From Malassezia japonica (taxonomy: Eukaryota; Basidiomycota; Malasseziomycetes; Malasseziales; Malasseziaceae), in contig NC_083370.1 of NCBI RefSeq assembly GCF_029542785.1, positions 1,302,001-1,366,000 on the forward strand: 64,000 nucleotides of DNA. The letters run 5' to 3'. Below the pieces are notes generated by a model that worked only from the letters and a program-made list of their open reading frames with translations, had not been told where the DNA came from and searched no databases. Shown one piece after another: positions 1-64,000 of this stretch; the first letter of the stretch is position 1; every line of letters starts with the position of its first letter. Position numbers and translations under genes: made by a program.

Positions 1-2561
1 GTGGTAACAGTCTGCTGCTTGGTCGCCTGATTTTCCTGATCCGCAAGGAGACTGATGTCAACCTCGAGGTGTCGTCGCTCTTTGTGAACTCGACCGTCTC
101 GAGCATGGCCGCGCTCATTGACGAGCAGCGTGGCATGGGCGGCGCCGAGGAGGAGCACGACTTTTACCAGCTGGACGAAAAGGGTACGGGCTTGCAGTCT
201 TCGTACAACCTGGCGCACAACTACTCTGTTAACGACGACCCCGCTTTCTCTTCGCACGGTTACAAGGGCCGCAGCTCGACGCATCCATTCGTGCTCTTTG
301 TGCAGGCGATTCCCTTCCTCTTCTTTTACCCTCTGAAGGCCGCCTGGACTTGGACGGTGATTATCCACGGCCTTGCCTTCTTTGCATTCTACATTGAGGA
401 CTCGCCTTGGCAGCGTCTTGGTGCCCTGCTCTCGTCGATTATCATCGCCCGTCTGAGCAGTCGTATCATTTGCCCTACCGCCGCCATCGCCTTCAAGTGG
501 ATTGTCATTGGTCGTTACCGCCCCGGTCGCTACCCGATGTGGAGCAATTATCACCTCCGGTGGTGGATTGTGAACCAGTCGCTGCGTACTAGCGGTCGCG
601 GTGTGTTTGCTATCACGCCCTGGCTCGAGCAGATGTACTACCGTCTGCTGGGTATGTCGATTGGATCTGGTGTCAAGATCGACTCGCAGGCCAAGATTTA
701 CGAGCACGATCTGATTACGGTCCACGACCGCGCCTCGATTGATCGCTGCCGTATCCGTGGTTTCTGTGTTGAGCGTGATGGCTACTTCCGCCTCGAGCCA
801 ATTGTCATTGGTCGTGACTGTGTGGTGAACACCTACACCCAGATTTCGCCGGGTGCGCGCTTGGCCGACGGTACGGTGTGGGGTCCGCAGGCTTCTTCGC
901 ACGAGGCCCCCGCGCCCGACTCGTATGCGGCTTACAACCGCACGGCGACGCCTCAGCCGAACTTCCTGTTGAAGCTCTTCTTCGGTTACCCGCTTGTGAT
1001 TTTGGTCTTCATCATCTCTTACGTTCCTTGGTTTGCTGCCCTGATTCTCCTGCTTCTGCAGCCCTTCAACTTCACGAACCAGGACAGTCTGGAGAGTGTG
1101 ATTGCTTGGTACGCGTACCCCACTCGTATCGGTTACCATTTCCTCGCCCGTGTTATCCGCAAGATTCTGCCGCCCCTTGTCAACCTTGTTTGCGGTATTC
1201 TGATCAAGCGCATCCTCGGATTCAACCGTGCTGGCTCTATGCGCAACGCATCGCAGATCGCGCTCTTCCGCCGCTGGATGACGGACCAGCTGCTGAACCA
1301 GCGCAAGCTGAACCAGGCCTTCCAGATCATCGGTACCCATTACGAAATGGTCTCGGTCGTGTACCGTGCTATGGGTGCCCGGATCGGCAAGCGTGTCTAC
1401 TGGCCTGGTTCTGGTATCTACTGCCCCGACCCCGAGCTGTTGGAGGTTGGCGATGACGTCGTGTTCGGTTCGCGTTCGGAGATCTTCACTTCGGACTCGA
1501 TCAGCTTCGACCCAGTGCGCATTGGCCGCGGTGCCATGATTGCGGACCGTGTCGTGATCCTGCCGGGTACTACGGTCGGCCGCCGCTGTGTTATGGGCTC
1601 GGGTGCGCTGTCGCGCCGTGGTGGTAACTACGAGGAGCGCTCGGTGTGGATGGGCCAGAAGAACGGTGAGGCGGTCAGCTTCGGCAAGTCGCAGGCCTCG
1701 GAAGAGGATGACCTGAACGAGGACAGCACTATCACGCCGTTCGGTCGTGCGTACTACAAGCGCCAGGCCAACTACTTTGTGATGCCCTACCTGATGATTG
1801 TCGCTCTGCACGTCCTGATTATGGCGATTACGGCTGCCTACTGGGCTGGTGGTTTCGCTGCCACGATTGTCGCGATCAACGAGATTTTCAAGGCTTACTC
1901 GGACCGGTCCTACTGGCTCTTTGCCGACCACTGGTACCGCCCTGCCTTCATCTACCTTGCTATCTGCATCTTCTTCGTCGTGATTCTGCCTTGTCAGGCA
2001 TTGATCTCGCTCGGATGGGTGGTCGGTACAAAGTGGTTGATTATTGGACGTCGTCGCGAGGGTCGTTACAACTGGGACATGAGCAGCTACTGTCAGCGCT
2101 GGCAGACGCATTTGCTCATGCAGCGCCCCGCTATGCAAGGATTCGGTGGTCACATTTTCCAAAACCTGTCTGGCACTGCCTATGTGGTGTGGTATCTCCG
2201 TGCGCTCGGCGCTCGCATCGGTAAGGACTGTGCTATCTGGGCGGGCGGCAAGCCTTCGCTGCAGCTCACAGAGCCTGATTTGGTTACGATGGGCGACCGC
2301 GTGTCGCTGGATGACTGCTCGGTGGTTGCTCATATCAACTCGCGTGGTCAATTCAGTCTCAACCGTCTGCGCATTGGTGATGGTTGTGCCATGCGCACCG
2401 GTAGCCGTCTCTTGTCGGGTGCCAGCATGGAGCCGCAGTCCATGCTTTTGGAGCACACCCTGGTGGCTTCGGGTGAAATTACCGAGTCTTGGGCTGTGTA
2501 TGGCGGTTGGCCTGCTCGCAGGCTCAAAATGCGTCGTAACCCAGAGGCGACCAAGGCGTAA
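1..2561 (+). CDS. NRPS-like enzyme, C-terminal part: carrier domain plus polytopic left-handed beta-helix terminal domain (5' truncated)
   Basis: The open frame runs from the first bases of the window (codons start at position 3; 852 residues remain) to TAA at 2559-2561. The first residues read GNSLLLGRL, and the two bases before them fit a preceding glycine. This matches the GGxS site of a peptidyl carrier domain, so residue 3 is the likely phosphopantetheine serine. The rest is a membrane-embedded terminal region: hydrophobic segments near residues 95-130, 310-345 and 575-680 alternate with three hexapeptide-repeat (LbH) blocks near 215-285, 455-535 and 745-815. The first and third modules share a WxxIGRxxxGRY motif (WIVIGRYRPGRY, WLIIGRRREGRY). 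This architecture is known from the NRPS terminal domain of bacterial poly-amino-acid synthetases (epsilon-poly-lysine synthetase type) and related fungal NRPS-like proteins. The adenylation domain, which would set substrate, lies outside the window. No intron is seen. Product unknown. Confidence 0.85.
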   Translation, partial: GNSLLLGRLIFLIRKETDVNLEVSSLFVNSTVSSMAALIDEQRGMGGAEEEHDFYQLDEKGTGLQSSYNLAHNYSVNDDPAFSSHGYKGRSSTHPFVLFVQAIPFLFFYPLKAAWTWTVIIHGLAFFAFYIEDSPWQRLGALLSSIIIARLSSRIICPTAAIAFKWIVIGRYRPGRYPMWSNYHLRWWIVNQSLRTSGRGVFAITPWLEQMYYRLLGMSIGSGVKIDSQAKIYEHDLITVHDRASIDRCRIRGFCVERDGYFRLEPIVIGRDCVVNTYTQISPGARLADGTVWGPQASSHEAPAPDSYAAYNRTATPQPNFLLKLFFGYPLVILVFIISYVPWFAALILLLLQPFNFTNQDSLESVIAWYAYPTRIGYHFLARVIRKILPPLVNLVCGILIKRILGFNRAGSMRNASQIALFRRWMTDQLLNQRKLNQAFQIIGTHYEMVSVVYRAMGARIGKRVYWPGSGIYCPDPELLEVGDDVVFGSRSEIFTSDSISFDPVRIGRGAMIADRVVILPGTTVGRRCVMGSGALSRRGGNYEERSVWMGQKNGEAVSFGKSQASEEDDLNEDSTITPFGRAYYKRQANYFVMPYLMIVALHVLIMAITAAYWAGGFAATIVAINEIFKAYSDRSYWLFADHWYRPAFIYLAICIFFVVILPCQALISLGWVVGTKWLIIGRRREGRYNWDMSSYCQRWQTHLLMQRPAMQGFGGHIFQNLSGTAYVVWYLRALGARIGKDCAIWAGGKPSLQLTEPDLVTMGDRVSLDDCSVVAHINSRGQFSLNRLRIGDGCAMRTGSRLLSGASMEPQSMLLEHTLVASGEITESWAVYGGWPARRLKMRRNPEATKA

Positions 2562-2712
2562 ACGCCTCGAGCCTCGCTACGATCTCTGAATCTTGTTATA
2601 TATGCTTAGTAAAATACATTACGGTTGTGGCATAACGAGGGCGTTGTGTACGTAAGATCACGTGGAAAAAAGTCGTCGAGGCGATCCGCGGGCGACAGGC
2701 GATTGCGCGACG
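2562..2712 (+). promoter_or_regulatory. RPB6 upstream region with CACGTG box
   Basis: This 151-bp gap separates the NRPS-like stop from the RPB6 start. It holds CACGTG at 2659-2664, directly followed by GG and an A run, 49 bp before the ATG. The same CACGTGGAAAAA string occurs upstream of CBF5 (25876). Assignment as a promoter element is inference from position and recurrence. Confidence 0.5.
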
Positions 2713-3282
2713 ATGGATCCGGAAGAGGCTGGTATCAACGAGGACGGGTAGGTAGCATGGGACAAAGAGGCGCGGTGCTTACCACGTAAAAACAGCTACT
2801 ACGAGGACGAGCCTGACTTTAACGAGGATGGCGATGACGCACTTGACGAGGCGGGCGGCCTCGACGATGCCGAAATGGGCGATGAGTCGGTCGTGCATTC
2901 GAGCGCCGGCGGTGCCATCCCTGCAGGCGGAACGGATGACTCAAAGCCGAACACGGAGCGCATCACGACGCCGTACATGACCAAGTACGAAAAGGCCCGG
3001 ATCCTTGGTACGCGTGCGCTTCAGATTAGGTACGTTGCATTTTCCTGCAAAGGAGCAAAGACTAACCCATTTTTTTCCCTTGTGTATGGGTATACCATGC
3101 ACATGCATTTTGCTTTTAGCATGAACGCGCCTGTATTGGTTCCTACGGAAGGTGAGATGGACCCTCTGGCCATCGCGCAAAAAGAGCTCGTTGCCAAGAA
3201 AATTCCCTTGCTCGTCCGCCGCTATCTGCCGGACGGTAGCTACGAGGACTGGAGCGTCGCTGAGCTCATTACCTCGGACTGA
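2713..3282 (+). CDS. RPO26: RNA polymerases I, II and III common subunit RPB6 (ABC23)
   Basis: Three exons: 2713-2747, 2796-3029 and 3120-3282, giving 143 residues. Introns are 48 and 90 nt, the 90-nt one being the longest in the window. Rpb6 is the shared omega-like subunit that stabilises the clamp/core of all three nuclear RNA polymerases. The N-terminal half is very acidic, as in the family. The conserved core [20 protein letters not shown] is followed across intron 2 by ISMNAPVLV, then the C-terminal [16 protein letters not shown]. The start was chosen because ATG 2713 begins an acidic leader ([12 protein letters not shown]) that joins in frame across a GT-AG intron. Length fits the family (about 130-155 residues). 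Confidence 0.95.
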
Positions 3283-3856
3283 GATGGATGTCCCTACCCC
3301 GTCTTTGCATTGTGTGTAGCTTTCCTAAACAATACCCATATCTACCCCATGGCCTCTTTAGCGCGCCACGTATGTGACCCTAGCGCCTGGGCACGTCTTT
3401 TGATTCGGCTCGGTGTCACGCTATGCCCAGTATGCCACCACCGCTGTCAAAGAATTATCCATTCAGCTTTCAAGCGAATTATTATAATGACCGTTCCTGC
3501 GGAGCAGCGCGCAGCGCAGCCTGCAGCTCAAACGCGCAAAGTTGCGGCGAAGTTCGGCCGCGCTCCTCGGCTATTACGCCACCACCAATAAACCTTGGTG
3601 GCATATTTGTAATATAGTTGGGCGATTGGTTCGCCAAGCCTTGCCAAGAGTGGCTAGATAATCTCGGCCTGTTTTGCGGTGCACCCAAAGCCCCTACTAG
3701 GAGGGGTGCACGTGGGATACCCGGTTCTGGGCCGCCGCGATTCGCAGACAACAAGCCCAGGGAATTAAAAAGGCTTGGCACATCTCCCTGCTTACGATTT
3801 CCCACTCTATCCTTGCGTGGCGGTACTAGTACCAAACAAGGGAGACATTTGGCGAC
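3283..3856 (+). promoter_or_regulatory. RIM101 upstream region with three GCCAAG-type PacC/Rim101 sites
   Basis: A 574-bp gap, the longest in the window, with no convincing ORF on either strand. It contains GCCAAG at 3633-3638 and again at 3643-3648, exactly 10 bp apart, and the reverse form CTTGGC at 3774-3779. GCCARG is the established PacC/Rim101 recognition sequence, and the downstream gene encodes Rim101, so autoregulation is a reasonable inference. A CACGTG box sits at 3709-3714. Confidence 0.55.
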
Positions 3857-5944
3857 ATGGCGAAGGACGACTTTGCCCAGCCGCGTGTTGAGGTGAGCGA
3901 AGTGCATGAAGAAGAGACCCGTTCTCCTGAAGACGTTAAGGAGACCAAGTGCTTGTGGCGAGGCTGTGGCACCCTGTTTGAGGATGCCGAGACCCTCTAT
4001 CGCCATCTGTGTGATGAGCACGTCGGTCGCAACAGCAAGAACAACTTGTGCTTGAGTTGTGGCTGGGACAACTGTAATGCCAGCTACAGCAAGCGTGATC
4101 ACATCACGAGCCATATCAGGATTCATATCCCTATGAAGCCTTTTGCCTGCTCGGTGTGTGGTAAGAGCTTCAAGCGCTCGCAGGACTTGAAGAAGCATGG
4201 GCGCACGCACATCGTGCCTTCGCAGGTTGACAAGAGCAGCGACGAAGGCTATTCTTCATACGAGTCCGCACCTGGCGCGTACCGCACCTCGCCGTCCACG
4301 ACGCCGTCTCTCTACCCCCAGATGCCCGGCCTGCTTTCGCCGCGCGTGCCGGAAGAGATTGCTGCGACCCCGAGCTACCGCTCGCCGTCGTCGCGCGACT
4401 CGGCGTCGCCTGCCTCGTCGTCCTACTCGCACGACGCTTCGCCGCGGAGCATTGCCCCAATGTACAGCGCGGGAGAGCGGGCAAATATGCGCTATAGCCC
4501 GGTGGATCCGCTCTATCCCCCCATGCCAAAGCCGCATCTTCCTGCCGAGGACGCCAGCTTCTTTCGTGCGCGCAATGCCGCGTACGAACACGACCTGCCG
4601 CACCGGGGATACGCTCCGCCGCCGCCGCCGCCTCGTGCGGAAGCCGGCTGGAACACAGGCACAAAGCGTCCCCGCCGCTCTGTGGATGAGTTCTGGGGCG
4701 ACGTGCGCCGCAAGAAGGTCGCACCGGTATATGACACCGACATGGCCGACCGCCTGAACCAGATCCTCACGCCGGGTTGCGCGCAAGACCCCGGTTTGCT
4801 GGACCTGTTCCTGGGCGACTCGCTGAGCGCGCTCGGTGGCAATGCGGCACTAGAGAGTACGGTGCCAGCCACGGCGGCCGCCGACCGGACTTATGGCACG
4901 CATACACAAGCGTCATACGACTACAACTACAACCGCCAGACGACGCTGCCGCCACCCCGTCCGTCGGTCCCGAACCTGGCCGAGATTAACGCGTGGCTCG
5001 TGCAGCTCGGTATGAATGTTGCGCGCCCCGCGCCGCCGGCCCCCCAGCAGGGCTCGGTGGCAGGCGCGTCTATGGACGCCAGCATGCCGTCGCTCGACTT
5101 TTCGCAGTCGCTCAACATGTTCGGCCTGACGCACATCCCCGGCGTCGACACTGCGGTGTCGAACGCAGAGCCGATGCACTACCCCGCACCCCACGCTGGC
5201 TCATATGCTGGTGCAGGCATGCAAGACGCTTATCGCCCGTCGCGCACCGGCGATTATGCAGCCTACCCCCAGCTCGCACGCGAGTCGGGCGTCCAGCCGT
5301 CGTACCGCCATGTTGAAGCACTTACTCGTGCTCCCTCGGATACGCGCACGGCTCCCATCACCCCTGTTCCGCGCGTGGTGAAGGAGGAGGCGATGGACGA
5401 GGACGACACGCCTCCGCCCGCCTCCCGCTCGCGCCTCTACCCCAGCCTGCCGGACGAGGAACCCGCGAGCCCGATGAGCTCGGACCACTCGCGTCCCGTC
5501 TCGCCTGCTGGCAGCGCGTCATCCGCGCACTGGTCGGACGCGAACGTGCCGCGCTCGATGCGCGAGCGCCACCTGAACCTCGTGTTGAATGTGCTGCTTG
5601 CGCTGAACAAGCGCCAGCGCATCGACCCCCAGTCGGGCCGCCTCGCGCCGCTGGCGGGCAACCGTGACCGCTCGCGCAGCAACTCGCTGCATGTGCCACC
5701 CTACACGCCGCACTGGCGCAGCGAGACCCGCGATCGCAGCATGCCCCACATGCCGGTCCTCTACGACTTGGGGCATAATGGCACTCGCCGCTCATCACCC
5801 TACCGCGAGGCGCCCGTGCCGAGCGTCGCGCTGCGTGCGCCGCGTCCGTCCGCGTCCGTAAGCAAGGAGGCCGAGAAGCCCGCCCCGCGCCCGGGTGCGC
5901 TGCCCAGCATTGCGCAGCTGCTTTCAGATGTGGATATGAATTAG
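3857..5944 (+). CDS. RIM101: pH-responsive C2H2 transcription factor Rim101/PacC
   Basis: Single exon, 695 residues, ATG at 3857. Three C2H2 fingers lie near residues 32-55, 65-90 and 98-118. Diagnostic strings are [21 protein letters not shown] and [10 protein letters not shown], hallmarks of the PacC/Rim101 family, whose members bind GCCARG and are activated at alkaline pH by proteolytic removal of the C-terminus. The rest is Ser/Pro/Ala-rich and disordered, with a short ordered-looking stretch ([16 protein letters not shown], about residue 575) and a conserved-looking end ([14 protein letters not shown]). The processing site cannot be placed from sequence. Three PacC-like sites lie in its own promoter. 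The stop is 37 bp from the convergent MSH3 stop. Confidence 0.95.
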
Positions 5945-5981
5945 ACACTAGACACTGTGGTATAGAGATATGGACAAGACA

Positions 5982-8971
5982 TTACGAAGACGAGTACCAC
6001 GCTTTCGCGAGCGACAGCGCCTCGGCCGCGTTCTTTGCGCCAAACGCAGCGCGCACGAGCGCCGCAGCGCGGTGCCGCTGGCGCCGCTGCTCGGCAGCGT
6101 GGTGAGACGCTCGCAGCGCACGCGCGTGCTCCTGCGCCGAGGCGACGAGCGTGCGGGGTAGCCCTGCGAGCCGGGCGACGTGCACGCCGAGCGAGTCGGG
6201 CGCAAGGCCCTCTTGCAGCTTGTGCAGGAACACGATCTCCGTCTCGGCGCCGCGCGTGTCGAGACGCGTCGCCATGTGCATGTTGGCAATTTGGTCGGGG
6301 TAGGCGTGCGCGAGCGAGCCGAGAGAGACATAGTGCGTGATAAAGAGGACTTTGGGTGAGTGGCTGCCTTGCGCGAGGAGCGTGCCGAGCACTGCGTGCG
6401 CGAGCGCCGCGCCGTCAAACGTCGACGTGCCCCGCCCAAACTCGTCGAGGAGCAAGAGCGAGCGTGGCGTCGCAGTGCGCAGCATCTGCGCCGTCTCTTC
6501 GGCCTCGATCATAAAGGTCGACTTGCCGCGTGCGAGGTCGTCGTGTGCCCCCATGCGCGTCGCAATCGCGTCGTGGCACGGCATGCGTGCCGCCTCGCAC
6601 GGAACAAACGAGCCGATCTGTGCGAGGATGAGGGCGAGGGCGATGGCGCGCACCGTGCTCGACTTGCCGCCCATGTTGGAGCCGGTGAGGAGGATGGAGC
6701 GCGGGCGCTCGCCGCCGAGCGTCACATCATTCGGGACATAGGACTCGTCCCGCAGCGCCTCGACGACTGGATGGCGGAATCCACGCAGGACCACCTCGTC
6801 GTCCTCGGCAATGTCAGGGCGCGTATAGCCCGGAAGCGACGCGACGTCCGCAAGCGACGTGAGCGCGTCGAGCTCCGCAATGGCGTGCACGACGCGGTGC
6901 ATCGGTGCATAGTCTTGGGCGACACACTGCACATAGTCGCGCCACGCGACGCGCCCCGCCTCGGCGAGTTGCTCGCGGTGCTGCTCGCGCAGCTTCGAGA
7001 GGCGCACGATCGTAGGGGTATGGAAACGCACAGCAGCCTTGGTGCTGTTGACACGCACCCAGTCCGCCGGGGTTTTGTTCGCATCGGCCGTGCGCACCTC
7101 GATCAGGTTCTCGATGCCAGAGACCGAGAGGTACTGCAGCTTGGGCCGGTGAAGCAGCGTGCGCACCTCGTCGAGATGCGCCGCGAGCTGCGCGTCGTCG
7201 TCGGCGATCTGATCTTTCCACGATTGGATCGCAGGGTAGCGCGCGACATCGGCAAACAGCTCCGTCTTGGCATTTTTGCGCGCCTCGGCGATCTTGATCG
7301 CGTCGAGATGCTGCGCCACAGCTTCGCGCGCGGCCGCCAGCGACGCAAGCGCCTCGTCGAGCAGTGCCGAGCCCGAGTGCACCTCGCTCGCAGCGCGGAA
7401 AGGAAACTCGCGCGTGATGCGGTGCAGGCTCAAGAGGACCGTCGCGAGCTCGGTCGGCTCGACGAGGCCGTAGGCGATGCGCGCGAGGCCGCGCGCGAGG
7501 TCCGGCAGACGCACAAGCATCGCAGCCGCCTGGTGCAATATCGCGAGGCGGCGCTGGCGGAGAATGTCCACGGCCTCGGCGCGCTCGGCGATTTGTGCGG
7601 GGCGGAGGAGCGGGCGCCGCAGCCATTGCCGCAAGAGGCGCTTGCCCATCGGCGTCCGGCAGCGGTCCAGGTGCCAAAAGAGGCTGCCACGTACCTGGCC
7701 GTCGGTCGCATTGTGCATCAGTTCGAGGTTGCGCATCGTGTGGCTGCTAAGCAGCATCGATGTGCGGTCGTAGAATGCGCGGTAGTTGGCGGCCTCGCCA
7801 AACGCCGAGGCGAGTTGGTAGGATGCGAGATACTGCACGAGCTGCGCAGTGGCGCACTGCACGAGGGGCGGCAATGCAAGGACCAAGGGGAGTGTCGGCG
7901 CGTCCCAGTCGCTGGACGCGTCGGTAAGAACTGCCGCCGCGTCTTTGGCATGCACGCCGTCGACGCACTCGACGCGCGCAGGCTGCTCGCCCCGTGCATG
8001 CGCGGCGTATGCACGCAGAATGCGCTCCGTCTGCGCCGAGAGGCCAGACGGGAGCACGAGCTCTTTTGGTGCGAGGTGCGCGAGACGCGTCTCGAGTTCC
8101 TGGGTGAGTAGCACGACGTACACTGCGCAGGCCATCGTCGACAAACATGTCGTGCGTCACGGCGGCCGTCGCGACGTCCACGGCCGCCATCCCGATCTCG
8201 ACACGGTCGCCGTGCGGCCGCTCTGAGACGGTGAGCAGCACCTGCTCGCCGCCGAGCTCGTCGGGCGACTGTGCAGCACCAACTTCGTCGATCCAGGTGC
8301 TGGCCGTGTACAGCGCCGTGAGCTGGCGCGTGAAGGGCTTGTTCGCATTCTCTGTCGCGGCCTTGAGTGCGCGCGTCTCCGTCTGGCGGCACACGCCGAC
8401 CTTGTAGCCGTGTGCGACGAGGCGCTTGACGTGCACCGAGAGGCGGGGCACGGGAATCATGGCCGCCTCGAGGTTCTTTTCCGGAAAGCACGCCTGGGTC
8501 AGTACAGAGACGTACAATATTGAGCAGCTGACTCGCGATGCGCGCATCCTCCTGGTAAAACTTCATCTTGTAGCCGACTTCGACGAGGAGCAGCACTCCA
8601 GGATTCTCCTTTTTTAGCTGGAGGATCTGCTGCTCGAGCGGCGTGTACTTGACGGCCCCTTGGGCGGCCTTGTGGCGCGGCGCGACGACCGACGTAAAGG
8701 CAGCATGTGTGGGCCGGGGCGGCCGGATGGGGGGCAGCGTCGGGGAGGCCTCGGACGCGTGCGCGTCAAAGCGCAGCGTGTCGAGGAGATTCGTTCTTGC
8801 ATGCGATTGGGGCGCGTCTGGCATCGGCTCCTCTGCCTCGCGCGCCTCTGCTTCGCGCCCTTCTGGCACAAGCGCTTCTTTTTCCTGCGTATCTTCCTCC
8901 TCGACACGCGCCCGCTTCGGCGCGCGCGACGCGCCAAAGAACGCGTGCAGCGACGCTTGCCGTGGTGGCAT
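5982..8971 (-). CDS. MSH3: DNA mismatch repair protein MSH3
   Basis: Three exons on the minus strand, 8971-8516, 8493-8122 and 8099-5982, giving 981 residues. Both introns are exactly 22 nt. MSH3 pairs with MSH2 (MutS-beta) to bind insertion/deletion loops in the nucleus. Residues 5-12 (QASLHAFF) form a canonical PCNA-interacting box. The mismatch-binding domain follows (KYTPLEQQ, VEVGYKMKFYQEDARIAS, then GYKVGVCRQTETRALK across intron 1). The ATPase carries a Walker A (GSNMGGKSS, about residue 750) and Walker B with signature (LLLLDEFGRGTSTFDG, about 830). MSH3 rather than MSH6 is favoured by the YTPLEQQ and GYKVGV context and the short N-terminus. The start ATG is 33 bp from the divergent BET2 ATG. 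Confidence 0.93.
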
Positions 8972-9004
8972 AAAGACGCGCACGGTCGTCCACGTGCCTC
9001 CACG
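8972..9004. promoter_or_regulatory. 33-bp divergent MSH3/BET2 intergenic gap with CACGTG
   Basis: The two divergent start codons are separated by only 33 bp. The gap contains one CACGTG palindrome at 8991-8996. Any shared promoter must extend into coding sequence, or transcripts must have very short leaders. Confidence 0.5.
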
Positions 9005-10004
9005 ATGTCGCTGTTGGTCGAGAAGCATGTGGCCTTTGTGAAGAAGCTGGAGCAGAAGCGCGACCAGAGTCTCGCGTACCACATGACGGCGCACCTGCGC
9101 ATGAATGGCGTGTACTGGGGCGTCTGTGCGCTGGCGCTGATGCGTGCTGGTGACGCGCTCGACAAAGACGCGCTCGTCGAGTTCGTCCTGAGCTGTTTCG
9201 ACGAGGCGAGCGGCGGATTCGGGGCGTACCCCCAACACGACGCGCATATCCTGAGCACGCTGAGTGCGATTCAGATTCTTGCGTTAAAAGACGCGCTCTC
9301 TGCGCTCGGTGCGCGGCGCGACAAGGTGGTCGAATGTAGGTTGTCTATCTCACGCAGTTGTCCTCGCCCAGCAGCTCCCCAACGGCTCGTTCCAGGGCGA
9401 CCGCTGGGGCGAAACCGATACGCGCTTCCTCTACTGCGGCGTGAGTACGCTTGCGCACCTCGGAGCGCTCGACCGCCTCGACAAGGCGCTCACAACCACG
9501 TGGATCATGAAGTGCGCCAACTTTGACGGGGGCTTTGGCCTGACCGAAGGCGCCGAGAGCCACGCGGCGCAGGTCTTTACGTGCGTCGGCGCACTGTCGA
9601 TCCTCAAGTCGCTCGACCTGGTTGACAAGGACATGCTCGCCTGGTGGCTCGCCGAGCGCCAAGTCCCGCAAGGCGGCCTGAACGGGCGGCCGCAAAAGCT
9701 GGAGGATGTGTGCTACTCGTGGTGGGTCCTATCATCGCTCAGCCTTTTGGGGCGGCTGCACTATATCGACGGAGACAAGCTCCAGTCGTTTATCCTCTCT
9801 GCGCAAGATCCTGACGGCGGTGGCATCGCCGACCGGCCCGACAACGTCGCCGACGTGTTTCATACCGTCTTTGGCGTGGCGGGCCTCTCGCTCCTCGGCT
9901 ACGCGGGGCTCGAGGAAGTGGACCCCACTTACTGCATGCCGCTTGCACTGACGACAAAGCTCGGCATCAGCCGGCCGTGCCAGCGGCTTGCGAGACGTAA
10001 TTAG
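9005..10004 (+). CDS. BET2: Rab geranylgeranyltransferase (type II) beta subunit
   Basis: Two exons, 9005-9335 and 9358-10004, split by a 22-nt intron; 325 residues, the usual Bet2 length. The enzyme, with Bet4 and the Rab escort protein, prenylates C-terminal cysteines of Rab GTPases in the cytosol. Visible family features are repeated QW-type helices (GGFGAYPQHDAHILSTLSA, NGSFQGDRWGETDTRF, DGGFGLTEGAESHAAQVF) and the zinc ligands: Asp and Cys in KLEDVCYSWW and His in ADVFHTVFGVAGLSLLG. It is preferred over farnesyl or type I subunits because of the short length and these strings. Its TAG stop (10002-10004) overlaps the stop of the convergent gene. Confidence 0.94.
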
Positions 10005-13000
10005 TGTGCGGCACTCGCGTCCGCTGTCGTCATATAGGTCTGATGGCTCAGGGCAGAACTGGGAAGAGACGCGTCAAGCGCGTCGGGTGCGGCGAGACGC
10101 GAACGGCGCCCGTTGCCGCGCTTCGTCGGCGAGACGTGCGAGTAGACGGTCGAGTTGCGCGTCGGCGTCTGCACCATCGTCTGCTCAATGAGCATCGCAA
10201 GGCGCTCCATCGAGACCGGCGAGGAAGGCTCCCCGGACTGGGGGCTGCTGGGATCCGACGTCGCAGCACTCGCCGCGTTCGAGGTCAAGTACGAGGCATG
10301 GAGCTGGGGCGGCGGCGTGCTCGTAGCTTCGGCCGCGCCGAGACCTTCGGACGGCGCCTCGTGCGGCCATCCAGGCGCACTGGACGTCGCAGAGAGGCGG
10401 TACTGTCCGTAGGGGTGCGCCTCGCTCGGCAAGCGGGGGCTGCGCAGGCCACGCGCCACACTCTCGCGCTTCTGCTCATCGTAGGCTTCACCGTGCACGG
10501 AGAGCGTCTGCGGCGAGAACTGCATCGTCGCGACCGAGTCTGCGTGGTTCTCGGGCGTGACGGGGCGTGGGGGAGGAGGCGCAGGGCGCGACGCAACGAC
10601 CTGCGATGCGGCGGGGGCCGTAAACGTCTCGAGCGACACCGCCGCGGGCATCGGCGCAGGGCGGTCAAGCGAGCGAGGGGTAATTGCAGGCGACGCACGC
10701 ATGGGGGCAGGCAACGCCGCACCAGGGTTCAAAGGCTGCAGTGCCACCGGTTCGTGCTCGGGCAGCGGAGGGGGAAGCGCAGAACGCACGGGCGTGGGAG
10801 ACGGCGGCGAGAGCGCCGTCATCTCGGGCTGCACGGGCCGAGGCTTCCACGGCTGCCACGAGCCGACGTGCGCCTGCGAAGGTTGCGGCACAGAACGCTG
10901 CGGAGCATCGTTCTCGGTGCTGTAGGCAAACGCCTGGGGCTCGAGTCGCGGCGCAGGCGTGGGGTTCGCAGTGGTGAGGGTGGCAGCAGGTGCCAGGGCG
11001 GGTGCGGCCGAAATGGTGGGTGCGGCGGGCGCAGAGGGCGCCGCAGGCGCCGCAGGGGCCTCGGACTGTGCTGCTGGGGGCTGCACCGCCGTGGCCGGAG
11101 GGGCCTGCGGAGCCTGAGGGGCCTGAGGGGCCTGCGGAGCCTGAGGGGCCTGCGGAGCCTGAGGGGCCTGAGGGGCCTGAAAGGCCTGCGGAGCCTGAGG
11201 GGCCCGAGGCGCAGGAGCTTGGGCCGCAGGAGCTTGAGACTGAGCTGCAGGGCCTTGAGATTGCAGAGCCGCGCCAAGGGCCTGCGGGCGAGGCTGCGAC
11301 GTGGTCGGTGTTTGGGGCGCCGGCTGTGCCGCAGGACGCGCCTGTGGTGTCGCAGGCGCCTGCGCAGCTGTGGCCGGCTCCTTTTGCGCGGCTGGCGCCG
11401 ACGTACCCGCAGGTGCCGCGCCGGGCGCCTTGCTCACCGGACGGTCCTGTGCGCGCGCCGGGCGCGACGGAGGATTGACCTTGGGCACAGGCGGTGCCGG
11501 CTCCTTCTTCTTGCGGCGGAAGAGCGATCCGAGGCTCTTTTTCCACTTGCTGCCGAGCGCGCTTTCCGACTTGGCCGGCGACGGCGGCACCGGCGGCCGC
11601 GCGTTCGGCTGCTTTGGTTCGGTAAAGGCGCCCGGCATTTTGTCCTTGTCACGACCTGGCGCGAGCGGCGGGCGGGCCGGCACCGTGGCGGGCGGCGGCA
11701 TGCCTTGGCGGAGATTCGACGGCTGGTTCGGCGCCGTGCTCGGTGCCGTGCTCGGTGCCGTGCTCTGCGCCGGGGTCTGCGCCGGGGTCTGTGCCGTGCT
11801 CGGCGTCGCGCTCGGCGGCGCGTTCGGCGCCATGCTCTGCGGCGCGGTCTGCGTCGCGCTTGGTGCCTCTTGTACAGGCGCCTGCGTGGTCGGCGCGCCG
11901 TGTGCCTGCACGGTCGATGCGCCATGCGCCTGTGCTGTGGATGCGAGCGATGCATGCGACATGGTTGCATGGATCGTCGGCGCGCCCGACGACACCGACA
12001 GGCGCCCGTCGGTCATGGACGTCTGCGGGCGGAGGCGCTGCAGCGCTGGATCCTTGGGCGCCTCGTCGTTCGTCATCGACGAGAGTGCCATCTGTGAGCG
12101 TGCATCGCTCGGTGACGCGGAGCGCGCAGCATTGGGCGTCGCCGTACCAGACGTCGGCTCCCATTCTTCGCGAGTCGGCAGGCTGCGTGCCGAGTCCAGG
12201 CGCGACTTGGCGCGGATTGTGCCGCTGCCTCCTTGGAAGGAGCGCAGGAATGCGCCGCGCGTCGATGGCACACGTGGGTGTTGGTGCTGAGCCGAGTCCT
12301 TCATCGACATGACCAGCACAGGCGAGCGTGGCGCATTCAGGCTCGGCGAGCGCGAGTCGGGCGTCGGCGATTGGGGCCCCGGCGTCGGGGGATACATATT
12401 GCTCCGGATGCTGTTTGTCTCGGACATGGGCGACGCCACGTCGAGCTCTGTGCGTGAGCGCGTCATTGTGGGATACGGATTATCGCCGAATCCGATGCTC
12501 ATTCCCTCAGGAATGTCAAAGCGGCGCGCTGCCGAGTCGCTCGGGTGCACGCCCGGAAAGGCCTCCATCAGCGAGAGCGACAGCGCCGAGTCGCCGGGAC
12601 TCGGACGCGTAGGCAGTGTATGCATCGACATGTTTGAAGGGAGGCCGCCCCGAAGACTGTGCTGGCTCAGGTTATAAGGCGACATGCTGTAAGGCGACTG
12701 CGGCACGCTGCCGCTCATGGAGTAGTTGCGGAACGCGTCCGGGGCGAGCAGCGAGTCGGTGGACGGCGAAGCAGGCGTCTCGGCACCGAAACGCAGCGGG
12801 CTCATGGACGCGCTGGCACTGCGGGAATGCACCGCGTGGCGTTCGGCCTGCAGCTCGTTGGCGAGCACATCCAGGTCCCGTGTATCATTAAAGCGGCGGC
12901 GGCGCGGCTGCTGTGCATTCTTGGTGTTTGCCGAAGCTTCTGCGCGCGACGCGGCACTCGCCGGGTTCAGCTGCGAAAGCGACGGTTTGCTGCGCACTGA

Positions 13001-13165
13001 TGTGGACGATGCGTTCCGCGCGCCGGCCGTAGACGAGTACGGCGTCATGCCCAGTCCGATGCGGAAAGGCGTTTTGCGTCCCGAGTTCGCGGGAGCGCCC
13101 TGCGCGGGCGATCCGGGTGTGGGCGTGCTTGGCACGCTGGTATTCGAGGCGGAGCTGGTAGTCAT
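10001..13165 (-). CDS. large low-complexity Pro/Ala/Gln/Ser-rich protein, function unknown
   Basis: One uninterrupted 1054-residue frame from ATG 13165 to TAA at 10003-10001. I do not recognise the family. The N-terminal half is Ser/Thr/Pro-rich with many SP/TP dipeptides, suggesting proline-directed phosphorylation. A short possibly conserved segment, RRRFNDTRDLDVLANELQAE, lies near residue 88. A strongly basic patch (SKWKKSLGSLFRRKKK) near residue 550 could bind membrane or nucleic acid. A Gln-Ala-Pro repeat tract lies near residues 655-690. The C-terminus has SPVSMERLAMLIEQTMV and SPTKRGNGRRSR. No transmembrane segment or enzyme motif is visible. That it is coding is supported by length, by frame-consistent repeats and by its stop abutting BET2. 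It may be a lineage-specific scaffold; function is not inferred. Confidence 0.75.
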   Translation of the reverse strand: MTTSSASNTSVPSTPTPGSPAQGAPANSGRKTPFRIGLGMTPYSSTAGARNASSTSVRSKPSLSQLNPASAASRAEASANTKNAQQPRRRRFNDTRDLDVLANELQAERHAVHSRSASASMSPLRFGAETPASPSTDSLLAPDAFRNYSMSGSVPQSPYSMSPYNLSQHSLRGGLPSNMSMHTLPTRPSPGDSALSLSLMEAFPGVHPSDSAARRFDIPEGMSIGFGDNPYPTMTRSRTELDVASPMSETNSIRSNMYPPTPGPQSPTPDSRSPSLNAPRSPVLVMSMKDSAQHQHPRVPSTRGAFLRSFQGGSGTIRAKSRLDSARSLPTREEWEPTSGTATPNAARSASPSDARSQMALSSMTNDEAPKDPALQRLRPQTSMTDGRLSVSSGAPTIHATMSHASLASTAQAHGASTVQAHGAPTTQAPVQEAPSATQTAPQSMAPNAPPSATPSTAQTPAQTPAQSTAPSTAPSTAPNQPSNLRQGMPPPATVPARPPLAPGRDKDKMPGAFTEPKQPNARPPVPPSPAKSESALGSKWKKSLGSLFRRKKKEPAPPVPKVNPPSRPARAQDRPVSKAPGAAPAGTSAPAAQKEPATAAQAPATPQARPAAQPAPQTPTTSQPRPQALGAALQSQGPAAQSQAPAAQAPAPRAPQAPQAFQAPQAPQAPQAPQAPQAPQAPQAPQAPPATAVQPPAAQSEAPAAPAAPSAPAAPTISAAPALAPAATLTTANPTPAPRLEPQAFAYSTENDAPQRSVPQPSQAHVGSWQPWKPRPVQPEMTALSPPSPTPVRSALPPPLPEHEPVALQPLNPGAALPAPMRASPAITPRSLDRPAPMPAAVSLETFTAPAASQVVASRPAPPPPRPVTPENHADSVATMQFSPQTLSVHGEAYDEQKRESVARGLRSPRLPSEAHPYGQYRLSATSSAPGWPHEAPSEGLGAAEATSTPPPQLHASYLTSNAASAATSDPSSPQSGEPSSPVSMERLAMLIEQTMVQTPTRNSTVYSHVSPTKRGNGRRSRLAAPDALDASLPSSALSHQTYMTTADASAAH
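11097..11209. repeat. in-frame 9-bp-type tandem repeats encoding (Q-A-P)n
   Basis: Repeated units of the form GGGGCCTGA / GGCCTGCGGA on the plus strand encode about nine Gln-Ala-Pro triplets in the minus-strand low-complexity protein. Third-position variation among units shows some age, but copy number could vary between strains. Confidence 0.8.
11730..11805. repeat. in-frame 12-bp tandem repeats encoding (STAP)n and (AQTP)n
   Basis: Three near-identical GGTGCCGTGCTC-type units are followed by two GGGGTCTGCGCC-type units. On the minus strand they encode AQTPAQTPAQS and TAPSTAPSTAP in the 10-13 kb protein. Confidence 0.75.
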
Positions 13166-13600
13166 CGTGACAAACGGCCTGCCCCCCTACAAAAGAGTGC
13201 GTCACGAACAGAACAGCGAAAGTGACAAGTGTTCAAAAATGAACCACAAAAGAAAGAAAAGCTTGTTCTGCAACGCGCGCTCCGTACGCGCCAACAAGGA
13301 AAGCTGATCTGGCGCTTGACAATCCCCAAAGGCGCAACTGCAGTCTGTACACGTTTCTGATTAGTGACCGCGCGGCCCATTGCATCAATGCATGGACCGT
13401 GCTCAGTGCATACAAATGGTAGATACATGTGCCTGATTGGCTGGACTATAAGTACGGCGGCAGGAGCCTGCATACCAAGGGCCTACGAAGCCACGTTGCG
13501 TGGGCCAGGCGTACCTGGCGTGCGCGACGGCGCCTGACAGGCGTAGGGAGCCCTGTAGGCCGCGCAGTGAGTGAAGACGCTGGCCTCCCCATGCATTGCG
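13166..13600 (-). promoter_or_regulatory. 435-bp region upstream of the low-complexity gene
   Basis: This gap lies between the start of the minus-strand low-complexity gene and the TSR3 stop. No protein-like ORF or RNA gene is apparent. A CCAAT box in minus orientation (ATTGG on plus at 13436-13440) lies about 270 bp upstream of the ATG at 13165, next to a TATA-like TATAAG on the plus strand. Otherwise I see nothing specific. Confidence 0.3.
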
Positions 13601-14467
13601 CTACTCGTCCGAGTCGTCGTCCGAGGGCAGTGCAATTGCACCGTAGCCACCCAAACTCGTCTTCTCCATCTGGCGCTCGAGACGCTCGGCCTCGACGGCG
13701 TGCGCAAACGCCTCGGCGGCGGCCGTGACCTCCGCCGCGTCGTGACACGTGCGGTACTTGGCCAGGTAGTGCAGGTTGAGCTTGGGAAAGTTTTCGCCCC
13801 ACGCGAATTTTGAGAGGAGCTCGTCGCCAAGGGGGCGCGCAGAGCAGATATAAAAGGCAGCGGCAAGCGCCTCGACGCAGTTCAGCTTAAAGGGCTTGCC
13901 ATAGTTTACAGGGTTCGTCGCCATGAGCCGCGGCAAGAGGCGCTCATGAGGACTCTTGATCTTGCCAAAGGGGATCTCGTCGAGACGCGCCCAGCTGCAC
14001 TCGACGACCGCGACGCCGTACTCGTGTACGATCGAGGCATCAGCAGGCGAAAGGACCTGTGTCGCGCGCGGTGTAAGTACAATGCCGCGGAAACGCTGGC
14101 CGACGCGTAGTTCCTTAATAAGGCCGTGGCGCGAGAGTTTTTTGCCGCTGCAGCGCCGGGGGTCGCAGTGCTGAAAGTCCCACATCGCCACCGGCACAGG
14201 CGCGGTGAGGTCGTCGGCAGATCCGAGCACCTCGTCGGTCGACGGCCCATCGTCGGACGCGTCGTCGCTGTCCTCTTCACTGCTGCATTCTTCTTCGCTC
14301 GTCGCCTCTTGGGTGTCCTCGTCGCTGCTCGCTAGCGGCTGCGCCTCTGCCTCGATGCGTTCTTGCGGGTCATCTAGTTGGTATCGGTCCACACGGAAGC
14401 CTCTACGGGGAGCATGTCCTCCACCGCGTCCGCGTCCACGTCCGCGCCCACGCTGCTGCTTGCCCAT
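13601..14467 (-). CDS. TSR3: 18S rRNA aminocarboxypropyltransferase Tsr3
   Basis: Single exon, 288 residues, ATG at 14467. Tsr3 transfers the aminocarboxypropyl group from S-adenosylmethionine to the hypermodified N1-methylpseudouridine of 18S rRNA, late in 40S maturation. Diagnostic strings are MWDFQHCDPRRCSGKKL (about residue 94), GIVLTPRATQVLSPAD, VVECSWARLDE and NYGKPFKLNCVEALAAA. The N-terminus is Arg/Gly-rich ([16 protein letters not shown]) and then acidic, and the C-terminus ends in a run of Asp/Ser (LPSDDDSDE), as in many eukaryotic homologues. The gene is divergent from ICL1 with a 272-bp gap. Confidence 0.94.
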   Translation of the reverse strand: MGKQQRGRGRGRGRGGGHAPRRGFRVDRYQLDDPQERIEAEAQPLASSDEDTQEATSEEECSSEEDSDDASDDGPSTDEVLGSADDLTAPVPVAMWDFQHCDPRRCSGKKLSRHGLIKELRVGQRFRGIVLTPRATQVLSPADASIVHEYGVAVVECSWARLDEIPFGKIKSPHERLLPRLMATNPVNYGKPFKLNCVEALAAAFYICSARPLGDELLSKFAWGENFPKLNLHYLAKYRTCHDAAEVTAAAEAFAHAVEAERLERQMEKTSLGGYGAIALPSDDDSDE

Positions 14468-14739
14468 CCATGCACTGCGCCTGCAGCGTATGACGCGCCA
14501 CGAATAAATTTGCGTGGAGTTTGGAAATCGATCCGGTTAGATCGTGCCCGGTGATGAGTCACGTGTAACCCCGTGGGGACCGGCACAGTGGGGGATCGCC
14601 CGCTGTCATTGGTGCGTTTGGGCCGAGCGGAGCACCACGCTGCAGGTGCCAGGGAAGTAAGGAAGATGACGGAACGGGGTGGCGAATATATAACGGACTT
14701 CGGGCCCCGCAACGCTTACTTCGACCATTGTTAATCAAT
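14468..14739. promoter_or_regulatory. TSR3/ICL1 divergent promoter with TATA box and GTGGGG motifs
   Basis: A TATATAA box lies at 14687-14693, 47 bp before the ICL1 ATG. Two GTGGGG motifs (14573-14578 and 14588-14593) match the CreA/Mig1-type SYGGRG consensus, as expected for glucose repression of isocitrate lyase; this is inference. A CACGTG box lies at 14560-14565. Confidence 0.5.
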
Positions 14740-16362
14740 ATGTCTTACGATCCTAAGAACGAGGACGCTCTCTTTGCCAAGGAGGTGGAGCAGGTGAAGC
14801 GCTGGTGGCAGGAGCCCCGCTTCGCCCGCGTCACCCGCCCTTACACCGCCGAGCAGGTCGTGTCCAAGCGCGGTACCGTCCAGGCCGAGTACCTGTCGAA
14901 CCTCCAGGCCAAGAAGCTCTACAACCTTCTCGCCAAGCACGCTGAGAATGGCTCGACCTCGCACACCTACGGTGCTCTCGACCCTGTCCAGGTGACCCAG
15001 ATGGCCAAGTACCTCGAGACTGTCTACGTCTCGGGCTGGCAGAGCTCGTCGACCGCTAGCTCGACCAACGAGCCCGGTCCGGATCTGGCTGACTACCCCT
15101 ACAACACCGTGCCCAACAAGGTGGAGCACCTCTTCATGGCCCAGCTCTTCCACGACCGCAAGCAGCAGGAGGCCCGCTTCCGCATGTCTCCCCAGGAGCG
15201 TGCCAAGACCCCCTACGTCGACTACCTCCGTCCCATTGTCGCTGACGCCGACACTGGTCACGGTGGTCTGACCGCCGTCATGAAGCTCACCAAGCTCTTT
15301 GTCGAGAAGGGTGCCGCCGGTATCCACATCGAGGACCAGGCCCCTGGTACCAAGAAGTGCGGTCACATGGCCGGTAAGGTGCTTGTTCCCATCTCGGAGC
15401 ACATCAACCGTCTGATTGCCATCCGTCTCCAGTACGACATCATGGGTGTCGAGAACCTGGTTGTCGCCCGTACCGACTCGGAGGCTGCCACGCTCATCAC
15501 CACCAACGTGGACGAGCGCGACCACGCCTTCATCCTCGGTACCACCAACCCCGGCCAGCAGCCCCTCGTCGACGTGATGAACGCTGCCGAGCGCCAGGGC
15601 AAGACTGGCGACGAACTCCAGGCCGTTGAGGACAACTGGACCGCCAACGCCGGTCTCTGCCTCTTCTCGGACGCTGTTGTCGAGTTCATGGCCAAGAACG
15701 GCAAGTCGGAGCAGGTCCAGAAGGAGTTCAAGGCCGCTGCTGCCAAGCTCTCCAACGCCCAGGCTCGTGCCCTTGCTAAGAACTACGGCATCGACGAGAC
15801 CGCCGGCTTCTTCTGGGACTGGGACGCTCCCCGTACCCGTGAGGGTTACTACCAGTACCGCGGCGGCACCCAGTGCGCCGTCAACCGTGCTGCTGCCTTT
15901 GCGCCTTACGCCGACCTCCTCTGGATGGAGACCAAGTCGCCCATCCTCTCGCAGGCCAAGGAGTTCGCCGAGGGTGTCCGCGCCATCCACCCCGGCCAGT
16001 GGCTCGCGTACAACCTGTCGCCTTCGTTCAACTGGGACGCTGCCAAGCTCTCGGAGAAGCAGATGCAGGAGTACGTGTGGGACCTCGGCAAGCTCGGCTT
16101 CGTCTGGCAGTTCATCACGCTGGGTGGTCTCCACTCGAACGCTTACATCAGCGACCTGTTCGCCAAGGGCTTCGCCAAGGAGGGCATGAAGGCCTACGTC
16201 TCCATTGTCCAGCGCAAGGAGCGTGAGGTTGGCTGCGACGTCCTCACCCACCAGAAGTGGAGCGGTGCCGACTTTGTCGACAACCTCCTCAAGACGGTCA
16301 CTGGTGGTGTCTCGTCCACCGCTGCCATGGGCAAGGGTGTGACCGAGAGCCAGTTCAAGTAA
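14740..16362 (+). CDS. ICL1: isocitrate lyase (glyoxylate cycle)
   Basis: Single exon, 540 residues from ATG 14740 (an upstream in-frame TTG is ignored). Isocitrate lyase cleaves isocitrate to succinate and glyoxylate, allowing growth on fatty acids or acetate, which matters for a lipid-dependent yeast. The catalytic signature KKCGHMAGK is present (about residue 206), along with [25 protein letters not shown] and NLSPSFNWD. Codon use is strongly biased to C-ending codons, as in highly expressed genes here, and this creates a spurious 567-codon antisense frame. No C-terminal SKL-type peroxisomal signal is seen (it ends ESQFK). Confidence 0.97.
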
Positions 16363-16557
16363 TTGGATAACTCTTGTATAGGGAAAATTACCTAGTACGC
16401 ACCGAGTGCTTTCTTCCACAATTCCGAGCGCCAACCCCTGTGGGGCAGACTGCGCCGGAGTGCACGCCGGGTCGGTTGCTGACTAAAGCGTTCGTCGCGG
16501 CTTTTCGTTTTGTCGACGGCCAGGAAGATTGGTCGTTCTGGCGGATCGCCCTTTACC

Positions 16558-17111
16558 ATGAGTACAAGCTCCCGTGCAGTCCTCTCTTTGAGTGCGGCGC
16601 GTAGTGTCGCTGTTTCTTCGCCTGTGGCCAGCGCACTTCCCGCGCCGGCGCTCGCCCAGCCCGTGTACGTGCAGTCGGTCGCCCCGGTGGTGCGCATCCC
16701 GGTGCCCCAGTTTGTCGCGCAGTGGGTCAGCCGCATTGCAGGTGCGTGGTCGCCCAGTGCAGAGGACGCGTCGAATAGCGACGCGGGTGCCGAGGCGCTC
16801 GCGCTCGCTGCGCCGGGTCACGCAACTGCTCTGCCCGCGGCCGACGCCCCGGAACTTTGGGACGGCCTTCTCCTTGCTGCGCCCAAGAAAAAGGTCTCGC
16901 ACTCGCGCAAGGCGATGCGCTCGGCAAACAAGGGTCTCAAGGACCGTGTCAGTACGTATCTTTATGCGACGCTCCAGATACTAACCAAACAGACCTCGTT
17001 CACTGCCCGTCGTGCGCGCGCCCGAAACTTCAGCACCACATCTGCGAGCACTGCTATGCAGACTTTGCGCGGAACCTGAAACAAAAGAGCAACGACACGC
17101 CGGCTGCGTAA
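16558..17111 (+). CDS. MRPL32: mitochondrial large ribosomal subunit protein bL32m
   Basis: Two exons, 16558-16951 and 16993-17111, separated by a 41-nt intron with a CTAAC branch site; 170 residues. The N-terminal about 55 residues are Ala/Ser/Arg-rich without acids, fitting a mitochondrial presequence. The mature part has PKKKVSHSRKAMRSANKGLK, and across the intron NLVHCPSCARPKLQHHICEHC, the paired CxxC zinc-binding knuckles of bL32. In yeast the presequence of this protein is removed by the m-AAA protease. The start ATG 16558 was preferred over an upstream non-ATG extension. Confidence 0.92.
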
Positions 17112-17334
17112 GCAGGTTTGTCTGCTCCCGCGTCGTACGTGATTTGCGATGCGCTGCGTTGTATGATACCTCGTCCATATACGGTTTGCCCGTGGGCCTT
17201 CCATAGCACTGCGTACCAATGGATTCTATGGCTCGATTATCTAGAGAGAATGTCTTGCCACTCTGCTAATGAATAATGGCTGCTTTTGCCCAAAGTGGCC
17301 GATTCGCGATTGTGGAGGGATCTCCACCACTACG

Positions 17335-18857
17335 ATGGCCTCTGCGTCTTCGTCTGTGCTGCGTGCCCGCGCAGGGTCCCTGCGTCAGGCACAGGCATTC
17401 TTTGCCCGCAAAACACCTCTCGAGAAAGAATGGGCTGGAGCTTTGCGCATCGGCGCCGAATCGCTTACCGGACGGGCCGTGCGCATGGACCATACCCGTG
17501 CCGGGCTGACTGGCGCACGTACGATGGCGACTGCGACGCTCGACACGTCCGACCTTCCCCCCATTCCCGACAAGCGACTTACAAGTATGTGCCATACCTG
17601 ACCCAGGGCTGATTCCCCGTACCAAGCGCCACCCCGTCCCACAGGACACGGCCGAGTCGATTGTTGGTCTGATCGTCAACGAGCCCGCGCCCGCCAACGC
17701 GACGCAGCAGCGCGAGACCGAGGCGCAAGTATATCAACGTAGGTCGCATCTACTGACCCAGTCCTCGAAGACAGCAAGCAGTCGTCCGCGTCGCTCCGCC
17801 AGCTTGCGGCTGCTGTCCTGCAACTGTCACGCGACAAGGACCGCAATCTCGTTGCGAGCCGCTTGTACGCCATGGCCTACCGGCGCGGTGACGACGACGC
17901 TGGCTATTCGTGGGCGACCATGGTTCTCGAAGGCATGGTGCCGAACGAGGTCGACTCGACGACGAAGCAAGTTGACGATGCCATGCGCCTCTACGCCGAC
18001 CTGGCGCGCAAAGGGCACGCACAGTCCCTCTTTGGCATGGGCCGCTACCTGCTCGCCCAGGCCACGCGCGAGCCCGAGACGGCCGAGAAGCGCGTCCCCC
18101 GCGCGATTGAGCTGTGGCAGCGTGCCGGCAAGAGCGGCATGCCCGACGCTTGGTACGAGCTCGGCCGCATGTACGAAGCCGGCGAGCTTGTGCCCCAAGA
18201 CAAAGACAACGCGCTGACCTGCTTTGAGCACGGTGCGCGTGCCGGGAGCTCGCTGTCGTGCTATGCGCTCGGCGTGTTGCACGCCGAGCGCGCCAACAAA
18301 GCGCACGAGAGCGGCGACGCGAAAGCCTCGCACTCTGCGAGCACGCTAGCCAACCGCTACTTTTTGCAGGCCGCGCAGAAAGGTCATGCGCCCAGTGCGT
18401 ACAACATGGGCGTCCGCTACCTCCTCCGGGACGCGACCGATGATGCGTCGACGCCCGAGCAGCGGCGCAGTGCGCACCAGGCACAGTGGGGCATTGTGCC
18501 GGACGATCGCAGTGCGCGCGAATGGTTCGGTGCTGCGTCCTCGAAAAGTACGTCGCTCTTCTCACACTAGATTTCATGCCTGCGATGATGAACTATGGTG
18601 CGATGCTCGTCGACGGGCGCGGCGCGACGACCAACGGCCCTACGGCCGACGATCTCTTTGAGGCGAAGCGCGTCTACCGTCGCGTGCTTGTCCTGGGCCA
18701 AGTCGCGCAGCAGAACCCAAGCCTGCTGCCGGGCCGTGCCACGGGCGACACACCCGAGGTCATGAAGCACATGGTGCAACAAGCCGAGCACGCGCTGCAG
18801 CACATCAACACGCTGCAGCCTACATCGCCTGACGAACTCCCCCCGCACCGGTCCTAG
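17335..18857 (+). CDS. Sel1-like repeat protein with probable mitochondrial presequence
   Basis: Four exons, 17335-17584, 17607-17738, 17762-18547 and 18571-18857, giving 484 residues. Introns are 22, 23 and 23 nt. The first 45 residues (SSSVLRARAGSLRQAQAFFARK) are basic and amphipathic, so mitochondrial import is likely but inferred. From about residue 165 the protein consists of Sel1-type helical repeats (SLFGMGRYLLAQA, DAWYELGRMYEAGELVPQD, SLSCYALGVLHAERA, SAYNMGVRYLLRDA, MMNYGAMLVDGRG). Such repeats mediate protein-protein contacts. The exact orthologue is not recognised. Exon joins were chosen because each restores the repeat frame and uses the GTRNGY/CTNAC/AG pattern. Confidence 0.8.
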
Positions 18858-19073
18858 AAAAGGTGCACGGTGATGTAGCGTAAAGATGCGGGCGTAGGAT
18901 TGGCCGTATTTTGCCGGTGTCCACATCGCCGGTTCTGCGCGGGAGCAAATAGGATTGCGTCGTTTACGACAGTTAATGACTAAAATCCCCCGCACGCAGC
19001 CGCCAGCCGGACTCGTTCCGGGCGGCGTTACGCGGCATCCTCAGGGTCGTTATCCTTCGATACCATAGTCAAC
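18858..19073 (+). promoter_or_regulatory. 216-bp gap before PEX11
   Basis: Tandem gap between the Sel1-repeat gene and PEX11. I see no CACGTG or clear TATA box here. Confidence 0.2.
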
Positions 19074-19882
19074 ATGGCCTCGGTTCAGCAGATCGTCATG
19101 CACCCCTACGTCTCGCAGCTTGTACGTATCGCATATGGGTGAACTGCGTACTTACACACCCCACAGCTCAAGTTCTGGAGCACCACGGTCGGCCGTGACA
19201 AGTCGGCGCGTTCCGTGCAGTACCTCTCCCGCTTCCTGGCCTGGTACACCCTGAGCCAGGGTGCTCCTAAGGAGACGGTCGCACGCTGGTCGTCGATCAA
19301 GTCGAACATTGGTCTCAGCCGCAAGCGTACGTTGCTCAACTAACACCAGTGTTCCGTATCGGCAAGTTCCTGGAGCACTTCCAGGCCGCGCTCAAGGCCA
19401 CGAGCACTGCGGACCCCGTGCTGAAGTACACTGCCATTGGCCGTCAGCTCGGCTACGCCTGCTACCTCATCCTTGATGCCCTGCAATGGGTCCACGGCGC
19501 CAAGGCCTACGTCTTCGAGAAGGAGACCATCCAGAAGATCGCCAAGAACGCTGCCCGCTTCTGGCTCGCTGGTATCACCTTCTCGCTCATCAGCGGCGCG
19601 TACAAGTCGTACCAGCTCGCCCAGCGCACCAAGCTCGCCCAGCGCCCGCGCGCCACGGCCGAGAAGGAGGCCGAGCGCCGCGTCGAGCTCCACCAGATCG
19701 CTGCCGATACCAAGGCCGTCCGCCTGCAGATCCTCCAGGACTGCTGCGACTGGGTCAACCCTGGTTCGAGCACCGGCTGGATCAACACCAACGACGGTGT
19801 CGTTGGTGCTGCCGGCACTCTCAGCTCGCTGCTTGGCGCTCGCGCCCAGTGGATCAAGGTCAACGGCGCCCCGAAGAAGTAG
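19074..19882 (+). CDS. PEX11: peroxisomal membrane elongation/division factor Pex11
   Basis: Three exons, 19074-19121 (only 16 codons), 19167-19326 and 19350-19882; 246 residues, typical for fungal Pex11. Introns are 45 and 23 nt. Pex11 inserts an amphipathic helix into the peroxisomal membrane and drives elongation before fission. Family strings are MHPYVSQL, then ARSVQYLSRFLAWYT, LFRIGKFLEHFQAALK (the amphipathic helix region), GYACYLILDALQWVHG, and a C-terminal hydrophobic stretch at GVVGAAGTLSSLLGA. It is convergent with eIF3b, with 79 bp between stops. Confidence 0.95.
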
Positions 19883-19961
19883 ATTTCGTAGGTGCACCGT
19901 TGCTGTACGCCCTTTCTTATCCTTTTCCAATGCTGGATAGGCTATGCAGCTACAATCAGAC

Positions 19962-22175
19962 CTAGACCGCCTCCTCGGTCTCCTCGAGGACTTCCTCGAC
20001 CCATTCCTGCACCTCTTCCGTGCTCTCCTTTTGGAGCTGCTCGGCGCTGGGCCCAGCGGTGTCGGTGTTGAACTCCTTCTTGGCGTTCTCGAGCTCCTCG
20101 CGGTTGCGCGCACGCCACGCCTTCCACTCCTCGACCATGCGCTGGTAGACTTCGCGGTGCGCAAGCGCCTGGCTGCTCTCCTCGGCCTCGTCCTCTTGGT
20201 CAAAGACCTTGGAGAACTCCTTGAGGTTGCGGCGAACGCGCTTCTGGTCCTCCTTCGAGAGGAGCGTCTTGGGCCGCGGGCGCCAGAGGATCTGCTTGAA
20301 CTGCTCAATGATATGCTTCTGCAGCTCGGTGCCACGGAAGTCCCAGATCGCGTAGCCGTGCTCGGTCGAGCGGCGCCAGAGACTGGCGCTCGTCGTGACG
20401 TAGCGACCGCTCGGGTCCCACTCGACGTCGGTCATGCTGTAGTGTTCGGCATTGCCAATCTGCTTCACCTCCTCCAAGACCTCGGGGTTGTTGGCGTTCT
20501 GGCGCGCCTCGTTGTTGAAGTCGACGTCGTACCATTCCAGCTCGAACTTTTGCGTGGAGCCGAGCGTGGCGGTGAGCAGGTGACGGCCGCGAGGCGACCA
20601 AAAGAGCGAGCTGCAAGTCTTGTTGTCGAACGACTTGAGCATGCGGAAGTTGCCACGCGGGTGCAGGTGGTAAAAGTTGAGCTGCGTCTTGAGCGAGATG
20701 CCCGGCGCCACGACGCCAAAGTTGGGGTCGTTGGACGAGATCACGGCAAAGTGGGAGCCCTGCGGCTCCCACGCAAACGCAATCACCGGGTCCTTGAGCT
20801 CCACGACCTCGACCGGGAAGTCCTTCTCGCGCATGCGGAAGAGCTCAAAGTTGCAAAAGACGGTCTTTTTGGTCTTGGTCTGGCGGTCGACCTTGACACA
20901 GAGGTAGTCGCCCTGGGGGTGCCAGTGCAGCTTGCAGTCCGCGACGTTGAACAGGTTCTTCGACCGGAGGACCTCGCGGGTTGGCAGGCTCATCACCGTC
21001 ACGCGTGCGGGCTGGTTGGCGACTTCAGGCTGCCAGAAGCACAGCATATTGTCACGCGGCTTCTTGAAGCTCTTGGGCAGGTCCTTGTTCTTGCCATCGT
21101 TCCAGATCTCTAGCGCCTCCTTGTCCTTGTCGCCCAGGGGGCACCACTCAAAGTCGACCACACCCTCGACCTTGATGCTCTTTTGGTCCAGCAGGCCCAT
21201 GCTCGGCACCTGGTACACACTGATAAACTTGCCGGGCGTCACCTTGGCGCAGTACTTGCTGTCACCGCTCCACTTCAAAAACGGCCACGAGAAGCCCTTG
21301 ACCGGCGGCCCATCAGCGAGCTGCTCCTCCTGCTGGATGGGGAAGGTACGGAGCAGGTGGCCCGTACGCACTTCCCACACAGCCACGCGGTTCCCCTCGT
21401 CCTCCGGCGCAAAGAACTGGGGACCCTGCGGCGCATTCTCCGGCACTTGAATCGGCTCGGGCGACCAGGTCACCATGTATTTCTCGTCGGGGCTAAAGTC
21501 CACCAGGCGCACACCGGGGTGGGGGTATCGCATGATCCGCTCCCAGGCGGCGCCACCCCAGAGCGCAATACCCTGCAGGTGGAACGTAGCAAGATAGGTT
21601 CCGAGCGGCGACCACTGCACATAAGACTCGGTCCAGCGCGTCCGGCTGTGGGCCACCTGGGGGTTAGAAGAGCGGTTGTGCCAGGCGATCTGGACATCGT
21701 CGCCGACGCAGATGGCGAGCTGATCGCGGCCCGCGGGGTCGGCGAGCCACGAACGCAGGTGGCCGCGCTGCTTGTATGGCTCCTCCTCGGGGTCGACGTA
21801 CGTCTCGTCCATATTCACGAGGCGCTCAATGTCAGAGAAACGTGTGACGACAAAGTGGTGCTTCTTGTCGAATGCGTAGCCGTCCATCGTGCGGATGGCG
21901 TGCGACGCCTCATCGCCACTCGCAAGCTCCATCAGAATATAGCCCTTCGAGTCGCCGCTGTCACCGTACTGGATGTGCATGCACTCCAGCGGGACCTCGA
22001 TCTCGGCCTGGGTGCGGAAACGCTTCTGGATGGCCTCAAACAGCTTCTGCTGCTTCGCTGAAGTGATCACGGGGATACCGTTGATGATAATGACATTATC
22101 GAGACTATCATCGAACGGCACCTCATACTTCGCCTCGATATCCGAGTAGTCAATGTCGCCCAGCTCGCGCTCCAT
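19962..22175 (-). CDS. PRT1: translation initiation factor eIF3 subunit B (Prt1)
   Basis: Single exon, 737 residues, ATG at 22175. eIF3b is a core scaffold of eIF3 on the 40S subunit. An RRM lies near residues 27-112 (NVIIINGIP and [17 protein letters not shown]). A nine-bladed beta-propeller follows, with strings such as [36 protein letters not shown] and [15 protein letters not shown]. The C-terminal helix region (EEEVQEW type, Glu-rich) is the known docking segment for eIF3i and eIF3g. Length and order agree with fungal Prt1. Divergent from SPB1 by 142 bp. Confidence 0.96.
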
Positions 22176-22317
22176 CGTGCGAAGTGGCTTCCGTCCTCCC
22201 AGCGCCCTCGCGCCGGGCTTTTTCTTCGCGTGCAGCCAGAAAAGTCACGTGGGATTAGTCACGCAGCCAAAAATTTATGCCGGCCGTGCAGAAGGCGCTG
22301 GGACGACGTGAACGGCG
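22176..22317. promoter_or_regulatory. PRT1/SPB1 divergent promoter
   Basis: 142 bp between divergent start codons, with CACGTG at 22246-22251 flanked by two AGTCACG repeats (AGTCACGTGGGATTAGTCACG region). Two translation-related genes share it, so co-expression is plausible. Confidence 0.45.
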
Positions 22318-23793
22318 ATGGGAAAGCACGACAAGAAGTCGGGCAAGGGGTACGTTGGGAATGTATTGACAGTGTAGCCGTCTCGACAAGTTCTATTGGC
22401 TTGCCAAGTGTGTATTGCCTGAAAGCTGACAGCAGGGAACAAGGTTATCGCGCGCGTTCCGCTTTCAAGCTCGTCCAGCTCAACAAAAAGTACAAGTTTT
22501 TGGAGGATGCGCGCTGCTGTATCGACTTGTGTGCCGCCCCTGGCGGTTGGCTGCAGGTCGCGAGCAAGCACATGCCGCCCAACAGCTTGATCGTCGGTAC
22601 GTGCCGTGTGGCGACTGACCCTAGGTGTCGATTTGGTGCCAATCAAGCCCATTCCGCGGTGCATTACGTTCGCCGAAGATATCAACTCGTACAAGTGCCG
22701 TGACCAGCTGCGCACACACCTCAAGGACTGGCGCGCGGATGTTGTGCTGCACGACGGTGCGCCGAACGTCGGTACCGCATGGGTGCAGGACGCCTACGCC
22801 CAGTCGGAGCTCACGCTGCAGTCGCTCAAGCTCGCCGTCGAGTTCCTCGCCCCAGGCGGTACCTTTGTGACGAAGGTTTTCCGCTCCAAGGACTACAACA
22901 ACCTGATCTGGGTCTTTAACCAACTCTTCCACCACGTCGAGGCGACCAAGCCACCGTCGTCGCGTAATGTCTCGGCAGAAATTTTCGTCGTGTGCCAGCG
23001 TTTCAAGAACATGACGCGCATCGACCCCAAGTTTTTGGATCCGAAGTACGTCTTCAAGGAGCTGGACGTCACAGGCGGTGCCAAGGACATGTCCGGCACC
23101 AGCTCGCAGAATCTCTTGGAGAACGTGGTGAACCCTGAAAAGGCGCGCCGTAAGCGTGAGGGATACGAGGACGGCAATTATACCCTGTACAAGACCATCT
23201 CTGCCGATGCATACATCCGCGGCTCCGACGCCATCGCCGCACTCGGCACGTACAACCGCATCACGTTTGAGACGGAGGAGGATAAAGCACTGCAGCGCGA
23301 TCCACTCACTACGGCCGACGTCCTGGCGAACTGCGAGGATCTCAAGGTGCTTGGCCGCAGCGACTTTGCTATCTTGATGAAGTGGCGCAAGGCGATGCGC
23401 GAAAAGCTCGGCATCGACCGCTCCAAGAAGCAGCAGCGCGAGGACGAAGCGGCGGCCGCGGCTGAAACCGTCGAGATCGAGCCGCTGGACGAAGAGGAGG
23501 CGATCGACGAAGAGCTCGTGCGCCTCAACGAAGAGTCCTCCAAGCGCGCACGCAAGGAGCGCCGCAAGCGCAACGAGGCGCGTGCTAAGGCGATCCAGAA
23601 GCTGCAGCTCAACATGACGACGCCGATGGACATTGCAGAAGACTGGCAGGACGATGCGCTCCAGGGTGGCGCCGAGACCTTTTCGCTCGATGCGCTCGAG
23701 GGCCGCGGAAACAAGGGCGGCAAGGTCAACACGGCCGAGTTCCTCGACGCCCAGGAAGCGCTCTCGGACGAAGAGCCGGAGCAGGGCGAGGAT

Positions 23794-23825
<32 letters not shown>

Positions 23826-25134
23826 AAGGGAGCGCCGCGTCCAGGAGCTCGAGTCGGGCATGGACTCGATGTACGAACAGTACCAGGAGCACATGCAGAT
23901 GCGCGACGCCAAGTTCCGCGCCAAGGAGGCGCGGCGCAAGTCGTCCAAGTACGAGGAGTGGGGCGGTATCGGCGCAGATAAGAAGGACGACGAGAGCGAC
24001 ATCGAGAGCGATGTCGAGACCGGCTTTGACTCGGTCAACCGCCGCAAGTTCCTCGAAGAGACCTACGACTCGGACGATGCTGAGGACGATGATGACGAGC
24101 GCATGGACGCTGCTGATAACGCGGCACCCGCGCCGAAGAAGGCGCGCAAGGCGGCGAAGCCTGCGCCTGCGCTCGACTCTGCGCAGCAAAAGGCGCTGCT
24201 TACATCGCTCGAGTCGGGCAACGAGCTGAAAGAGCGCGAGAGCAATGCGTCTGCAATGTGGTACGACAACCCCATCTTTAAGGATATGATTCCGATGGAG
24301 TCGCTTATTCCTGCTCAGTCGAAGCGCGACGAGCGCGACGCGACGCCGGACCTCGACGAGGACGAAGGAGAGGAAGAGGAGGAGGACGCCAAGGAGGACG
24401 AGGCGGACGACGACGACGAGATCGAAGTCGTTCCCTCCTCGTTCGGTGTCGATGTGCCCGAGGGCGAGTGGAGCGTCTATGATGAAGACGAAGAGGCGAA
24501 GAAGCAGGAGCACATTGCCAAGCACGGCCTGCACACGGCCGAGGCCGTGTCGATGGCGCATGCGCTGGTCAACCGGCAAATGACCAAGACGGATTTGGTG
24601 AACCAGGGCTTTACCAAGCACAACTTCAACGACAAGGGCGGTCTGCCCGAGTGGTTCTTGGACGACGAGAACAAGCACTACCGTGCCAACATCCCTGTTT
24701 CCAAAGAGGCCGTGGACGCACTGCGTGCTCGGCAGCGTGCGCTCGACGCGCGTCCCATCAAAAAGATTGCCGAGGCCAAGGCACGCAAGAAGCACCGTGC
24801 TGCGATGCGCCTCGAAAAGGCGCAGAAGCGTGCCGAGGCCATCAACGAGAACTCGGAGCTGTCGGAGCGTGAAAAGGCCGAGAACATCAACAAGATCATG
24901 GCCCGCAGCATGGCCAAGAAGGCAGGCAGTGAAAAGCAGGCGCCCCAGGTGGTCGTGGCGCGTGGCTCGAACCGTGGCCTGAAGGGCCGTCCGAAGGGCA
25001 CCAAGGGTCGCTACCGCATGGTCGACCCTCGTATGAAGAAGGAACTTCGGGCGAAGAAGCGCATCGACAAGCGCGACGGCAAGAAGCGCAGCTCGGGCAA
25101 CAAGCAGCAGCGCCGTATCCCCAAAGGGTACTAG
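22318..25134 (+). CDS. SPB1: 27S pre-rRNA (25S Gm) methyltransferase Spb1
   Basis: Four exons, 22318-22349, 22378-22407, 22436-22596 and 22625-25134; 910 residues. All three introns are exactly 28 nt, and exon 2 is a 30-nt micro-exon. Spb1 is a nucleolar 2'-O-methyltransferase of the 60S peptidyl-transferase loop. The reconstructed N-terminus reads [33 protein letters not shown], matching the family only with these joins. The FtsJ-like fold shows DLCAAPGGW (about residue 60), [12 protein letters not shown] and [14 protein letters not shown] long acidic middle includes a GAGGAC hexanucleotide repeat (about 23799-23826). The C-terminal Spb1 domain ends basic ([17 protein letters not shown]). 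Confidence 0.95.
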
Positions 25135-25321
25135 ACCTGATTCGGTTTCTATGTAGACAAGACAAAACTTGCTTTAAATGTTTTAGTTGGCTGTGCACTG
25201 CCAATTTTTCTGCGCGCTACACAATCTACTCAGCATGCTCGGAAGCACGTCAAAGAGAATATCCAGGCGCATGAGAGGAACAGAAGATTCTGTAAAAAAA
25301 AAGGGGGCGTTGGAGACGTAT
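25135..25321. other. 187-bp convergent gap SPB1/RPL22
   Basis: 3' ends only. There is an A-run (9 A at about 25296) near the RPL22 end. I see no gene. Confidence 0.2.
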
Positions 25322-25763
25322 TTACTCCTCGTCGGCCTCCTCCTCCTCCTGGTCGTACGAGACGTTGAAGAACCTGAAGTGTTAGTAACACGCTCGTGTA
25401 GAGCAATACGTACTTGATCTCAAAGCCAGGCTTGGACGTGGCGACCACACGGAGCCAGTCACGGAGCTCGGCGCGCTTGAGGAACTTCTTGGTCAGGTAC
25501 TTGAGGTAGCGCTTCGAGAAGGGGATCGTGGTCTTGACCCAGATCTTGCCCTCACCCTCGCGGGTGATCTGCACAACGTCACCGAGCTGGCCGGCCTTGC
25601 CGTCCACCTTGATGCGGTCGTGGAGGAACTTCTCGAAAGCGTCGGCGTCCAGGACACCGTCGCTGGCGGGACCGGAGAAGTCGATGAAGAAGTTGTTGCC
25701 CTTGGCAGCAGCACCCTTCGACGCACCAGCGCCAACCACCTTGTTAGACTTCGTGACAGCCAT
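25322..25763 (-). CDS. RPL22: 60S ribosomal protein eL22
   Basis: Two exons on minus, 25763-25414 and 25373-25322, with a 40-nt intron whose branch site is TACTAAC; 133 residues. The core FFIDFSGPASDGVLDADAFEKF, VDGKAGQLGDVVQI and PFSKRYLKYLTKKFLKRAELRDWLRVV is eL22. Across the intron the C-terminus becomes FFNVSYDQEEEEADEE, the acidic tail common in this family. ATG 25763 (MAVTKSNK) was preferred over an in-frame upstream ATG because it sits in the usual ribosomal-protein start position. The intron belongs to the longer class. Confidence 0.96.
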
Positions 25764-25962
25764 TTTTCGTTTCAATAGAGAGCGGCCTACTGTAGATCAG
25801 CAAAGCGTAAAGAAACGCCCAGGAAGGCGTCGTGCAGAACTACAAATTCTCACACACGTGATCAACACATGGCGCCACGTGGAAAAAATCGGCCATGCGT
25901 CGCTTCCCGGCAGAAAAAGTCGTTGAATTCTCGTGTCGCTTGTCGGGCAGTAGCTGTTGGCG
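25764..25962. promoter_or_regulatory. RPL22/CBF5 divergent promoter with two CACGTG boxes
   Basis: 199 bp between divergent ATGs. CACGTG at 25855-25860 and 25876-25881, spaced 21 bp (two helical turns). The second is followed by GAAAAAA, as at RPB6. Both flanking genes serve ribosome production. Confidence 0.55.
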
Positions 25963-27423
25963 ATGTCGGACAACACGGACTATATGATCAAGCCCGATAA
26001 CTCGGGCCAAAAGCTCGACTCTTCGGAGTGGCCCCTCCTTCTCAAGAACTACGACAAGCTTCTTGTGCGCAGCAGCCACTTTACCCCGATTCCGCACGGC
26101 TGCTCGCCGCTGAACCGTGACATTGCTTCGTATGTCAGCAGCGGTGTTATCAACCTGGACAAGCCGTCCAACCCCTCGTCGCACGAGGTCGTCGCATGGA
26201 TTCGCCGCATTCTGCGTGTTGAAAAGACCGGTCACTCGGGCACGCTCGACCCCAAGGTTACGGGCTGCCTGATTGTCTGCGTTGACCGCGCTACTCGCCT
26301 GGTCAAGTCGCAGCAGGGCGCCGGTAAGGAGTACGTTGCTGTGCTCCGCCTGCACGAGGCTCTCCCTGACCCTACCAAGCTTCCCCTGGTGCTCGAGACG
26401 CTCACCGGTGCGCTGTTCCAGCGCCCGCCGCTGATTTCGGCTGTCAAGCGCCAGCTGCGTATCCGCACGATCTACGAGTCGAAGCTCATCGAGTTCGACA
26501 ATGACCGCCACCTCGCCGTGTTCTGGGTGAGCTGCGAGGCGGGCACGTATATCCGTACGCTCTGTGTCCACCTGGGTCTTCTGCTGGGTGTCGGCGGCCA
26601 CATGCAGGAGCTGCGCCGTGTTCGCAGCGGTGCCATGAGCGAGGCCGACGACATGGTTACGATGCACGATGTGCTCGATGCGCAGTGGCTCTACGACAAC
26701 CAGCGCGACGAGTCCTACCTCCGCAGGGTCATCCGCCCTCTCGAGTCGCTGCTGACCGGCTACAAGCGCATTGTCGTGAAGGACAGCGCTGTGAACGCTG
26801 TGTGCTACGGTGCGAAGCTCATGATTCCCGGTCTGCTTCGCTTCGAGTCCAGCATTGAGCTGAACGAAGAGGTGGTCCTGATCACCACCAAGGGTGAGGC
26901 GATTGCGATTGCCATTGCACAGATGTCCACCGTCGACCTGTCGACTTGCGACCACGGTGTGGTGGCCAAGGTGAAGCGCTGCATCATGGAGCGCGACACT
27001 TACCCCCGCCGCTGGGGTCTCGGCCCCAAGGCGCTCGAGAAAAAGAAGCTCGTCAAGGACGGCAAGCTCGACAAGCACGGCCACGAGATCCAGGGTGTGA
27101 CGCCGGAGGCGTGGTCGAAGGGATACGTCGACTACTCGCAGGCCGAAGCCGAGGGTGCGGATACCTCGATGGCCGGCGACGTGTCGGTTGCGCAGGAGGC
27201 CGAGGAGGCTGACGAAGAGGAGGAGAGCGCCAAGGACGCCAAGAAGAAGCGCAAGGCCGACGCTGATGACGATGACGAGGAGGAGGTGAAGGAGTCGGAG
27301 GAGGAGCGCAAGCGCCGGAAGAAGGAGAAGAAGGAGGCCAAGAAGGCCAAGGAGGCCGCTGGCGAGGGTGAGAAGAAGGAGAAAAAGGAAAAGAAGGAGA
27401 AGAAGTCCAAGAAGGACGAGTAA
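25963..27423 (+). CDS. CBF5: H/ACA snoRNP pseudouridine synthase Cbf5 (dyskerin)
   Basis: Single exon, 486 residues from ATG 25963. Cbf5 is the catalytic subunit of box H/ACA snoRNPs, converting uridine to pseudouridine in rRNA. An N-terminal dyskerin-like domain precedes the TruB catalytic motif [17 protein letters not shown] (about residues 90-105), with the catalytic Asp in [20 protein letters not shown] follows, and a PUA domain lies near residues 267-345. The C-terminus is a long Lys/Glu-rich tail (from about residue 400) ending KKSKKDE, the known nucleolar-type tail. A 533-codon antisense frame is an artefact of codon bias. Confidence 0.97.
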
Positions 27424-27483
27424 GAGATTGGCTCTCCCCACCGTATCTAGGTATACACATCTGTAATTCTACGCGCTACCGCC

Positions 27484-28455
27484 TTAGGCATCCTTCCCCA
27501 CACGGTACTTGCTCAAGTCCGTATCCGGTCTGTGTCAGTACAAGCCACGTACTCCAGTTGTCCGTTCACCGGGTTGCGCCGCGCGCTAAAGAAGGTATAG
27601 CTCAGCACCACGTCACGCACGTCGCGCGACTCTGCATCCTCGAGCATCTCCTTGTCGAGGAAGAAGAACACGGGCAGATCGACCTCTTCGCCGGCGAGCA
27701 GCTTTTGCTCTTCGAAGCAGAAGCACTCGATCTTGGCAAAGTAGGGCGCAATACGGTCGGGAAGCACGTTGTACGTGGCAATACCGATAATATCTTGATC
27801 CGTCTGGTTGTGCGCCTTAAAAAACGTGAGCGCCGTCTCGCCCGGCAGCACGTAAATCTCGCGCTGCTGGGGCACAAAGGACCAGGGGATCTGGTCCGAG
27901 TGGCTCGCGTTGAACGAGACACGGATGCGCTGCGTCGCATTCTTCTCGTTGAGTGGGTCATGGTACGATGGGCTCAGGCGCGACACGTCTGCGTACTGCG
28001 ATTTGTCGGTCATGGGCGTGCCGCTGTAGCCTGTCGCGGCACAAAAGAGGCGGTAAAAAGGCACCGCTGCGTAGCTCAGGCCGAGTGTCATAATGAGCTG
28101 TATATGAGTAGAAAATACGTACACCCGCCGCGGTATACATGGCAATGCTCTGGTTGCGCTTGCGCAGGTCGTCCATGCGCATTTTTTGGTGCTGTTCGCG
28201 TGCGCGTTTCAGCTCCTCGGTCGAAATGAAGCGCGCGAGTGGCATGGTCGGCAGACCACACCGCGCAGTGAGTGCAGGGCGACAGAGCCCCGGGTATGTA
28301 GGGCGCAACGCGGCGCGCGCCAAGAGCCCAGTCATTCTCGCAGTGTCGAGCGAGAAGCGTGGCGCCACTTCCACTTGTTCTCCAAGTGGAGGCTTACGGC
28401 ACGTGCCACCGGAGCGGTGCGGGTGGCAACGGGGTGGCGCTGGCGGAGGAGTCAT
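27484..28455 (-). CDS. COX11: cytochrome c oxidase copper chaperone Cox11
   Basis: Three exons on minus, 28455-28123, 28097-27553 and 27529-27484; 307 residues. Introns are 25 and 23 nt. Cox11 delivers copper to CuB of Cox1 in the inner mitochondrial membrane. The single transmembrane segment is LIMTLGLSYAAVPFYRLFCAATG, rebuilt across intron 1. The copper-binding ECFCFEEQ motif and PVFFFLDKEM follow. The last exon (46 nt) was found by applying the local intron rule: it replaces an implausible end with PDTDLSKYRVGKDA and keeps frame. A second in-frame ATG at 28335 (MTGLLARAALRP) gives a better mitochondrial presequence and may be the true start; a CACGTG lies upstream of it at 28400. Confidence 0.93.
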
Positions 28456-28757
28456 GGTTTCTAGTTTATCATAGCGGAGTTTCGGTAGTATAGAGGCTAA
28501 TCACCAAAGGGACAAAGCAGGGAACTGCCAGTCTGCCAGTACATGCTATAGAAAAAAATAGTGGCTTCAAGTCAAGAAGGGAGTAAAGGGGAGCAAGTAC
28601 AAGCAGATTGTTTCGTTAGGTCCAGTGCCATGGTCCAAAAGTGTCCCGCGAGGATATACAAGGGCAAGAAAGCCCTCTCGATCGGCTGCCTCGATACGCC
28701 AAGGGTGCATAGCGGCGAGTGAATAGATACTCGAGCCAGCTGGACCCTGTATGGCTT
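28456..28757 (-). promoter_or_regulatory. 302-bp gap between COX11 start and RPS5 stop
   Basis: Holds the COX11 upstream region and RPS5 3' flank. There is an A-rich stretch near 28550. No ORF or RNA gene is supported. Confidence 0.25.
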
Positions 28758-29464
28758 TTAACGGTTCGACTTGGCCACACGCTCCAGCTCGTCCTTCTTC
28801 TTGATGGCGTACGAGTTCGAGGAGCCCTTGGCAGCGTTGATGAGCTCGTCAGCAAGGCACTCAGCGACGCTCTTGACGTTGCGGAAGGCCGACTCGCGGG
28901 TGCCGGTCGTGAGGAGGTGGATCGACTGGTTCACGCGGCGCAGAGGCGACACATCGACAGCCTGGCGACGGACGGTACCCTGCGAACCGATACGGGTCGA
29001 GTCCTCGCGGGGGCCAGTGTTAATGATGGCGTCCACAAGGATCTGGATGGGGTTGGCGTCCGTGAGGAGGTGAATGATCTCAAAGGCGTGGGCGACGATG
29101 CGAACAGCCATGAGCTTCTTGCCGTTGTTGCGGCCGTGGAACATGAGCGAGTTCACCAACCGCTCAACGATGGGCATCTGGGCCTTCCGGAAGCACTTGC
29201 TGGCGTAGCGGCCGGCAGTGTGGGGGGTGTAGACGGCGTTGCGGAGCGCAATGTAGTCTGATGGGTTAGCCTCGAAATCGCGCGTTTTTTACGTACCCGT
29301 CAGGGAGATGTCCTTGACCTCGACATCCTGGGTGTCCCACTTGCCGAAGAGACGAACGGAGCCCGCCTCGGGGATCGTGACGGAGGCAATGTCCTCTGTT
29401 CGTGGTTAGTCTCTGCTCTCGCTTTCGCGCTGAAAAACGTACTAGGAATACCAACAGCGGCCAT
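28758..29464 (-). CDS. RPS5: 40S ribosomal protein uS7
   Basis: Three exons on minus, 29464-29443 (22 nt), 29395-29297 and 29257-28758; 206 residues. Introns are 47 and 39 nt, the longer class. uS7 sits at the head of the 40S subunit near the E site. Reassembly gives [43 protein letters not shown], then [41 protein letters not shown] and [19 protein letters not shown]. The last string is almost invariant in eukaryotic uS7. Three CACGTG boxes lie upstream. Confidence 0.97.
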
Positions 29465-29699
29465 ATTGATGAATGTGTGAGTACAGAAAGTGTGTCTGTG
29501 ACGCTTTCCTGTAGTGTTGTTAAGTACTGAGCTGGTCTGGATTACCAGTCAGACAGTGCTTGATGAGGAGTGAAGTGCTGTAGGAAGGCGTTCGCGGCGA
29601 TCGCTGCCCTTGGTGCTCGCAGACGCACTCCACGATCACGTGAAATCACATAGAACTATGCACCAACACACGTGACATAGGATAGAATACACGTGGAGA
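29465..29699 (-). promoter_or_regulatory. RPS5 promoter with three CACGTG boxes
   Basis: 235 bp between the RPS5 ATG and the stop of the next minus-strand gene. CACGTG occurs at 29637-29642, 29669-29674 and 29690-29695, all within 59 bp. This is the densest cluster of the motif in the window. Confidence 0.55.
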
Positions 29700-31514
29700 T
29701 TACATAAGGTATGGCGTCAGGTCGACCACGCCCAGCAGCTTGTCCGCTTGGGCCACCGCGAGGCGCTGCGGCGGCGCGCGCGCGTCGCTTGGCGGCGTGG
29801 CCTGCTCTTCCGACTTGGGTGTAGTACGCTCCACGTTCCATGCGAGGTCGAGTACCGCGCCGCCTGCGGCGTACTCGTACATCGTCTGCCCGTCCGCGAT
29901 GCGCGTCACGAGCGCCTTGTCGTCGATCCCTCCCGTAGCCAAATAGCGTGCGCAGGGGCTAAAGCACAGCGCGTACACATTCTGCGTGTGCCCATCAATC
30001 ACACGAAGGCAGTCGCCATTGTCGCCGTTCCACAGCCGCGCGCTGTGGTCAAAACTGCACGTGGCCAGCATACGCGGCTGCTCGGGGTGCGCCGACTGGG
30101 GGCCGGTCGAGCACCAGGCGAGCGAGTAAACCTCCTTGGTGTGGCCAGTGAGCGTCAAGAGCAGGCTCTTGAGGGGGCGCGACGCGTCACCGTCCTGCCT
30201 CGGCGCCTGCACGCCGGGCACACGCACCGCCCAGATCTTGGCGGTGGTGTCGTCGGATGCGCTCGCGAGCAGCGTCTGCGACGGATCGAAGCGGATCGCG
30301 TTCACCTCGTCCGTGTGGCCGTGGAAGGTATGGATCGGCTTCGGCTCGCCGAGCTTGCAGAGGTGCACGCTGTTGTCCGCCGAGCCCGTCGCAAAGATCG
30401 CATCGGCGACCGCCTGGTCGGGGTGCGCGACGCGTGGCGCTTTCGGCGGCATATCAAGCGCACCAGTGAGCCACTGCACGTCAAGCACGTTGTCCGAGTG
30501 CAGGCTAAACTGCTGGCGCGTGCGCCCGCTGCCGACGTCCCACACGATCGCCGTGCCGTCGGCGCTGCCGGTGAGCAGCAAGTTGCCCTTGGCATTCCAG
30601 CGCACGGCAAAGATGGGGCCCTGGTGCATCGACATGACGAGGTGCAGGTCGCCCTGCGGCGTCCACAGCCGCAGGATGCCGTCGTGCGAGCCGGACGCCA
30701 GCAGCGTCCCGTCCGGATTCCAGGCGACGGTCGAGATGTTTTTGGCCTGCGTAGGGGGCAGGTGCTTGCACACGGCCGGCGGCTCGGACGGCGCATTCAG
30801 GTCCCAGATGCGCACGGTCGCATCCCCTCCGCCGCTCGCCAAGAGGCCGGGCACGGCCGGATTCCAATCCGAGACAAACACTTCGGCGGCGTGGCCGGAG
30901 AGCAGCGTGAGGTTCTTGTCGTCGAGGACGTGCGCCGCGCCCGGGATCGCCTTGGTCTTGGTGCCCGGCAGGTTGCTGCGCGAGGCGCTCGTTGCGTGCG
31001 AGCCCTTCTTGGCCTTTTTGTTGCGGCGCGGCGAGTCGTCCTTCGCCTCGTCCTCGTCGGCGGTGGGCGGCGTGGTGTCCATTACGTCCTCCTTGCTGCG
31101 CTTCTCGATCGGTACAAGCTCCGTCGTCTGCGATGCGGCGTCCTGCTTGCGCTCCGGCTGCGGCGGCGCGGCGGGCGGCGGCGTGAGGCCGGCGCGCATC
31201 GACGCGCTCGGTGGCCGCGGCACGCTGCCGTCCGGCACGGCAACGAGCGGATCAGGCATCGGAGGCAGCGATGCGTCTGCACGCTCCTGGACGTGGCGCT
31301 CGGCCGTGGCGTACATCAGGCCGCGCTGCAGGTAGTGGAGCAGCTGCCCCGGCTGGACGACCGCCTCGTGGGCCGCCGGCAGGTCGTCGAGTCTCGCCTC
31401 GTAGCGCAGCGAAAAGCATGTGTGCAAGAATCCTGACTCTTTCAGGTAGTGGTAGATGAGCAAGTTCACCTCCGACGAGGAGAACTGCAGCTGCGGCGCG
31501 CTATCCGAAGCCAT
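29700..31514 (-). CDS. SIF2: LisH-WD40 protein, TBL1/Sif2-type histone deacetylase complex subunit
   Basis: Single exon, 604 residues from ATG 31514. A LisH domain near residues 11-40 (SSEVNLLIYHYLKESGFLHT) is characteristic of TBL1/Sif2/Hif2, which nucleate Set3C/SMRT-type HDAC complexes in the nucleus. A linker with a basic nuclear-localisation-like stretch (RRNKKAKKG) follows, then about eight WD40 blades (HAAEVFVSDWNP, KNISTVAWNPDGTLLASGSHDG, GPIFAVRWNAKGNLLLTGSADG, HTDEVNAIRFDPSQTLLASASDD, HTQNVYALCFSP). The order LisH, linker, WD40 and the similarity of the propeller fit TBL1. A 562-codon antisense frame is ignored. Divergent from the TMEM115-like gene by 107 bp. Confidence 0.82.
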   Translation of the reverse strand: MASDSAPQLQFSSSEVNLLIYHYLKESGFLHTCFSLRYEARLDDLPAAHEAVVQPGQLLHYLQRGLMYATAERHVQERADASLPPMPDPLVAVPDGSVPRPPSASMRAGLTPPPAAPPQPERKQDAASQTTELVPIEKRSKEDVMDTTPPTADEDEAKDDSPRRNKKAKKGSHATSASRSNLPGTKTKAIPGAAHVLDDKNLTLLSGHAAEVFVSDWNPAVPGLLASGGGDATVRIWDLNAPSEPPAVCKHLPPTQAKNISTVAWNPDGTLLASGSHDGILRLWTPQGDLHLVMSMHQGPIFAVRWNAKGNLLLTGSADGTAIVWDVGSGRTRQQFSLHSDNVLDVQWLTGALDMPPKAPRVAHPDQAVADAIFATGSADNSVHLCKLGEPKPIHTFHGHTDEVNAIRFDPSQTLLASASDDTTAKIWAVRVPGVQAPRQDGDASRPLKSLLLTLTGHTKEVYSLAWCSTGPQSAHPEQPRMLATCSFDHSARLWNGDNGDCLRVIDGHTQNVYALCFSPCARYLATGGIDDKALVTRIADGQTMYEYAAGGAVLDLAWNVERTTPKSEEQATPPSDARAPPQRLAVAQADKLLGVVDLTPYLM

Positions 31515-31621
31515 GCTCCTCCACGTCGCAAACAAGGCGACGAGCGTCGCGCAGCGCGCATAAATCCCCTCGGCCCGTCCGGCCGACGCGCAGCGCAGCG
31601 CAGCGCGTCTTGCTCCACGAG

Positions 31622-32687
31622 ATGGGCATCGAAGAGCAGGTGCGCGGCCTTGTCGACAAGGCGATTGCGCTGCCGCTGGGCACACGCGTCCTTACTGGGC
31701 TCGTGCTTGTCTTTTCTGGCCTGCTGGCGCTGCTGCGCATCTTTGCGCTGCTGCCCACCAGTGTCGGCGCGGCGTATGCGGACGGTGCGGTGCACTATCC
31801 GTACCTGGTTGTGGTCCCCGGCCAAGTGCTCTGGTTCCCCTGGACGCTGCTCACGGCGGCCTTTTGCGAGACGAGCATTGTCGAGGTGCGTTGTTTTCTC
31901 TGACGCAGTTTCTCGTGTCGATCGGCACGGTGCCGCTGGCCGCGGCCTACCTCGAGCAGCACTGGGGCGCAGTCGAGCTGCTCCAGTTTACGGCGATTGT
32001 CGTGGTGGTGTCGAATGTGATTGCGTCCGGCCTGTCGGTCCTGATGTTTATGGTGCTCCGCACCGACAAGGCCCTGTACGTTTACGCGGCTCACCCAGCT
32101 TTGGCACGCAGTTCCACGGTCTCGAGGCGCTGCAGACCGGCTTCCTGGTCGCCTTTGCGCAGCTCATCCCGCAGCACCAGATCCAGCTGTTTGGCTCGCG
32201 CATCGCTGTGCACGTCCGCGACCTGCCGATGTTGTACGTCGGCTTCTCGAACGTCATGTGCCTCCTCGGCTTCATGTCGCCGTACCTCTTGATCCAGTTT
32301 GGCTGGCTCGTTGCGTGGGTCTACCTGCGCTTCTACCAGCTGGGCGAGATGGGCGTGCGCGGCGACCGCAGCGACACGTTTGCGTTCATCCACTGGTTCC
32401 CTCCGTTTGTGCACAAGCCCCTCGGCAAGGTCACCGCGCTGGTGCACTCGATCGTGATGCGCCTCGGCCTCGTGCCGCGGTGGGCGACCGAGTACACGGA
32501 CCTCGAGCTGAACGTCGACGCGACCACCACGCACACCGCCAGCGCACGCGCCGAGGCCGAGCGGCGACGCGCCATGGCCCTCGAGGCCCTCGACCAACGC
32601 ATGGCCGGCGCAGACACCAAGGCGCCGCTGCCGGAAGAACCTGCGCAAAAAAGCGGTGAGACGTCGAACGCGACGTCGGCTACATAG
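31622..32687 (+). CDS. TMEM115-like rhomboid-fold Golgi membrane protein
   Basis: Three exons, 31622-31885, 31909-32075 and 32099-32687, joined over two 23-nt introns; 339 residues. At least five hydrophobic segments are visible: VLTGLVLVFSGLLALLRIFA, VVVPGQVLWFPWTLLTA, FTAIVVVVSNVIASGLSVLM, TGFLVAFAQLIPQHQIQLFG and VGFSNVMCLLGFMSPYLLI. The string SDTFAFIHWFPPFVHKPLG is typical of the TMEM115/YOL107W family, which has a rhomboid-like fold without catalytic residues and acts in Golgi traffic. The C-terminal about 90 residues are hydrophilic and cytosolic. Its stop is one base from the stop of the convergent PPR gene. Confidence 0.85.
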
Positions 32688-32688
32688 C

Positions 32689-35519
32689 CTACTTCTCATA
32701 CCCATCCTCCGCCGTACTGGGGGTATACATACGTGCGGCGTGCTCCATCGCACCAGACACCACATCGCGCAGCAGATCCAGCAGGGCGTGGCGGTAGGCG
32801 CGGCGCGCCTCGATGCGGCGCTTGCCGGCGGGGTGCGTGGCAAAGGCAGACGCACGCGCGTTGGCTTGCTGCAGCTGCAGCGCCTCTTGCAGCGCACCGG
32901 CATCGGCACCCTCGCGCAGCTGCTTTTCAATATAGTTGCGCGCACGCTTGAGCATGCGCCGCAGCGCATAGGTCGGCGCGAGGCCGTCGTCGAGGCACTG
33001 CGCGTAGAACTGCTGCGCGCCGAGGTAGTCGCGCGCGTGCATCATACGCGCAAAGTGCTGCGCGACCGCACCAGGGTGCGTCACCGCACCGCGCATCGGC
33101 TCGACCGCCGGACGCTCGTCCTGCACACGCTCGACCGCGGGGCGCTCGTCCAGCACACGCTCACGCGCCGCGGCGATCGTATCGTACAGGTGGGCGTCGG
33201 GGACGAGGCCGGCGCGGTGCATCTCTTGGACCTCGCGCTGCACCGCGCGCCAGTCGCCGGCGTGCGCAAAGGCATGGATCAGCGTCGCGTACATGGCGTG
33301 CGTCGGCGCGACGTCCCACGACGGCAGGGCGACACGCAGCAGCCACTGCGCCTCGGACGTGCGCCGCGCACGGCACAGGCTCTGCATCAGCGGCACAATG
33401 TGCATCGCGCCGGGGCGCACGTCGGCATCGAGCAGCGCACGGAACGTGGCGTGCGCGCCGTCCGCGTCGCCTTGCGCGGCACAGAGCCGCAGCCGCGCGG
33501 CGTGTGCGTGCGGCGTGCGCTCGACCGGCGGCGGCGGCGGCGTCGGCACCGCGCTCCACGGCTCGTCGGGCGCAGGCTGCAGCGGCGTGTCGCGCACCCA
33601 CACGTACGACGCGTCGCGGGGCTCGGGCGGCGCACTGCGCGCGGCGCCAGCCGCACACTGCTGCCGCGCCCCACTGAGAAGCGCGAGCTGGACGTGGTCC
33701 TCAAAGCCAAGCGCAGAGAGCGCCTCGCGCAGCTTCGCGAGGCGCACCTCGGCGGGGCTCGCGTCGTGGGGGTGGGGGGCGGGCCGCCGACCCACGCAAC
33801 CTGCTCGGCGAGCCGGCCGTACATGTGTTGCACCTCGCCGGCGTGCCCGTCGACCGAGGCGATCATCAGACGCGCCAGCGCGCGGCGCACGCGCCCGTTG
33901 GGCTTCAAGCCGTGGGCCGCGGCGTCGACGAGCACCGCACGCGCGTAGTCTGCGCGCTCCAGCGCACCCGCACACTCGAGCAGCGCCGCGGTGCATGCCG
34001 AGCCGCGCTCGACCGACGCCGCAGGCAGCGCCGCGAGGCGCGCGTCCCACGCCGCGTCCGCCGCGCCGCCCTCGAGCGGCGGCACGCCGAGCACATGCGC
34101 GGCAAACGCACACGCCCGCGCCGGACGATCGCTACGTACGCATGCGAGAATCACGCCGGCAGCGGCATACTGCAGCGCGGCGTGGTCGCCGCTGCGTTCG
34201 CGGGGTGTGCGGCGCTCTTCGACCGGCGTACGGGGCACGCAGTGCCGTGCCGCCGCGTGCGTCTGCCGAAAGAGGTCGAAGGCCGCGTCGAGGTTGCCAT
34301 GGCGGCCGCACCACGACGCAGCCATCGCCAGCGCCGGCGCCGGCGCGTCGACGCGGCACGTCGCGGCGAGTGCCTCGTGGACTGCCCTGGGCAGCGCCGC
34401 CTCGGCCACCGGGCTGTCCAAGCCAAAGAGCGCGAGCAAGTAGGGTATGTGCGCGTCGGCCTTGGCATGGTGCGCCGCGCGCAACAGCGCGGTAAAGAGT
34501 GCCGGCGCCGGCGCCTGCAGCGCGTCTGGCGCGAGGCACGCGAGCGCCGGCCGCAGCGGCGCGTGCGCGTAGGCGAGCACGAGGTAGGTCGAGGACCGTA
34601 TGCGCCCCTGCAGCGCGTGCAGCGCGTGCACGAGTGCATCGGTATCGTGGCGGTGTGCCGCGTGCCATGCGTGCAGCTCGAGCGCGGCGTACGTGTGCGG
34701 CGTGTGCGCGGCGCGGGCCGCGGCATAATCTGCGTCTCTGCCCAGTGCGTCGTAGGCCAGCAGCCGCGCGAGGTGCAGCTTTTCGTCGAGCAGCTGGGGG
34801 TGGTGCGTATGCGCGAGGTGCTCAAACTGGAGCACGCGCTCCATGTGCCCCCTTTCGCCGAGGCGCTGGGCGATGCGCCGAAAGTGGCATGCGTCCACCG
34901 CGCCAATGTGCAACTGCGCATAGGTGAGCAGTTTGCGTGCGAGGATGCAGGCCGGTTCGGTGTCGAGGCCGACGAGCGCCTCGGCGGCGAGGCCGAGGAG
35001 CGTGAGCGCCATCGGTGCGTCATCAAGTGTATCGGCGTCGTGTACATGTTTTAGCAAGGTGGTATAAGCAAGCGCAAGTGCCGCTTGGATTTCGTTGTGC
35101 GCGGCGTCGCCTTCGACGGTGCCTGCAAGGACGTTTTGGAGCATGGCGAGCACGCGCGACGAGGCATCGTCGTGCGGCGCAAGCGAGGCGGCGTGCATCT
35201 CTGCTGGCACGTCGTCACTTACGTCGCGCCATGCATGCTGCATCGCACGCGCTTCGCTCGCTGGAAGCGCCCAGCGGCATTGCTCGCCTTGTGCGAGCGA
35301 GCTTGCGGCGCGCTGCGGCGCGGCGCTCGGCGCAAGGAGCCACGCGGGAGGCCGCGGGACAAAGTGGTGGACACGCTGGGTGCCAAGGGAGAAATGGCGC
35401 GGCGCGGACGGGCCGGCGTGCACAGCACGCACGCGAGGCGGACGAGCCTCGTGGGAGCGTGCCGCGCGCCATGACGCGTGCAGGCCCGCATGCCGCGGAG
35501 CCTGCCGCGGAGCTGCCAT
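32689..35519 (-). CDS. mitochondrial-type PPR protein, interrupted by an apparent one-base frameshift
   Basis: ATG 35519 opens an Arg/Ala/His-rich leader that looks like a mitochondrial presequence. The frame stays good to about position 33780 (EVQHMYGRLAEQVAWVGG). The downstream half lies in another frame (SPAEVRLAKLREAL, then two or three PPR-like repeats: ATFRALLDADVRPGAMHIVPL, MYATLIHAFAHAGDWRAVQ, EMHRAGLVPDAHLYDTI) to TAG at 32691-32689. Joining them needs +1 nt in a C-rich stretch (G6 run at 33774-33779 on plus); 943 residues would result. No intron matching the strict local pattern bridges the shift. PPR proteins of this kind control organellar mRNAs. Specific orthologue not recognised. 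Confidence 0.65.
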
Positions 35520-35688
35520 AGGACCTCTGACTCAAGCCCTAGCAGCTATAGTACATCAATCGCAGACACGCGGCGTGAGAAGGCCGCAGTGTCCCTCGCG
35601 CCGTGCTCGCTGGAAGACTGCTGCAGAACCGGCGGCTCGCTGCTGACTAAAGCTGCGGATGACTGCACAGGATTGGTGCGACAGGTAT

Positions 35689-36666
35689 CTACGACGAGGC
35701 CTTCTTGGGCGCCGCGGCGTGGCGGACATAGCGTTTGGCAAACACGCCCTTGCTCAAACGCACGACACTGGGCTTTTTGATGGTCACAACGCGCGACGGG
35801 GCGATCGTGCCGTTGCGGCGGTGCATCGGCTTCGGCTGCTCCACCTTGGTGCCGACCTGCGCCGCGAGCTCGGGCGTGATCTCGCCGGCAAAGACGCGCT
35901 TGCCGGTCGCAGGGCGTGTGAGGATGCGGCCGCGGCTGGGCCGCACGAGCTCCATCGAGTTCCAGCGCTCGTCGTCGCTGCGGCGGCGGCCCTCGACGGC
36001 GTCCTCGGCGCGGATGCGCTCGAGGTAGAGCGTCGCCTTGGCCATGAGCTCTTTCCGCGCCTCTTCGCCGCGGTACTTGATGAGCTTGGAAATGTTGCGG
36101 CGGGTGAGTGGCGCAAAGCGCTCGTCGTGCTCGAGGGGGATGTTCTTTTGCGCTTCGAGGAGCGTGCTCAGCTCGCTGATGCTCAAGTTCTTTTGGGCGC
36201 GGCGGAGGAGAATATCGGCCTCACGCGCCATCGCACGCGCGGTCATGTCGAGCTTGACGTCCGTCGGGTTATCGACGAGCTCGAGGATCGCACGCGGCGC
36301 GTGGTCGCCTTTGCGGTGGCCCATCAGGTGCACACGCGTATAGCCGCCGGGGCGGTCGGCGTAGCGCTCCGCCATCTCGCGCAGACGCGCCATAGAGCCT
36401 GCTGTAGAAAAGAGGAAGGACTGCGCACCCGACATGGCCGTCGGCGTACCGCGCTTGCCGAGTGTAATGATTTTTTCCGCGCAGCGCGACGCCTCCTTGG
36501 CCTTGGCGACGGTCGTGACAATGCGCTCATGCGCGAGGAGCGAGGTCACCAAATTCCTGCGTTAGACTATGCGGCGTACCGAAGGAGATGGTTCCTGTGC
36601 GACGCTAAGGTCAGTCGTCCTATACGTACACGAGCGGTTCAGTTTCCGAAACGCCAGCCCTTTCAT
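35689..36666 (-). CDS. MRPL8: mitochondrial large ribosomal subunit protein bL17m
   Basis: Three exons on minus, 36666-36630 (37 nt), 36604-36580 (a 25-nt micro-exon) and 36556-35689; 309 residues. Introns are 25 and 23 nt. Only this splicing yields MKGLAFRKLNRSSSHRNHLLRNLVTSLLAHERI, the conserved bL17 start. The bL17 domain continues through RCAEKIITLGKRG. The fungal mitochondrial C-terminal extension (about 190 residues, including NISKLIKYRGEEARKEL and basic ends) follows. The micro-exon encodes the RNA-contacting SSHRNHLLR segment. The gene is divergent from ACP1 by 112 bp. Confidence 0.93.
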
Positions 36667-36778
36667 CGCGTCGTCGTACAAAGGCCAGAGCGCCGCTCGT
36701 TCTTCGCACTCTCGGCCGAGAAACCGAGTTGTCGGGGCGGGGCGCTCGTTTTGACCTCTTACCAACCGCCGATTCGAG

Positions 36779-37222
36779 ATGCTGTCGTCGCTCCAGATGA
36801 TTCCGCGTACGCTGCGCGCCACGCCCGCCATTGCGCGTGCTGCCCCCGCCATGCGCATGCAGGCCGCTCGCATGCCTGCTACGCTCCCTTCGTTCGCCCG
36901 CGGCTACGCTTCGGGTGGCGGTCTGACCCAGGAGCAGATCCAGCAGCGCATCACCGACGTGATCAAGAGCTTTGAGAAGGTTGACCCCTCGACGATCACT
37001 CCTACTGCCTCGTTCACCGGTGACCTCGGTCTTGACAGCCTCGACTCGGTCGAGGTTGTGATGGCCATCGAGGAGGAGTTCAACATTGTACGTTGCGCGC
37101 ACGCTCACCCTAGGAAATCCCCGACGCGGAGGCCGACAACATCACCACTGTCAACCAGGCCGTGGACTACATCGCGCACACCCCGGATGGTATGTTGGCG
37201 CGCGACTTACCCAGCGATATAA
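36779..37222 (+). CDS. ACP1: mitochondrial acyl carrier protein
   Basis: Three exons, 36779-37087, 37114-37189 and 37215-37222, with introns of 26 and 25 nt; 130 residues. The first about 42 residues are a mitochondrial presequence (MIPRTLRATPAIARAAPAMR). The carrier motif GLDSLDSVEVVMAIEEEF contains the phosphopantetheine serine. After intron 1 the helix continues FNIEIPDAEADNITTV. The protein works in mitochondrial type II fatty acid and lipoate synthesis and as a structural subunit/LYR partner in Fe-S assembly and complex I. The last coding exon contributes only 8 nt (finishing Ala, Ile, stop). Retaining the 25-nt second intron would instead add about 28 residues in frame. Confidence 0.92.
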   Translation: MLSSLQMIPRTLRATPAIARAAPAMRMQAARMPATLPSFARGYASGGGLTQEQIQQRITDVIKSFEKVDPSTITPTASFTGDLGLDSLDSVEVVMAIEEEFNIVRCAHAHPRKSPTRRPTTSPLSTRPWTTSRTPRMVCWRATYPAI

Positions 37223-37458
37223 TCCATGGAACGCACGATAGCGCTGCCCGTAGCTCCGCTAGCAGTATGTGAGACATGTGCAAAGATTTCTTTTCCTATT
37301 CGGATATGTACAGCAGCTGGCACGCTGCATGGCCGTCTAGATGGAATGAAAAAAAATCCTAGAATGACGCAAGAACAGTATGCGCTTGGCAGATCCGCGG
37401 GAACAGCATGAGGTACTCGTCACAGCATGAAGTCATAAGGAGGGCAGGTGCGGCGGCG
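37223..37458. other. 236-bp convergent gap ACP1/SCH9
   Basis: 3' flanks of two convergent genes, with an A8 run near 37350. I see no gene or RNA. Confidence 0.2.
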
Positions 37459-39587
37459 TTACCACGGGTCCCCTTTGGCGTGTGCATCCAGTTTCAGCGC
37501 AGCTAGTGCCGCGGGCGTATCGTCCTCTGCGGGGTCGTCGTCGGCCATGTCGACATTGCCCCAGTCCACCGCGCCAAAACGGTTCTCGAGCGAGTTGCCC
37601 GAGCCTTCGTACGTTCCGCTGTAGCTAAAGCCACGGAACTTTTCTTGGACGCTGCGCGAGAGCGGCTCTTCGGCATCTTCTTCGTCCTGCCGCTCGGCGC
37701 CGGGCTTTTTGATCGCGACGCTCTTCGCACTGCCGTTGCCTTCGGGCGAGTTCTCTTTGGAGGTGCCGGCGGAGCGCGACGCGTCGCTCTCCGAGGGCGA
37801 GACCTCGCCGTCGACTTCTTTCATCGCAAACTTCGCCACCTCGTTCAGGCTCGCGCCAGTAAACTCGGGGTCAAAGTTGGCGACGCTCTCGTCGGACTCG
37901 ACCAGCGGCTTAAAGACGGGGGGGATTTGCTTGCGCGCCAGCGCATCCCAGTCGATATCTTTAAAAAAGGGGTGCTCCTTCAGGTCCACCGCATCGCGGT
38001 GTGCACCGAGGCGGTGCTTGGGGTTGCGGTTCAATAGTCCTTTCACAAATTGCTTGCCGTCGTCGCCGATCGCGCCGCGGGGAAACTTGATCTTACCAAA
38101 GCAAATGTTGCGGTACATTTGCTGCGTGTCCTCCGCGTAGAAGGGCGACCAGCCACAACACATCTCAAACAGCAGCACGCCGAGACTCCAAAAGTCGACG
38201 AGCTTGCTGTAGCCCGATTCGTCCAAAAGAATTTCCGGCGCAAGGTACTCGGTCGTACCGCAGAACGTGTTGGTCAGCTGTCCTGCGCCGAGGTCCGGCT
38301 TGCTCAGCCCAAAGTCACAAAGAGCGACGTGTCCGGTGGCATCCAGCAGGATGTTTTCCGGCTTCAGGTCACGGTAGACAATGTTGTACTTGTGCAGGTG
38401 CTCGAGCGCGAGAATTAGCTCGGCAATGTAGAAGCGCGCACGAGCTTCCGTGAAACGTCCTTCGCGCTGCAAGTGCCAAAAGAGCTCGCCGCCCGACTTG
38501 TAGTCCGTCACAAAAAAGAGCTCCGACTCGGATTGAAAACTAAACTTGAGGCCAACAAGGAAGGGGCAGTCAAGACTCTTTTCCAGAATCTTGCGCTCGC
38601 CCATGGTATGTGTCACCTCTTTCTTGAGCGCGATCTCGCGCTTCGACAACACTTTCATCGCATAGATACGCTTCGTGTCGCGCTTGCGCACCTGGAACAC
38701 ACGTCCAAACGTACCGCGCCCAATCAGCTTCAAAAACTCAAAGTCGCGCGCAGTAAGCTTGCGCGGCGGCAGGCGCTCGTACGATATCTGCAGGCGGATC
38801 TCTCCGCACGCGACGTGGTCTTGCTGCTTTTCGTCGTCGTCGTGAGAATAAAGAGTGTACCATTGGTTGGTTGAGGAGCGGTGGATAAGTCGCGGAAAAA
38901 TCTCACGCGTGCCGATGAGCTCTTCTTTGTCGCCCACGCGGTCATACACGGAAATATACACCACTTGGTTGCTGGAAGTCACGTCGAATGTCACCGAGTA
39001 GTGCCAGCTCGGGTCTGTGCTGCTGACCTTGTCGTTCTCGATCGTAGGGCCTTCGTAGCCGCCGCCAATAAACTCGTTCTTGTCAAACTGCACGACGACA
39101 TAGGGGTGCGAGGTTTCTTTGGACGCCACACTCAGGTTCCGCGCCTCAATCAGCTGGATCCGCAGGTAGCCGACCGGCGCACCGCCCGCCGTCCGCGTAT
39201 CCTGGCTCGCATCGGGGCGTGCTTTGGGCTTGGGAGGGGGAAGCTTCATGGTAAAGTCGGGCGCTGCGTTAGAAAAAAAAACGTACCTGTCCGCGTCACC
39301 GACGTAGTTGGCACGCCGGCCAGCGAAGGCATGGCGCCCGACCCGTAGCTGGGTGTGAGCAGTGCGCTGGCCGCACCGCTGCCCCGGTCGGTCGAGCGGT
39401 CGCTGTTTGATCCAGACGAGCCGTCGCGGCTCTGCGTTAGGCGTTCATTCAGCGTATCGAACGGGTTTCGGTCCAAAGCGGCCGGTTGCGCCTTGGGCGT
39501 CGCCTGAGGTTAGCTGCACTGCCTCACGCCACCGGCGCATAAACATACCTGGTCCAACGGACCGCTATAGAACTCATGAGCTGACAT
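37459..39587 (-). CDS. SCH9: AGC-family protein kinase Sch9 (C2 domain plus kinase)
   Basis: Three exons on minus, 39587-39549, 39503-39287 and 39263-37459; 686 residues. Introns are 45 and 23 nt. Sch9 is the S6K/Akt-like TORC1 effector controlling ribosome production, growth and stress. A Ser-rich N-terminus precedes a C2 domain (GYLRIQLIEARNLSV, DPSWHYSVTFDV). The kinase follows: glycine loop IGRGTFGRV, AMKVLSK lysine, VYRDLKPEN, activation loop TNTFCGTTEYLAPE with the PDK1-site threonine. The hydrophobic motif FRGFSY (TORC1-type site) lies near residue 635. C2 plus AGC kinase plus FxxFSY identifies Sch9 rather than Ypk or PKA. The first exon encodes MSAHEFYSGPLDQ. Confidence 0.93.
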
Positions 39588-39811
39588 GGTAGAGCTCATT
39601 CCTTGTGCGTACCCCACGGTACACAAGGGCCTTCCACCAGCGTCGAGGGAGGTGAAACAAACGCCAAAATCCTAGGCCACACGCCTGGCGTGCGTTGCCC
39701 CGAGTCCTCCGCCACGTGGTTTGCAGGCGGCGGGCCGATGGTGGAGGTTTCTATTTCCCCGCCCAATCAGATGTGGGTCCGGGCAAACGTTAATTTAGAC
39801 GACACCACGCG
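39588..39811 (-). promoter_or_regulatory. SCH9 upstream region
   Basis: 224 bp between the SCH9 ATG and the NAA15 stop. CACGTG at 39713-39718, 126 bp upstream of the ATG, in the context GCCACGTGG. No ORF is supported. Confidence 0.4.
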
Positions 39812-42398
39812 CTATGGGTCGGCCGGCGGAAGCCACGTAGCACGCGCCGCGGCGCGTTCGTTCGACTCCGCCTCGAGCTCGTGCGGCGCCTTGAAGGCAT
39901 CGGCGCGCGGCCACGCGGCAAGTGCGGCCTTGGCAAAGGCGGGAGAAGCGACCGAAGCGTCGAGCGTAGCACCACGCGCCTCGATGCGCTGCAGGAAGGC
40001 ATAGGCCTGCTCGTAAGCGGCGAGCGACGTCTTCATTTCAGCACGTCCAAGGCCAGAGACAAGCTCCGCAGCGTCGCTTGCACCGGAGGAACCACGCAGG
40101 ATCCAAAGTCCTTCCGCGGCACCAAGCACGTGCGCCGGAGATTGCGTGCCGTGGCGCTGCACAAACTCCGTCTGGAGCGCTTCGAGGGGCGCAGCAAGCG
40201 CGGGGACGTCTGCCGAGAGATCCTTGAGCGCGGCGGCGGCAGCATCGGGCAGCGGCGTCGCCTCGATCGCCTTACGGAAACGCAGCAGCTGCACGTGGAG
40301 CGTAGGGTGCGAAGCGTCGATCGCGTACGCAAGCGACAGCGCACGCAGGACCAGCAGCCACTTTTGCTCGCGCAGCGCAACCTCAAAGGTGCTCAGCCAG
40401 GTCTCGATCACGTTGGGGTTCGACACCTGCAGCTTGCGCACGTAGTGGTGTGCATCCTCGAGCGGCTTGCTCGTCGCAAAGAGCTTCTCGCCGTAGGGGT
40501 CCGCGTCGGGGGCGGGCATGAGATCGTCCTCGGTGATGCGCTCGACCTGCTTCGACGCCGCGGCGACGAGCTCGGCGCGCATTGCCGCCTTCTTTTGCGT
40601 GACGGCCGCACGCTTCTGCGCGGCGGCCTGCGCAGCCTCGCTTCCGGCGGCGGCCTGCTCGTCGTGCAGCTGCGCGTAGAGCTCAATCGCGCCGGACGCC
40701 GCCTGTACATAGACCGGGCGCGCGTACAGATCGTCCTCAAAGTGCACCGTCTGGACGTAAGAACGGAGCGTCATCTTGCGCAGGCAGTACGAGTGGAAGT
40801 CGAGCTGATCATCGTAGATCTCCGCCAGGATTTTGTCGATCTGGTGGAAGCGCTTGAGCGCAAGCGCGTCGTCGCCCGTGCGCTTGTGCGCCTTAGCGTC
40901 CTCGATCAGGTAGCCGACCGCCTGCATGTCCACCAGGTCCGCCACCGGGTCCGGCACGTCGGGCTTGGTAAAGAGCTTCAGCACGCGCGACGACTCCTCG
41001 ACGCGGTCGGCGCGCAAGAGGTACTTGGCCGCCTTGGTATTCAGGTAGCGGTCCTGGCCGTCGAGCAACCGCGCATCCTCCATCGCGTCGCTCGCCGCCT
41101 GGTAGGCGCCCGCCCGCTTCAGGATGCGCGCGCGCGTCATGTACAGCTCGGGCATCGCCGGCGAGTGCGCGATGATCGAGTCAATGTACTGCAGCGCACG
41201 CTCGGCGCGGCCCGTGTAGGAGTAGTGGTGCGCAAGGAAGTACATGGTCCACAGGTACGACGACGGGGGCTCAGCAGTGCCCCTTTCCTGCGTCGGGTCC
41301 CACTCCTGGCGGAACTGTTCGACGATTTCCTCGACTGCCGCCTGCTTGGCAGCGTCCTTGTACAGCGGCTTCACGTCTGAGAAGAGCGAAGGCACATTTT
41401 TCACGAGCGCACGCTCGATGTAGTCGCGGGCCTGCGTGGCGAACTGGGCGCCGTGCGCCTCATCCAGCGCGACGCGGCGCAGGGCGGTGGCCTTGGGGAA
41501 AGTCTCCTGGAGCTGCAGGAGCTGGGAGAGGACGAGCGACTCGCGCTCCTCGGCCGACTTGTCCTTCGCGAGCAGGTCCAGGAGGCGGCGGATCGTGCTC
41601 TTGTTCTCCGGATTCCGCTCGAGGAGGCGGCGCAGCACCGACTCGGCCTCGGTCGTGCGGCCCAACTCGTGGAGCGCCGCGGCCTTCATGTCGTCAATGG
41701 CCGGCAGGTCATAGAGCTTGTCCTGGTGCTTTTCGAGAATTGCAAGCACCTGCTCCGGCTCGTGGAGCTGTGCGAGGATGCTGGCGTGGTAGAGTACCAC
41801 CTCAGAGAACTCATAGTTGTGCGGCGGGACATCCTTCGTCACGTCCTCGTACGCAGTGAGGACGCGCACGGCCTGCGCCTTGTTGTTGGCGAGGTCGTGC
41901 GCAACGGCGAGCGCGATCCAATTCACGCGGAGATGGGGCTGCGCACGCAAGAGAATGAGGCGCGCTTCAATAAGCGGGGCATAGTTGCGCAGCTGCAACT
42001 GCATGAACGCCGACTCACGCACGAGGTTGATGTTACCCTAGGGTCAGTATGGTCAGTGCACGTACCCCCTCGATGCGGAGCGCCTGGCCGTAGCACTTGA
42101 GCGACTCCTCGTAGTTGCGGTCCATGCGGTGGATGATACCTAGCGCATGCCAGCAGATGAAGCTCATCAGGTTCTTGCACAGACCCTGCTTGGCGAGCTT
42201 CAGGCCCTCCTCCTTCTGGTGCATCGAAGCGAGGACCAGTCCCTTGATCGCGAGCGTCTCGCCGTGCTCGGGCACCTTCTTCAGGATGGCATCGGCGGTC
42301 TTGATCGCAGGCTTGTACTTCTTCGTTTCATACTCCTGGATGAGCTTGGCAAACAATGCCCGCTCTTTGGTCGGCAAAGGGACCACCTTGGGCGGCAT
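39812..42398 (-). CDS. NAT1: NatA N-terminal acetyltransferase auxiliary subunit (Nat1/NAA15)
   Basis: Two exons on minus, 42398-42066 and 42037-39812, with a 28-nt intron; 852 residues. NAA15 is the TPR scaffold that holds the catalytic Naa10 and anchors NatA on the ribosome. The N-terminus MPPKVVPLPTKERALFAKLI and the TPR series (YETKKYKPAIKTADAILKK, MHQKEEGLKLAKQG, MSFICWHALGIIHRMDRNYEES, LRNYAPLIEARLILLRAQP) are diagnostic. The NARP1-type middle and C-terminus (YSYTGRAERALQYIDSIIAHSP, YLNTKAAKYLLRADRVEES) follow. The intron contains two tandem CTGAC-type branch candidates, ACTGACC and ACTGACCC. Confidence 0.95.
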
Positions 42399-42814
42399 GC
42401 TGCTGCTGGTTGCGGACAAGGAGCGGTCTTCGTGACAGGTCACGTGATGACGGTCGATGACGGCGGCGATCGACGATGCTGGGTCAGGAGCCTCCTATGA
42501 CTGAAACTATGGAAGAACTAGCTGTGCGCACGCTGCGCACCGCCAGGCCGCCGCGCGGCGGTGCGGAGGCACGCGGAGCGCGAAGGAGCAGCGTTTATGT
42601 TTAGTCAGCATCCTTGCCCACGTGCCTCAGCGGCTCGCCCGACGGCCGAGAGGGCAAGCCGTGCTGGGAAAAAAAGGAAGGCAAACGCCCCCTTTTTCTT
42701 CTGCACCCAAACCTTCCCCCCGTTGGACTGGCGTTGCGCGACCGAGCGCACCCTTGCCACACGACATCCCCTAACACTTTTCTGGATTTGCTCGTGTGAT
42801 ACTACTTGCCCAAC
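42399..42814. promoter_or_regulatory. NAT1/EF-2 divergent promoter
   Basis: 416 bp, no credible ORF. CACGTG at 42441-42446 (43 bp upstream of the NAT1 ATG) and 42619-42624 (190 bp upstream of the EF-2 ATG). A pyrimidine-rich tract (TTTTTCTTCTGC, then CCTTCCCCCC) lies at about 42689-42721, a common feature before highly expressed fungal genes. Confidence 0.45.
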
Positions 42815-45343
42815 ATGGTGAACTTCACCGTTGATGAGATTCGCGGTCTTATGGACCGGCCGACCAACATCCGTAACATGTCGGTGATTGCGCACGTCGA
42901 CCACGGCAAGTCGACCCTGACTGACTCGCTCGTGTCGAAGGCCGGTATCATTGCCAACAACAAGGCCGGTGACATGCGTTTCATGGACACCCGTGACGAC
43001 GAGAAGGAGCGTGGTATTACGATCAAGTCGACTGCCATCTCGATGTACTTCCCCCTCGCCAAGGAGGAGATGGCCGCTGTCAAGCAGCCCTCTAACGGCA
43101 ACGAGTTCTTGATCAACCTGATCGACTCGCCCGGTCACGTTGACTTCTCGTCGGAGGTCACTGCTGCCCTCCGTGTTACCGACGGTGCCCTTGTCGTTGT
43201 CGACTGTATCGAGGGTGTCTGTGTGCAGACCGAGACTGTGCTCCGCCAGTCGCTCGGTGAGCGTATCAAGCCCGTCGTGTGTCTGAACAAGGTCGACCGT
43301 GCTCTTCTCGAGCTTCAGGTCGACAAGGAGGACCTCTACCAGTCCTTCCAGCGCACGGTCGAGTCGGTGAACGTGGTGATCGCCACCTACAACGACCCCG
43401 TCCTCGGTGAGTCGCAGGTGTACCCCGAGCGTGGTACCGTTGCCTTTGCTTCGGGTCTCCACGGCTGGGCCTTCACCCTCCGTCAGTTCGCCGCCCGCTA
43501 CGCCAAGAAGTTCGGTGTGGACAAGGACAAGATGATGACCAAGCTCTGGGGTGACAACTTCTTCAACCCCAAGACCAAGAAGTGGACCAACAAGGAGATC
43601 GACGCCGACGGCAACCGTCTCGAGCGTGCCTTCAACATGTTCATCCTCGACCCGATCTACCGCATCTTTGACTCGATCATGAACTTCAAGAAGGAGGAGA
43701 CCAAGAAGCTGCTCGAGAAGCTGGAGATCGTCCTCACCCAGGACGAGCAGGACCTCGAGGGCAAGCCCCTCCTCAAGGTCGTCATGCGCAAGTTCCTGCC
43801 CGCTGGTGACGCTCTCCTGGAGATGGTTGTTATCAACCTCCCCTCGCCCGTCACTGCGCAGCGCTACCGTGTCGAGACCCTCTACGAGGGTCCCCTCGAC
43901 GACCCCTCGGCCATTGGTATCCGCGACTGTGACCCCAACGGTCCCCTTATGCTCTACGTCTCGAAGATGGTTCCCACCTCGGACAAGGGTCGCTTCTACG
44001 CCTTCGGCCGTATCTTCTCGGGTACCATCCGCTCGGGCCCCAAGATCCGCATCCAGGGCCCCAACTACGTGCCCGGCAAGAAGGAGGACCTCTTTGTCAA
44101 GTCCATCCAGCGTACCGTGCTCATGATGGGCCGTTACATCGAGCCCATTGAGGACTGCCCTGCCGGTAACATTCTCGGTCTCGTCGGTGTCGACCAGTTC
44201 CTGCTCAAGAGCGGTACCCTTACCTCGGACGAGACTGCCCACAACATGCGTGTCATGAAGTTCTCCGTCTCGCCCGTCGTGCAGGTCGCCGTCGAGGTCA
44301 AGAACGCCAACGACCTGCCCAAGCTGGTCGAGGGTCTCAAGCGTCTCTCCAAGTCGGACCCCTGTGTCCAGTCGTGGATCGACGAGTCCGGCCAGCACAT
44401 TGTTGCCGGCGCCGGTGAGCTCCACCTGGAGATCTGTCTCAAGGATCTCGAGGACGACCACGCCGGTATCCCCCTCAAGATCTCGGACCCCGTCGTCGGC
44501 TACCGTGAGACTGTCCAGGCCGAGTCGAGCATGACTGCGCTCTCCAAGTCGCAGAACAAGCACAACCGTCTGTACGTCACTGCTCAGCCCCTCGACGAGG
44601 ACCTCTGCAAGGAGATCGAGACCGGCAAGGTCAACCCGCGTGACGACTTCAAGATCCGCGCTCGCCACCTCGCTGACGAGTACGGCTGGGACGTTGCGGA
44701 CGCCCGTAAGATTTGGTGCTTCGGCCCCGAGACGACCGGCCCTAACCTGCTTGTCGATGTCACCAAGGGTGTGCAGTACCTTAACGAAATCAAGGACTCG
44801 TGTGTCGCTGCCTTCCAGTGGGCCACCAAGGAGGGTGTCTGCGCCGAGGAGAGCGTGCGTGGTGTGCGCTACAACATTCTCGATGTGACGCTCCACACCG
44901 ACGCCATCCACCGTGGTGGTGGCCAGATCATCCCGACCTGCCGTCGCGTCTGCAACGCCGCCGCGCTCCTTGCGTCGCCCGGTCTCCAGGAGCCCATGTA
45001 CCTGGTCGAGATCCAGTGCCCCGACTCGGGTCTCGGTGGTATCTACTCGACGCTCAACAAGCGTCGTGGTCAGGTCTTCTCGGAGGAGCCGCGTGTGGGT
45101 ACCCCCATGGTTACCGTCAAGGCCTACCTCCCCGTTAACGAGTCGTTCGGCTTCAACGGTGACCTCCGCCAGGCTACTGGTGGTCAGGCCTTCCCCCAGT
45201 CGGTCTTCGACCACTGGGCGCTGATGAACGGTGTCGCGAGCGACAAGACCAGCAAGCTGTACGAGCTCGTCAAGTCCATCCGTGTCCGCAAGGGTCTCAA
45301 GGAGGAGGTGCCGGACCTTGCCACCTACTACGACAAGCTCTAA
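42815..45343 (+). CDS. EFT1: translation elongation factor EF-2
   Basis: Single exon, 842 residues from ATG 42815, exactly the family length. EF-2 is the GTPase that translocates the ribosome. P-loop AHVDHGKST (residues 26-34), switch regions around [19 protein letters not shown]3 DSPGHVDF and G4 NKVD are present. Domain IV carries the diphthamide site [13 protein letters not shown] (His near residue 699). The threonine in [12 protein letters not shown] corresponds to the regulatory phosphosite region. Codon use is the most biased in the window and generates an open 935-codon antisense frame with no homology. The gene lacks introns. Confidence 0.98.
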
Positions 45344-45660
45344 GTAGGTACTGCGTCGCAGTGCCACACTGTCTATGGATAGTAAAAATTGTGCTTCGTA
45401 GTCAACTGGCAACAGCTTTTGGTTCTCTCTAAAAGAAAGGGGAAAGAAAGGGGATGGAGGGGGTGGATGAATGGATCGTCACAGCAGTCGATGGGACGGC
45501 TTGCGCTGATGCACGACCAAGGCTGCAAGAGGGACAGGTCCACAGAGTATGTCTGTCTATACGTGACTACATGGTCCTGCGCTCACACGGCGCATGTCTG
45601 CTGCGCACTCTCCAGCACCCCCCCCCCCCTTCTGCTTTTTTTGTCATAATCATCGTCCGA
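45344..45660. other. 317-bp convergent gap EF-2/prefoldin 4, with C12 homopolymer
   Basis: 3' flanks. Contains a run of 12 C (45618-45629) followed shortly by a T7 run, and purine-rich GGGGAAAGAAAGGGGATGG near 45440. No gene is supported. Confidence 0.35.
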
Positions 45661-46131
45661 CTATCCAACTAGTTTTCCAAGTCTGGGTAAGCTCAGCAAA
45701 CTCGGCAACGTACTGATGTTCGAGCCAAACTTGGCGTACAATGCGACCTTGAGCTCGTTCATGCCCGACTCGCACTCGTCCATCACCTTTTGGAGGCGCG
45801 CGAGCTCCTTGTCGGCGCGCTGTGTGTCCTGCTCGAGCTGCGTGACGGCATCCTCCTGTGCCATGCTAATGTATGCATCGCCCACCTTGTACCTACTGTT
45901 AGCCATAGCACATACAGAATGCGCTCGTCCTCGAGCAGCTCAAGCTCCATGCCGAGATCGTCGAGCTCCTCGCGCTCCGTACGCCGCGCCTTGAGCTCCT
46001 CCTCGACGTCGCTAAAGGTTGCATGCAGACGACTGAAGCGGTTGATCCGCTGCTGGTCCTCCCACGACACCTCGACGTCGTTATTGCTCTTCTCGTCCAG
46101 CTGCATTAGCCTCGCAACGTACCATCCGCAT
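45661..46131 (-). CDS. GIM3: prefoldin subunit 4
   Basis: Three exons on minus, 46131-46123 (9 nt: Met-Arg-Met), 46100-45916 and 45892-45661; introns of 22 and 23 nt; 141 residues. Prefoldin is the hexameric chaperone handing actin and tubulin to CCT. VSWEDQQRINRFSRLHATF, then LELLEDERIL-YKVGDAYISM across intron 2, are typical of the beta-type subunit Pfd4. Long coiled-coil heptads flank the hairpin. The tiny first exon is supported by the common MRM start of fungal Pfd4 proteins and by a perfect 22-nt intron. Divergent from SKI3 by 56 bp. Confidence 0.93.
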
Positions 46132-46187
46132 CGCGGTCGTGTCTAAGGCTTAGTCAGCACTTCCTTGCTGGGCGTGTCGTGGCGAGC
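46132..46187. promoter_or_regulatory. 56-bp divergent GIM3/SKI3 gap
   Basis: All non-coding sequence between two divergent start codons. I see no TATA box or CACGTG. A GCTTAGTCAGCA string lies near 46150. Confidence 0.35.
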
Positions 46188-49100
46188 ATGTCGAGTGTCG
46201 ACAAGCAGATGCTGCGCGATACCCGCGCGCTCATACAGAAAGGAGACTGGGAGAAGGCGTCGGAGAAAGCGTACGTACCACCCCTAACGCAGTGCGGCGA
46301 TCCTCGAGTTCTCGCCGGAAAACTACAATGCGTACGTCGTTCGACTCACCCAGCCTCGTCTTCCGGGGTCTTGCGCTTCTTCACCTCGGTCAAGAGGAGG
46401 GATCCGAGACGTCATACCTGCGTGCGACGGAGGTCGATGGTAGCCAGGTCCTTGCCTGGCAGGGTCTCGAGAAGCTGTACAGCACGCAGAAGCAGTGGGC
46501 CAAGCTCGGCAATGTCTACCATCACCTCGCCGACATTGCGCTGAGTGCGGGCGACGCGGAAAAATGCGGAAACGCACTCACGAAGCTTATTGCGTTGCGG
46601 CGGCAGCACGGGTCGTACCCCGAGATCGCGCAGGCACTGCTCACCTTTGTGCCGCCGTCCAAGTACTGCTCTCTTCTCGAGACGCTTCCGGTGCCCGACC
46701 AGGCGGCGCCGGCGTCGAACCCTGCCTTCAACGCGCAGATGCTCGTACATGTTGGCGCGCTCGAAAACGTCCTCGAGCTGATCGACCTCCTCCAAAAGGC
46801 CGACACGCTCAAGATGGACGAGATCGTCAAGAAGCAAAAGAGCACACTCGAGGGCGCCAAGCTCGGCATGACTCTGCTGCGCAACCAGGCGACTGCTACG
46901 GTCTCGGCCCAGTCGCGCGTCCCGTCGCTGTACGAATACGTGATCAACTCGCCGCGTGCCGACGACAAGATGCGCCGCGACATGGAGGGGCGGCTGCTCC
47001 GCTTCTACCACCGCTTTGTGACCGCAATCCCGACGCGTGGCCCGTCTGCCAATGCGGGGCTCAAGAAAGAGATGCATGAAAAGACGTACGAGCTCGCCAA
47101 AGGCGCCGTGCTCCTCGGCATCTCTGACGAGCTCGCCTGGTCCATCTTTTTGGATTGGGGCGACTTTGCGCTCGTCCATCTGCCGTACATGCACCTGCTT
47201 ACCTTTGTGAAGCTCTTCCCCCGCTCGGCGCGCACCAACTCGATCCGCGCGCTTCTGCGCCTGGTCGGCGACGAGGCGTACCAGCGCGGCGACGCTGGTG
47301 AAGTGACGCGCGAGCAGATCCTCAAAGAGACGGACCTCTTGCAGCTCGCCCTCGATGGCCTCGACAATAAGCAGGACACTCTCTTTGCGCAGCGCATTGT
47401 CGCGCTCTTTTACCTGCTCGACAAGGACTATGCGTCGGCACTGGATATCCTTCTTGCCGCACACAGCAAGCTCGGGGACCGCGAGGCGAGCACCGGCGCG
47501 CCGGCCACCCACGTCACCCTCGAGCTCAATGCGCAGCTCGCGACGGCGTACACGCACCTGCACCCCCCCAAGTACCACAAAGAGGCGCAGCGCCTTACCC
47601 AGGCGGTCCTCGCCAAGGACGGCACAAACCTTGACGCGCGCTTTGACCACGCCTACCTGTGCAAAGCGCGCGGCGCCTGGTTCGAAGCTCGCCGCGGTTT
47701 CGAGGTCGTGATCTCGCTGGCGGCTGCGCAGGCCGAGTCGCTGCACGAGCTGCCCGAGAGCCCCGGCCGCAACCTGGCTGCGCTGCAGCTCTCGCCCGAC
47801 GCGCGTCTCGAGGCCGAGGCCGAGCTGGCCAACACGCTGATCGAGCTGAAGGAGCTTGTGCCCGCCAAGGACATGCTCGATGCGATGATCGAGCAGTACG
47901 ACAATGACGACAACGTCTTTGGCGCCGAGTTCCGTGCGCGCCTGTGGTACCTGCTCGGCCGCTGCTTCTGGGCGATGGGCGGCGAGTTCCGCAAGGATGC
48001 GCAGCATGCGTACCGCTGTTATGTCACGGCGATCAAGCGCTGCGGCTCGTTCGCCCCCGCCTTTACCGCCCTTGGCAAGTACTACGAGACGGAGGCGACG
48101 CCGCCGGACCTCGTGCGTGCGTCCAAGTGCTTCCAGAAAGCCTTTGAGATGGACGCGACCGAGTTCAGTGCCGCACAGCGCCTCGTCGAGCACTTTGCGG
48201 ACCAGCGCGAGTGGGGCCTTGTGGATGTGATTGCGCGCCGCGTGATCGAGGCGGAAGGCGGCGTCGAGGCGCTCGCCGGCCGCCCCAAGTCGGGCATCCA
48301 CGTCTCGCCGAACGCGTGGGTCTGGAAGGCGGTCGGCATTGTTGAGGCGCTGAACAACCACCCCGAGCAGGCGATTGTTGCGCTGCAGGTGACGCTGCGC
48401 TCGAACCCGCACGATGTCGACGCGTGGGTGCGCATGGGCGAGGCGTACCTTGCCTTTGGCCGTCCGATCCCTGCGCTCAAGACGTTTGGCAAGGCGCTGC
48501 AGCTCCTCGGTGCGACGCCGAGCGCTGGCGTGGAAGAGTGGCACATTTACTACAATGTCGCCGAGGCGCAGCGCCGCCTCGGCCGCTTTGACCGTGCCGT
48601 GACGATCCTTGCCCAGATCGCCGAGCAGCGCCCGGAGCAGCACAGTGTGCGTGCGATGCTTGCCGAGACGCGCCTCGACGAAGGCCGCCGTCTCCTTGCC
48701 TCGGGCTACGCCGCGCGCGCGCACAGCACGCTGCGCCACGCGATCTACGACGCGGTGTGTGCGCTGCGTGCCGACAAGCTGCTGAGCACCGCGTGGAAGG
48801 TGGCGGGCGATGCGTGTTTCTACCTCTCGAAGCTCGACCTGGGCCGTGCGCCGGACGACGCGGCGGCCGTTGCCCCGCCGCAAGGCGCCGCAGGCCTGCG
48901 CAGCACGCTGTACGAGCTCGTGCTGATGCTCGGCCAGCTTGACCTCGACGCGCGCCTCGCGGCGATCAGCGCGGTGTCGGCCGCGGACCTCACCGCCGCG
49001 ATTCCCGCCGACGACGACTGGAGCGAGCCGCGTGCGGCAGAGTACGCTCAGCATGCGGTGCTGTGCTACAAGTACATCGCCCAGGCCCAGTCAAGCGAGT

Positions 49101-50862
49101 CCAAGGTGACGGTGTTTTCGTGGGCCGATCTCGCCACTGGCCTCGCGCGCCTCGCGGCCACTGCCGACGAGGCCACAAGCACGCTTGCGCACGAGCAGGC
49201 CGTGCAGTGCGTCCGCCTCGCGCTGTCGATCAAGCCGCAGGCCCGTCTGTGGCTGCTCCTCGGCAACCTGCACTTTGCGCGCGACGTCGGCACGGCGCAG
49301 CACGCGTACATCATGGCGATCGAGAGCAGCCCCAAGAGCCCCGTGCCCTGGACCTCGCTTGGATTCCTGTACCTGAGCCAAGGCGACGCAGAGCTCGCCG
49401 AGCAGGCGTTCCTGCGTGCGCAGACCACGGCGCCCGACTGGCCCATGAGCTGGCTCGGGCGCGCGCTGCTCGCCGAGCACGGCGGTGACGCGCGTGCGCG
49501 CCTCGCGCTGTTTGAGCACGCCTACACGCTTGCCGAAGGCACCTCGCTCGAGGCCGACTATGGCTTTGCCATGTCGGCCTTTGTGCGCCTGCGCCAAGGC
49601 GCCAAGCTGTCGCAGACGCAGGTCCTGTCACCGCTCCTTGCGCTGAACCACTATGTCGCGCGGGCGCCGGTCGACGACGCCGGTCTGCACCTTTCTGCAC
49701 TGCTCGCCGAGCAGCTCGGCGCGGACCGCCTTGCGATCGAGCGTATCGAGCGCGCTGCCGCGCAGCTCGAGGCGGGCTTTGAGGCGACCGAGAGCACTGC
49801 GCTTGCGCTCAAGTACGGCATTGCGTCGATGAACCTCGGCCGCATCCGCCTTGCGCGCCGCGACGCGGACGGCGCGATCGAGGCGTTTGAAGGCGCACTC
49901 GCGCTTCTCGGCGAGGAGGACACCGAGGCGGTGCCGGTGCACGCGGATCAGCTGCAGCTCACACGCACCTCTGCGTCGGTCGGCATCGCGCATGCGCACT
50001 TTATGCAGGGCGCGCACGCCGACGGCATCGCCGAGCTCGAGGCGGCGCGCGCCGAGCTGCACGCGGCCGGCCTCGCAGACGATGCCGTGGCGGCGGCCCA
50101 TGCCGAGATCGCGGTACTCCTCGCGCGCATGCGCTGGCAGACGGGCGATCGCACGGCGATCGCCGAAGAACTCGACACGGCGTACGTACCCAGACTGACC
50201 CAGCCTCGCGCTCGCACCGACCGACTCGCTGCTCATCACCACCCGCGCGGCCCTCGCGTCGGCGGTGGGCGACACTGCGCAGTACAATGCAGTGCTCGGC
50301 CAGTTTGCCGCGTCGCTCTCGCCCGCCAAGAAGCTGCAGCTGCGCAACAGCCCGGCGACGGCTTCGCTGAGCATCTGGCAGCTGGCGGCTGCGGTACGTT
50401 GCTCTACTAACCCAGTTCCCCATCGATGCGCTGCTGCAGCACCTCGCCACGACGATCGGCTCGAGCGACTCGTCCACCGCCGTGCTCGTCCTTGCGGCCG
50501 AGACCATGACGCGCCTCGGCGCGGCGCGCGTCGCTGCTTCGGAGCCGCTGCCGTCGCTTGCGCTCGAGCAGGGCTCCGTCCTGGGCGTCGCGCGCCGCGT
50601 GCTCCGCGCCGTGCGCGAGCGCGAAGAGGGCGACTTGTACTGGCCGGACGCCGTCGCGAATCTCGCGCTCGCCGAGCTGCTCACCACGCGCGAGGCGACG
50701 TACACGCCCGAGGAGCCGGCGGCCGACGACGACGCGCCCAAGGCCCCGCGCGAGGTGCCGAGCGCTGCCGCAGCGGCGCAGCACGCCGCGGCGGCCGTGC
50801 ACCTCGCGCCGTGGCACGCCGGCCACCGCCGGCTGCTCGCCGCCGCGCACGGTCGTAATTAG
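46188..50862 (+). CDS. SKI3: Ski complex TPR scaffold Ski3
   Basis: Five exons, 46188-46270, 46293-46331 (39 nt), 46354-50181, 50204-50393 and 50416-50862; all four introns are exactly 22 nt; 1528 residues. Ski3 (TTC37) is the TPR scaffold of the Ski2-Ski3-Ski8 helicase complex, which feeds mRNA to the cytoplasmic exosome. The start MSSVDKQMLRDTRALIQKGDWEKASEKA, then AAILEFSPENYNA and LVFRGLALLHLGQ, match Ski3 only after splicing. Dozens of TPR helices follow (AWQGLEKLYSTQKQW, AYRCYVTAIKRCGSFAPAF, PVPWTSLGFLYLSQGDAELA). The C-terminus is Ala-rich. The stop is only 17 bp from the ATG of ALG7 on the same strand. Confidence 0.93.
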
Positions 50863-50879
50863 TCAGCCGTAGCTACCGT
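50863..50879 (+). promoter_or_regulatory. 17-bp same-strand gap SKI3/ALG7
   Basis: Between the SKI3 TAG and the ALG7 ATG there are 17 bases, too few for a separate terminator plus promoter, so ALG7 signals must lie within SKI3 coding sequence or the genes share a transcript. Confidence 0.45.
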
Positions 50880-52490
50880 ATGGTCCTGGCGCTCGGGCGG
50901 TGGGTGTACGGCGCGGCGCTTGCGCCGTGCATCGCGTACCTTGTGGGGATGTCGATGGACGTAATCGGCGGCGCTGCGTGCACTACTGCGCCTTCCGTGT
51001 GCCCGGCGGAGCGTGCGGCGTGGATCGCGGCGGTGGCCGAGCCGCTGCGTCGGTTCGCGTACGTGGTGCACTGCGTTGACATGGCGTACCCCGCCCTGGT
51101 GATCTCGGCCCTGCTCGCGGTGCTGGGCTACGGGATCACGTATCTTGCGGTCGGATGGTCACGCAGTGCGTTCCTGGCGCAAGGGCTGTCCGGCGTCGAC
51201 CTGCTCAAGACCGCGCTCGTGCCGCCAGGCACAACGCCGGAACGCGTCCCCGAGACGCTCGGCCTGCCGTGTGCGGCCGTGTACCTTTTTCTGCTGCTGC
51301 TGTTTATCCCGTTCCGCTACTTTGGGCCGCACGCGTACAGCGTCTCGGCGCCGAGCGTGCACCAGGAGCTCGCGACGTTTTTGTCGGCGCTGCTGAGTAT
51401 GTACTCTGGCGCACTGCTCGGCTTTGTCGACGACGTGCTCGATATCCGCTGGCGGTACAAGCTGCCGATTCCGCTGCTGTCGAGCATCCCGATGCTCGTC
51501 GTGTACATGGCGAGCGAGGGCGTGACGAGTGTCGTGGTGCCGGCCTGGCCGCCGTTCCTGCGCATGCTACTCCACGACACGGTCGAGCTAGGCGCGTGGT
51601 ACTACGTATACATGATGCTCCTCGCGACGTTCTGCACCAACTGCATCAATATCCTCGCGGGCATCAACGGCGTCGAGGTCGGCCAGGCGCTCGTCATTGC
51701 GCTGAGCGTGTGCGTGAACGACTTGTTGTACCTCGACATTGGCACGACGCTGCGCGAGGCGCTCTACGCGGACATGCGCCCGGTCGCATCGCAGGTGCCG
51801 CAGGCCGTTGCGGCGCGCCACCTCTTTTCGCTGCACCTCCTGCTGCCGTTTGTGGGAGCGAGCGCGGGGCTGCTCGCGTGGAACAAGTACCCTTCCAAAG
51901 TGTTTGTGGGGGACACCTACTGCTACTTTGCAGGCATGGTCCTCGTCGCGGCCGGCATCCTCGGCCACTACTCCAAGACACTCCTGCTCTTTTTCCTTCC
52001 CCAGATCTTTAATTTCGTGCTGAGCTGTCCGCAGCTCTTTGGCCTGGTGCCGTGCCCGCGCCATCGCGTGCCGTACGTCGACCCCGCGTCCGGCCGGCTC
52101 ATCCCGTCGTGCGTGCGCCTCGCGGCGCACAAGAGCGCGGCAAAGCACGCGGCCGCAAACGCGTGTCTTGCGGTGCTCCTCCGCCTCCGCCTCGCGGCAC
52201 CGCTGTATGATACAAAGGGCACACTTGTCGGCGTGACAAACCTCACTCTGCTCAATACAATCCTCGTCGTGCGCGGCGCACGCCCGGCGCCAGTCGACGC
52301 GGTGGCGATCGCAGCGCCCCTGCCGCTGAACGCCGATCCGGCCGTGCGCGTCGCTGGCGTCGCCGGCACACTATCGATTTCCGAGCGCGGCTTGTGGTAC
52401 TATGTCATGGCCGTCCAGCTCGCGGGGTCCCTCGCCGCGTTTGCGGTGCGGTACTGGCTTGCGGCGGCGGTGTTCCCCGTGCAAGCCTAG
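50880..52490 (+). CDS. ALG7: UDP-GlcNAc:dolichyl-phosphate GlcNAc-1-phosphotransferase
   Basis: Single exon, 536 residues. Alg7 performs the first committed step of N-glycan precursor synthesis in the ER membrane and is the target of tunicamycin. Visible motifs: [16 protein letters not shown] (about residue 180), [19 protein letters not shown] (about 250-268) and [11 protein letters not shown]. About ten hydrophobic segments are present. Compared with shorter homologues it has a longer loop before the last transmembrane segment (residues about 425-500). Its TAG (52488-52490) and the HAM1 TAG (complement of 52487-52489) share the palindrome CTAG. Confidence 0.96.
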
Positions 52491-53097
52491 TGCTCGGCAA
52501 GGTAGGCCTGTAGCTTTGCGAGCGCGCGCCCCCGGTGCGACACCTTGTTCTTCTCGGTGCCGTCCATCTCGGCAAAGGTCTTGGACGTCTCGTCCACCTC
52601 AAACACGGGGTCCCAGCCGAAGCGCGTCGCGCCGCGGGGCACGACAATCTTTCCGGCGGTCGTGCCCTCGAACAGAATCGGCTCCTCGCCCGTACCCGGC
52701 GAAAAGGCAAAGGTGCACAGCGCCGTCGCGCTCTTGTCCTCAAAGCCGGCCAGGAGCTTGGGAAGGCCTGCGTCAGTTTGGCGACCTACCGTCCACACCG
52801 AGGTTGCCCAAAAAGTCCTTGATGTACGGGCCGGGCAGGCCATTCAGCGCGTGGAACTTCAGCGCGGTGTCCTCCGTGAGGCACGGTGCCTGGAGCTGCT
52901 CCGCGGCCGAGCGGCACTTGGCGAGCGCGACTTCCTGCGTGGTCCCCTGAATTTCCGGCACTGCGTCAGCCAAGCGACATACCGTCGAGTTCGCGCGACT
53001 CGAGCGTCCAGCTCGATGCGGACGACGACTCGAGGATCTGCTTCACCTCGCGCAGCTTGTTCGCGTTGCCGGTCACAAACGTAATGACTCGCGCCAT
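52487..53097 (-). CDS. HAM1: inosine/xanthosine triphosphate pyrophosphatase
   Basis: Three exons on minus, 53097-52983, 52960-52790 and 52767-52487, with two 22-nt introns; 188 residues, the usual Ham1 length. The enzyme hydrolyses deaminated purine nucleotides (ITP, XTP) to monophosphates, cleansing the nucleotide pool. [16 protein letters not shown] (substrate-loop lysine), then [38 protein letters not shown] and [18 protein letters not shown] are diagnostic. The ATG is 24 bp from the divergent TRM140-like ATG. Confidence 0.96.
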
Positions 53098-53121
53098 CGT
53101 GTTCAATTGTGGAGGTTCGTC
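53098..53121. promoter_or_regulatory. 24-bp divergent HAM1/TRM140 gap
   Basis: The shortest divergent spacing in the window if the upstream ATG (53122) is used. If the methyltransferase starts at the next in-frame ATG (53155), the spacing is 57 bp. No recognisable element is present. Confidence 0.4.
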
Positions 53122-54201
53122 ATGCACGATACAAAAAAGGCGACGTCGTCCGCGATGCCGGTGACGGCCGACGCTGCGCCGGACCACACGTCCGGCTCGC
53201 GCACGCTCGACGACGCGGAGGATGTGTGGAATCACAATGCATGGTAGGTCGCGTGGCTAATGCAGGGACCACGTAGAGCCCCCGCCCGAGCACCTCGCGA
53301 TGGTCGACGAGCTCCTGGCGAAGCAGGCGGAAGCGCGCGTGAGCGACGCGGACGCGGACGTATACCACAGCAATGCGGCAGGGTACTGGGACACGTTTTA
53401 CTCGCGGCATGAGAACCGCTTCTTCAAGGACCGCAAGTGGCTCCACCTCGAGTTTCCGGAGCTGATGGCGGCGACCAAGGCGGACGCACCGCCCACAACG
53501 ATCCTGGAAGTGGGGTGCGGCGCGGGCAACACCGTGTTTCCGCTGCTCGAGGCGAACAAAAATCCGGGCTTGCGTCTGATTGCGTGCGACTATGCGGCGC
53601 AGGCCGTCGAGGTGATCAAGTCGAATCCGCTGTACAGCGCGCCGCCGACCGGCGCGTGCGAGGCGTACGTCTGGGACCTGAGCGCAGGCAGCAATGCGCC
53701 GTCGTTTGATGCGTCGCGCCTGCCGCCTGGCGTGCAGCCCGGCACGGTGGATATTGTCGTGCTGGTCTTTGTCCTTTCCGCGCTGCACCCCCGCGAGTGG
53801 GCCGCGGCGGCAGAGAACGTGTACCAGATGCTGAAGCCGAAGTCGGGCATCGTGCTGCTGCGTGACTATGGGCGGCACGACCTGCCGCAGCTGCGCTTCA
53901 AAAAGAACCGCTTGCTGGACGATAACTTTTACGTACGTGGCGACGGGACGCGTGTCTACTTTTTCGACCCCCACGAGCTGTACACCATCTTTGGCGCGAC
54001 GCCGCGCGACGTGCAAGAGAGCATGTCGGTGGAAGAGGACGGCGAGACAGTGTCCAGGACGACCCCGGTCCCCCCGCCCCCCCGTCCGACATGCGCTTTT
54101 CCACGCTGCAAATGGCCGTCGACCGCCGCCTGCTGGTGAACCGTAAAGAGCGCAAGCGCATGTACCGCGTGTGGATGCAAGCCAAGTTCCAAAAGCAATA
54201 G
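53122..54201 (+). CDS. TRM140: tRNA m3C methyltransferase (TRM140/METTL2 family), with apparent one-base frameshift near the 3' end
   Basis: Exon 1 53122-53243, a 22-nt intron, exon 2 53266-54201. The family N-terminus DVWNHNAWDHVEPPPEHLAMV forms across the intron. The SAM-binding motif I is ILEVGCGAGNTVFPLL, followed by ACDYAAQAVEVIK, VFVLSALHP and LLRDYGRHDLPQLRFKK. The frame is lost at a C-rich stretch (C6 at 54070-54075, C7 at 54077-54083). The continuation MAVDRRLLVNRKERKRMYRVWMQAKF, the hallmark C-terminus of METTL2/Abp140, lies in another frame to TAG 54199-54201. One extra C restores a 352-residue protein. No intron of the local type spans the shift. Either an assembly homopolymer error or a recent mutation. 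Confidence 0.85.
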
Positions 54202-54213
54202 GGTATGTACAGG

Positions 54214-56120
54214 CTACAGGGCCATAATCTCGTGCATGAGCAGCGTCTCTGTGCTCGATGCGAACCAGCCGCGGTCGCCCGAGCTGGTGAGCAGGAACTG
54301 GGCGCGCTCGTCGATGAGCATCTGCGAGATCGTTCCGCCGTGGTGGCCAGCGACAATTTTGAACGGCACCTCGTGCTGAGGATCGGTATGGGTATTCCAC
54401 AGGCGCACGTTGTCAAAGGAGGCGCAGACGATGTGCTGGTCGTTTGGCATCATCACGACCGAGCTCACCGGCCCGCTGCCCCGCGGGAGACGCAGCGAGC
54501 GCATATACCGCGGCGCCTTGTCGCCCGGCGACGCACTCGGGCCGCGCTCCGGGTGCTGGAGATCAGGGAGCATGCGCACGTCCCACTCGTCCACGGTCTC
54601 GTTTCGCCGGCCGACGTAGATCTTGTCGCCCGCGTAATTCCAGCAGGCGCTCATGCACCACGGCGGCGTATTCGGCGGCAGCGGCAGCGCGCGCACGCCG
54701 GGCTTCGCCTTGTTATCCACGCGCCGGTCCCATAGCAGCACCTGGCCCGAGAGCGTGCTCGTGAGCATGATATCCGAGCTGAAACGCGAGACGTCTGCAT
54801 CGTACTGCCACGGCACGCTCATCGAGCCAAACATGGGCTTGGGGAGCTGGCGCACGTTGGTCTTGGGTACGGGCTTTTCCTCTTCCGGCTTGGTGGGCTT
54901 GGTGGGCTTGGCGGGCTCGTCGGTCTTTTGGCCTGGGAGCGCGAGCGAGAGCCCGTTGGCCTTGACCGGCGGCGCGGTCGTTTGCGAGAGCGGCGCGTCG
55001 TCGCTTTCCTCGTCCTCGCCTTTGGCATCAAAGAGGTCCGCAGCGCCATCCGCGTCGGCGTCCGAGTCGCCGGACGCGTCTTCCGACTCGCCCGACGCGT
55101 CCGCGGCGCCCTCGGCCATCGACTCGTCGCGTCCTCCAAAGAGCGAGTCGCCGTCATTGTCCTGGTCATTGTCCGAGTCGAGCACCGCGTCGTGCTCTTC
55201 GGCGGGAGGCGCATCGCTCGACGACGCGTCCTCCACGCCCTCGCTCATGTCCTCTTTCTGCTCGAGGGACTGCGCGATCTCTGCCTCGAGCTCCTCCTCG
55301 ACCGGCGACGTCGGCGCGGTGGTCGCCGCTTCCGGATGGATCACGATGCTGGGCGCCGGCACGCTCGGCGTGTACAGTGGCCGGAATGCGATGCACGAGA
55401 CCTGGCCCGCATGGCCGTCAAACGAGCGGACCGTCTGCCCCGTATGGAGGTCCCATTGCTGTGTGAGAAAGAGACACGTACATAGACGCCGCGGTCCCAG
55501 CTGCCGCTCACGAGCTCCGTCTGCGCGTCCGAGAGCGCAAGCGCAGACACAGCCGCGGTGTGCTTGCGAAAGACGTGCCGGAGCCCCCCCGCGTCGTGGC
55601 GCAGGCCAAAGAGGTTAATGTTGCCCGCCTCGCCGCCGCTCATGCCCCACAGCGCGTTGCGCTCGACGGCGAGACTGTGCACTGCGCTGAGCGGCGCATC
55701 GGTACGCGTCAGCGGATCGCCTGGCGCGAGGTGCACGTTGCCCCACCACGTCGTGAGGACACCGCCGCGCGACACGCCTTCTACAAACGAGCTCCGTAGG
55801 TTTTGCGTGAGCATATTCTTTCCGTTCATGCTGGCACACAGGTCATACCAGCGCACGTATCCATCGCTTCCACCCGAAAGCAGGATACTTGCGTCCTGTA
55901 CGAGCGACATCGCATGGATCTGCGTCGCCTGCGGCGCGGCGCCGACGGGGTCGATCGCGTAGCCTTTGCGTGTTTCCCGCAGAGCCTGTGCCGGCTCAAA
56001 GAGCGAGCGTCGGTGCTGGATCGCGGAAATGTACGCGTCGAGCGTGGCCGGCGCCTCGGGCTGCGCAGGCACGCCCTCGGCCATCTCCACGTCCTCCTTG
56101 AGCAGCTCCCCACGCTCCAT
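54214..56120 (-). CDS. SPT8: SAGA complex WD40 subunit Spt8
   Basis: Two exons on minus, 56120-55482 and 55458-54214, separated by a 23-nt intron; 627 residues. Spt8 is the fungal SAGA subunit that contacts TBP. N-terminal strings LDAYISAIQHRRSLFEPAQALRE and GYAIDPVGAAPQATQIHAMSL precede WD repeats (ILLSGGSDGYVRWYDL, ALALSDAQTELVSGSWDRGVY, then QWDLHTGQTVRSFDGHAGQVS across the intron). A long acidic, Ser/Asp-rich insert (about residues 245-345) splits the propeller, followed by MFGSMSVPWQYDADVSRF and DERAQFLLTSSGDRGW. The order matches fungal Spt8. Its stop is 12 bp from the TRM140-like stop; the SWP1 stop lies 43 bp upstream of its ATG on the same strand, with CACGTG at 56142-56147 in that gap. 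Confidence 0.9.
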
Positions 56121-56163
56121 ACCGCGTCGTCGTCGACAGATCACGTGGGTCGGGTATGAGGCG

Positions 56164-57084
56164 CTACGAGACGAGCGGGCGCGTGAGCGCCTGGCGGCCG
56201 CCGACCAACGCAGCGCCGGCGAGGCCCAGGGCCGCAGGGCAGACTATGTAAAAGGGCGTGCCTACCCAGTGGAAAAGTGCCAGGGCCTCCAGCGCGTAGA
56301 TGCTCGCGAGGAGCGTCGTGTCGGCGACCGACGGCGACTGGAGGCGCTTGGCGAGCTTGCCCCAGAGGCACGCGAGGAGCGCCCACGGGCCGAAGAAGAC
56401 GGCGAGCGCCGCGGCGAGGCTCACAGCCTTGGGCGGCATCGTCTGCCACGGCTCGGTCGCAAAGGTGTGGAAGTGCTCCGGCCAGGGCACAAAGCCGTCC
56501 TTGGCTTCGGCGATGCTGCGCTGCGACGGCTTCTCTGCCGGGAAGCGTGCGAGGAGGGCCGCGCTAAACTCGAGCTGGAGAAAGGGGATGACGGCCGCGT
56601 CGAGTGCCGACGCGGCGTCCGGCGCAAACGACCCGAGGAGCAGCGAGAGCTGGAAGGGGTGGTTGGGGCCTGCGTCGACGAGTTTCTGCTTGACGCTCGC
56701 GTGCAGCTTGTCCATACGAAGGCTCCACGTCGCACTCGCGCTCGAGCCGCGCACACGCACCGGCCACACCGCCGAGTGCGCCGCGTCCTGGGCGGTGGTG
56801 TCCGAGAGCACGACCCACGCCTGGTGGGGCACGAGGTCCTCCTTCACCGCCTCTCCCTGACCGTCTGCAATGGTAAACGCAAACTTGATTACGTCGTCCG
56901 GCTCCGCGGCGAGGAGCGCAGGCTGGACACTCGCCTTGGAGGCGTACTTTTCCGAGAGGCGGGGCGCGCCGTCAAAGGACTGCACAGAGAGACGCGCATT
57001 CGTGATATCGTACGATCCCGAGGCACACACAAGCGCCGCAAGACACAGCGCAGCGAGCTGCCATGCACGGACAATTTTGTGCAT
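56164..57084 (-). CDS. SWP1: oligosaccharyltransferase subunit Swp1 (ribophorin II)
   Basis: Single exon, 306 residues. A signal peptide (WQLAALCLAALVCASGS) opens the protein. The lumenal domain (residues about 25-215) carries DITNARLSVQSFDG, IKFAFTIADGQGE and HQAWVVLSD, typical of ribophorin II. Three C-terminal transmembrane segments follow (VSLAAALAVFFGPWALLAC, LLASIYALEALALFHWVG, FYIVCPAALGLAGAALVGG). Swp1 forms part of the OST complex at the ER translocon. The same window also carries ALG7, the first step of the same glycan pathway, but the two are not clustered. Confidence 0.9.
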   Translation of the reverse strand: MHKIVRAWQLAALCLAALVCASGSYDITNARLSVQSFDGAPRLSEKYASKASVQPALLAAEPDDVIKFAFTIADGQGEAVKEDLVPHQAWVVLSDTTAQDAAHSAVWPVRVRGSSASATWSLRMDKLHASVKQKLVDAGPNHPFQLSLLLGSFAPDAASALDAAVIPFLQLEFSAALLARFPAEKPSQRSIAEAKDGFVPWPEHFHTFATEPWQTMPPKAVSLAAALAVFFGPWALLACLWGKLAKRLQSPSVADTTLLASIYALEALALFHWVGTPFYIVCPAALGLAGAALVGGRQALTRPLVS

Positions 57085-57225
57085 CTTGGTCGTGGAGCGG
57101 AAGCCGGCGCTCCACCGGGCCGTGCGCTGGCCACGTCGACGGCTTAGTCAGCTTTTCCGTGATTGGCCCGGGGTAGGATGCATGGCGGGGAAGAGGGCCG
57201 GAGCGCACGCCTTCCCTCATCCACC

Positions 57226-57571
57226 ATGACTCTCGACACGCAGTTCGACACCGCCGTGAACATCATCAAGAACCTGCCCAAGAACGGTCCCCTGAAGGTC
57301 AACCAGGCCCAGCAGCTCAAGGTGTACTCGCTCTACAAGCAGGCCACCGAGGGTGACATCAACACCCAGCGCCCTGGTCTCCTCGACCAGACCGGCCGCT
57401 ACAAGTGGGACGCCTGGAACAGCGTCAAGGGCAAGTCCTCGGAGGACGCCAAGAAGGAGTACGTCCAGCTGTTCTTTGAGCTCTTTGAGCCTGTCAAGGG
57501 TACGTTGCTCCACTCACACAGACGACCTCGAGTACTCGAAGCACATCGAGGCGGTCAAGAACGCTGCCTAA
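57226..57571 (+). CDS. ACB1: acyl-CoA-binding protein
   Basis: Two exons, 57226-57499 and 57522-57571, joined over a 22-nt intron; 107 residues. ACBP binds long-chain acyl-CoA esters in the cytosol. The four-helix core shows QQLKVYSLYKQATEGDIN, RPGLLDQTGRYKWDAWNS and KKEYVQLFF, with the Lys/Tyr/Trp acyl-CoA contact residues. Exon 2 supplies the final helix DDLEYSKHIEAVKNAA. It is slightly longer than the typical 86-90-residue ACBP because of both ends. The 140-bp gap to SWP1 has no CACGTG. Confidence 0.95.
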
Positions 57572-57622
57572 TGGCACGGTACATAGAAACATGCGCCGGG
57601 GTATCTATTTCTAATACAATGG

Positions 57623-58174
57623 TTAATCCCAGTCGAGCTCGTTGTCGAGCTGCTCGAGCGACGGCGCGGGCTTGGGCTCGCTTGCGCCGGCCGTGCCGGC
57701 CGCGCCAGACGCGAGGTGCTGCTGGAAGGCGACCGCCGCGGCCTGGTAGCCGCCGTGGTCGATTGCCGCACCGTCCTCGCTGGTGGGCATGCGCTCCTTT
57801 GCGCGGTCGTCACGGATCATGCTCGGATCTACGCGTCCGTCCTCGCCTTCGACCTGCAGCATGAGCTGGGGCGTCTTGGCCTCGATGACCTGTGTCAGCT
57901 TCGCTGCGTACATAGGGGTTGTCACAGTGGGGGCAAAACTCGTCCGCCTCTTCGTACTGCGCCATGTCCTTGCGAAAGGCGCGCCTGCACTTCTTGCACA
58001 GAAACGCCAGCTCGGTCGTCTTGGCGAGCGGATGCGACTCGCGCTCGGCGTGGCACTCGGGGCACTGCGTTAGTTTTGCGACCTACATCAAAGAACTTGC
58101 GACAGCATGGCGCACGAACCGCGACTTGCGCGTTCAGGATATGCTTGCTGCGTCAGACACGCCACCTACCACAT
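57623..58174 (-). CDS. CHY-type zinc finger protein
   Basis: Four exons on minus, 58174-58170 (only ATGTG), 58147-58087, 58064-57912 and 57889-57623; three introns of exactly 22 nt; 161 residues. The rebuilt N-terminus MCKHILNAQVAVRAPCCRKFFDCPECHAE continues LAFLCKKCRRAFRKDM and FCPHCDNPYVIEA. Cys/His spacing fits the CHY zinc finger of small fungal proteins related to yeast Hot13. The segment KTPQLMLQVEGEDGRVDPSMIRDDR follows, then a less conserved tail. The role is unclear; Hot13 itself acts in mitochondrial zinc handling, but this protein is longer and equivalence is not claimed. Splitting after five coding bases was chosen because no other frame gives CKHI. Confidence 0.85.
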
Positions 58175-58267
58175 TCGTGTTGGAACGCGACGCCGCAGCT
58201 GTTGCCAACATTTCCGCGTGACCTACAAGGAGGAACCCAAAATGCGCGGCTCGCTTTCTCGTCCAGC

Positions 58268-59683
58268 ATGTCGCGCAGCGCCCCCACGCAGGAGCTGCAT
58301 TTTGTCATTGGCGGTGTGGGCTTCCTCGGCACGCACATCGTGAATGCGCTCGTGAAGCGTGGCGAAAAGGCTGTGGCTGTGTTTGACCTGCGTGAGCCGG
58401 AAGAGCGCACGCCGGGTGTGCAGTACTACGACGGCGACCTGACGAGCCGCGCGTCGCTCACGCGCGCGATTGCCAACGCGCAGGAGGACATTGGCGGAGA
58501 GAAGCGCTCGGTTGTGGTGTATCACACTGCAAGCCCTGTCGCTGGCCTCGGCGCGGCGGTCTACGAAAAGGTCAACGTCAAGGGCACCGAGACCGTCCTG
58601 CACGTCTGCAAGGACGCTGCGAACAACGTCGCAAAACTCATCTTCACCTCGAGCGCGGGCGTGGTGTTTACTGGCCGCGACCTGAACTATGTCGACGAGC
58701 GCCTGCAGTACCCGCTCGTGCCAATGGATGCGTACAACGACACCAAGGCCCGCGCCGAGCAGGCCGTCCTTGCCGCGAACGACCCCGAGGGCCTCCAGAC
58801 CGTTGCGCTGCGCCCTGCCGGTATCTTTGGCCCCGGCGACCGCCAGGCGCTGCCCGGCTTCTTCAACGTAGTCGAGTCCGGCCGCACCAAGTTCCAGATC
58901 GGCAAGAACCAAAACCTCTTTGACTGGACGTACGTCGAGAACGTCGCCCACGCGCACCTCCTGGCGTCCGACTGCCTCGGCGTGCGCGGCGGCCCGAATG
59001 CGCGCCCTGCGAAGGAGTACGACTCGGCGCTGCTCCTCTCCGAGCACCTGTCCCACCGCGCGCTCGGCGAGGAGGAGGTCGGCCTCTACCGCGATGTCCC
59101 CGTCTCGCTCGAGCGCCAGGACGTGCCTGCGCCCGCGACCGACTTTGCGCGCGCGCACCAGCCGCGCATCAAGGACCGCACCGGCCTCGACGAGCGCGTC
59201 GTCTTCCGCAACCGCTTTGACCCTCTTTTCCACCACGCAAGCCCCGGGCTGCCGTCCGGCGGCAACCCCCGCCCCAAGGTACACTCGCTCGCGAAACCGC
59301 GCCTCGGCGCGGGCGGCGAGGCCTTCTTTATTACGAACGGCCAGCCGGTCGCGTTCTGGGACTTTCCGCGCGCGCTGTGGTACCGCTACAACGGCACGGT
59401 GGTCACTAAGGACAATGCATTTGTGCTCGGCCTGCAGTTTGCGCTGATCATCGCGTTCCTCGCCGAGTGCTACTCGTGGATTACGGGGCGCCCGGTGCAG
59501 TTCACGCGCTACCGCGTGACGTACACGGCCTGCGCGCGTTACTACAACATCGAGAAGGCCCGCCGTATCCTGGGCTACGAACCGCTAATTGGTATGGAAG
59601 AGGCGATCGACCGCAGCGTTGCGTGGTGGAAGAAAGACCACCCCGTCGAGCAGCGCGCCAACGAGTCGGCCAAGACCAAGTAG
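58268..59683 (+). CDS. ERG26: sterol-4-alpha-carboxylate 3-dehydrogenase (C-3 sterol dehydrogenase)
   Basis: Single exon, 471 residues from ATG 58268. Erg26 is the NAD(P)-dependent decarboxylating dehydrogenase of C-4 demethylation in ergosterol synthesis, in the ER. The Rossmann start is HFVIGGVGFLGTHIVNAL, with TSSAGVVFTGRDLNYVDE and the catalytic YxxxK in DAYNDTKARAEQ. RPAGIFGPGDRQALPGF and NLFDWTYVENVAHAHLLA follow. Compared with the about 350-residue ascomycete enzyme, an extra stretch of about 100 residues (about 245-345, Arg/Pro-rich) precedes ITNGQPVAFWDFPRALW. A C-terminal membrane-associated segment (FALIIAFLAECYSW) is present. The stop is 29 bp before the CDK11 ATG. Confidence 0.93.
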   Translation: MSRSAPTQELHFVIGGVGFLGTHIVNALVKRGEKAVAVFDLREPEERTPGVQYYDGDLTSRASLTRAIANAQEDIGGEKRSVVVYHTASPVAGLGAAVYEKVNVKGTETVLHVCKDAANNVAKLIFTSSAGVVFTGRDLNYVDERLQYPLVPMDAYNDTKARAEQAVLAANDPEGLQTVALRPAGIFGPGDRQALPGFFNVVESGRTKFQIGKNQNLFDWTYVENVAHAHLLASDCLGVRGGPNARPAKEYDSALLLSEHLSHRALGEEEVGLYRDVPVSLERQDVPAPATDFARAHQPRIKDRTGLDERVVFRNRFDPLFHHASPGLPSGGNPRPKVHSLAKPRLGAGGEAFFITNGQPVAFWDFPRALWYRYNGTVVTKDNAFVLGLQFALIIAFLAECYSWITGRPVQFTRYRVTYTACARYYNIEKARRILGYEPLIGMEEAIDRSVAWWKKDHPVEQRANESAKTK

Positions 59684-59712
59684 AGCCACGTGATGTAGTG
59701 GGACAGGTTGCG
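59684..59712 (+). promoter_or_regulatory. 29-bp same-strand gap ERG26/CDK11 with CACGTG
   Basis: CACGTG occupies 59687-59692, 4 bp after the ERG26 stop and 21 bp before the CDK11 ATG. Confidence 0.45.
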
Positions 59713-60930
59713 ATGGACGGCGCGCCGCGGCGCAGCAAGTGGGACGTGGTCGAGGACCGGCGCGCGGACGCGCAGGCCGCGGCCGCTCAGCGCGAGGCAC
59801 GCGCAAAGGAGGCGGCGCGTGCAGCGCTCGCCAAGCGGCGGCGGCCAGAAGCGCCGCGCAGTGGGCCGATGCACGTCATGCCGCCTCGCAGCGCCTATCC
59901 GCGGATTGCGGGGTGCCGCTCCGTGTCGGAATTCGAGCGACTGAATAGGATCGAAGAGGGGTCGTACGGGATCGTGTCGCGCGCGCGCAACAAGAAAACG
60001 GGCGAAATTGTGGCGCTTAAGCAACTCAAGCTCGACAAGGAGAAGCAGGGCTTCCCCATCACGTCCCTGCGCGAGATTCACACGCTGCTCGAGGCGCGGC
60101 ACCCGCACATTGTCGAGCTCAAAGAGCTCGTTGTCGGCGACACGCTGAGCCAGGTCTACCTCGTGATGGAGTTTGTCGAGCACGACCTCAAGACGCTCCT
60201 CGGCACGATGCGCACGCCCTTTCTCCAGTCGGAGATCAAGACGCTGATGCAGCAGCTCTTGTCGGCCGTCGCACTGATGCACTCGCGCTGGATCGTGCAC
60301 CGCGACCTGAAGACGTCGAATCTGCTCATGACGAACCGGGGGCGCATCAAGATTGCCGACTTTGGCCTCGCACGCCTCTTTGGCGATCCACTGGAAGAGA
60401 TGACGGCGCTCGTCGTCACGCTATGGTACCGCGCCCCCGAGCTGCTGCTGGGCACGCCGGTCTATGATACCGCGGTGGACATGTGGTCGGTCGGCTGCAT
60501 CTTTGGCGAGCTCCTGCTAAAGGAGCCGCTCTTTCAAGGCAAGAACGAGACGGACCAGCTCGCACGCATCTTTCGGCTGCTCGGCCGCCCGAGCGAGGCA
60601 CAGTGGCCGAGCTACATGGGGCTCCCACACGCACAAAAGTGGGGCAAGGCGGGGCCCACGCACAGCATCCTGCACCACCAGTTCCGCTACTCGACCGAGG
60701 CGACGCTCGACCTCCTCGAGCGCCTGCTTACGTACGACCCCGCGCAGCGCATCACCGCCGAAGCGGCGCTGCAGCACCCCTACTTTACCGAGTCGCCTTT
60801 ACCGGCGCACCCAGATAGCTTCGGGAGCTTCCCCTCGGCGGCGGCCGGCGAGAAGCGGCGGCACGCGTCGCCCGACGCGCCGCACCGGCCCACCAAGTCG
60901 ACCGCCTACGCGCTCGAATTCGACCTGTAG
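59713..60930 (+). CDS. cyclin-dependent kinase, CDK11/PITSLRE type
   Basis: Single exon, 405 residues. A short basic, Ala/Arg-rich N-terminus (residues 1-75) precedes a full kinase domain: EEGSYGIVSRAR glycine loop, ALKQLKLDKE, the cyclin-binding helix FPITSLREI (PITSLRE signature), VHRDLKTSNLL, DFGLARLFG, WYRAPELLLG and VDMWSVGCIFGELL. PITSLRE rather than PSTAIRE or PSTWVRE points to CDK11, which acts with cyclin L in transcription and splicing in animals and has homologues in fission yeast and basidiomycetes. The inhibitory Tyr of the glycine loop is present (GSYG). The C-terminal tail is unremarkable. Confidence 0.9.
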   Translation: MDGAPRRSKWDVVEDRRADAQAAAAQREARAKEAARAALAKRRRPEAPRSGPMHVMPPRSAYPRIAGCRSVSEFERLNRIEEGSYGIVSRARNKKTGEIVALKQLKLDKEKQGFPITSLREIHTLLEARHPHIVELKELVVGDTLSQVYLVMEFVEHDLKTLLGTMRTPFLQSEIKTLMQQLLSAVALMHSRWIVHRDLKTSNLLMTNRGRIKIADFGLARLFGDPLEEMTALVVTLWYRAPELLLGTPVYDTAVDMWSVGCIFGELLLKEPLFQGKNETDQLARIFRLLGRPSEAQWPSYMGLPHAQKWGKAGPTHSILHHQFRYSTEATLDLLERLLTYDPAQRITAEAALQHPYFTESPLPAHPDSFGSFPSAAAGEKRRHASPDAPHRPTKSTAYALEFDL

Positions 60931-60970
60931 CGTGGAGGCGCCGATTTGTCAGCGCTTGCCACTCGACTCG

Positions 60971-61343
60971 ATGCTCTTTGCGCGCCCCTCCCTTACGATG
61001 CGTGCGCTGCGCGCTGCGCAGGCGCCGCGGTACGTGCGTGCGTTCGGCACGTCCATCCCCGTGCGTTCTGAGGACCTGTCGACGCCCGAGGCGAAACAGA
61101 ACCGCATCATTTCGATCCTCACGGAAAAGTTTACGCCCGAGGACCTGCAGGTGCAGGACATTAGCGGTATGCATCGAAACTGACGCAGGCGGCTGTGGCT
61201 CATTCTTTGCGATCATGCTCAAGTCACCCGCATTCACGGGCAAGTCGACGATCCAGGCACATCGCATGGTGAACAAGGAGATCAAGGACGTGATCTCGGA
61301 CATCCACGGACTGCAGCTCAAGACGGTCGCGTCGGAGAAGTAG
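60971..61343 (+). CDS. BOL3: mitochondrial BolA-like protein Bol3
   Basis: Two exons, 60971-61166 and 61189-61343, with a 22-nt intron; 116 residues. A presequence (FARPSLTMRALRAAQAPRYVRAF) precedes EAKQNRIISILTEKF and, across the intron, DISGGCGSFFAIMLKS and HRMVNKEIKDVISDIHGLQ. The Cys in GGCGS and the HRMVN helix identify the BOLA3/Bol3 type, which acts with Nfu1 in late insertion of 4Fe-4S clusters into lipoate synthase and complex II. ATG 60971 is preferred. Stop-to-stop spacing with the convergent gene is 11 bp. Confidence 0.93.
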
Positions 61344-61354
61344 ACGCTCATACC

Positions 61355-62138
61355 CTACGCACTATTGGCACCCGAGCTGCGGGCGTTTTTCGGCTGGATG
61401 GGGTACAGCTTGACGTAGGACGGGCGCATCGCATGGGCGAGACACTGCGGCGGACTCCACGACACCGCAAGGTTGCTCTGCGCCTGAAAGGGGGCGAGCG
61501 CGGCGAGCGCGGCGTGTGCGTGCTCGACATGCATAAAGTCCACGTCCACGACGTACTCCGGGCCATAGTACACCTCGGCCAGCAGGTGCACCGGGCCGTA
61601 GCACGCGGCGAGCTGTCCGACGAGCTGCATGAGTCGAGCGACGTACCGACAGCGAAAAGTTGGCGCGGCGCGACGCGCGGGGGTGCTTCACCGAGTGCTG
61701 GCTGACGAGCTCTGCGAGGCCAGCGGGGCGCGCAGACATGTCCCAGAGCGCACGGAGCTGCACCCCGGTACCCCACTCGGCGAGGCGGAAGCGCAGCGTC
61801 GCGGGCGTGTGCACCAGCTCCATGCACAGGTAGATGCCGTAGAAACGCGCATAGGGCATGCTATCCAGCACCGCCTGGGCGTACGTCTCGTGCACAAAGC
61901 TTGCCAGCGCGCCTGTCACCCATCCTGACTGTGGGCAGAGGAGAAGCTCGACGTGCGCGACCGGCGCCCACGTCGAGAGGTGGGCGAGCAAGTCCAGCTC
62001 AAACGAATGGCTTGGCTGCGTGCCAAAGGGGAAACCGTGTATATACAACACCACACATATCTGCAGCCTGTTTGCTCCGCCAAGGCGCGCAAAGAAGGGG
62101 GGCATCGCCTCGGGAGGCGCACTCGAGGGGGGTCGCAT
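61355..62138 (-). CDS. probable RRM-fold RNA-binding protein, function unknown
   Basis: Two exons on minus, 62138-61647 and 61624-61355, joined over a 22-nt intron of the local pattern; 253 residues. I do not recognise an orthologue. The first half (ICVVLYIHGFPFGT, then VAHVELLLCPQSGWVTGALASFV and AVLDSMPYARFYG) has the strand and helix order of an RRM. The second, rebuilt across the intron (FSLSLVGQLAACYGPVHLLAE, YVVDVDFMHVEHAHAALAAL), resembles another, without classical aromatic RNP residues. The start is supported by an ATATAAA TATA-like box (minus orientation, 62192-62186) about 50 bp upstream. The RRM call is inference from pattern only. Confidence 0.6.
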
Positions 62139-62517
62139 CGTGTGAGCCACGATACGGTATCGGTTGGGGGCATAAACTACCGCGGTTTATATGCGTGGGT
62201 CAGCACAGGGTGCGGTCGGAAAAGAGGCGGGTCGGGCCGCTCCGCACAGTCACAGGCGGATCGGCGGCGCGTGGCGCGGTCCATCGCGACCTCGTCAGAG
62301 GGTCGCTCTCCGACCTGGTCCCTGCGCCATGTGGAGGAAGAAGGATGGTATTTTTTTGGTTTTCGTCCCACGTCGGAAAAAGTTTCGGGTATGGTACATC
62401 GATCGTGCGACATCGTCCACGTGCGTCGCGCACGACGCGCATCGTAGAAGCATCGTAATGCGTGTCGGGAAGGCAGCGACTTTTTTGTTTTTTTTGTAGC
62501 ATGCATCGCATGAGGTA
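62139..62517 (-). promoter_or_regulatory. 379-bp gap upstream of the RRM-like gene
   Basis: Contains ATATAAA (minus strand, 62192-62186), CACGTG at 62418-62423 and a T-rich run (about 62481-62496) near the 3' end of the ankyrin-CCCH gene. Overlapping short ORFs on both strands have no recognisable content. Confidence 0.4.
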
Positions 62518-64000
62518 TTACGCCGAGACGGCGTTCGGCTGCGACGAGGCGGCGACCGCGGCAAAGTCGCGCGACGAGGGCGAGCTCGGCGCAGGGACGT
62601 TGTTCTCCTGCGACGGCGTCGCGGGCGCCTCAGCAGCGGGCGCCTCAGCAGCGGGCGCCTCAGCAGCGGGCGCAGGCGCCTCCTCGCGCTCGGGCGACTT
62701 GGCCTTGGGCGCCTTGGGGGGCGCAGGCGCGCTCAGGATCGCGGAAAAGTTGGCCTTGGTAGCAGGCTTCGCCTCGGCGTCCGACTCGTTCGGCGTCGCG
62801 TCGCTCGACTCGGGGCGGGCACCGCCGGGGAGCGCGGGGAACTCGTCGCTGTTCGGCACGCGCTGCACCGTCTTGCGGCCGGCGTGCGTGGGCGCAGCGC
62901 CGCGGCGCGCACCCTTGCCGCGCGCACTGTTGGCGCTCGAGGCGCGGGCGTTGCGGGCCTGGCTGGTCTTTTTACCTTGGCCGCTGGCGGCGTTCGGCGA
63001 GTCGGGCGCGTCCGTAGCGCGGTCGGCTGCGGCGCTGCTCTGCGCGCGGCGGGGCGGGGCGGCCTTGGTCTTGCCGTCCTCGTTGGGGAGAGTTCGTGCG
63101 TCGGTGCCATCAGGAAGGATGTGGGGGAAGCGGCAGTCGTTGGCGTAGCGGCAGGCGGAGCGGGCGAAGAAAGCACACGACGGGCGGCTGCCGTTGTTGG
63201 TACGGCCGCGCTGCGAGGCGTTGGTGCTGTCATTGCGGGTGGTCTTGGCGTTCTTGTTCTTCGAGGAGTTGCGGGTGGCACGAGTGGCGCTGGCGGAAGC
63301 GGCATTGTCCGAGTCCGGAGCACTGCCGAGGGTATCCATGCTGTTTGCGAGAGCGTCCACGTCGGCGTCGGTGGGCACGTCGGCCGTCTGGGGCGCTGCC
63401 TTGTCGTCGCCCGACTCGGTCGCGGCATCAGGCGCAGGCATCGGCTGCTGGGGGTAGAACGGCATGCCGTTCGCGCCGTAGTGCATCGGGAACATGGGGT
63501 GGTTCATGTCCACAAACGGCGGCGGGGGCACGCCGTACGGGCCAGGGCCGGAGAAGGGCATGCCGCTCGGGCCGGGGAAGAACATCGGCTGGCCGCCCTG
63601 CGGCGGAGCCATCATCTGGCCGGTGGGGTGCTGAAAGAGGCAGCGGTCGCCGTAGCGGCAGTTGGGGAAGAAGCGGCACGGGATCATGCGGGCGACCTCG
63701 GGCGGCGGCAGGTTGGCATTCGCGCCGTCCTGCGACTCGCTCTGCTGGGTGGGCTTGGGGCTGTCGCCGTTTGCAAGGCGCGTATCGGCGTGCAGCGCAG
63801 CCTCACGGAGGATCGCGAGCGCCTCGGCGTTGGTGTCCGAAGGCGAAACGAGGGCCTGGGCGACGCGGGGGTCGGCGTCTGGGTTAGTAGGGAGAGACGT
63901 ACTGTGTGCCAGGAGCTCACGCACCACTTCCGTGTGGCCGAGCTGTGCGGCGTGCGTCAATGCGGTGGCGTTCGAGGCGTCTGGGTGAGCAAAAGGTACG
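62518..64000 (-). CDS. ankyrin-repeat and CCCH zinc-finger protein (5' truncated by window edge)
   Basis: The visible exon runs from 63980 down to TAA at 62520-62518 (487 complete codons including the stop, plus two bases of a split codon). At its 5' edge an acceptor ending CTCACCCAG is seen (63989-63981). The intron continues past 64000 and is at least 20 nt, probably 23. The first residues (NATALTHAAQLGHTEVVRELL) form an ankyrin repeat. Two CCCH fingers follow: CRFFPNCRYGDRCLFQH and CAFFARSACRYANDCRFPH. The middle is Pro/Gly/Met-rich, and the tail is Ala/Ser/Pro-rich with VPNSDEFPALPGG and NFSAIL. Ankyrin plus tandem CCCH proteins are usually mRNA regulators; the particular target is unknown. 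Confidence 0.82.
   Translation of the reverse strand, partial: VPFAHPDASNATALTHAAQLGHTEVVRELLAHSTSLPTNPDADPRVAQALVSPSDTNAEALAILREAALHADTRLANGDSPKPTQQSESQDGANANLPPPEVARMIPCRFFPNCRYGDRCLFQHPTGQMMAPPQGGQPMFFPGPSGMPFSGPGPYGVPPPPFVDMNHPMFPMHYGANGMPFYPQQPMPAPDAATESGDDKAAPQTADVPTDADVDALANSMDTLGSAPDSDNAASASATRATRNSSKNKNAKTTRNDSTNASQRGRTNNGSRPSCAFFARSACRYANDCRFPHILPDGTDARTLPNEDGKTKAAPPRRAQSSAAADRATDAPDSPNAASGQGKKTSQARNARASSANSARGKGARRGAAPTHAGRKTVQRVPNSDEFPALPGGARPESSDATPNESDAEAKPATKANFSAILSAPAPPKAPKAKSPEREEAPAPAAEAPAAEAPAAEAPATPSQENNVPAPSSPSSRDFAAVAASSQPNAVSA
62621..62680. repeat. 15-bp tandem repeat (three full units plus partial) encoding PAAEA
   Basis: GCGGGCGCCTCAGCA repeats perfectly at 62621, 62636 and 62651 and then degrades. 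It encodes EAPAAEAPAAEAPA near the C-terminus of the ankyrin-CCCH protein. Perfect identity suggests recent expansion and likely length polymorphism. Confidence 0.85.

Follow-up and report, generated by a model that had tools for sequence, protein, structure and literature searches.

A dominant, rigidly templated class of 22- to 23-nucleotide introns in Malassezia japonica

Introns of about 15–25 nt are the main class in Stentor, Paramecium and the Bigelowiella nucleomorph. In the sections of the literature used here, Stentor introns are given as 15–16 nt, base 10 being the usual branch A (PMC9505925), those of the Bigelowiella natans nucleomorph as 18 or 19 nt (PMC12316389, PMC2483917), and those of Paramecium bursaria as having a median length of 24 nt and being as short as 15 nt (PMC12862383). 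The same sections describe weak signals in short-intron lineages (PMC2483917): donors are weak and a branch signature is lacking in Paramecium and B. natans (PMC2483917), and Stentor is without a strong branch consensus (PMC9505925). Type B introns of Trichomonas vaginalis (~23–25 nt) are likewise very short and conserve their donor and branch sequences (PMC2483917, PMC12316389), in an intron-poor genome and with the rest of the intron mainly polythymine (PMC12316389). In the part of PMC2483917 on 3'-anchored branch sites, Yarrowia, Giardia and Trichomonas have a set short branch-to-AG distance and no polypyrimidine tract behind the branch; the 719 Yarrowia introns tabulated there are long, their median being 204 nt.

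Other Malassezia species and Ustilago belong to the same subphylum as M. japonica. Excerpts of the genome reports give M. restricta introns a median of 30 nt (PMC9241646) and a mean of 37.2, under an annotation allowing minimum lengths of 20 and 15 (PMC6473144); M. globosa introns a mean of 76–79; and EST-derived U. maydis introns a range of 24–1,899 and a mean of 169.8, those below 20 nt having been filtered out (PMC9241646, PMC4634964 and PMC2219887 for these lengths jointly). Among the matches listed in a search of titles and abstract openings, with subscription papers outside its coverage, none mentions a 22-nt intron class in Malassezia.

We analysed a 64-kb stretch of the M. japonica genome (the window), with further counts over 264 kb and genome-wide. 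The template GTABGY-N7-CTNAY-NCAG has 18 matches in the window, nine on each strand (Table 1). Genome-wide, GTANGY-N7-CTNAY-NCAG matches 2,880 times, against 4 matches for a backward control and about 2.8 predicted from base composition; a further 200 kb beyond the window hold 63 matches of the 22-nt template (control 0). A parser blind to these motifs, using only codon usage, frame and GT..AG, assigned 22 nt to 39 of 98 introns over 264 kb, compared with 3/88, 0/85 and 2/87 for control dinucleotides. It recovered CTNAY at bases 14–18, and 35 of its 39 22-nt introns match the template. Judged by sequence, the 22-nt intron class is real.

Table 1. Introns of 22 and 23 nt in the window, with strand and basis of each assignment.
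Feature	Position	Strand	Basis
22-nt intron, second in transcript order, gene presumed MSH3-like (name from the preliminary description)	8100..8121	-	template; gene model; junction at codon boundary
22-nt intron, first in transcript order, same gene	8494..8515	-	template; gene model; junction at codon boundary
22-nt intron, PF00432 prenyltransferase-like gene	9336..9357	+	template; gene model; PF00432 bits
22-nt intron, gene 17524-18857	17585..17606	+	template; gene model
23-nt intron	17739..17761	+	motif-aware gene model
23-nt intron, extra base before AG	18548..18570	+	stricter model; motif-aware model prefers 18512-18570
23-nt intron, extra base before AG	19327..19349	+	motif-aware gene model
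23-nt intron	27530..27552	-	motif-aware gene model
23-nt intron	31886..31908	+	motif-aware gene model
23-nt intron	32076..32098	+	motif-aware gene model
23-nt intron	36557..36579	-	motif-aware gene model; not in stricter model
23-nt intron, extra base before AG	45893..45915	-	motif-aware model; 20-nt reading ending three bases earlier also open
22-nt template match, status uncertain, start of a gene we take to be prefoldin-like	46101..46122	-	template; absent from model
22-nt intron 1, SKI3-like gene	46271..46292	+	template; gene model; protein alignment
22-nt intron 2, SKI3-like gene	46332..46353	+	template; gene model; protein alignment
22-nt intron 3, SKI3-like gene	50182..50203	+	template; gene model; protein alignment
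22-nt intron 4, SKI3-like gene	50394..50415	+	template; gene model; protein alignment
22-nt intron 2, HAM1	52768..52789	-	template; gene model; homologue alignment; PF01725
22-nt intron 1, HAM1	52961..52982	-	template; gene model; homologue alignment; PF01725
22-nt intron, methyltransferase-like gene, outside Pfam domain	53244..53265	+	template; gene model
23-nt intron	55459..55481	-	motif-aware gene model
22-nt intron, acyl-CoA-binding-protein gene, 3' of Pfam domain	57500..57521	+	template; gene model
22-nt intron 3, CHY zinc-finger gene	57890..57911	-	template; gene model; manual model
22-nt intron 2, CHY zinc-finger gene	58065..58086	-	template; manual model; zf-CHY bits
22-nt intron 1, CHY gene	58148..58169	-	template; manual model
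22-nt intron, BolA-like (BOL3) gene	61167..61188	+	template; gene model; PF01722 bits
22-nt intron, gene 61355-62105	61625..61646	-	template; gene model

These counts bear out the preliminary description of a dominant, rigidly templated class of 22–23 nt with a sharp length mode. All twelve of its example 22-mers lie where it placed them, seven reading on the minus strand, and its 18 templated introns of 22 nt equal our count. Its tally of 44 introns, 18 of 22 nt and ten of 23 nt, is matched in pattern but not in number: in the window a motif-aware parser gives 43 introns (15 of 22 nt, 8 of 23 nt) and a stricter one 32 (12 and 8), the latter yielding 113 higher-scoring introns across 162 gene models overall. 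The in-window 22-mers omitted by the motif-aware models are the match at the start of the prefoldin-like gene, where the frame leaves splicing undecided and an ATG within the match opens it too, and a pair in the CHY gene that were fused into a single 105-nt intron; manual splicing supports separate 22-mers, and the first coding exon of that gene is only 5 nt (58170-58174). The claim that every 22-nt intron has a GTA donor fits the template matches in the window, but 2 of the 39 motif-blind 22-mers carry a GTGCGT donor while matching the template everywhere else, and beyond the window GTA is therefore not universal. The extra base of 23-nt introns had been placed before either the branch site or the AG, and this describes 15 and 6, respectively, of 22 cases over 264 kb; one fits neither. 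Base 17 is supported as the template position of the presumed branch A, while the suggestion that these introns come close to the smallest known in any eukaryote is not supported, shorter ones being described for Stentor, the B. natans nucleomorph and P. bursaria in the passages cited above.

Taking the introns out restores reading frames and, in HAM1, the CHY gene, BOL3, the prenyltransferase-like gene and SNRNP27, Pfam domains. Frame and codon score prefer splicing for 62 of 70 template 22-mers, the other eight showing no such preference, against 243 of 1,517 other GT-N18-AG 22-mers; they also prefer it for 17 of 21 23-mers. An in-frame stop lies inside 15 of the 53 22-nt introns examined, and the median distance to a stop is 109 nt. 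Pfam scores of spliced and retained versions, translated in one frame with X at stops, are 185.8 bits versus none for HAM1 (PF01725), 43 versus none for zf-CHY, 45.7 versus none for BolA in BOL3 (PF01722), 297.7 versus 54.2 for Prenyltrans (PF00432), 94 versus 30.3 for SNRNP27 and 185.7 versus 142.8 for the METTL16-family gene; the domain score of the acyl-CoA-binding-protein gene does not discriminate (98.9 versus 98.5). The junction of HAM1 intron 2 is gap-free in 13 of 13 homologues aligned. In the SKI3-like gene, introns 1 and 2 enclose a 39-nt microexon (46293-46331), and their junction residues are gap-free in five of nine proteins aligned (P0237, P0243, P0244, P0247, P0250), the remaining four being without the stretch. 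The junction of intron 3 is continuous in P0236, P0237 and P0240 (Malassezia) and in P0235, and P0233 diverges; intron 4 shows clear continuity with M. yamatoensis P0236, less clear with P0237 and P0240. GT...AG ends combined with a removal that restores frame and protein, the acyl-CoA-binding-protein gene being neutral, are shared by these introns with U2-type spliceosomal introns. Judged on proteins alone, the deposited Malassezia sequences of the two genes considered deviate as they would if 22-nt introns and 39-nt microexons had been missed, in HAM1 at the C-termini and in SKI3 at a microexon.

The dominant length and the large number of introns place M. japonica with the ultra-short-intron lineages Paramecium, the Bigelowiella nucleomorph and Stentor, and it shares with Stentor a nearly fixed base for the putative branch A. 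Unlike the weak-signal pattern described for such lineages in PMC2483917, its 22-nt introns carry strong signals (24 bits in total), and in the motif-blind set the donor has 9.7 bits and the branch 6.6, in contrast to Paramecium, B. natans and Stentor. It is no intron-poor genome with strong signals either, with its 2,880 matches, of which roughly nine out of ten are splice-favoured in the tested set; such uniform length, together with spacers that are 59% GC, also sets it apart from Trichomonas. The gap between CTNAY and AG is two bases in 69 of 75 introns of 22–24 nt and looser (1–12 bases) in introns of 25–49 nt. M. japonica thus agrees with the 3'-anchored class in its set short branch-to-AG distance, although Yarrowia introns are far longer. 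The AG lies so near the presumed branch that no space is left for a polypyrimidine tract after it; in the spacer, the pyrimidine fraction shows only a mild trend (0.83 at base 9, 0.22 at base 13). Base 16 is only loosely constrained, with 26 A, 26 G, 19 C and 10 T among 81, and +4 A is nearly absent from donors (1 of 81). The motif-blind introns of 24–40 nt have the same donor as the 22-mers, with +4 C in 14 of 18; +4 C in longer introns of the stricter parser is partly circular, since its donor profile was built from motif-blind introns.

The distance k between GTRNGY and CTNAY, counted over 264 kb with a control, has a step-like floor at seven bases, which for these 264 kb is new in this analysis. 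There are 96 matches at k=7 (control 2) and none at k=6 (control 2), 11 for k=0–6 combined (control 13), 25 at k=8 (control 2) and 8 at k=9 (control 0). The statement that no intron is shorter than 22 nt holds for the window, which has no 21-nt template match, but genome-wide there are 42 such matches with k=7 (control 3). Over 264 kb, four 21-nt matches combine k=7 with a shortened 3' end and none combines k=6 with a full one; these rare matches lose their base on the branch-to-AG side, not in the spacer. Splicing is favoured in three of three local 21-nt cases, with the retained frame also open in two, and a 21-nt intron class is only partly supported. Matches of 24 nt (6) are fewer than those of 23 nt (29) and 25 nt (14), a dip that does not reach significance when compared with the average of 25 and 26 nt (P 0.16); 27 nt has 5 matches, the same as 26 nt.

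The recognition sequences of U2 and U6 are intact. The U2 gene carries GTGTAGTATC, and CTNAY is complementary to its GUAGUA box, as in U2-type branch motifs; U6 carries ATACAGAGA, including ACAGAGA. None of the searches described here located U1, which leaves the donor step without its snRNA. The Rfam models RF00003 and RF00488 gave no match at E <= 10; of their first-look candidates, 41 out of 132 and 11 out of 52, respectively, were scored. TACCT...TCANGAAG has 18 matches, fewer than the 23 of a backward control; none of the 16 inspected is U1-like, the single in-window match being outside the inspection. ATACNTACCT has 57 matches (backward control 25), all screened by script and the 25 least coding-like ones read, none being U1-like. 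ATACTTACCT is absent from the 8.43 Mb (0 of 57 ATACNTACCT matches) in a search that covered ACTTACC with this first base only. Many ATACGTACCT matches may represent AG/GTACGTAT donors read on the opposite strand. One of the TACCT...TCANGAAG matches, C8:107002, was rejected as U1: it lies at the start of an apparent protein-coding frame and matches no U1 family.

We rejected loss of METTL16 or SNRNP27K as an explanation for the missing +4 A, both families being present. The METTL16-family protein has NPPF, and in the PDB its closest chains are psilocybin synthases, followed by METTL16; PF05971 also matches in 5 of 14 prokaryote controls, so this gene is a candidate orthologue only. In SNRNP27, a methionine aligns with M141 of the human protein (numbering counted from the alignment). 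RED/IK (PF07808) gave no match, but no control matched either, which makes the result uninformative. U2AF65 is present. It falls short of the curated TIGR01642 cut-off, but its RRM1-RRM2 and a portion of the UHM match human U2AF65 in the PDB; Pfam finds one RRM only.

We consider it probable that the 22-mers are U2-type (major-spliceosome) introns trimmed to the physical limit of the splicing machinery. U1 would first grip the donor hexamer (bases 1–6) and then give way to the ACAGAGA box of U6, CTNAY would pair around the branch A with the GUAGUA box of U2, and the seven-base bridge would be the minimum that lets both helices occupy the active site together; deletion would have driven most introns up to this wall. 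The dominance of 22 over 21 nt would then follow because no shorter length retains both the bridge and the preferred NCAG end while also avoiding a multiple of three. Retention of a 22-mer would shift the frame and so become visible to nonsense-mediated decay, although this frame argument for lengths that are not multiples of three is weak, given the equal counts at 26 and 27 nt, the non-significant dip at 24 nt and the in-frame stops in only 15 of 53 introns. That the peak instead reflects a selective benefit of overlapping signals or of economy, seven spacer bases being no hard steric limit, seems unlikely, if still worth weighing: the shorter donor-to-branch distance in Stentor, as given in the section cited (PMC9505925), indicates that the core chemistry does not forbid closer spacing, yet the step from 0 to 96 matches between six and seven bases is steeper than expected of a cost gradient, and the local 21-nt matches save their base outside the spacer.

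Thousands of same-length matches to a single template could also be expected of a mobile, recently copied introner-like family with a 22-nt unit, its uniformity reflecting shared ancestry rather than a spliceosomal limit. In the 39 motif-blind copies, however, the seven spacer bases hold 1.9 bits against 22 bits in the remaining positions, so the copies have signals in common, not sequence, and all three phases are occupied (22, 31 and 19 introns in phases 0, 1 and 2, for lengths of 22 and 23 nt). Recent introner copies were rejected on the spacer information, and we regard this origin as very improbable. Nothing specific favours the idea that the 22-mers are no introns at all, being retained and read by frameshifting or cut out non-spliceosomally as in HAC1/XBP1; the GT..AG ends, the U2-complementary branch motif, the donor shared with longer introns and the internal stops speak against it, and it is the least credible of the readings. 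Beyond the U2-type interpretation, we can only speculate, and hold it to be quite doubtful, that a hard 16-nt donor-to-branch ruler presses on thousands of introns and that the U1 5' end has changed to match the GTACGT donor. This idea draws on the absence of ATACTTACCT, the empty Rfam U1 models and the near absence of +4 A despite the retained METTL16-family gene and SNRNP27 methionine 141; in Saccharomycotina, the relevant passage of PMC10581693 reports U1 ACUUACC as invariant.

M. japonica unites traits that are described as opposed in the part of PMC2483917 considered here, many ultra-short introns and strong signals at fixed positions. Gene finders may overlook 22-nt introns and 39-nt microexons. 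With both traits combined, this is a fungal genome from which the smallest workable donor-to-branch distance would be readable, and in which it could be tested base by base.

A search based on the 22-nt template would be circular, and we therefore built a motif-blind parser that uses codon usage and reading frame and treats every GT..AG interval from 12 to 120 nt alike, with a single fixed cost. Run on a 264-kb sample (the window plus twenty 10-kb pieces, all nine contigs represented), it returned 98 introns, of which 39 are 22 nt and 10 are 23 nt long; every other length occurs at most 4 times. When the same parser was given control dinucleotides, 3 of 88 (TG..GA), 0 of 85 (GA..TG) and 2 of 87 (CT..AC) introns were 22 nt long. 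Because these control runs gave about the same intron total, and chance introns occur in the GT..AG output (seven are shorter than 22 nt, four of them 13 nt long), the peak alone is informative. Among the 39 motif-blind 22-mers, 35 match GTANGY-N7-CTNAY-NCAG, two deviate solely at the donor (GTGCGT) and two seem spurious. Their information content totals 24.0 bits, to which bases 1-6 contribute 9.7, the spacer 1.9, bases 14-18 6.6 and bases 19-22 5.8.

Counting the motif without regard to frame in the 200 kb outside the window gave 63 matches at 22 nt (0 for the motif read backwards, our control), 18 (1) at 23 nt, 4 (0) at 24 nt and 10 (2) at 25 nt; each length from 18 to 21 nt had 1-4 matches. 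The sharp length mode at 22-23 nt, which the preliminary description had named beforehand as a test, is thus seen both motif-blind and by motif only. A motif-aware parser, with a donor profile, produced 162 gene models with 122 introns; among the 113 higher-scoring ones, the lengths 22, 23 and 25 nt occur 56, 19 and 8 times. Among template 22-mers with sufficient flanking sequence, frame and codon score preferred splicing in 62 of 70, compared with 243 of 1,517 other GT-N18-AG 22-mers.

All 12 example 22-mers of the preliminary description were located in the window sequence at their claimed coordinates, and its template, GTABGY-N7-CTNAY-NCAG, has 18 matches there, 9 per strand. Genome-wide (8,433,779 bases, 9 contigs; nine chromosomes and a GC content of 62.35% were predicted for M. 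japonica, PMC7025860), the slightly wider GTANGY-N7-CTNAY-NCAG matches 1,478 + 1,402 = 2,880 times. The backward control gives 1 + 3 matches, and about 2.8 are expected by chance from base composition.

In HAM1, both 22-nt junctions lie in gap-free columns of an alignment with 13 homologues, including seven from other Malassezia, that were picked from the 120 matches listed. Predicted proteins were scored against Pfam with introns removed (spliced) or kept (retained; start-codon frame, X at stops), in a comparison that leaves out MSH3 and SKI3. The HAM1, zf-CHY and BolA domains score 185.8, 43 and 45.7 bits when spliced and are not detected when retained; Prenyltrans falls from 297.7 to 54.2 bits and SNRNP27 from 94 to 30.3. 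The ACBP intron lies 3' of the domain (98.9 spliced, 98.5 retained), and that of the methyltransferase gene lies outside the domain, the spliced form alone being scored. SKI3 junctions 1 and 2 are gap-free in 5 of 9 aligned proteins, three of the five from other genera, and the stretch is absent from the remaining 4; junction 3 is uninterrupted in the proteins of three named Malassezia and in one unnamed entry, and junction 4 is clear with M. yamatoensis only.

Very short exons flanking 22-nt introns in the window
Feature	Position	Length	Remark
CHY gene, apparent first coding exon	58170-58174	5 bases	ATGTG; intron 1 directly after
SKI3 microexon	46293-46331	39 nt	between two 22-nt introns

The alignments also revealed irregularities in database proteins. 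The conserved HAM1 C-terminus (SHR...) is lost or garbled in 6 of the 7 aligned proteins from other Malassezia (P0001, P0003, P0004, P0008, P0028 and P0037), P0002 being the sole one with an intact C-terminus; judged from these sequences, the pattern resembles that of an overlooked tiny intron at this site. SKI3 of M. yamatoensis (P0236) is without a counterpart of the microexon, a stretch present in proteins of other genera. Two SKI3 entries of more than 2,000 residues each, P0234 and P0237, also contain PF00953 and are perhaps fused gene models.

The length scan rests on the 264 kb and on template counts across the whole genome for two lengths, 22 and 21 nt. If k denotes how many bases separate GTRNGY and CTNAY, and counts are pooled over 1-6 bases before AG, the 264 kb contain 11 matches for k=0-6 together (control 13; k=6 alone 0, control 2), 96 (2) for k=7, 25 (2) for k=8, 8 (0) for k=9 and 8 (4) for k=10. 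Given this step at k=7, spacings of less than 16 nt between the first G and the presumed branch A do not exceed chance level in this sample. Matches of 21 nt arise there with k=7 and one base less before AG (4) and not with k=6 and a full 3' end (0). Across the genome, 42 matches to the k=7 form of 21 nt, GTANGY-N7-CTNAY-YAG, compare with 3 in the control. The ending CTCACCAG, found in 36 of the 42, dominates although base 16 is loose in the 22-nt matches (C in 19/81). Splicing was preferred for 3/3 local 21-mers, yet the retained frame is open in 2/3, and in a METTL16-family gene the domain scores 185.7 bits with a 21-nt candidate intron removed versus 183.7 with it kept; keeping the neighbouring 22-nt intron lowers the score to 142.8. 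Backing for 21-mers as introns is thus thinner than for 22-mers. We infer that the floor may be a geometric limit of the spliceosome, seven bases being the minimum bridge that could span from the donor helix to the U2 branch helix.

Of the 96 matches with k=7, 81 have the 3' end CTNAY + N + YAG, and the base before AG is C in 77 of these 81. One base less would give 21 nt, a multiple of three. Counts are also low at 24 nt (6, between 29 at 23 nt and 14 at 25 nt), a dip with P 9e-5 against the mean of both neighbours, but P 0.16 when the mean of the 25- and 26-nt counts is the reference; 27 nt (5 matches) shows no clear dip. An in-frame stop lies inside 15 of 53 22-nt introns inspected. Avoidance of lengths divisible by three is a plausible and unproven account.

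Base 4 of the 22-nt matches is C in 59 of 81 (G 12, T 9, A 1). In 45 of them the intron is preceded by G. Since 14 of the 18 motif-blind introns that measure 24-40 nt also have C at base 4, the bias looks genome-wide rather than specific to the short class. The donor signal seems to reach beyond base 6, with G at base 8 in 46/81 and C at base 9 in 47/81, A being scarce at both (5/81 and 9/81). In Saccharomycotina, a +4 U preference reportedly accompanies the absence of METTL16 or SNRNP27K, or a change of SNRNP27K at methionine 141, with U1 and U6 unchanged (PMC10581693). M. japonica has both METTL16-family and SNRNP27 genes, a methionine at the residue aligned to 141, and U6 with ACAGAGA; the base-4 bias therefore needs another cause. 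A U2 gene is also present, and contig C9 carries a U2AF65-like frame that matches MJAP1_004289 of Malassezia japonica with 100% identity from end to end. Among the candidates scored with Rfam U1 models and those from sequence-pattern searches, no U1 snRNA was found in the genome, and ATACTTACCT is absent from the whole assembly (0/57 ATACNTACCT matches).

The preliminary description had placed the lariat loop of about 17 nt near the known eukaryotic minimum, a claim that is not supported: shorter introns occur in Stentor, Bigelowiella and Paramecium bursaria, so 22 nt is no eukaryote record. Among the literature matches listed, with the main M. sympodialis annotation paper outside their scope, no 22-nt intron class is described in Malassezia; the M. 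restricta annotation already allowed for introns of 15-20 nt (PMC6473144). Within the genus, genetic transformation has been reported for M. furfur and M. sympodialis (PMC5654937). In U. maydis, of the same subphylum, EST-supported introns reportedly span 24-1,899 nt after a 20-nt filter, with a mean of 169.8 nt (PMC2219887), in contrast to the 22-nt mode of M. japonica. In a 50-species comparison, short-intron lineages have weak donors and no branch signature, whereas short introns with strong signals, in Encephalitozoon and Trichomonas, are coupled to few introns (PMC2483917, section 15). M. japonica, by contrast, appears to have thousands of predicted minimal introns together with strong signals, and it is this combination of traits, not length, that is unusual.
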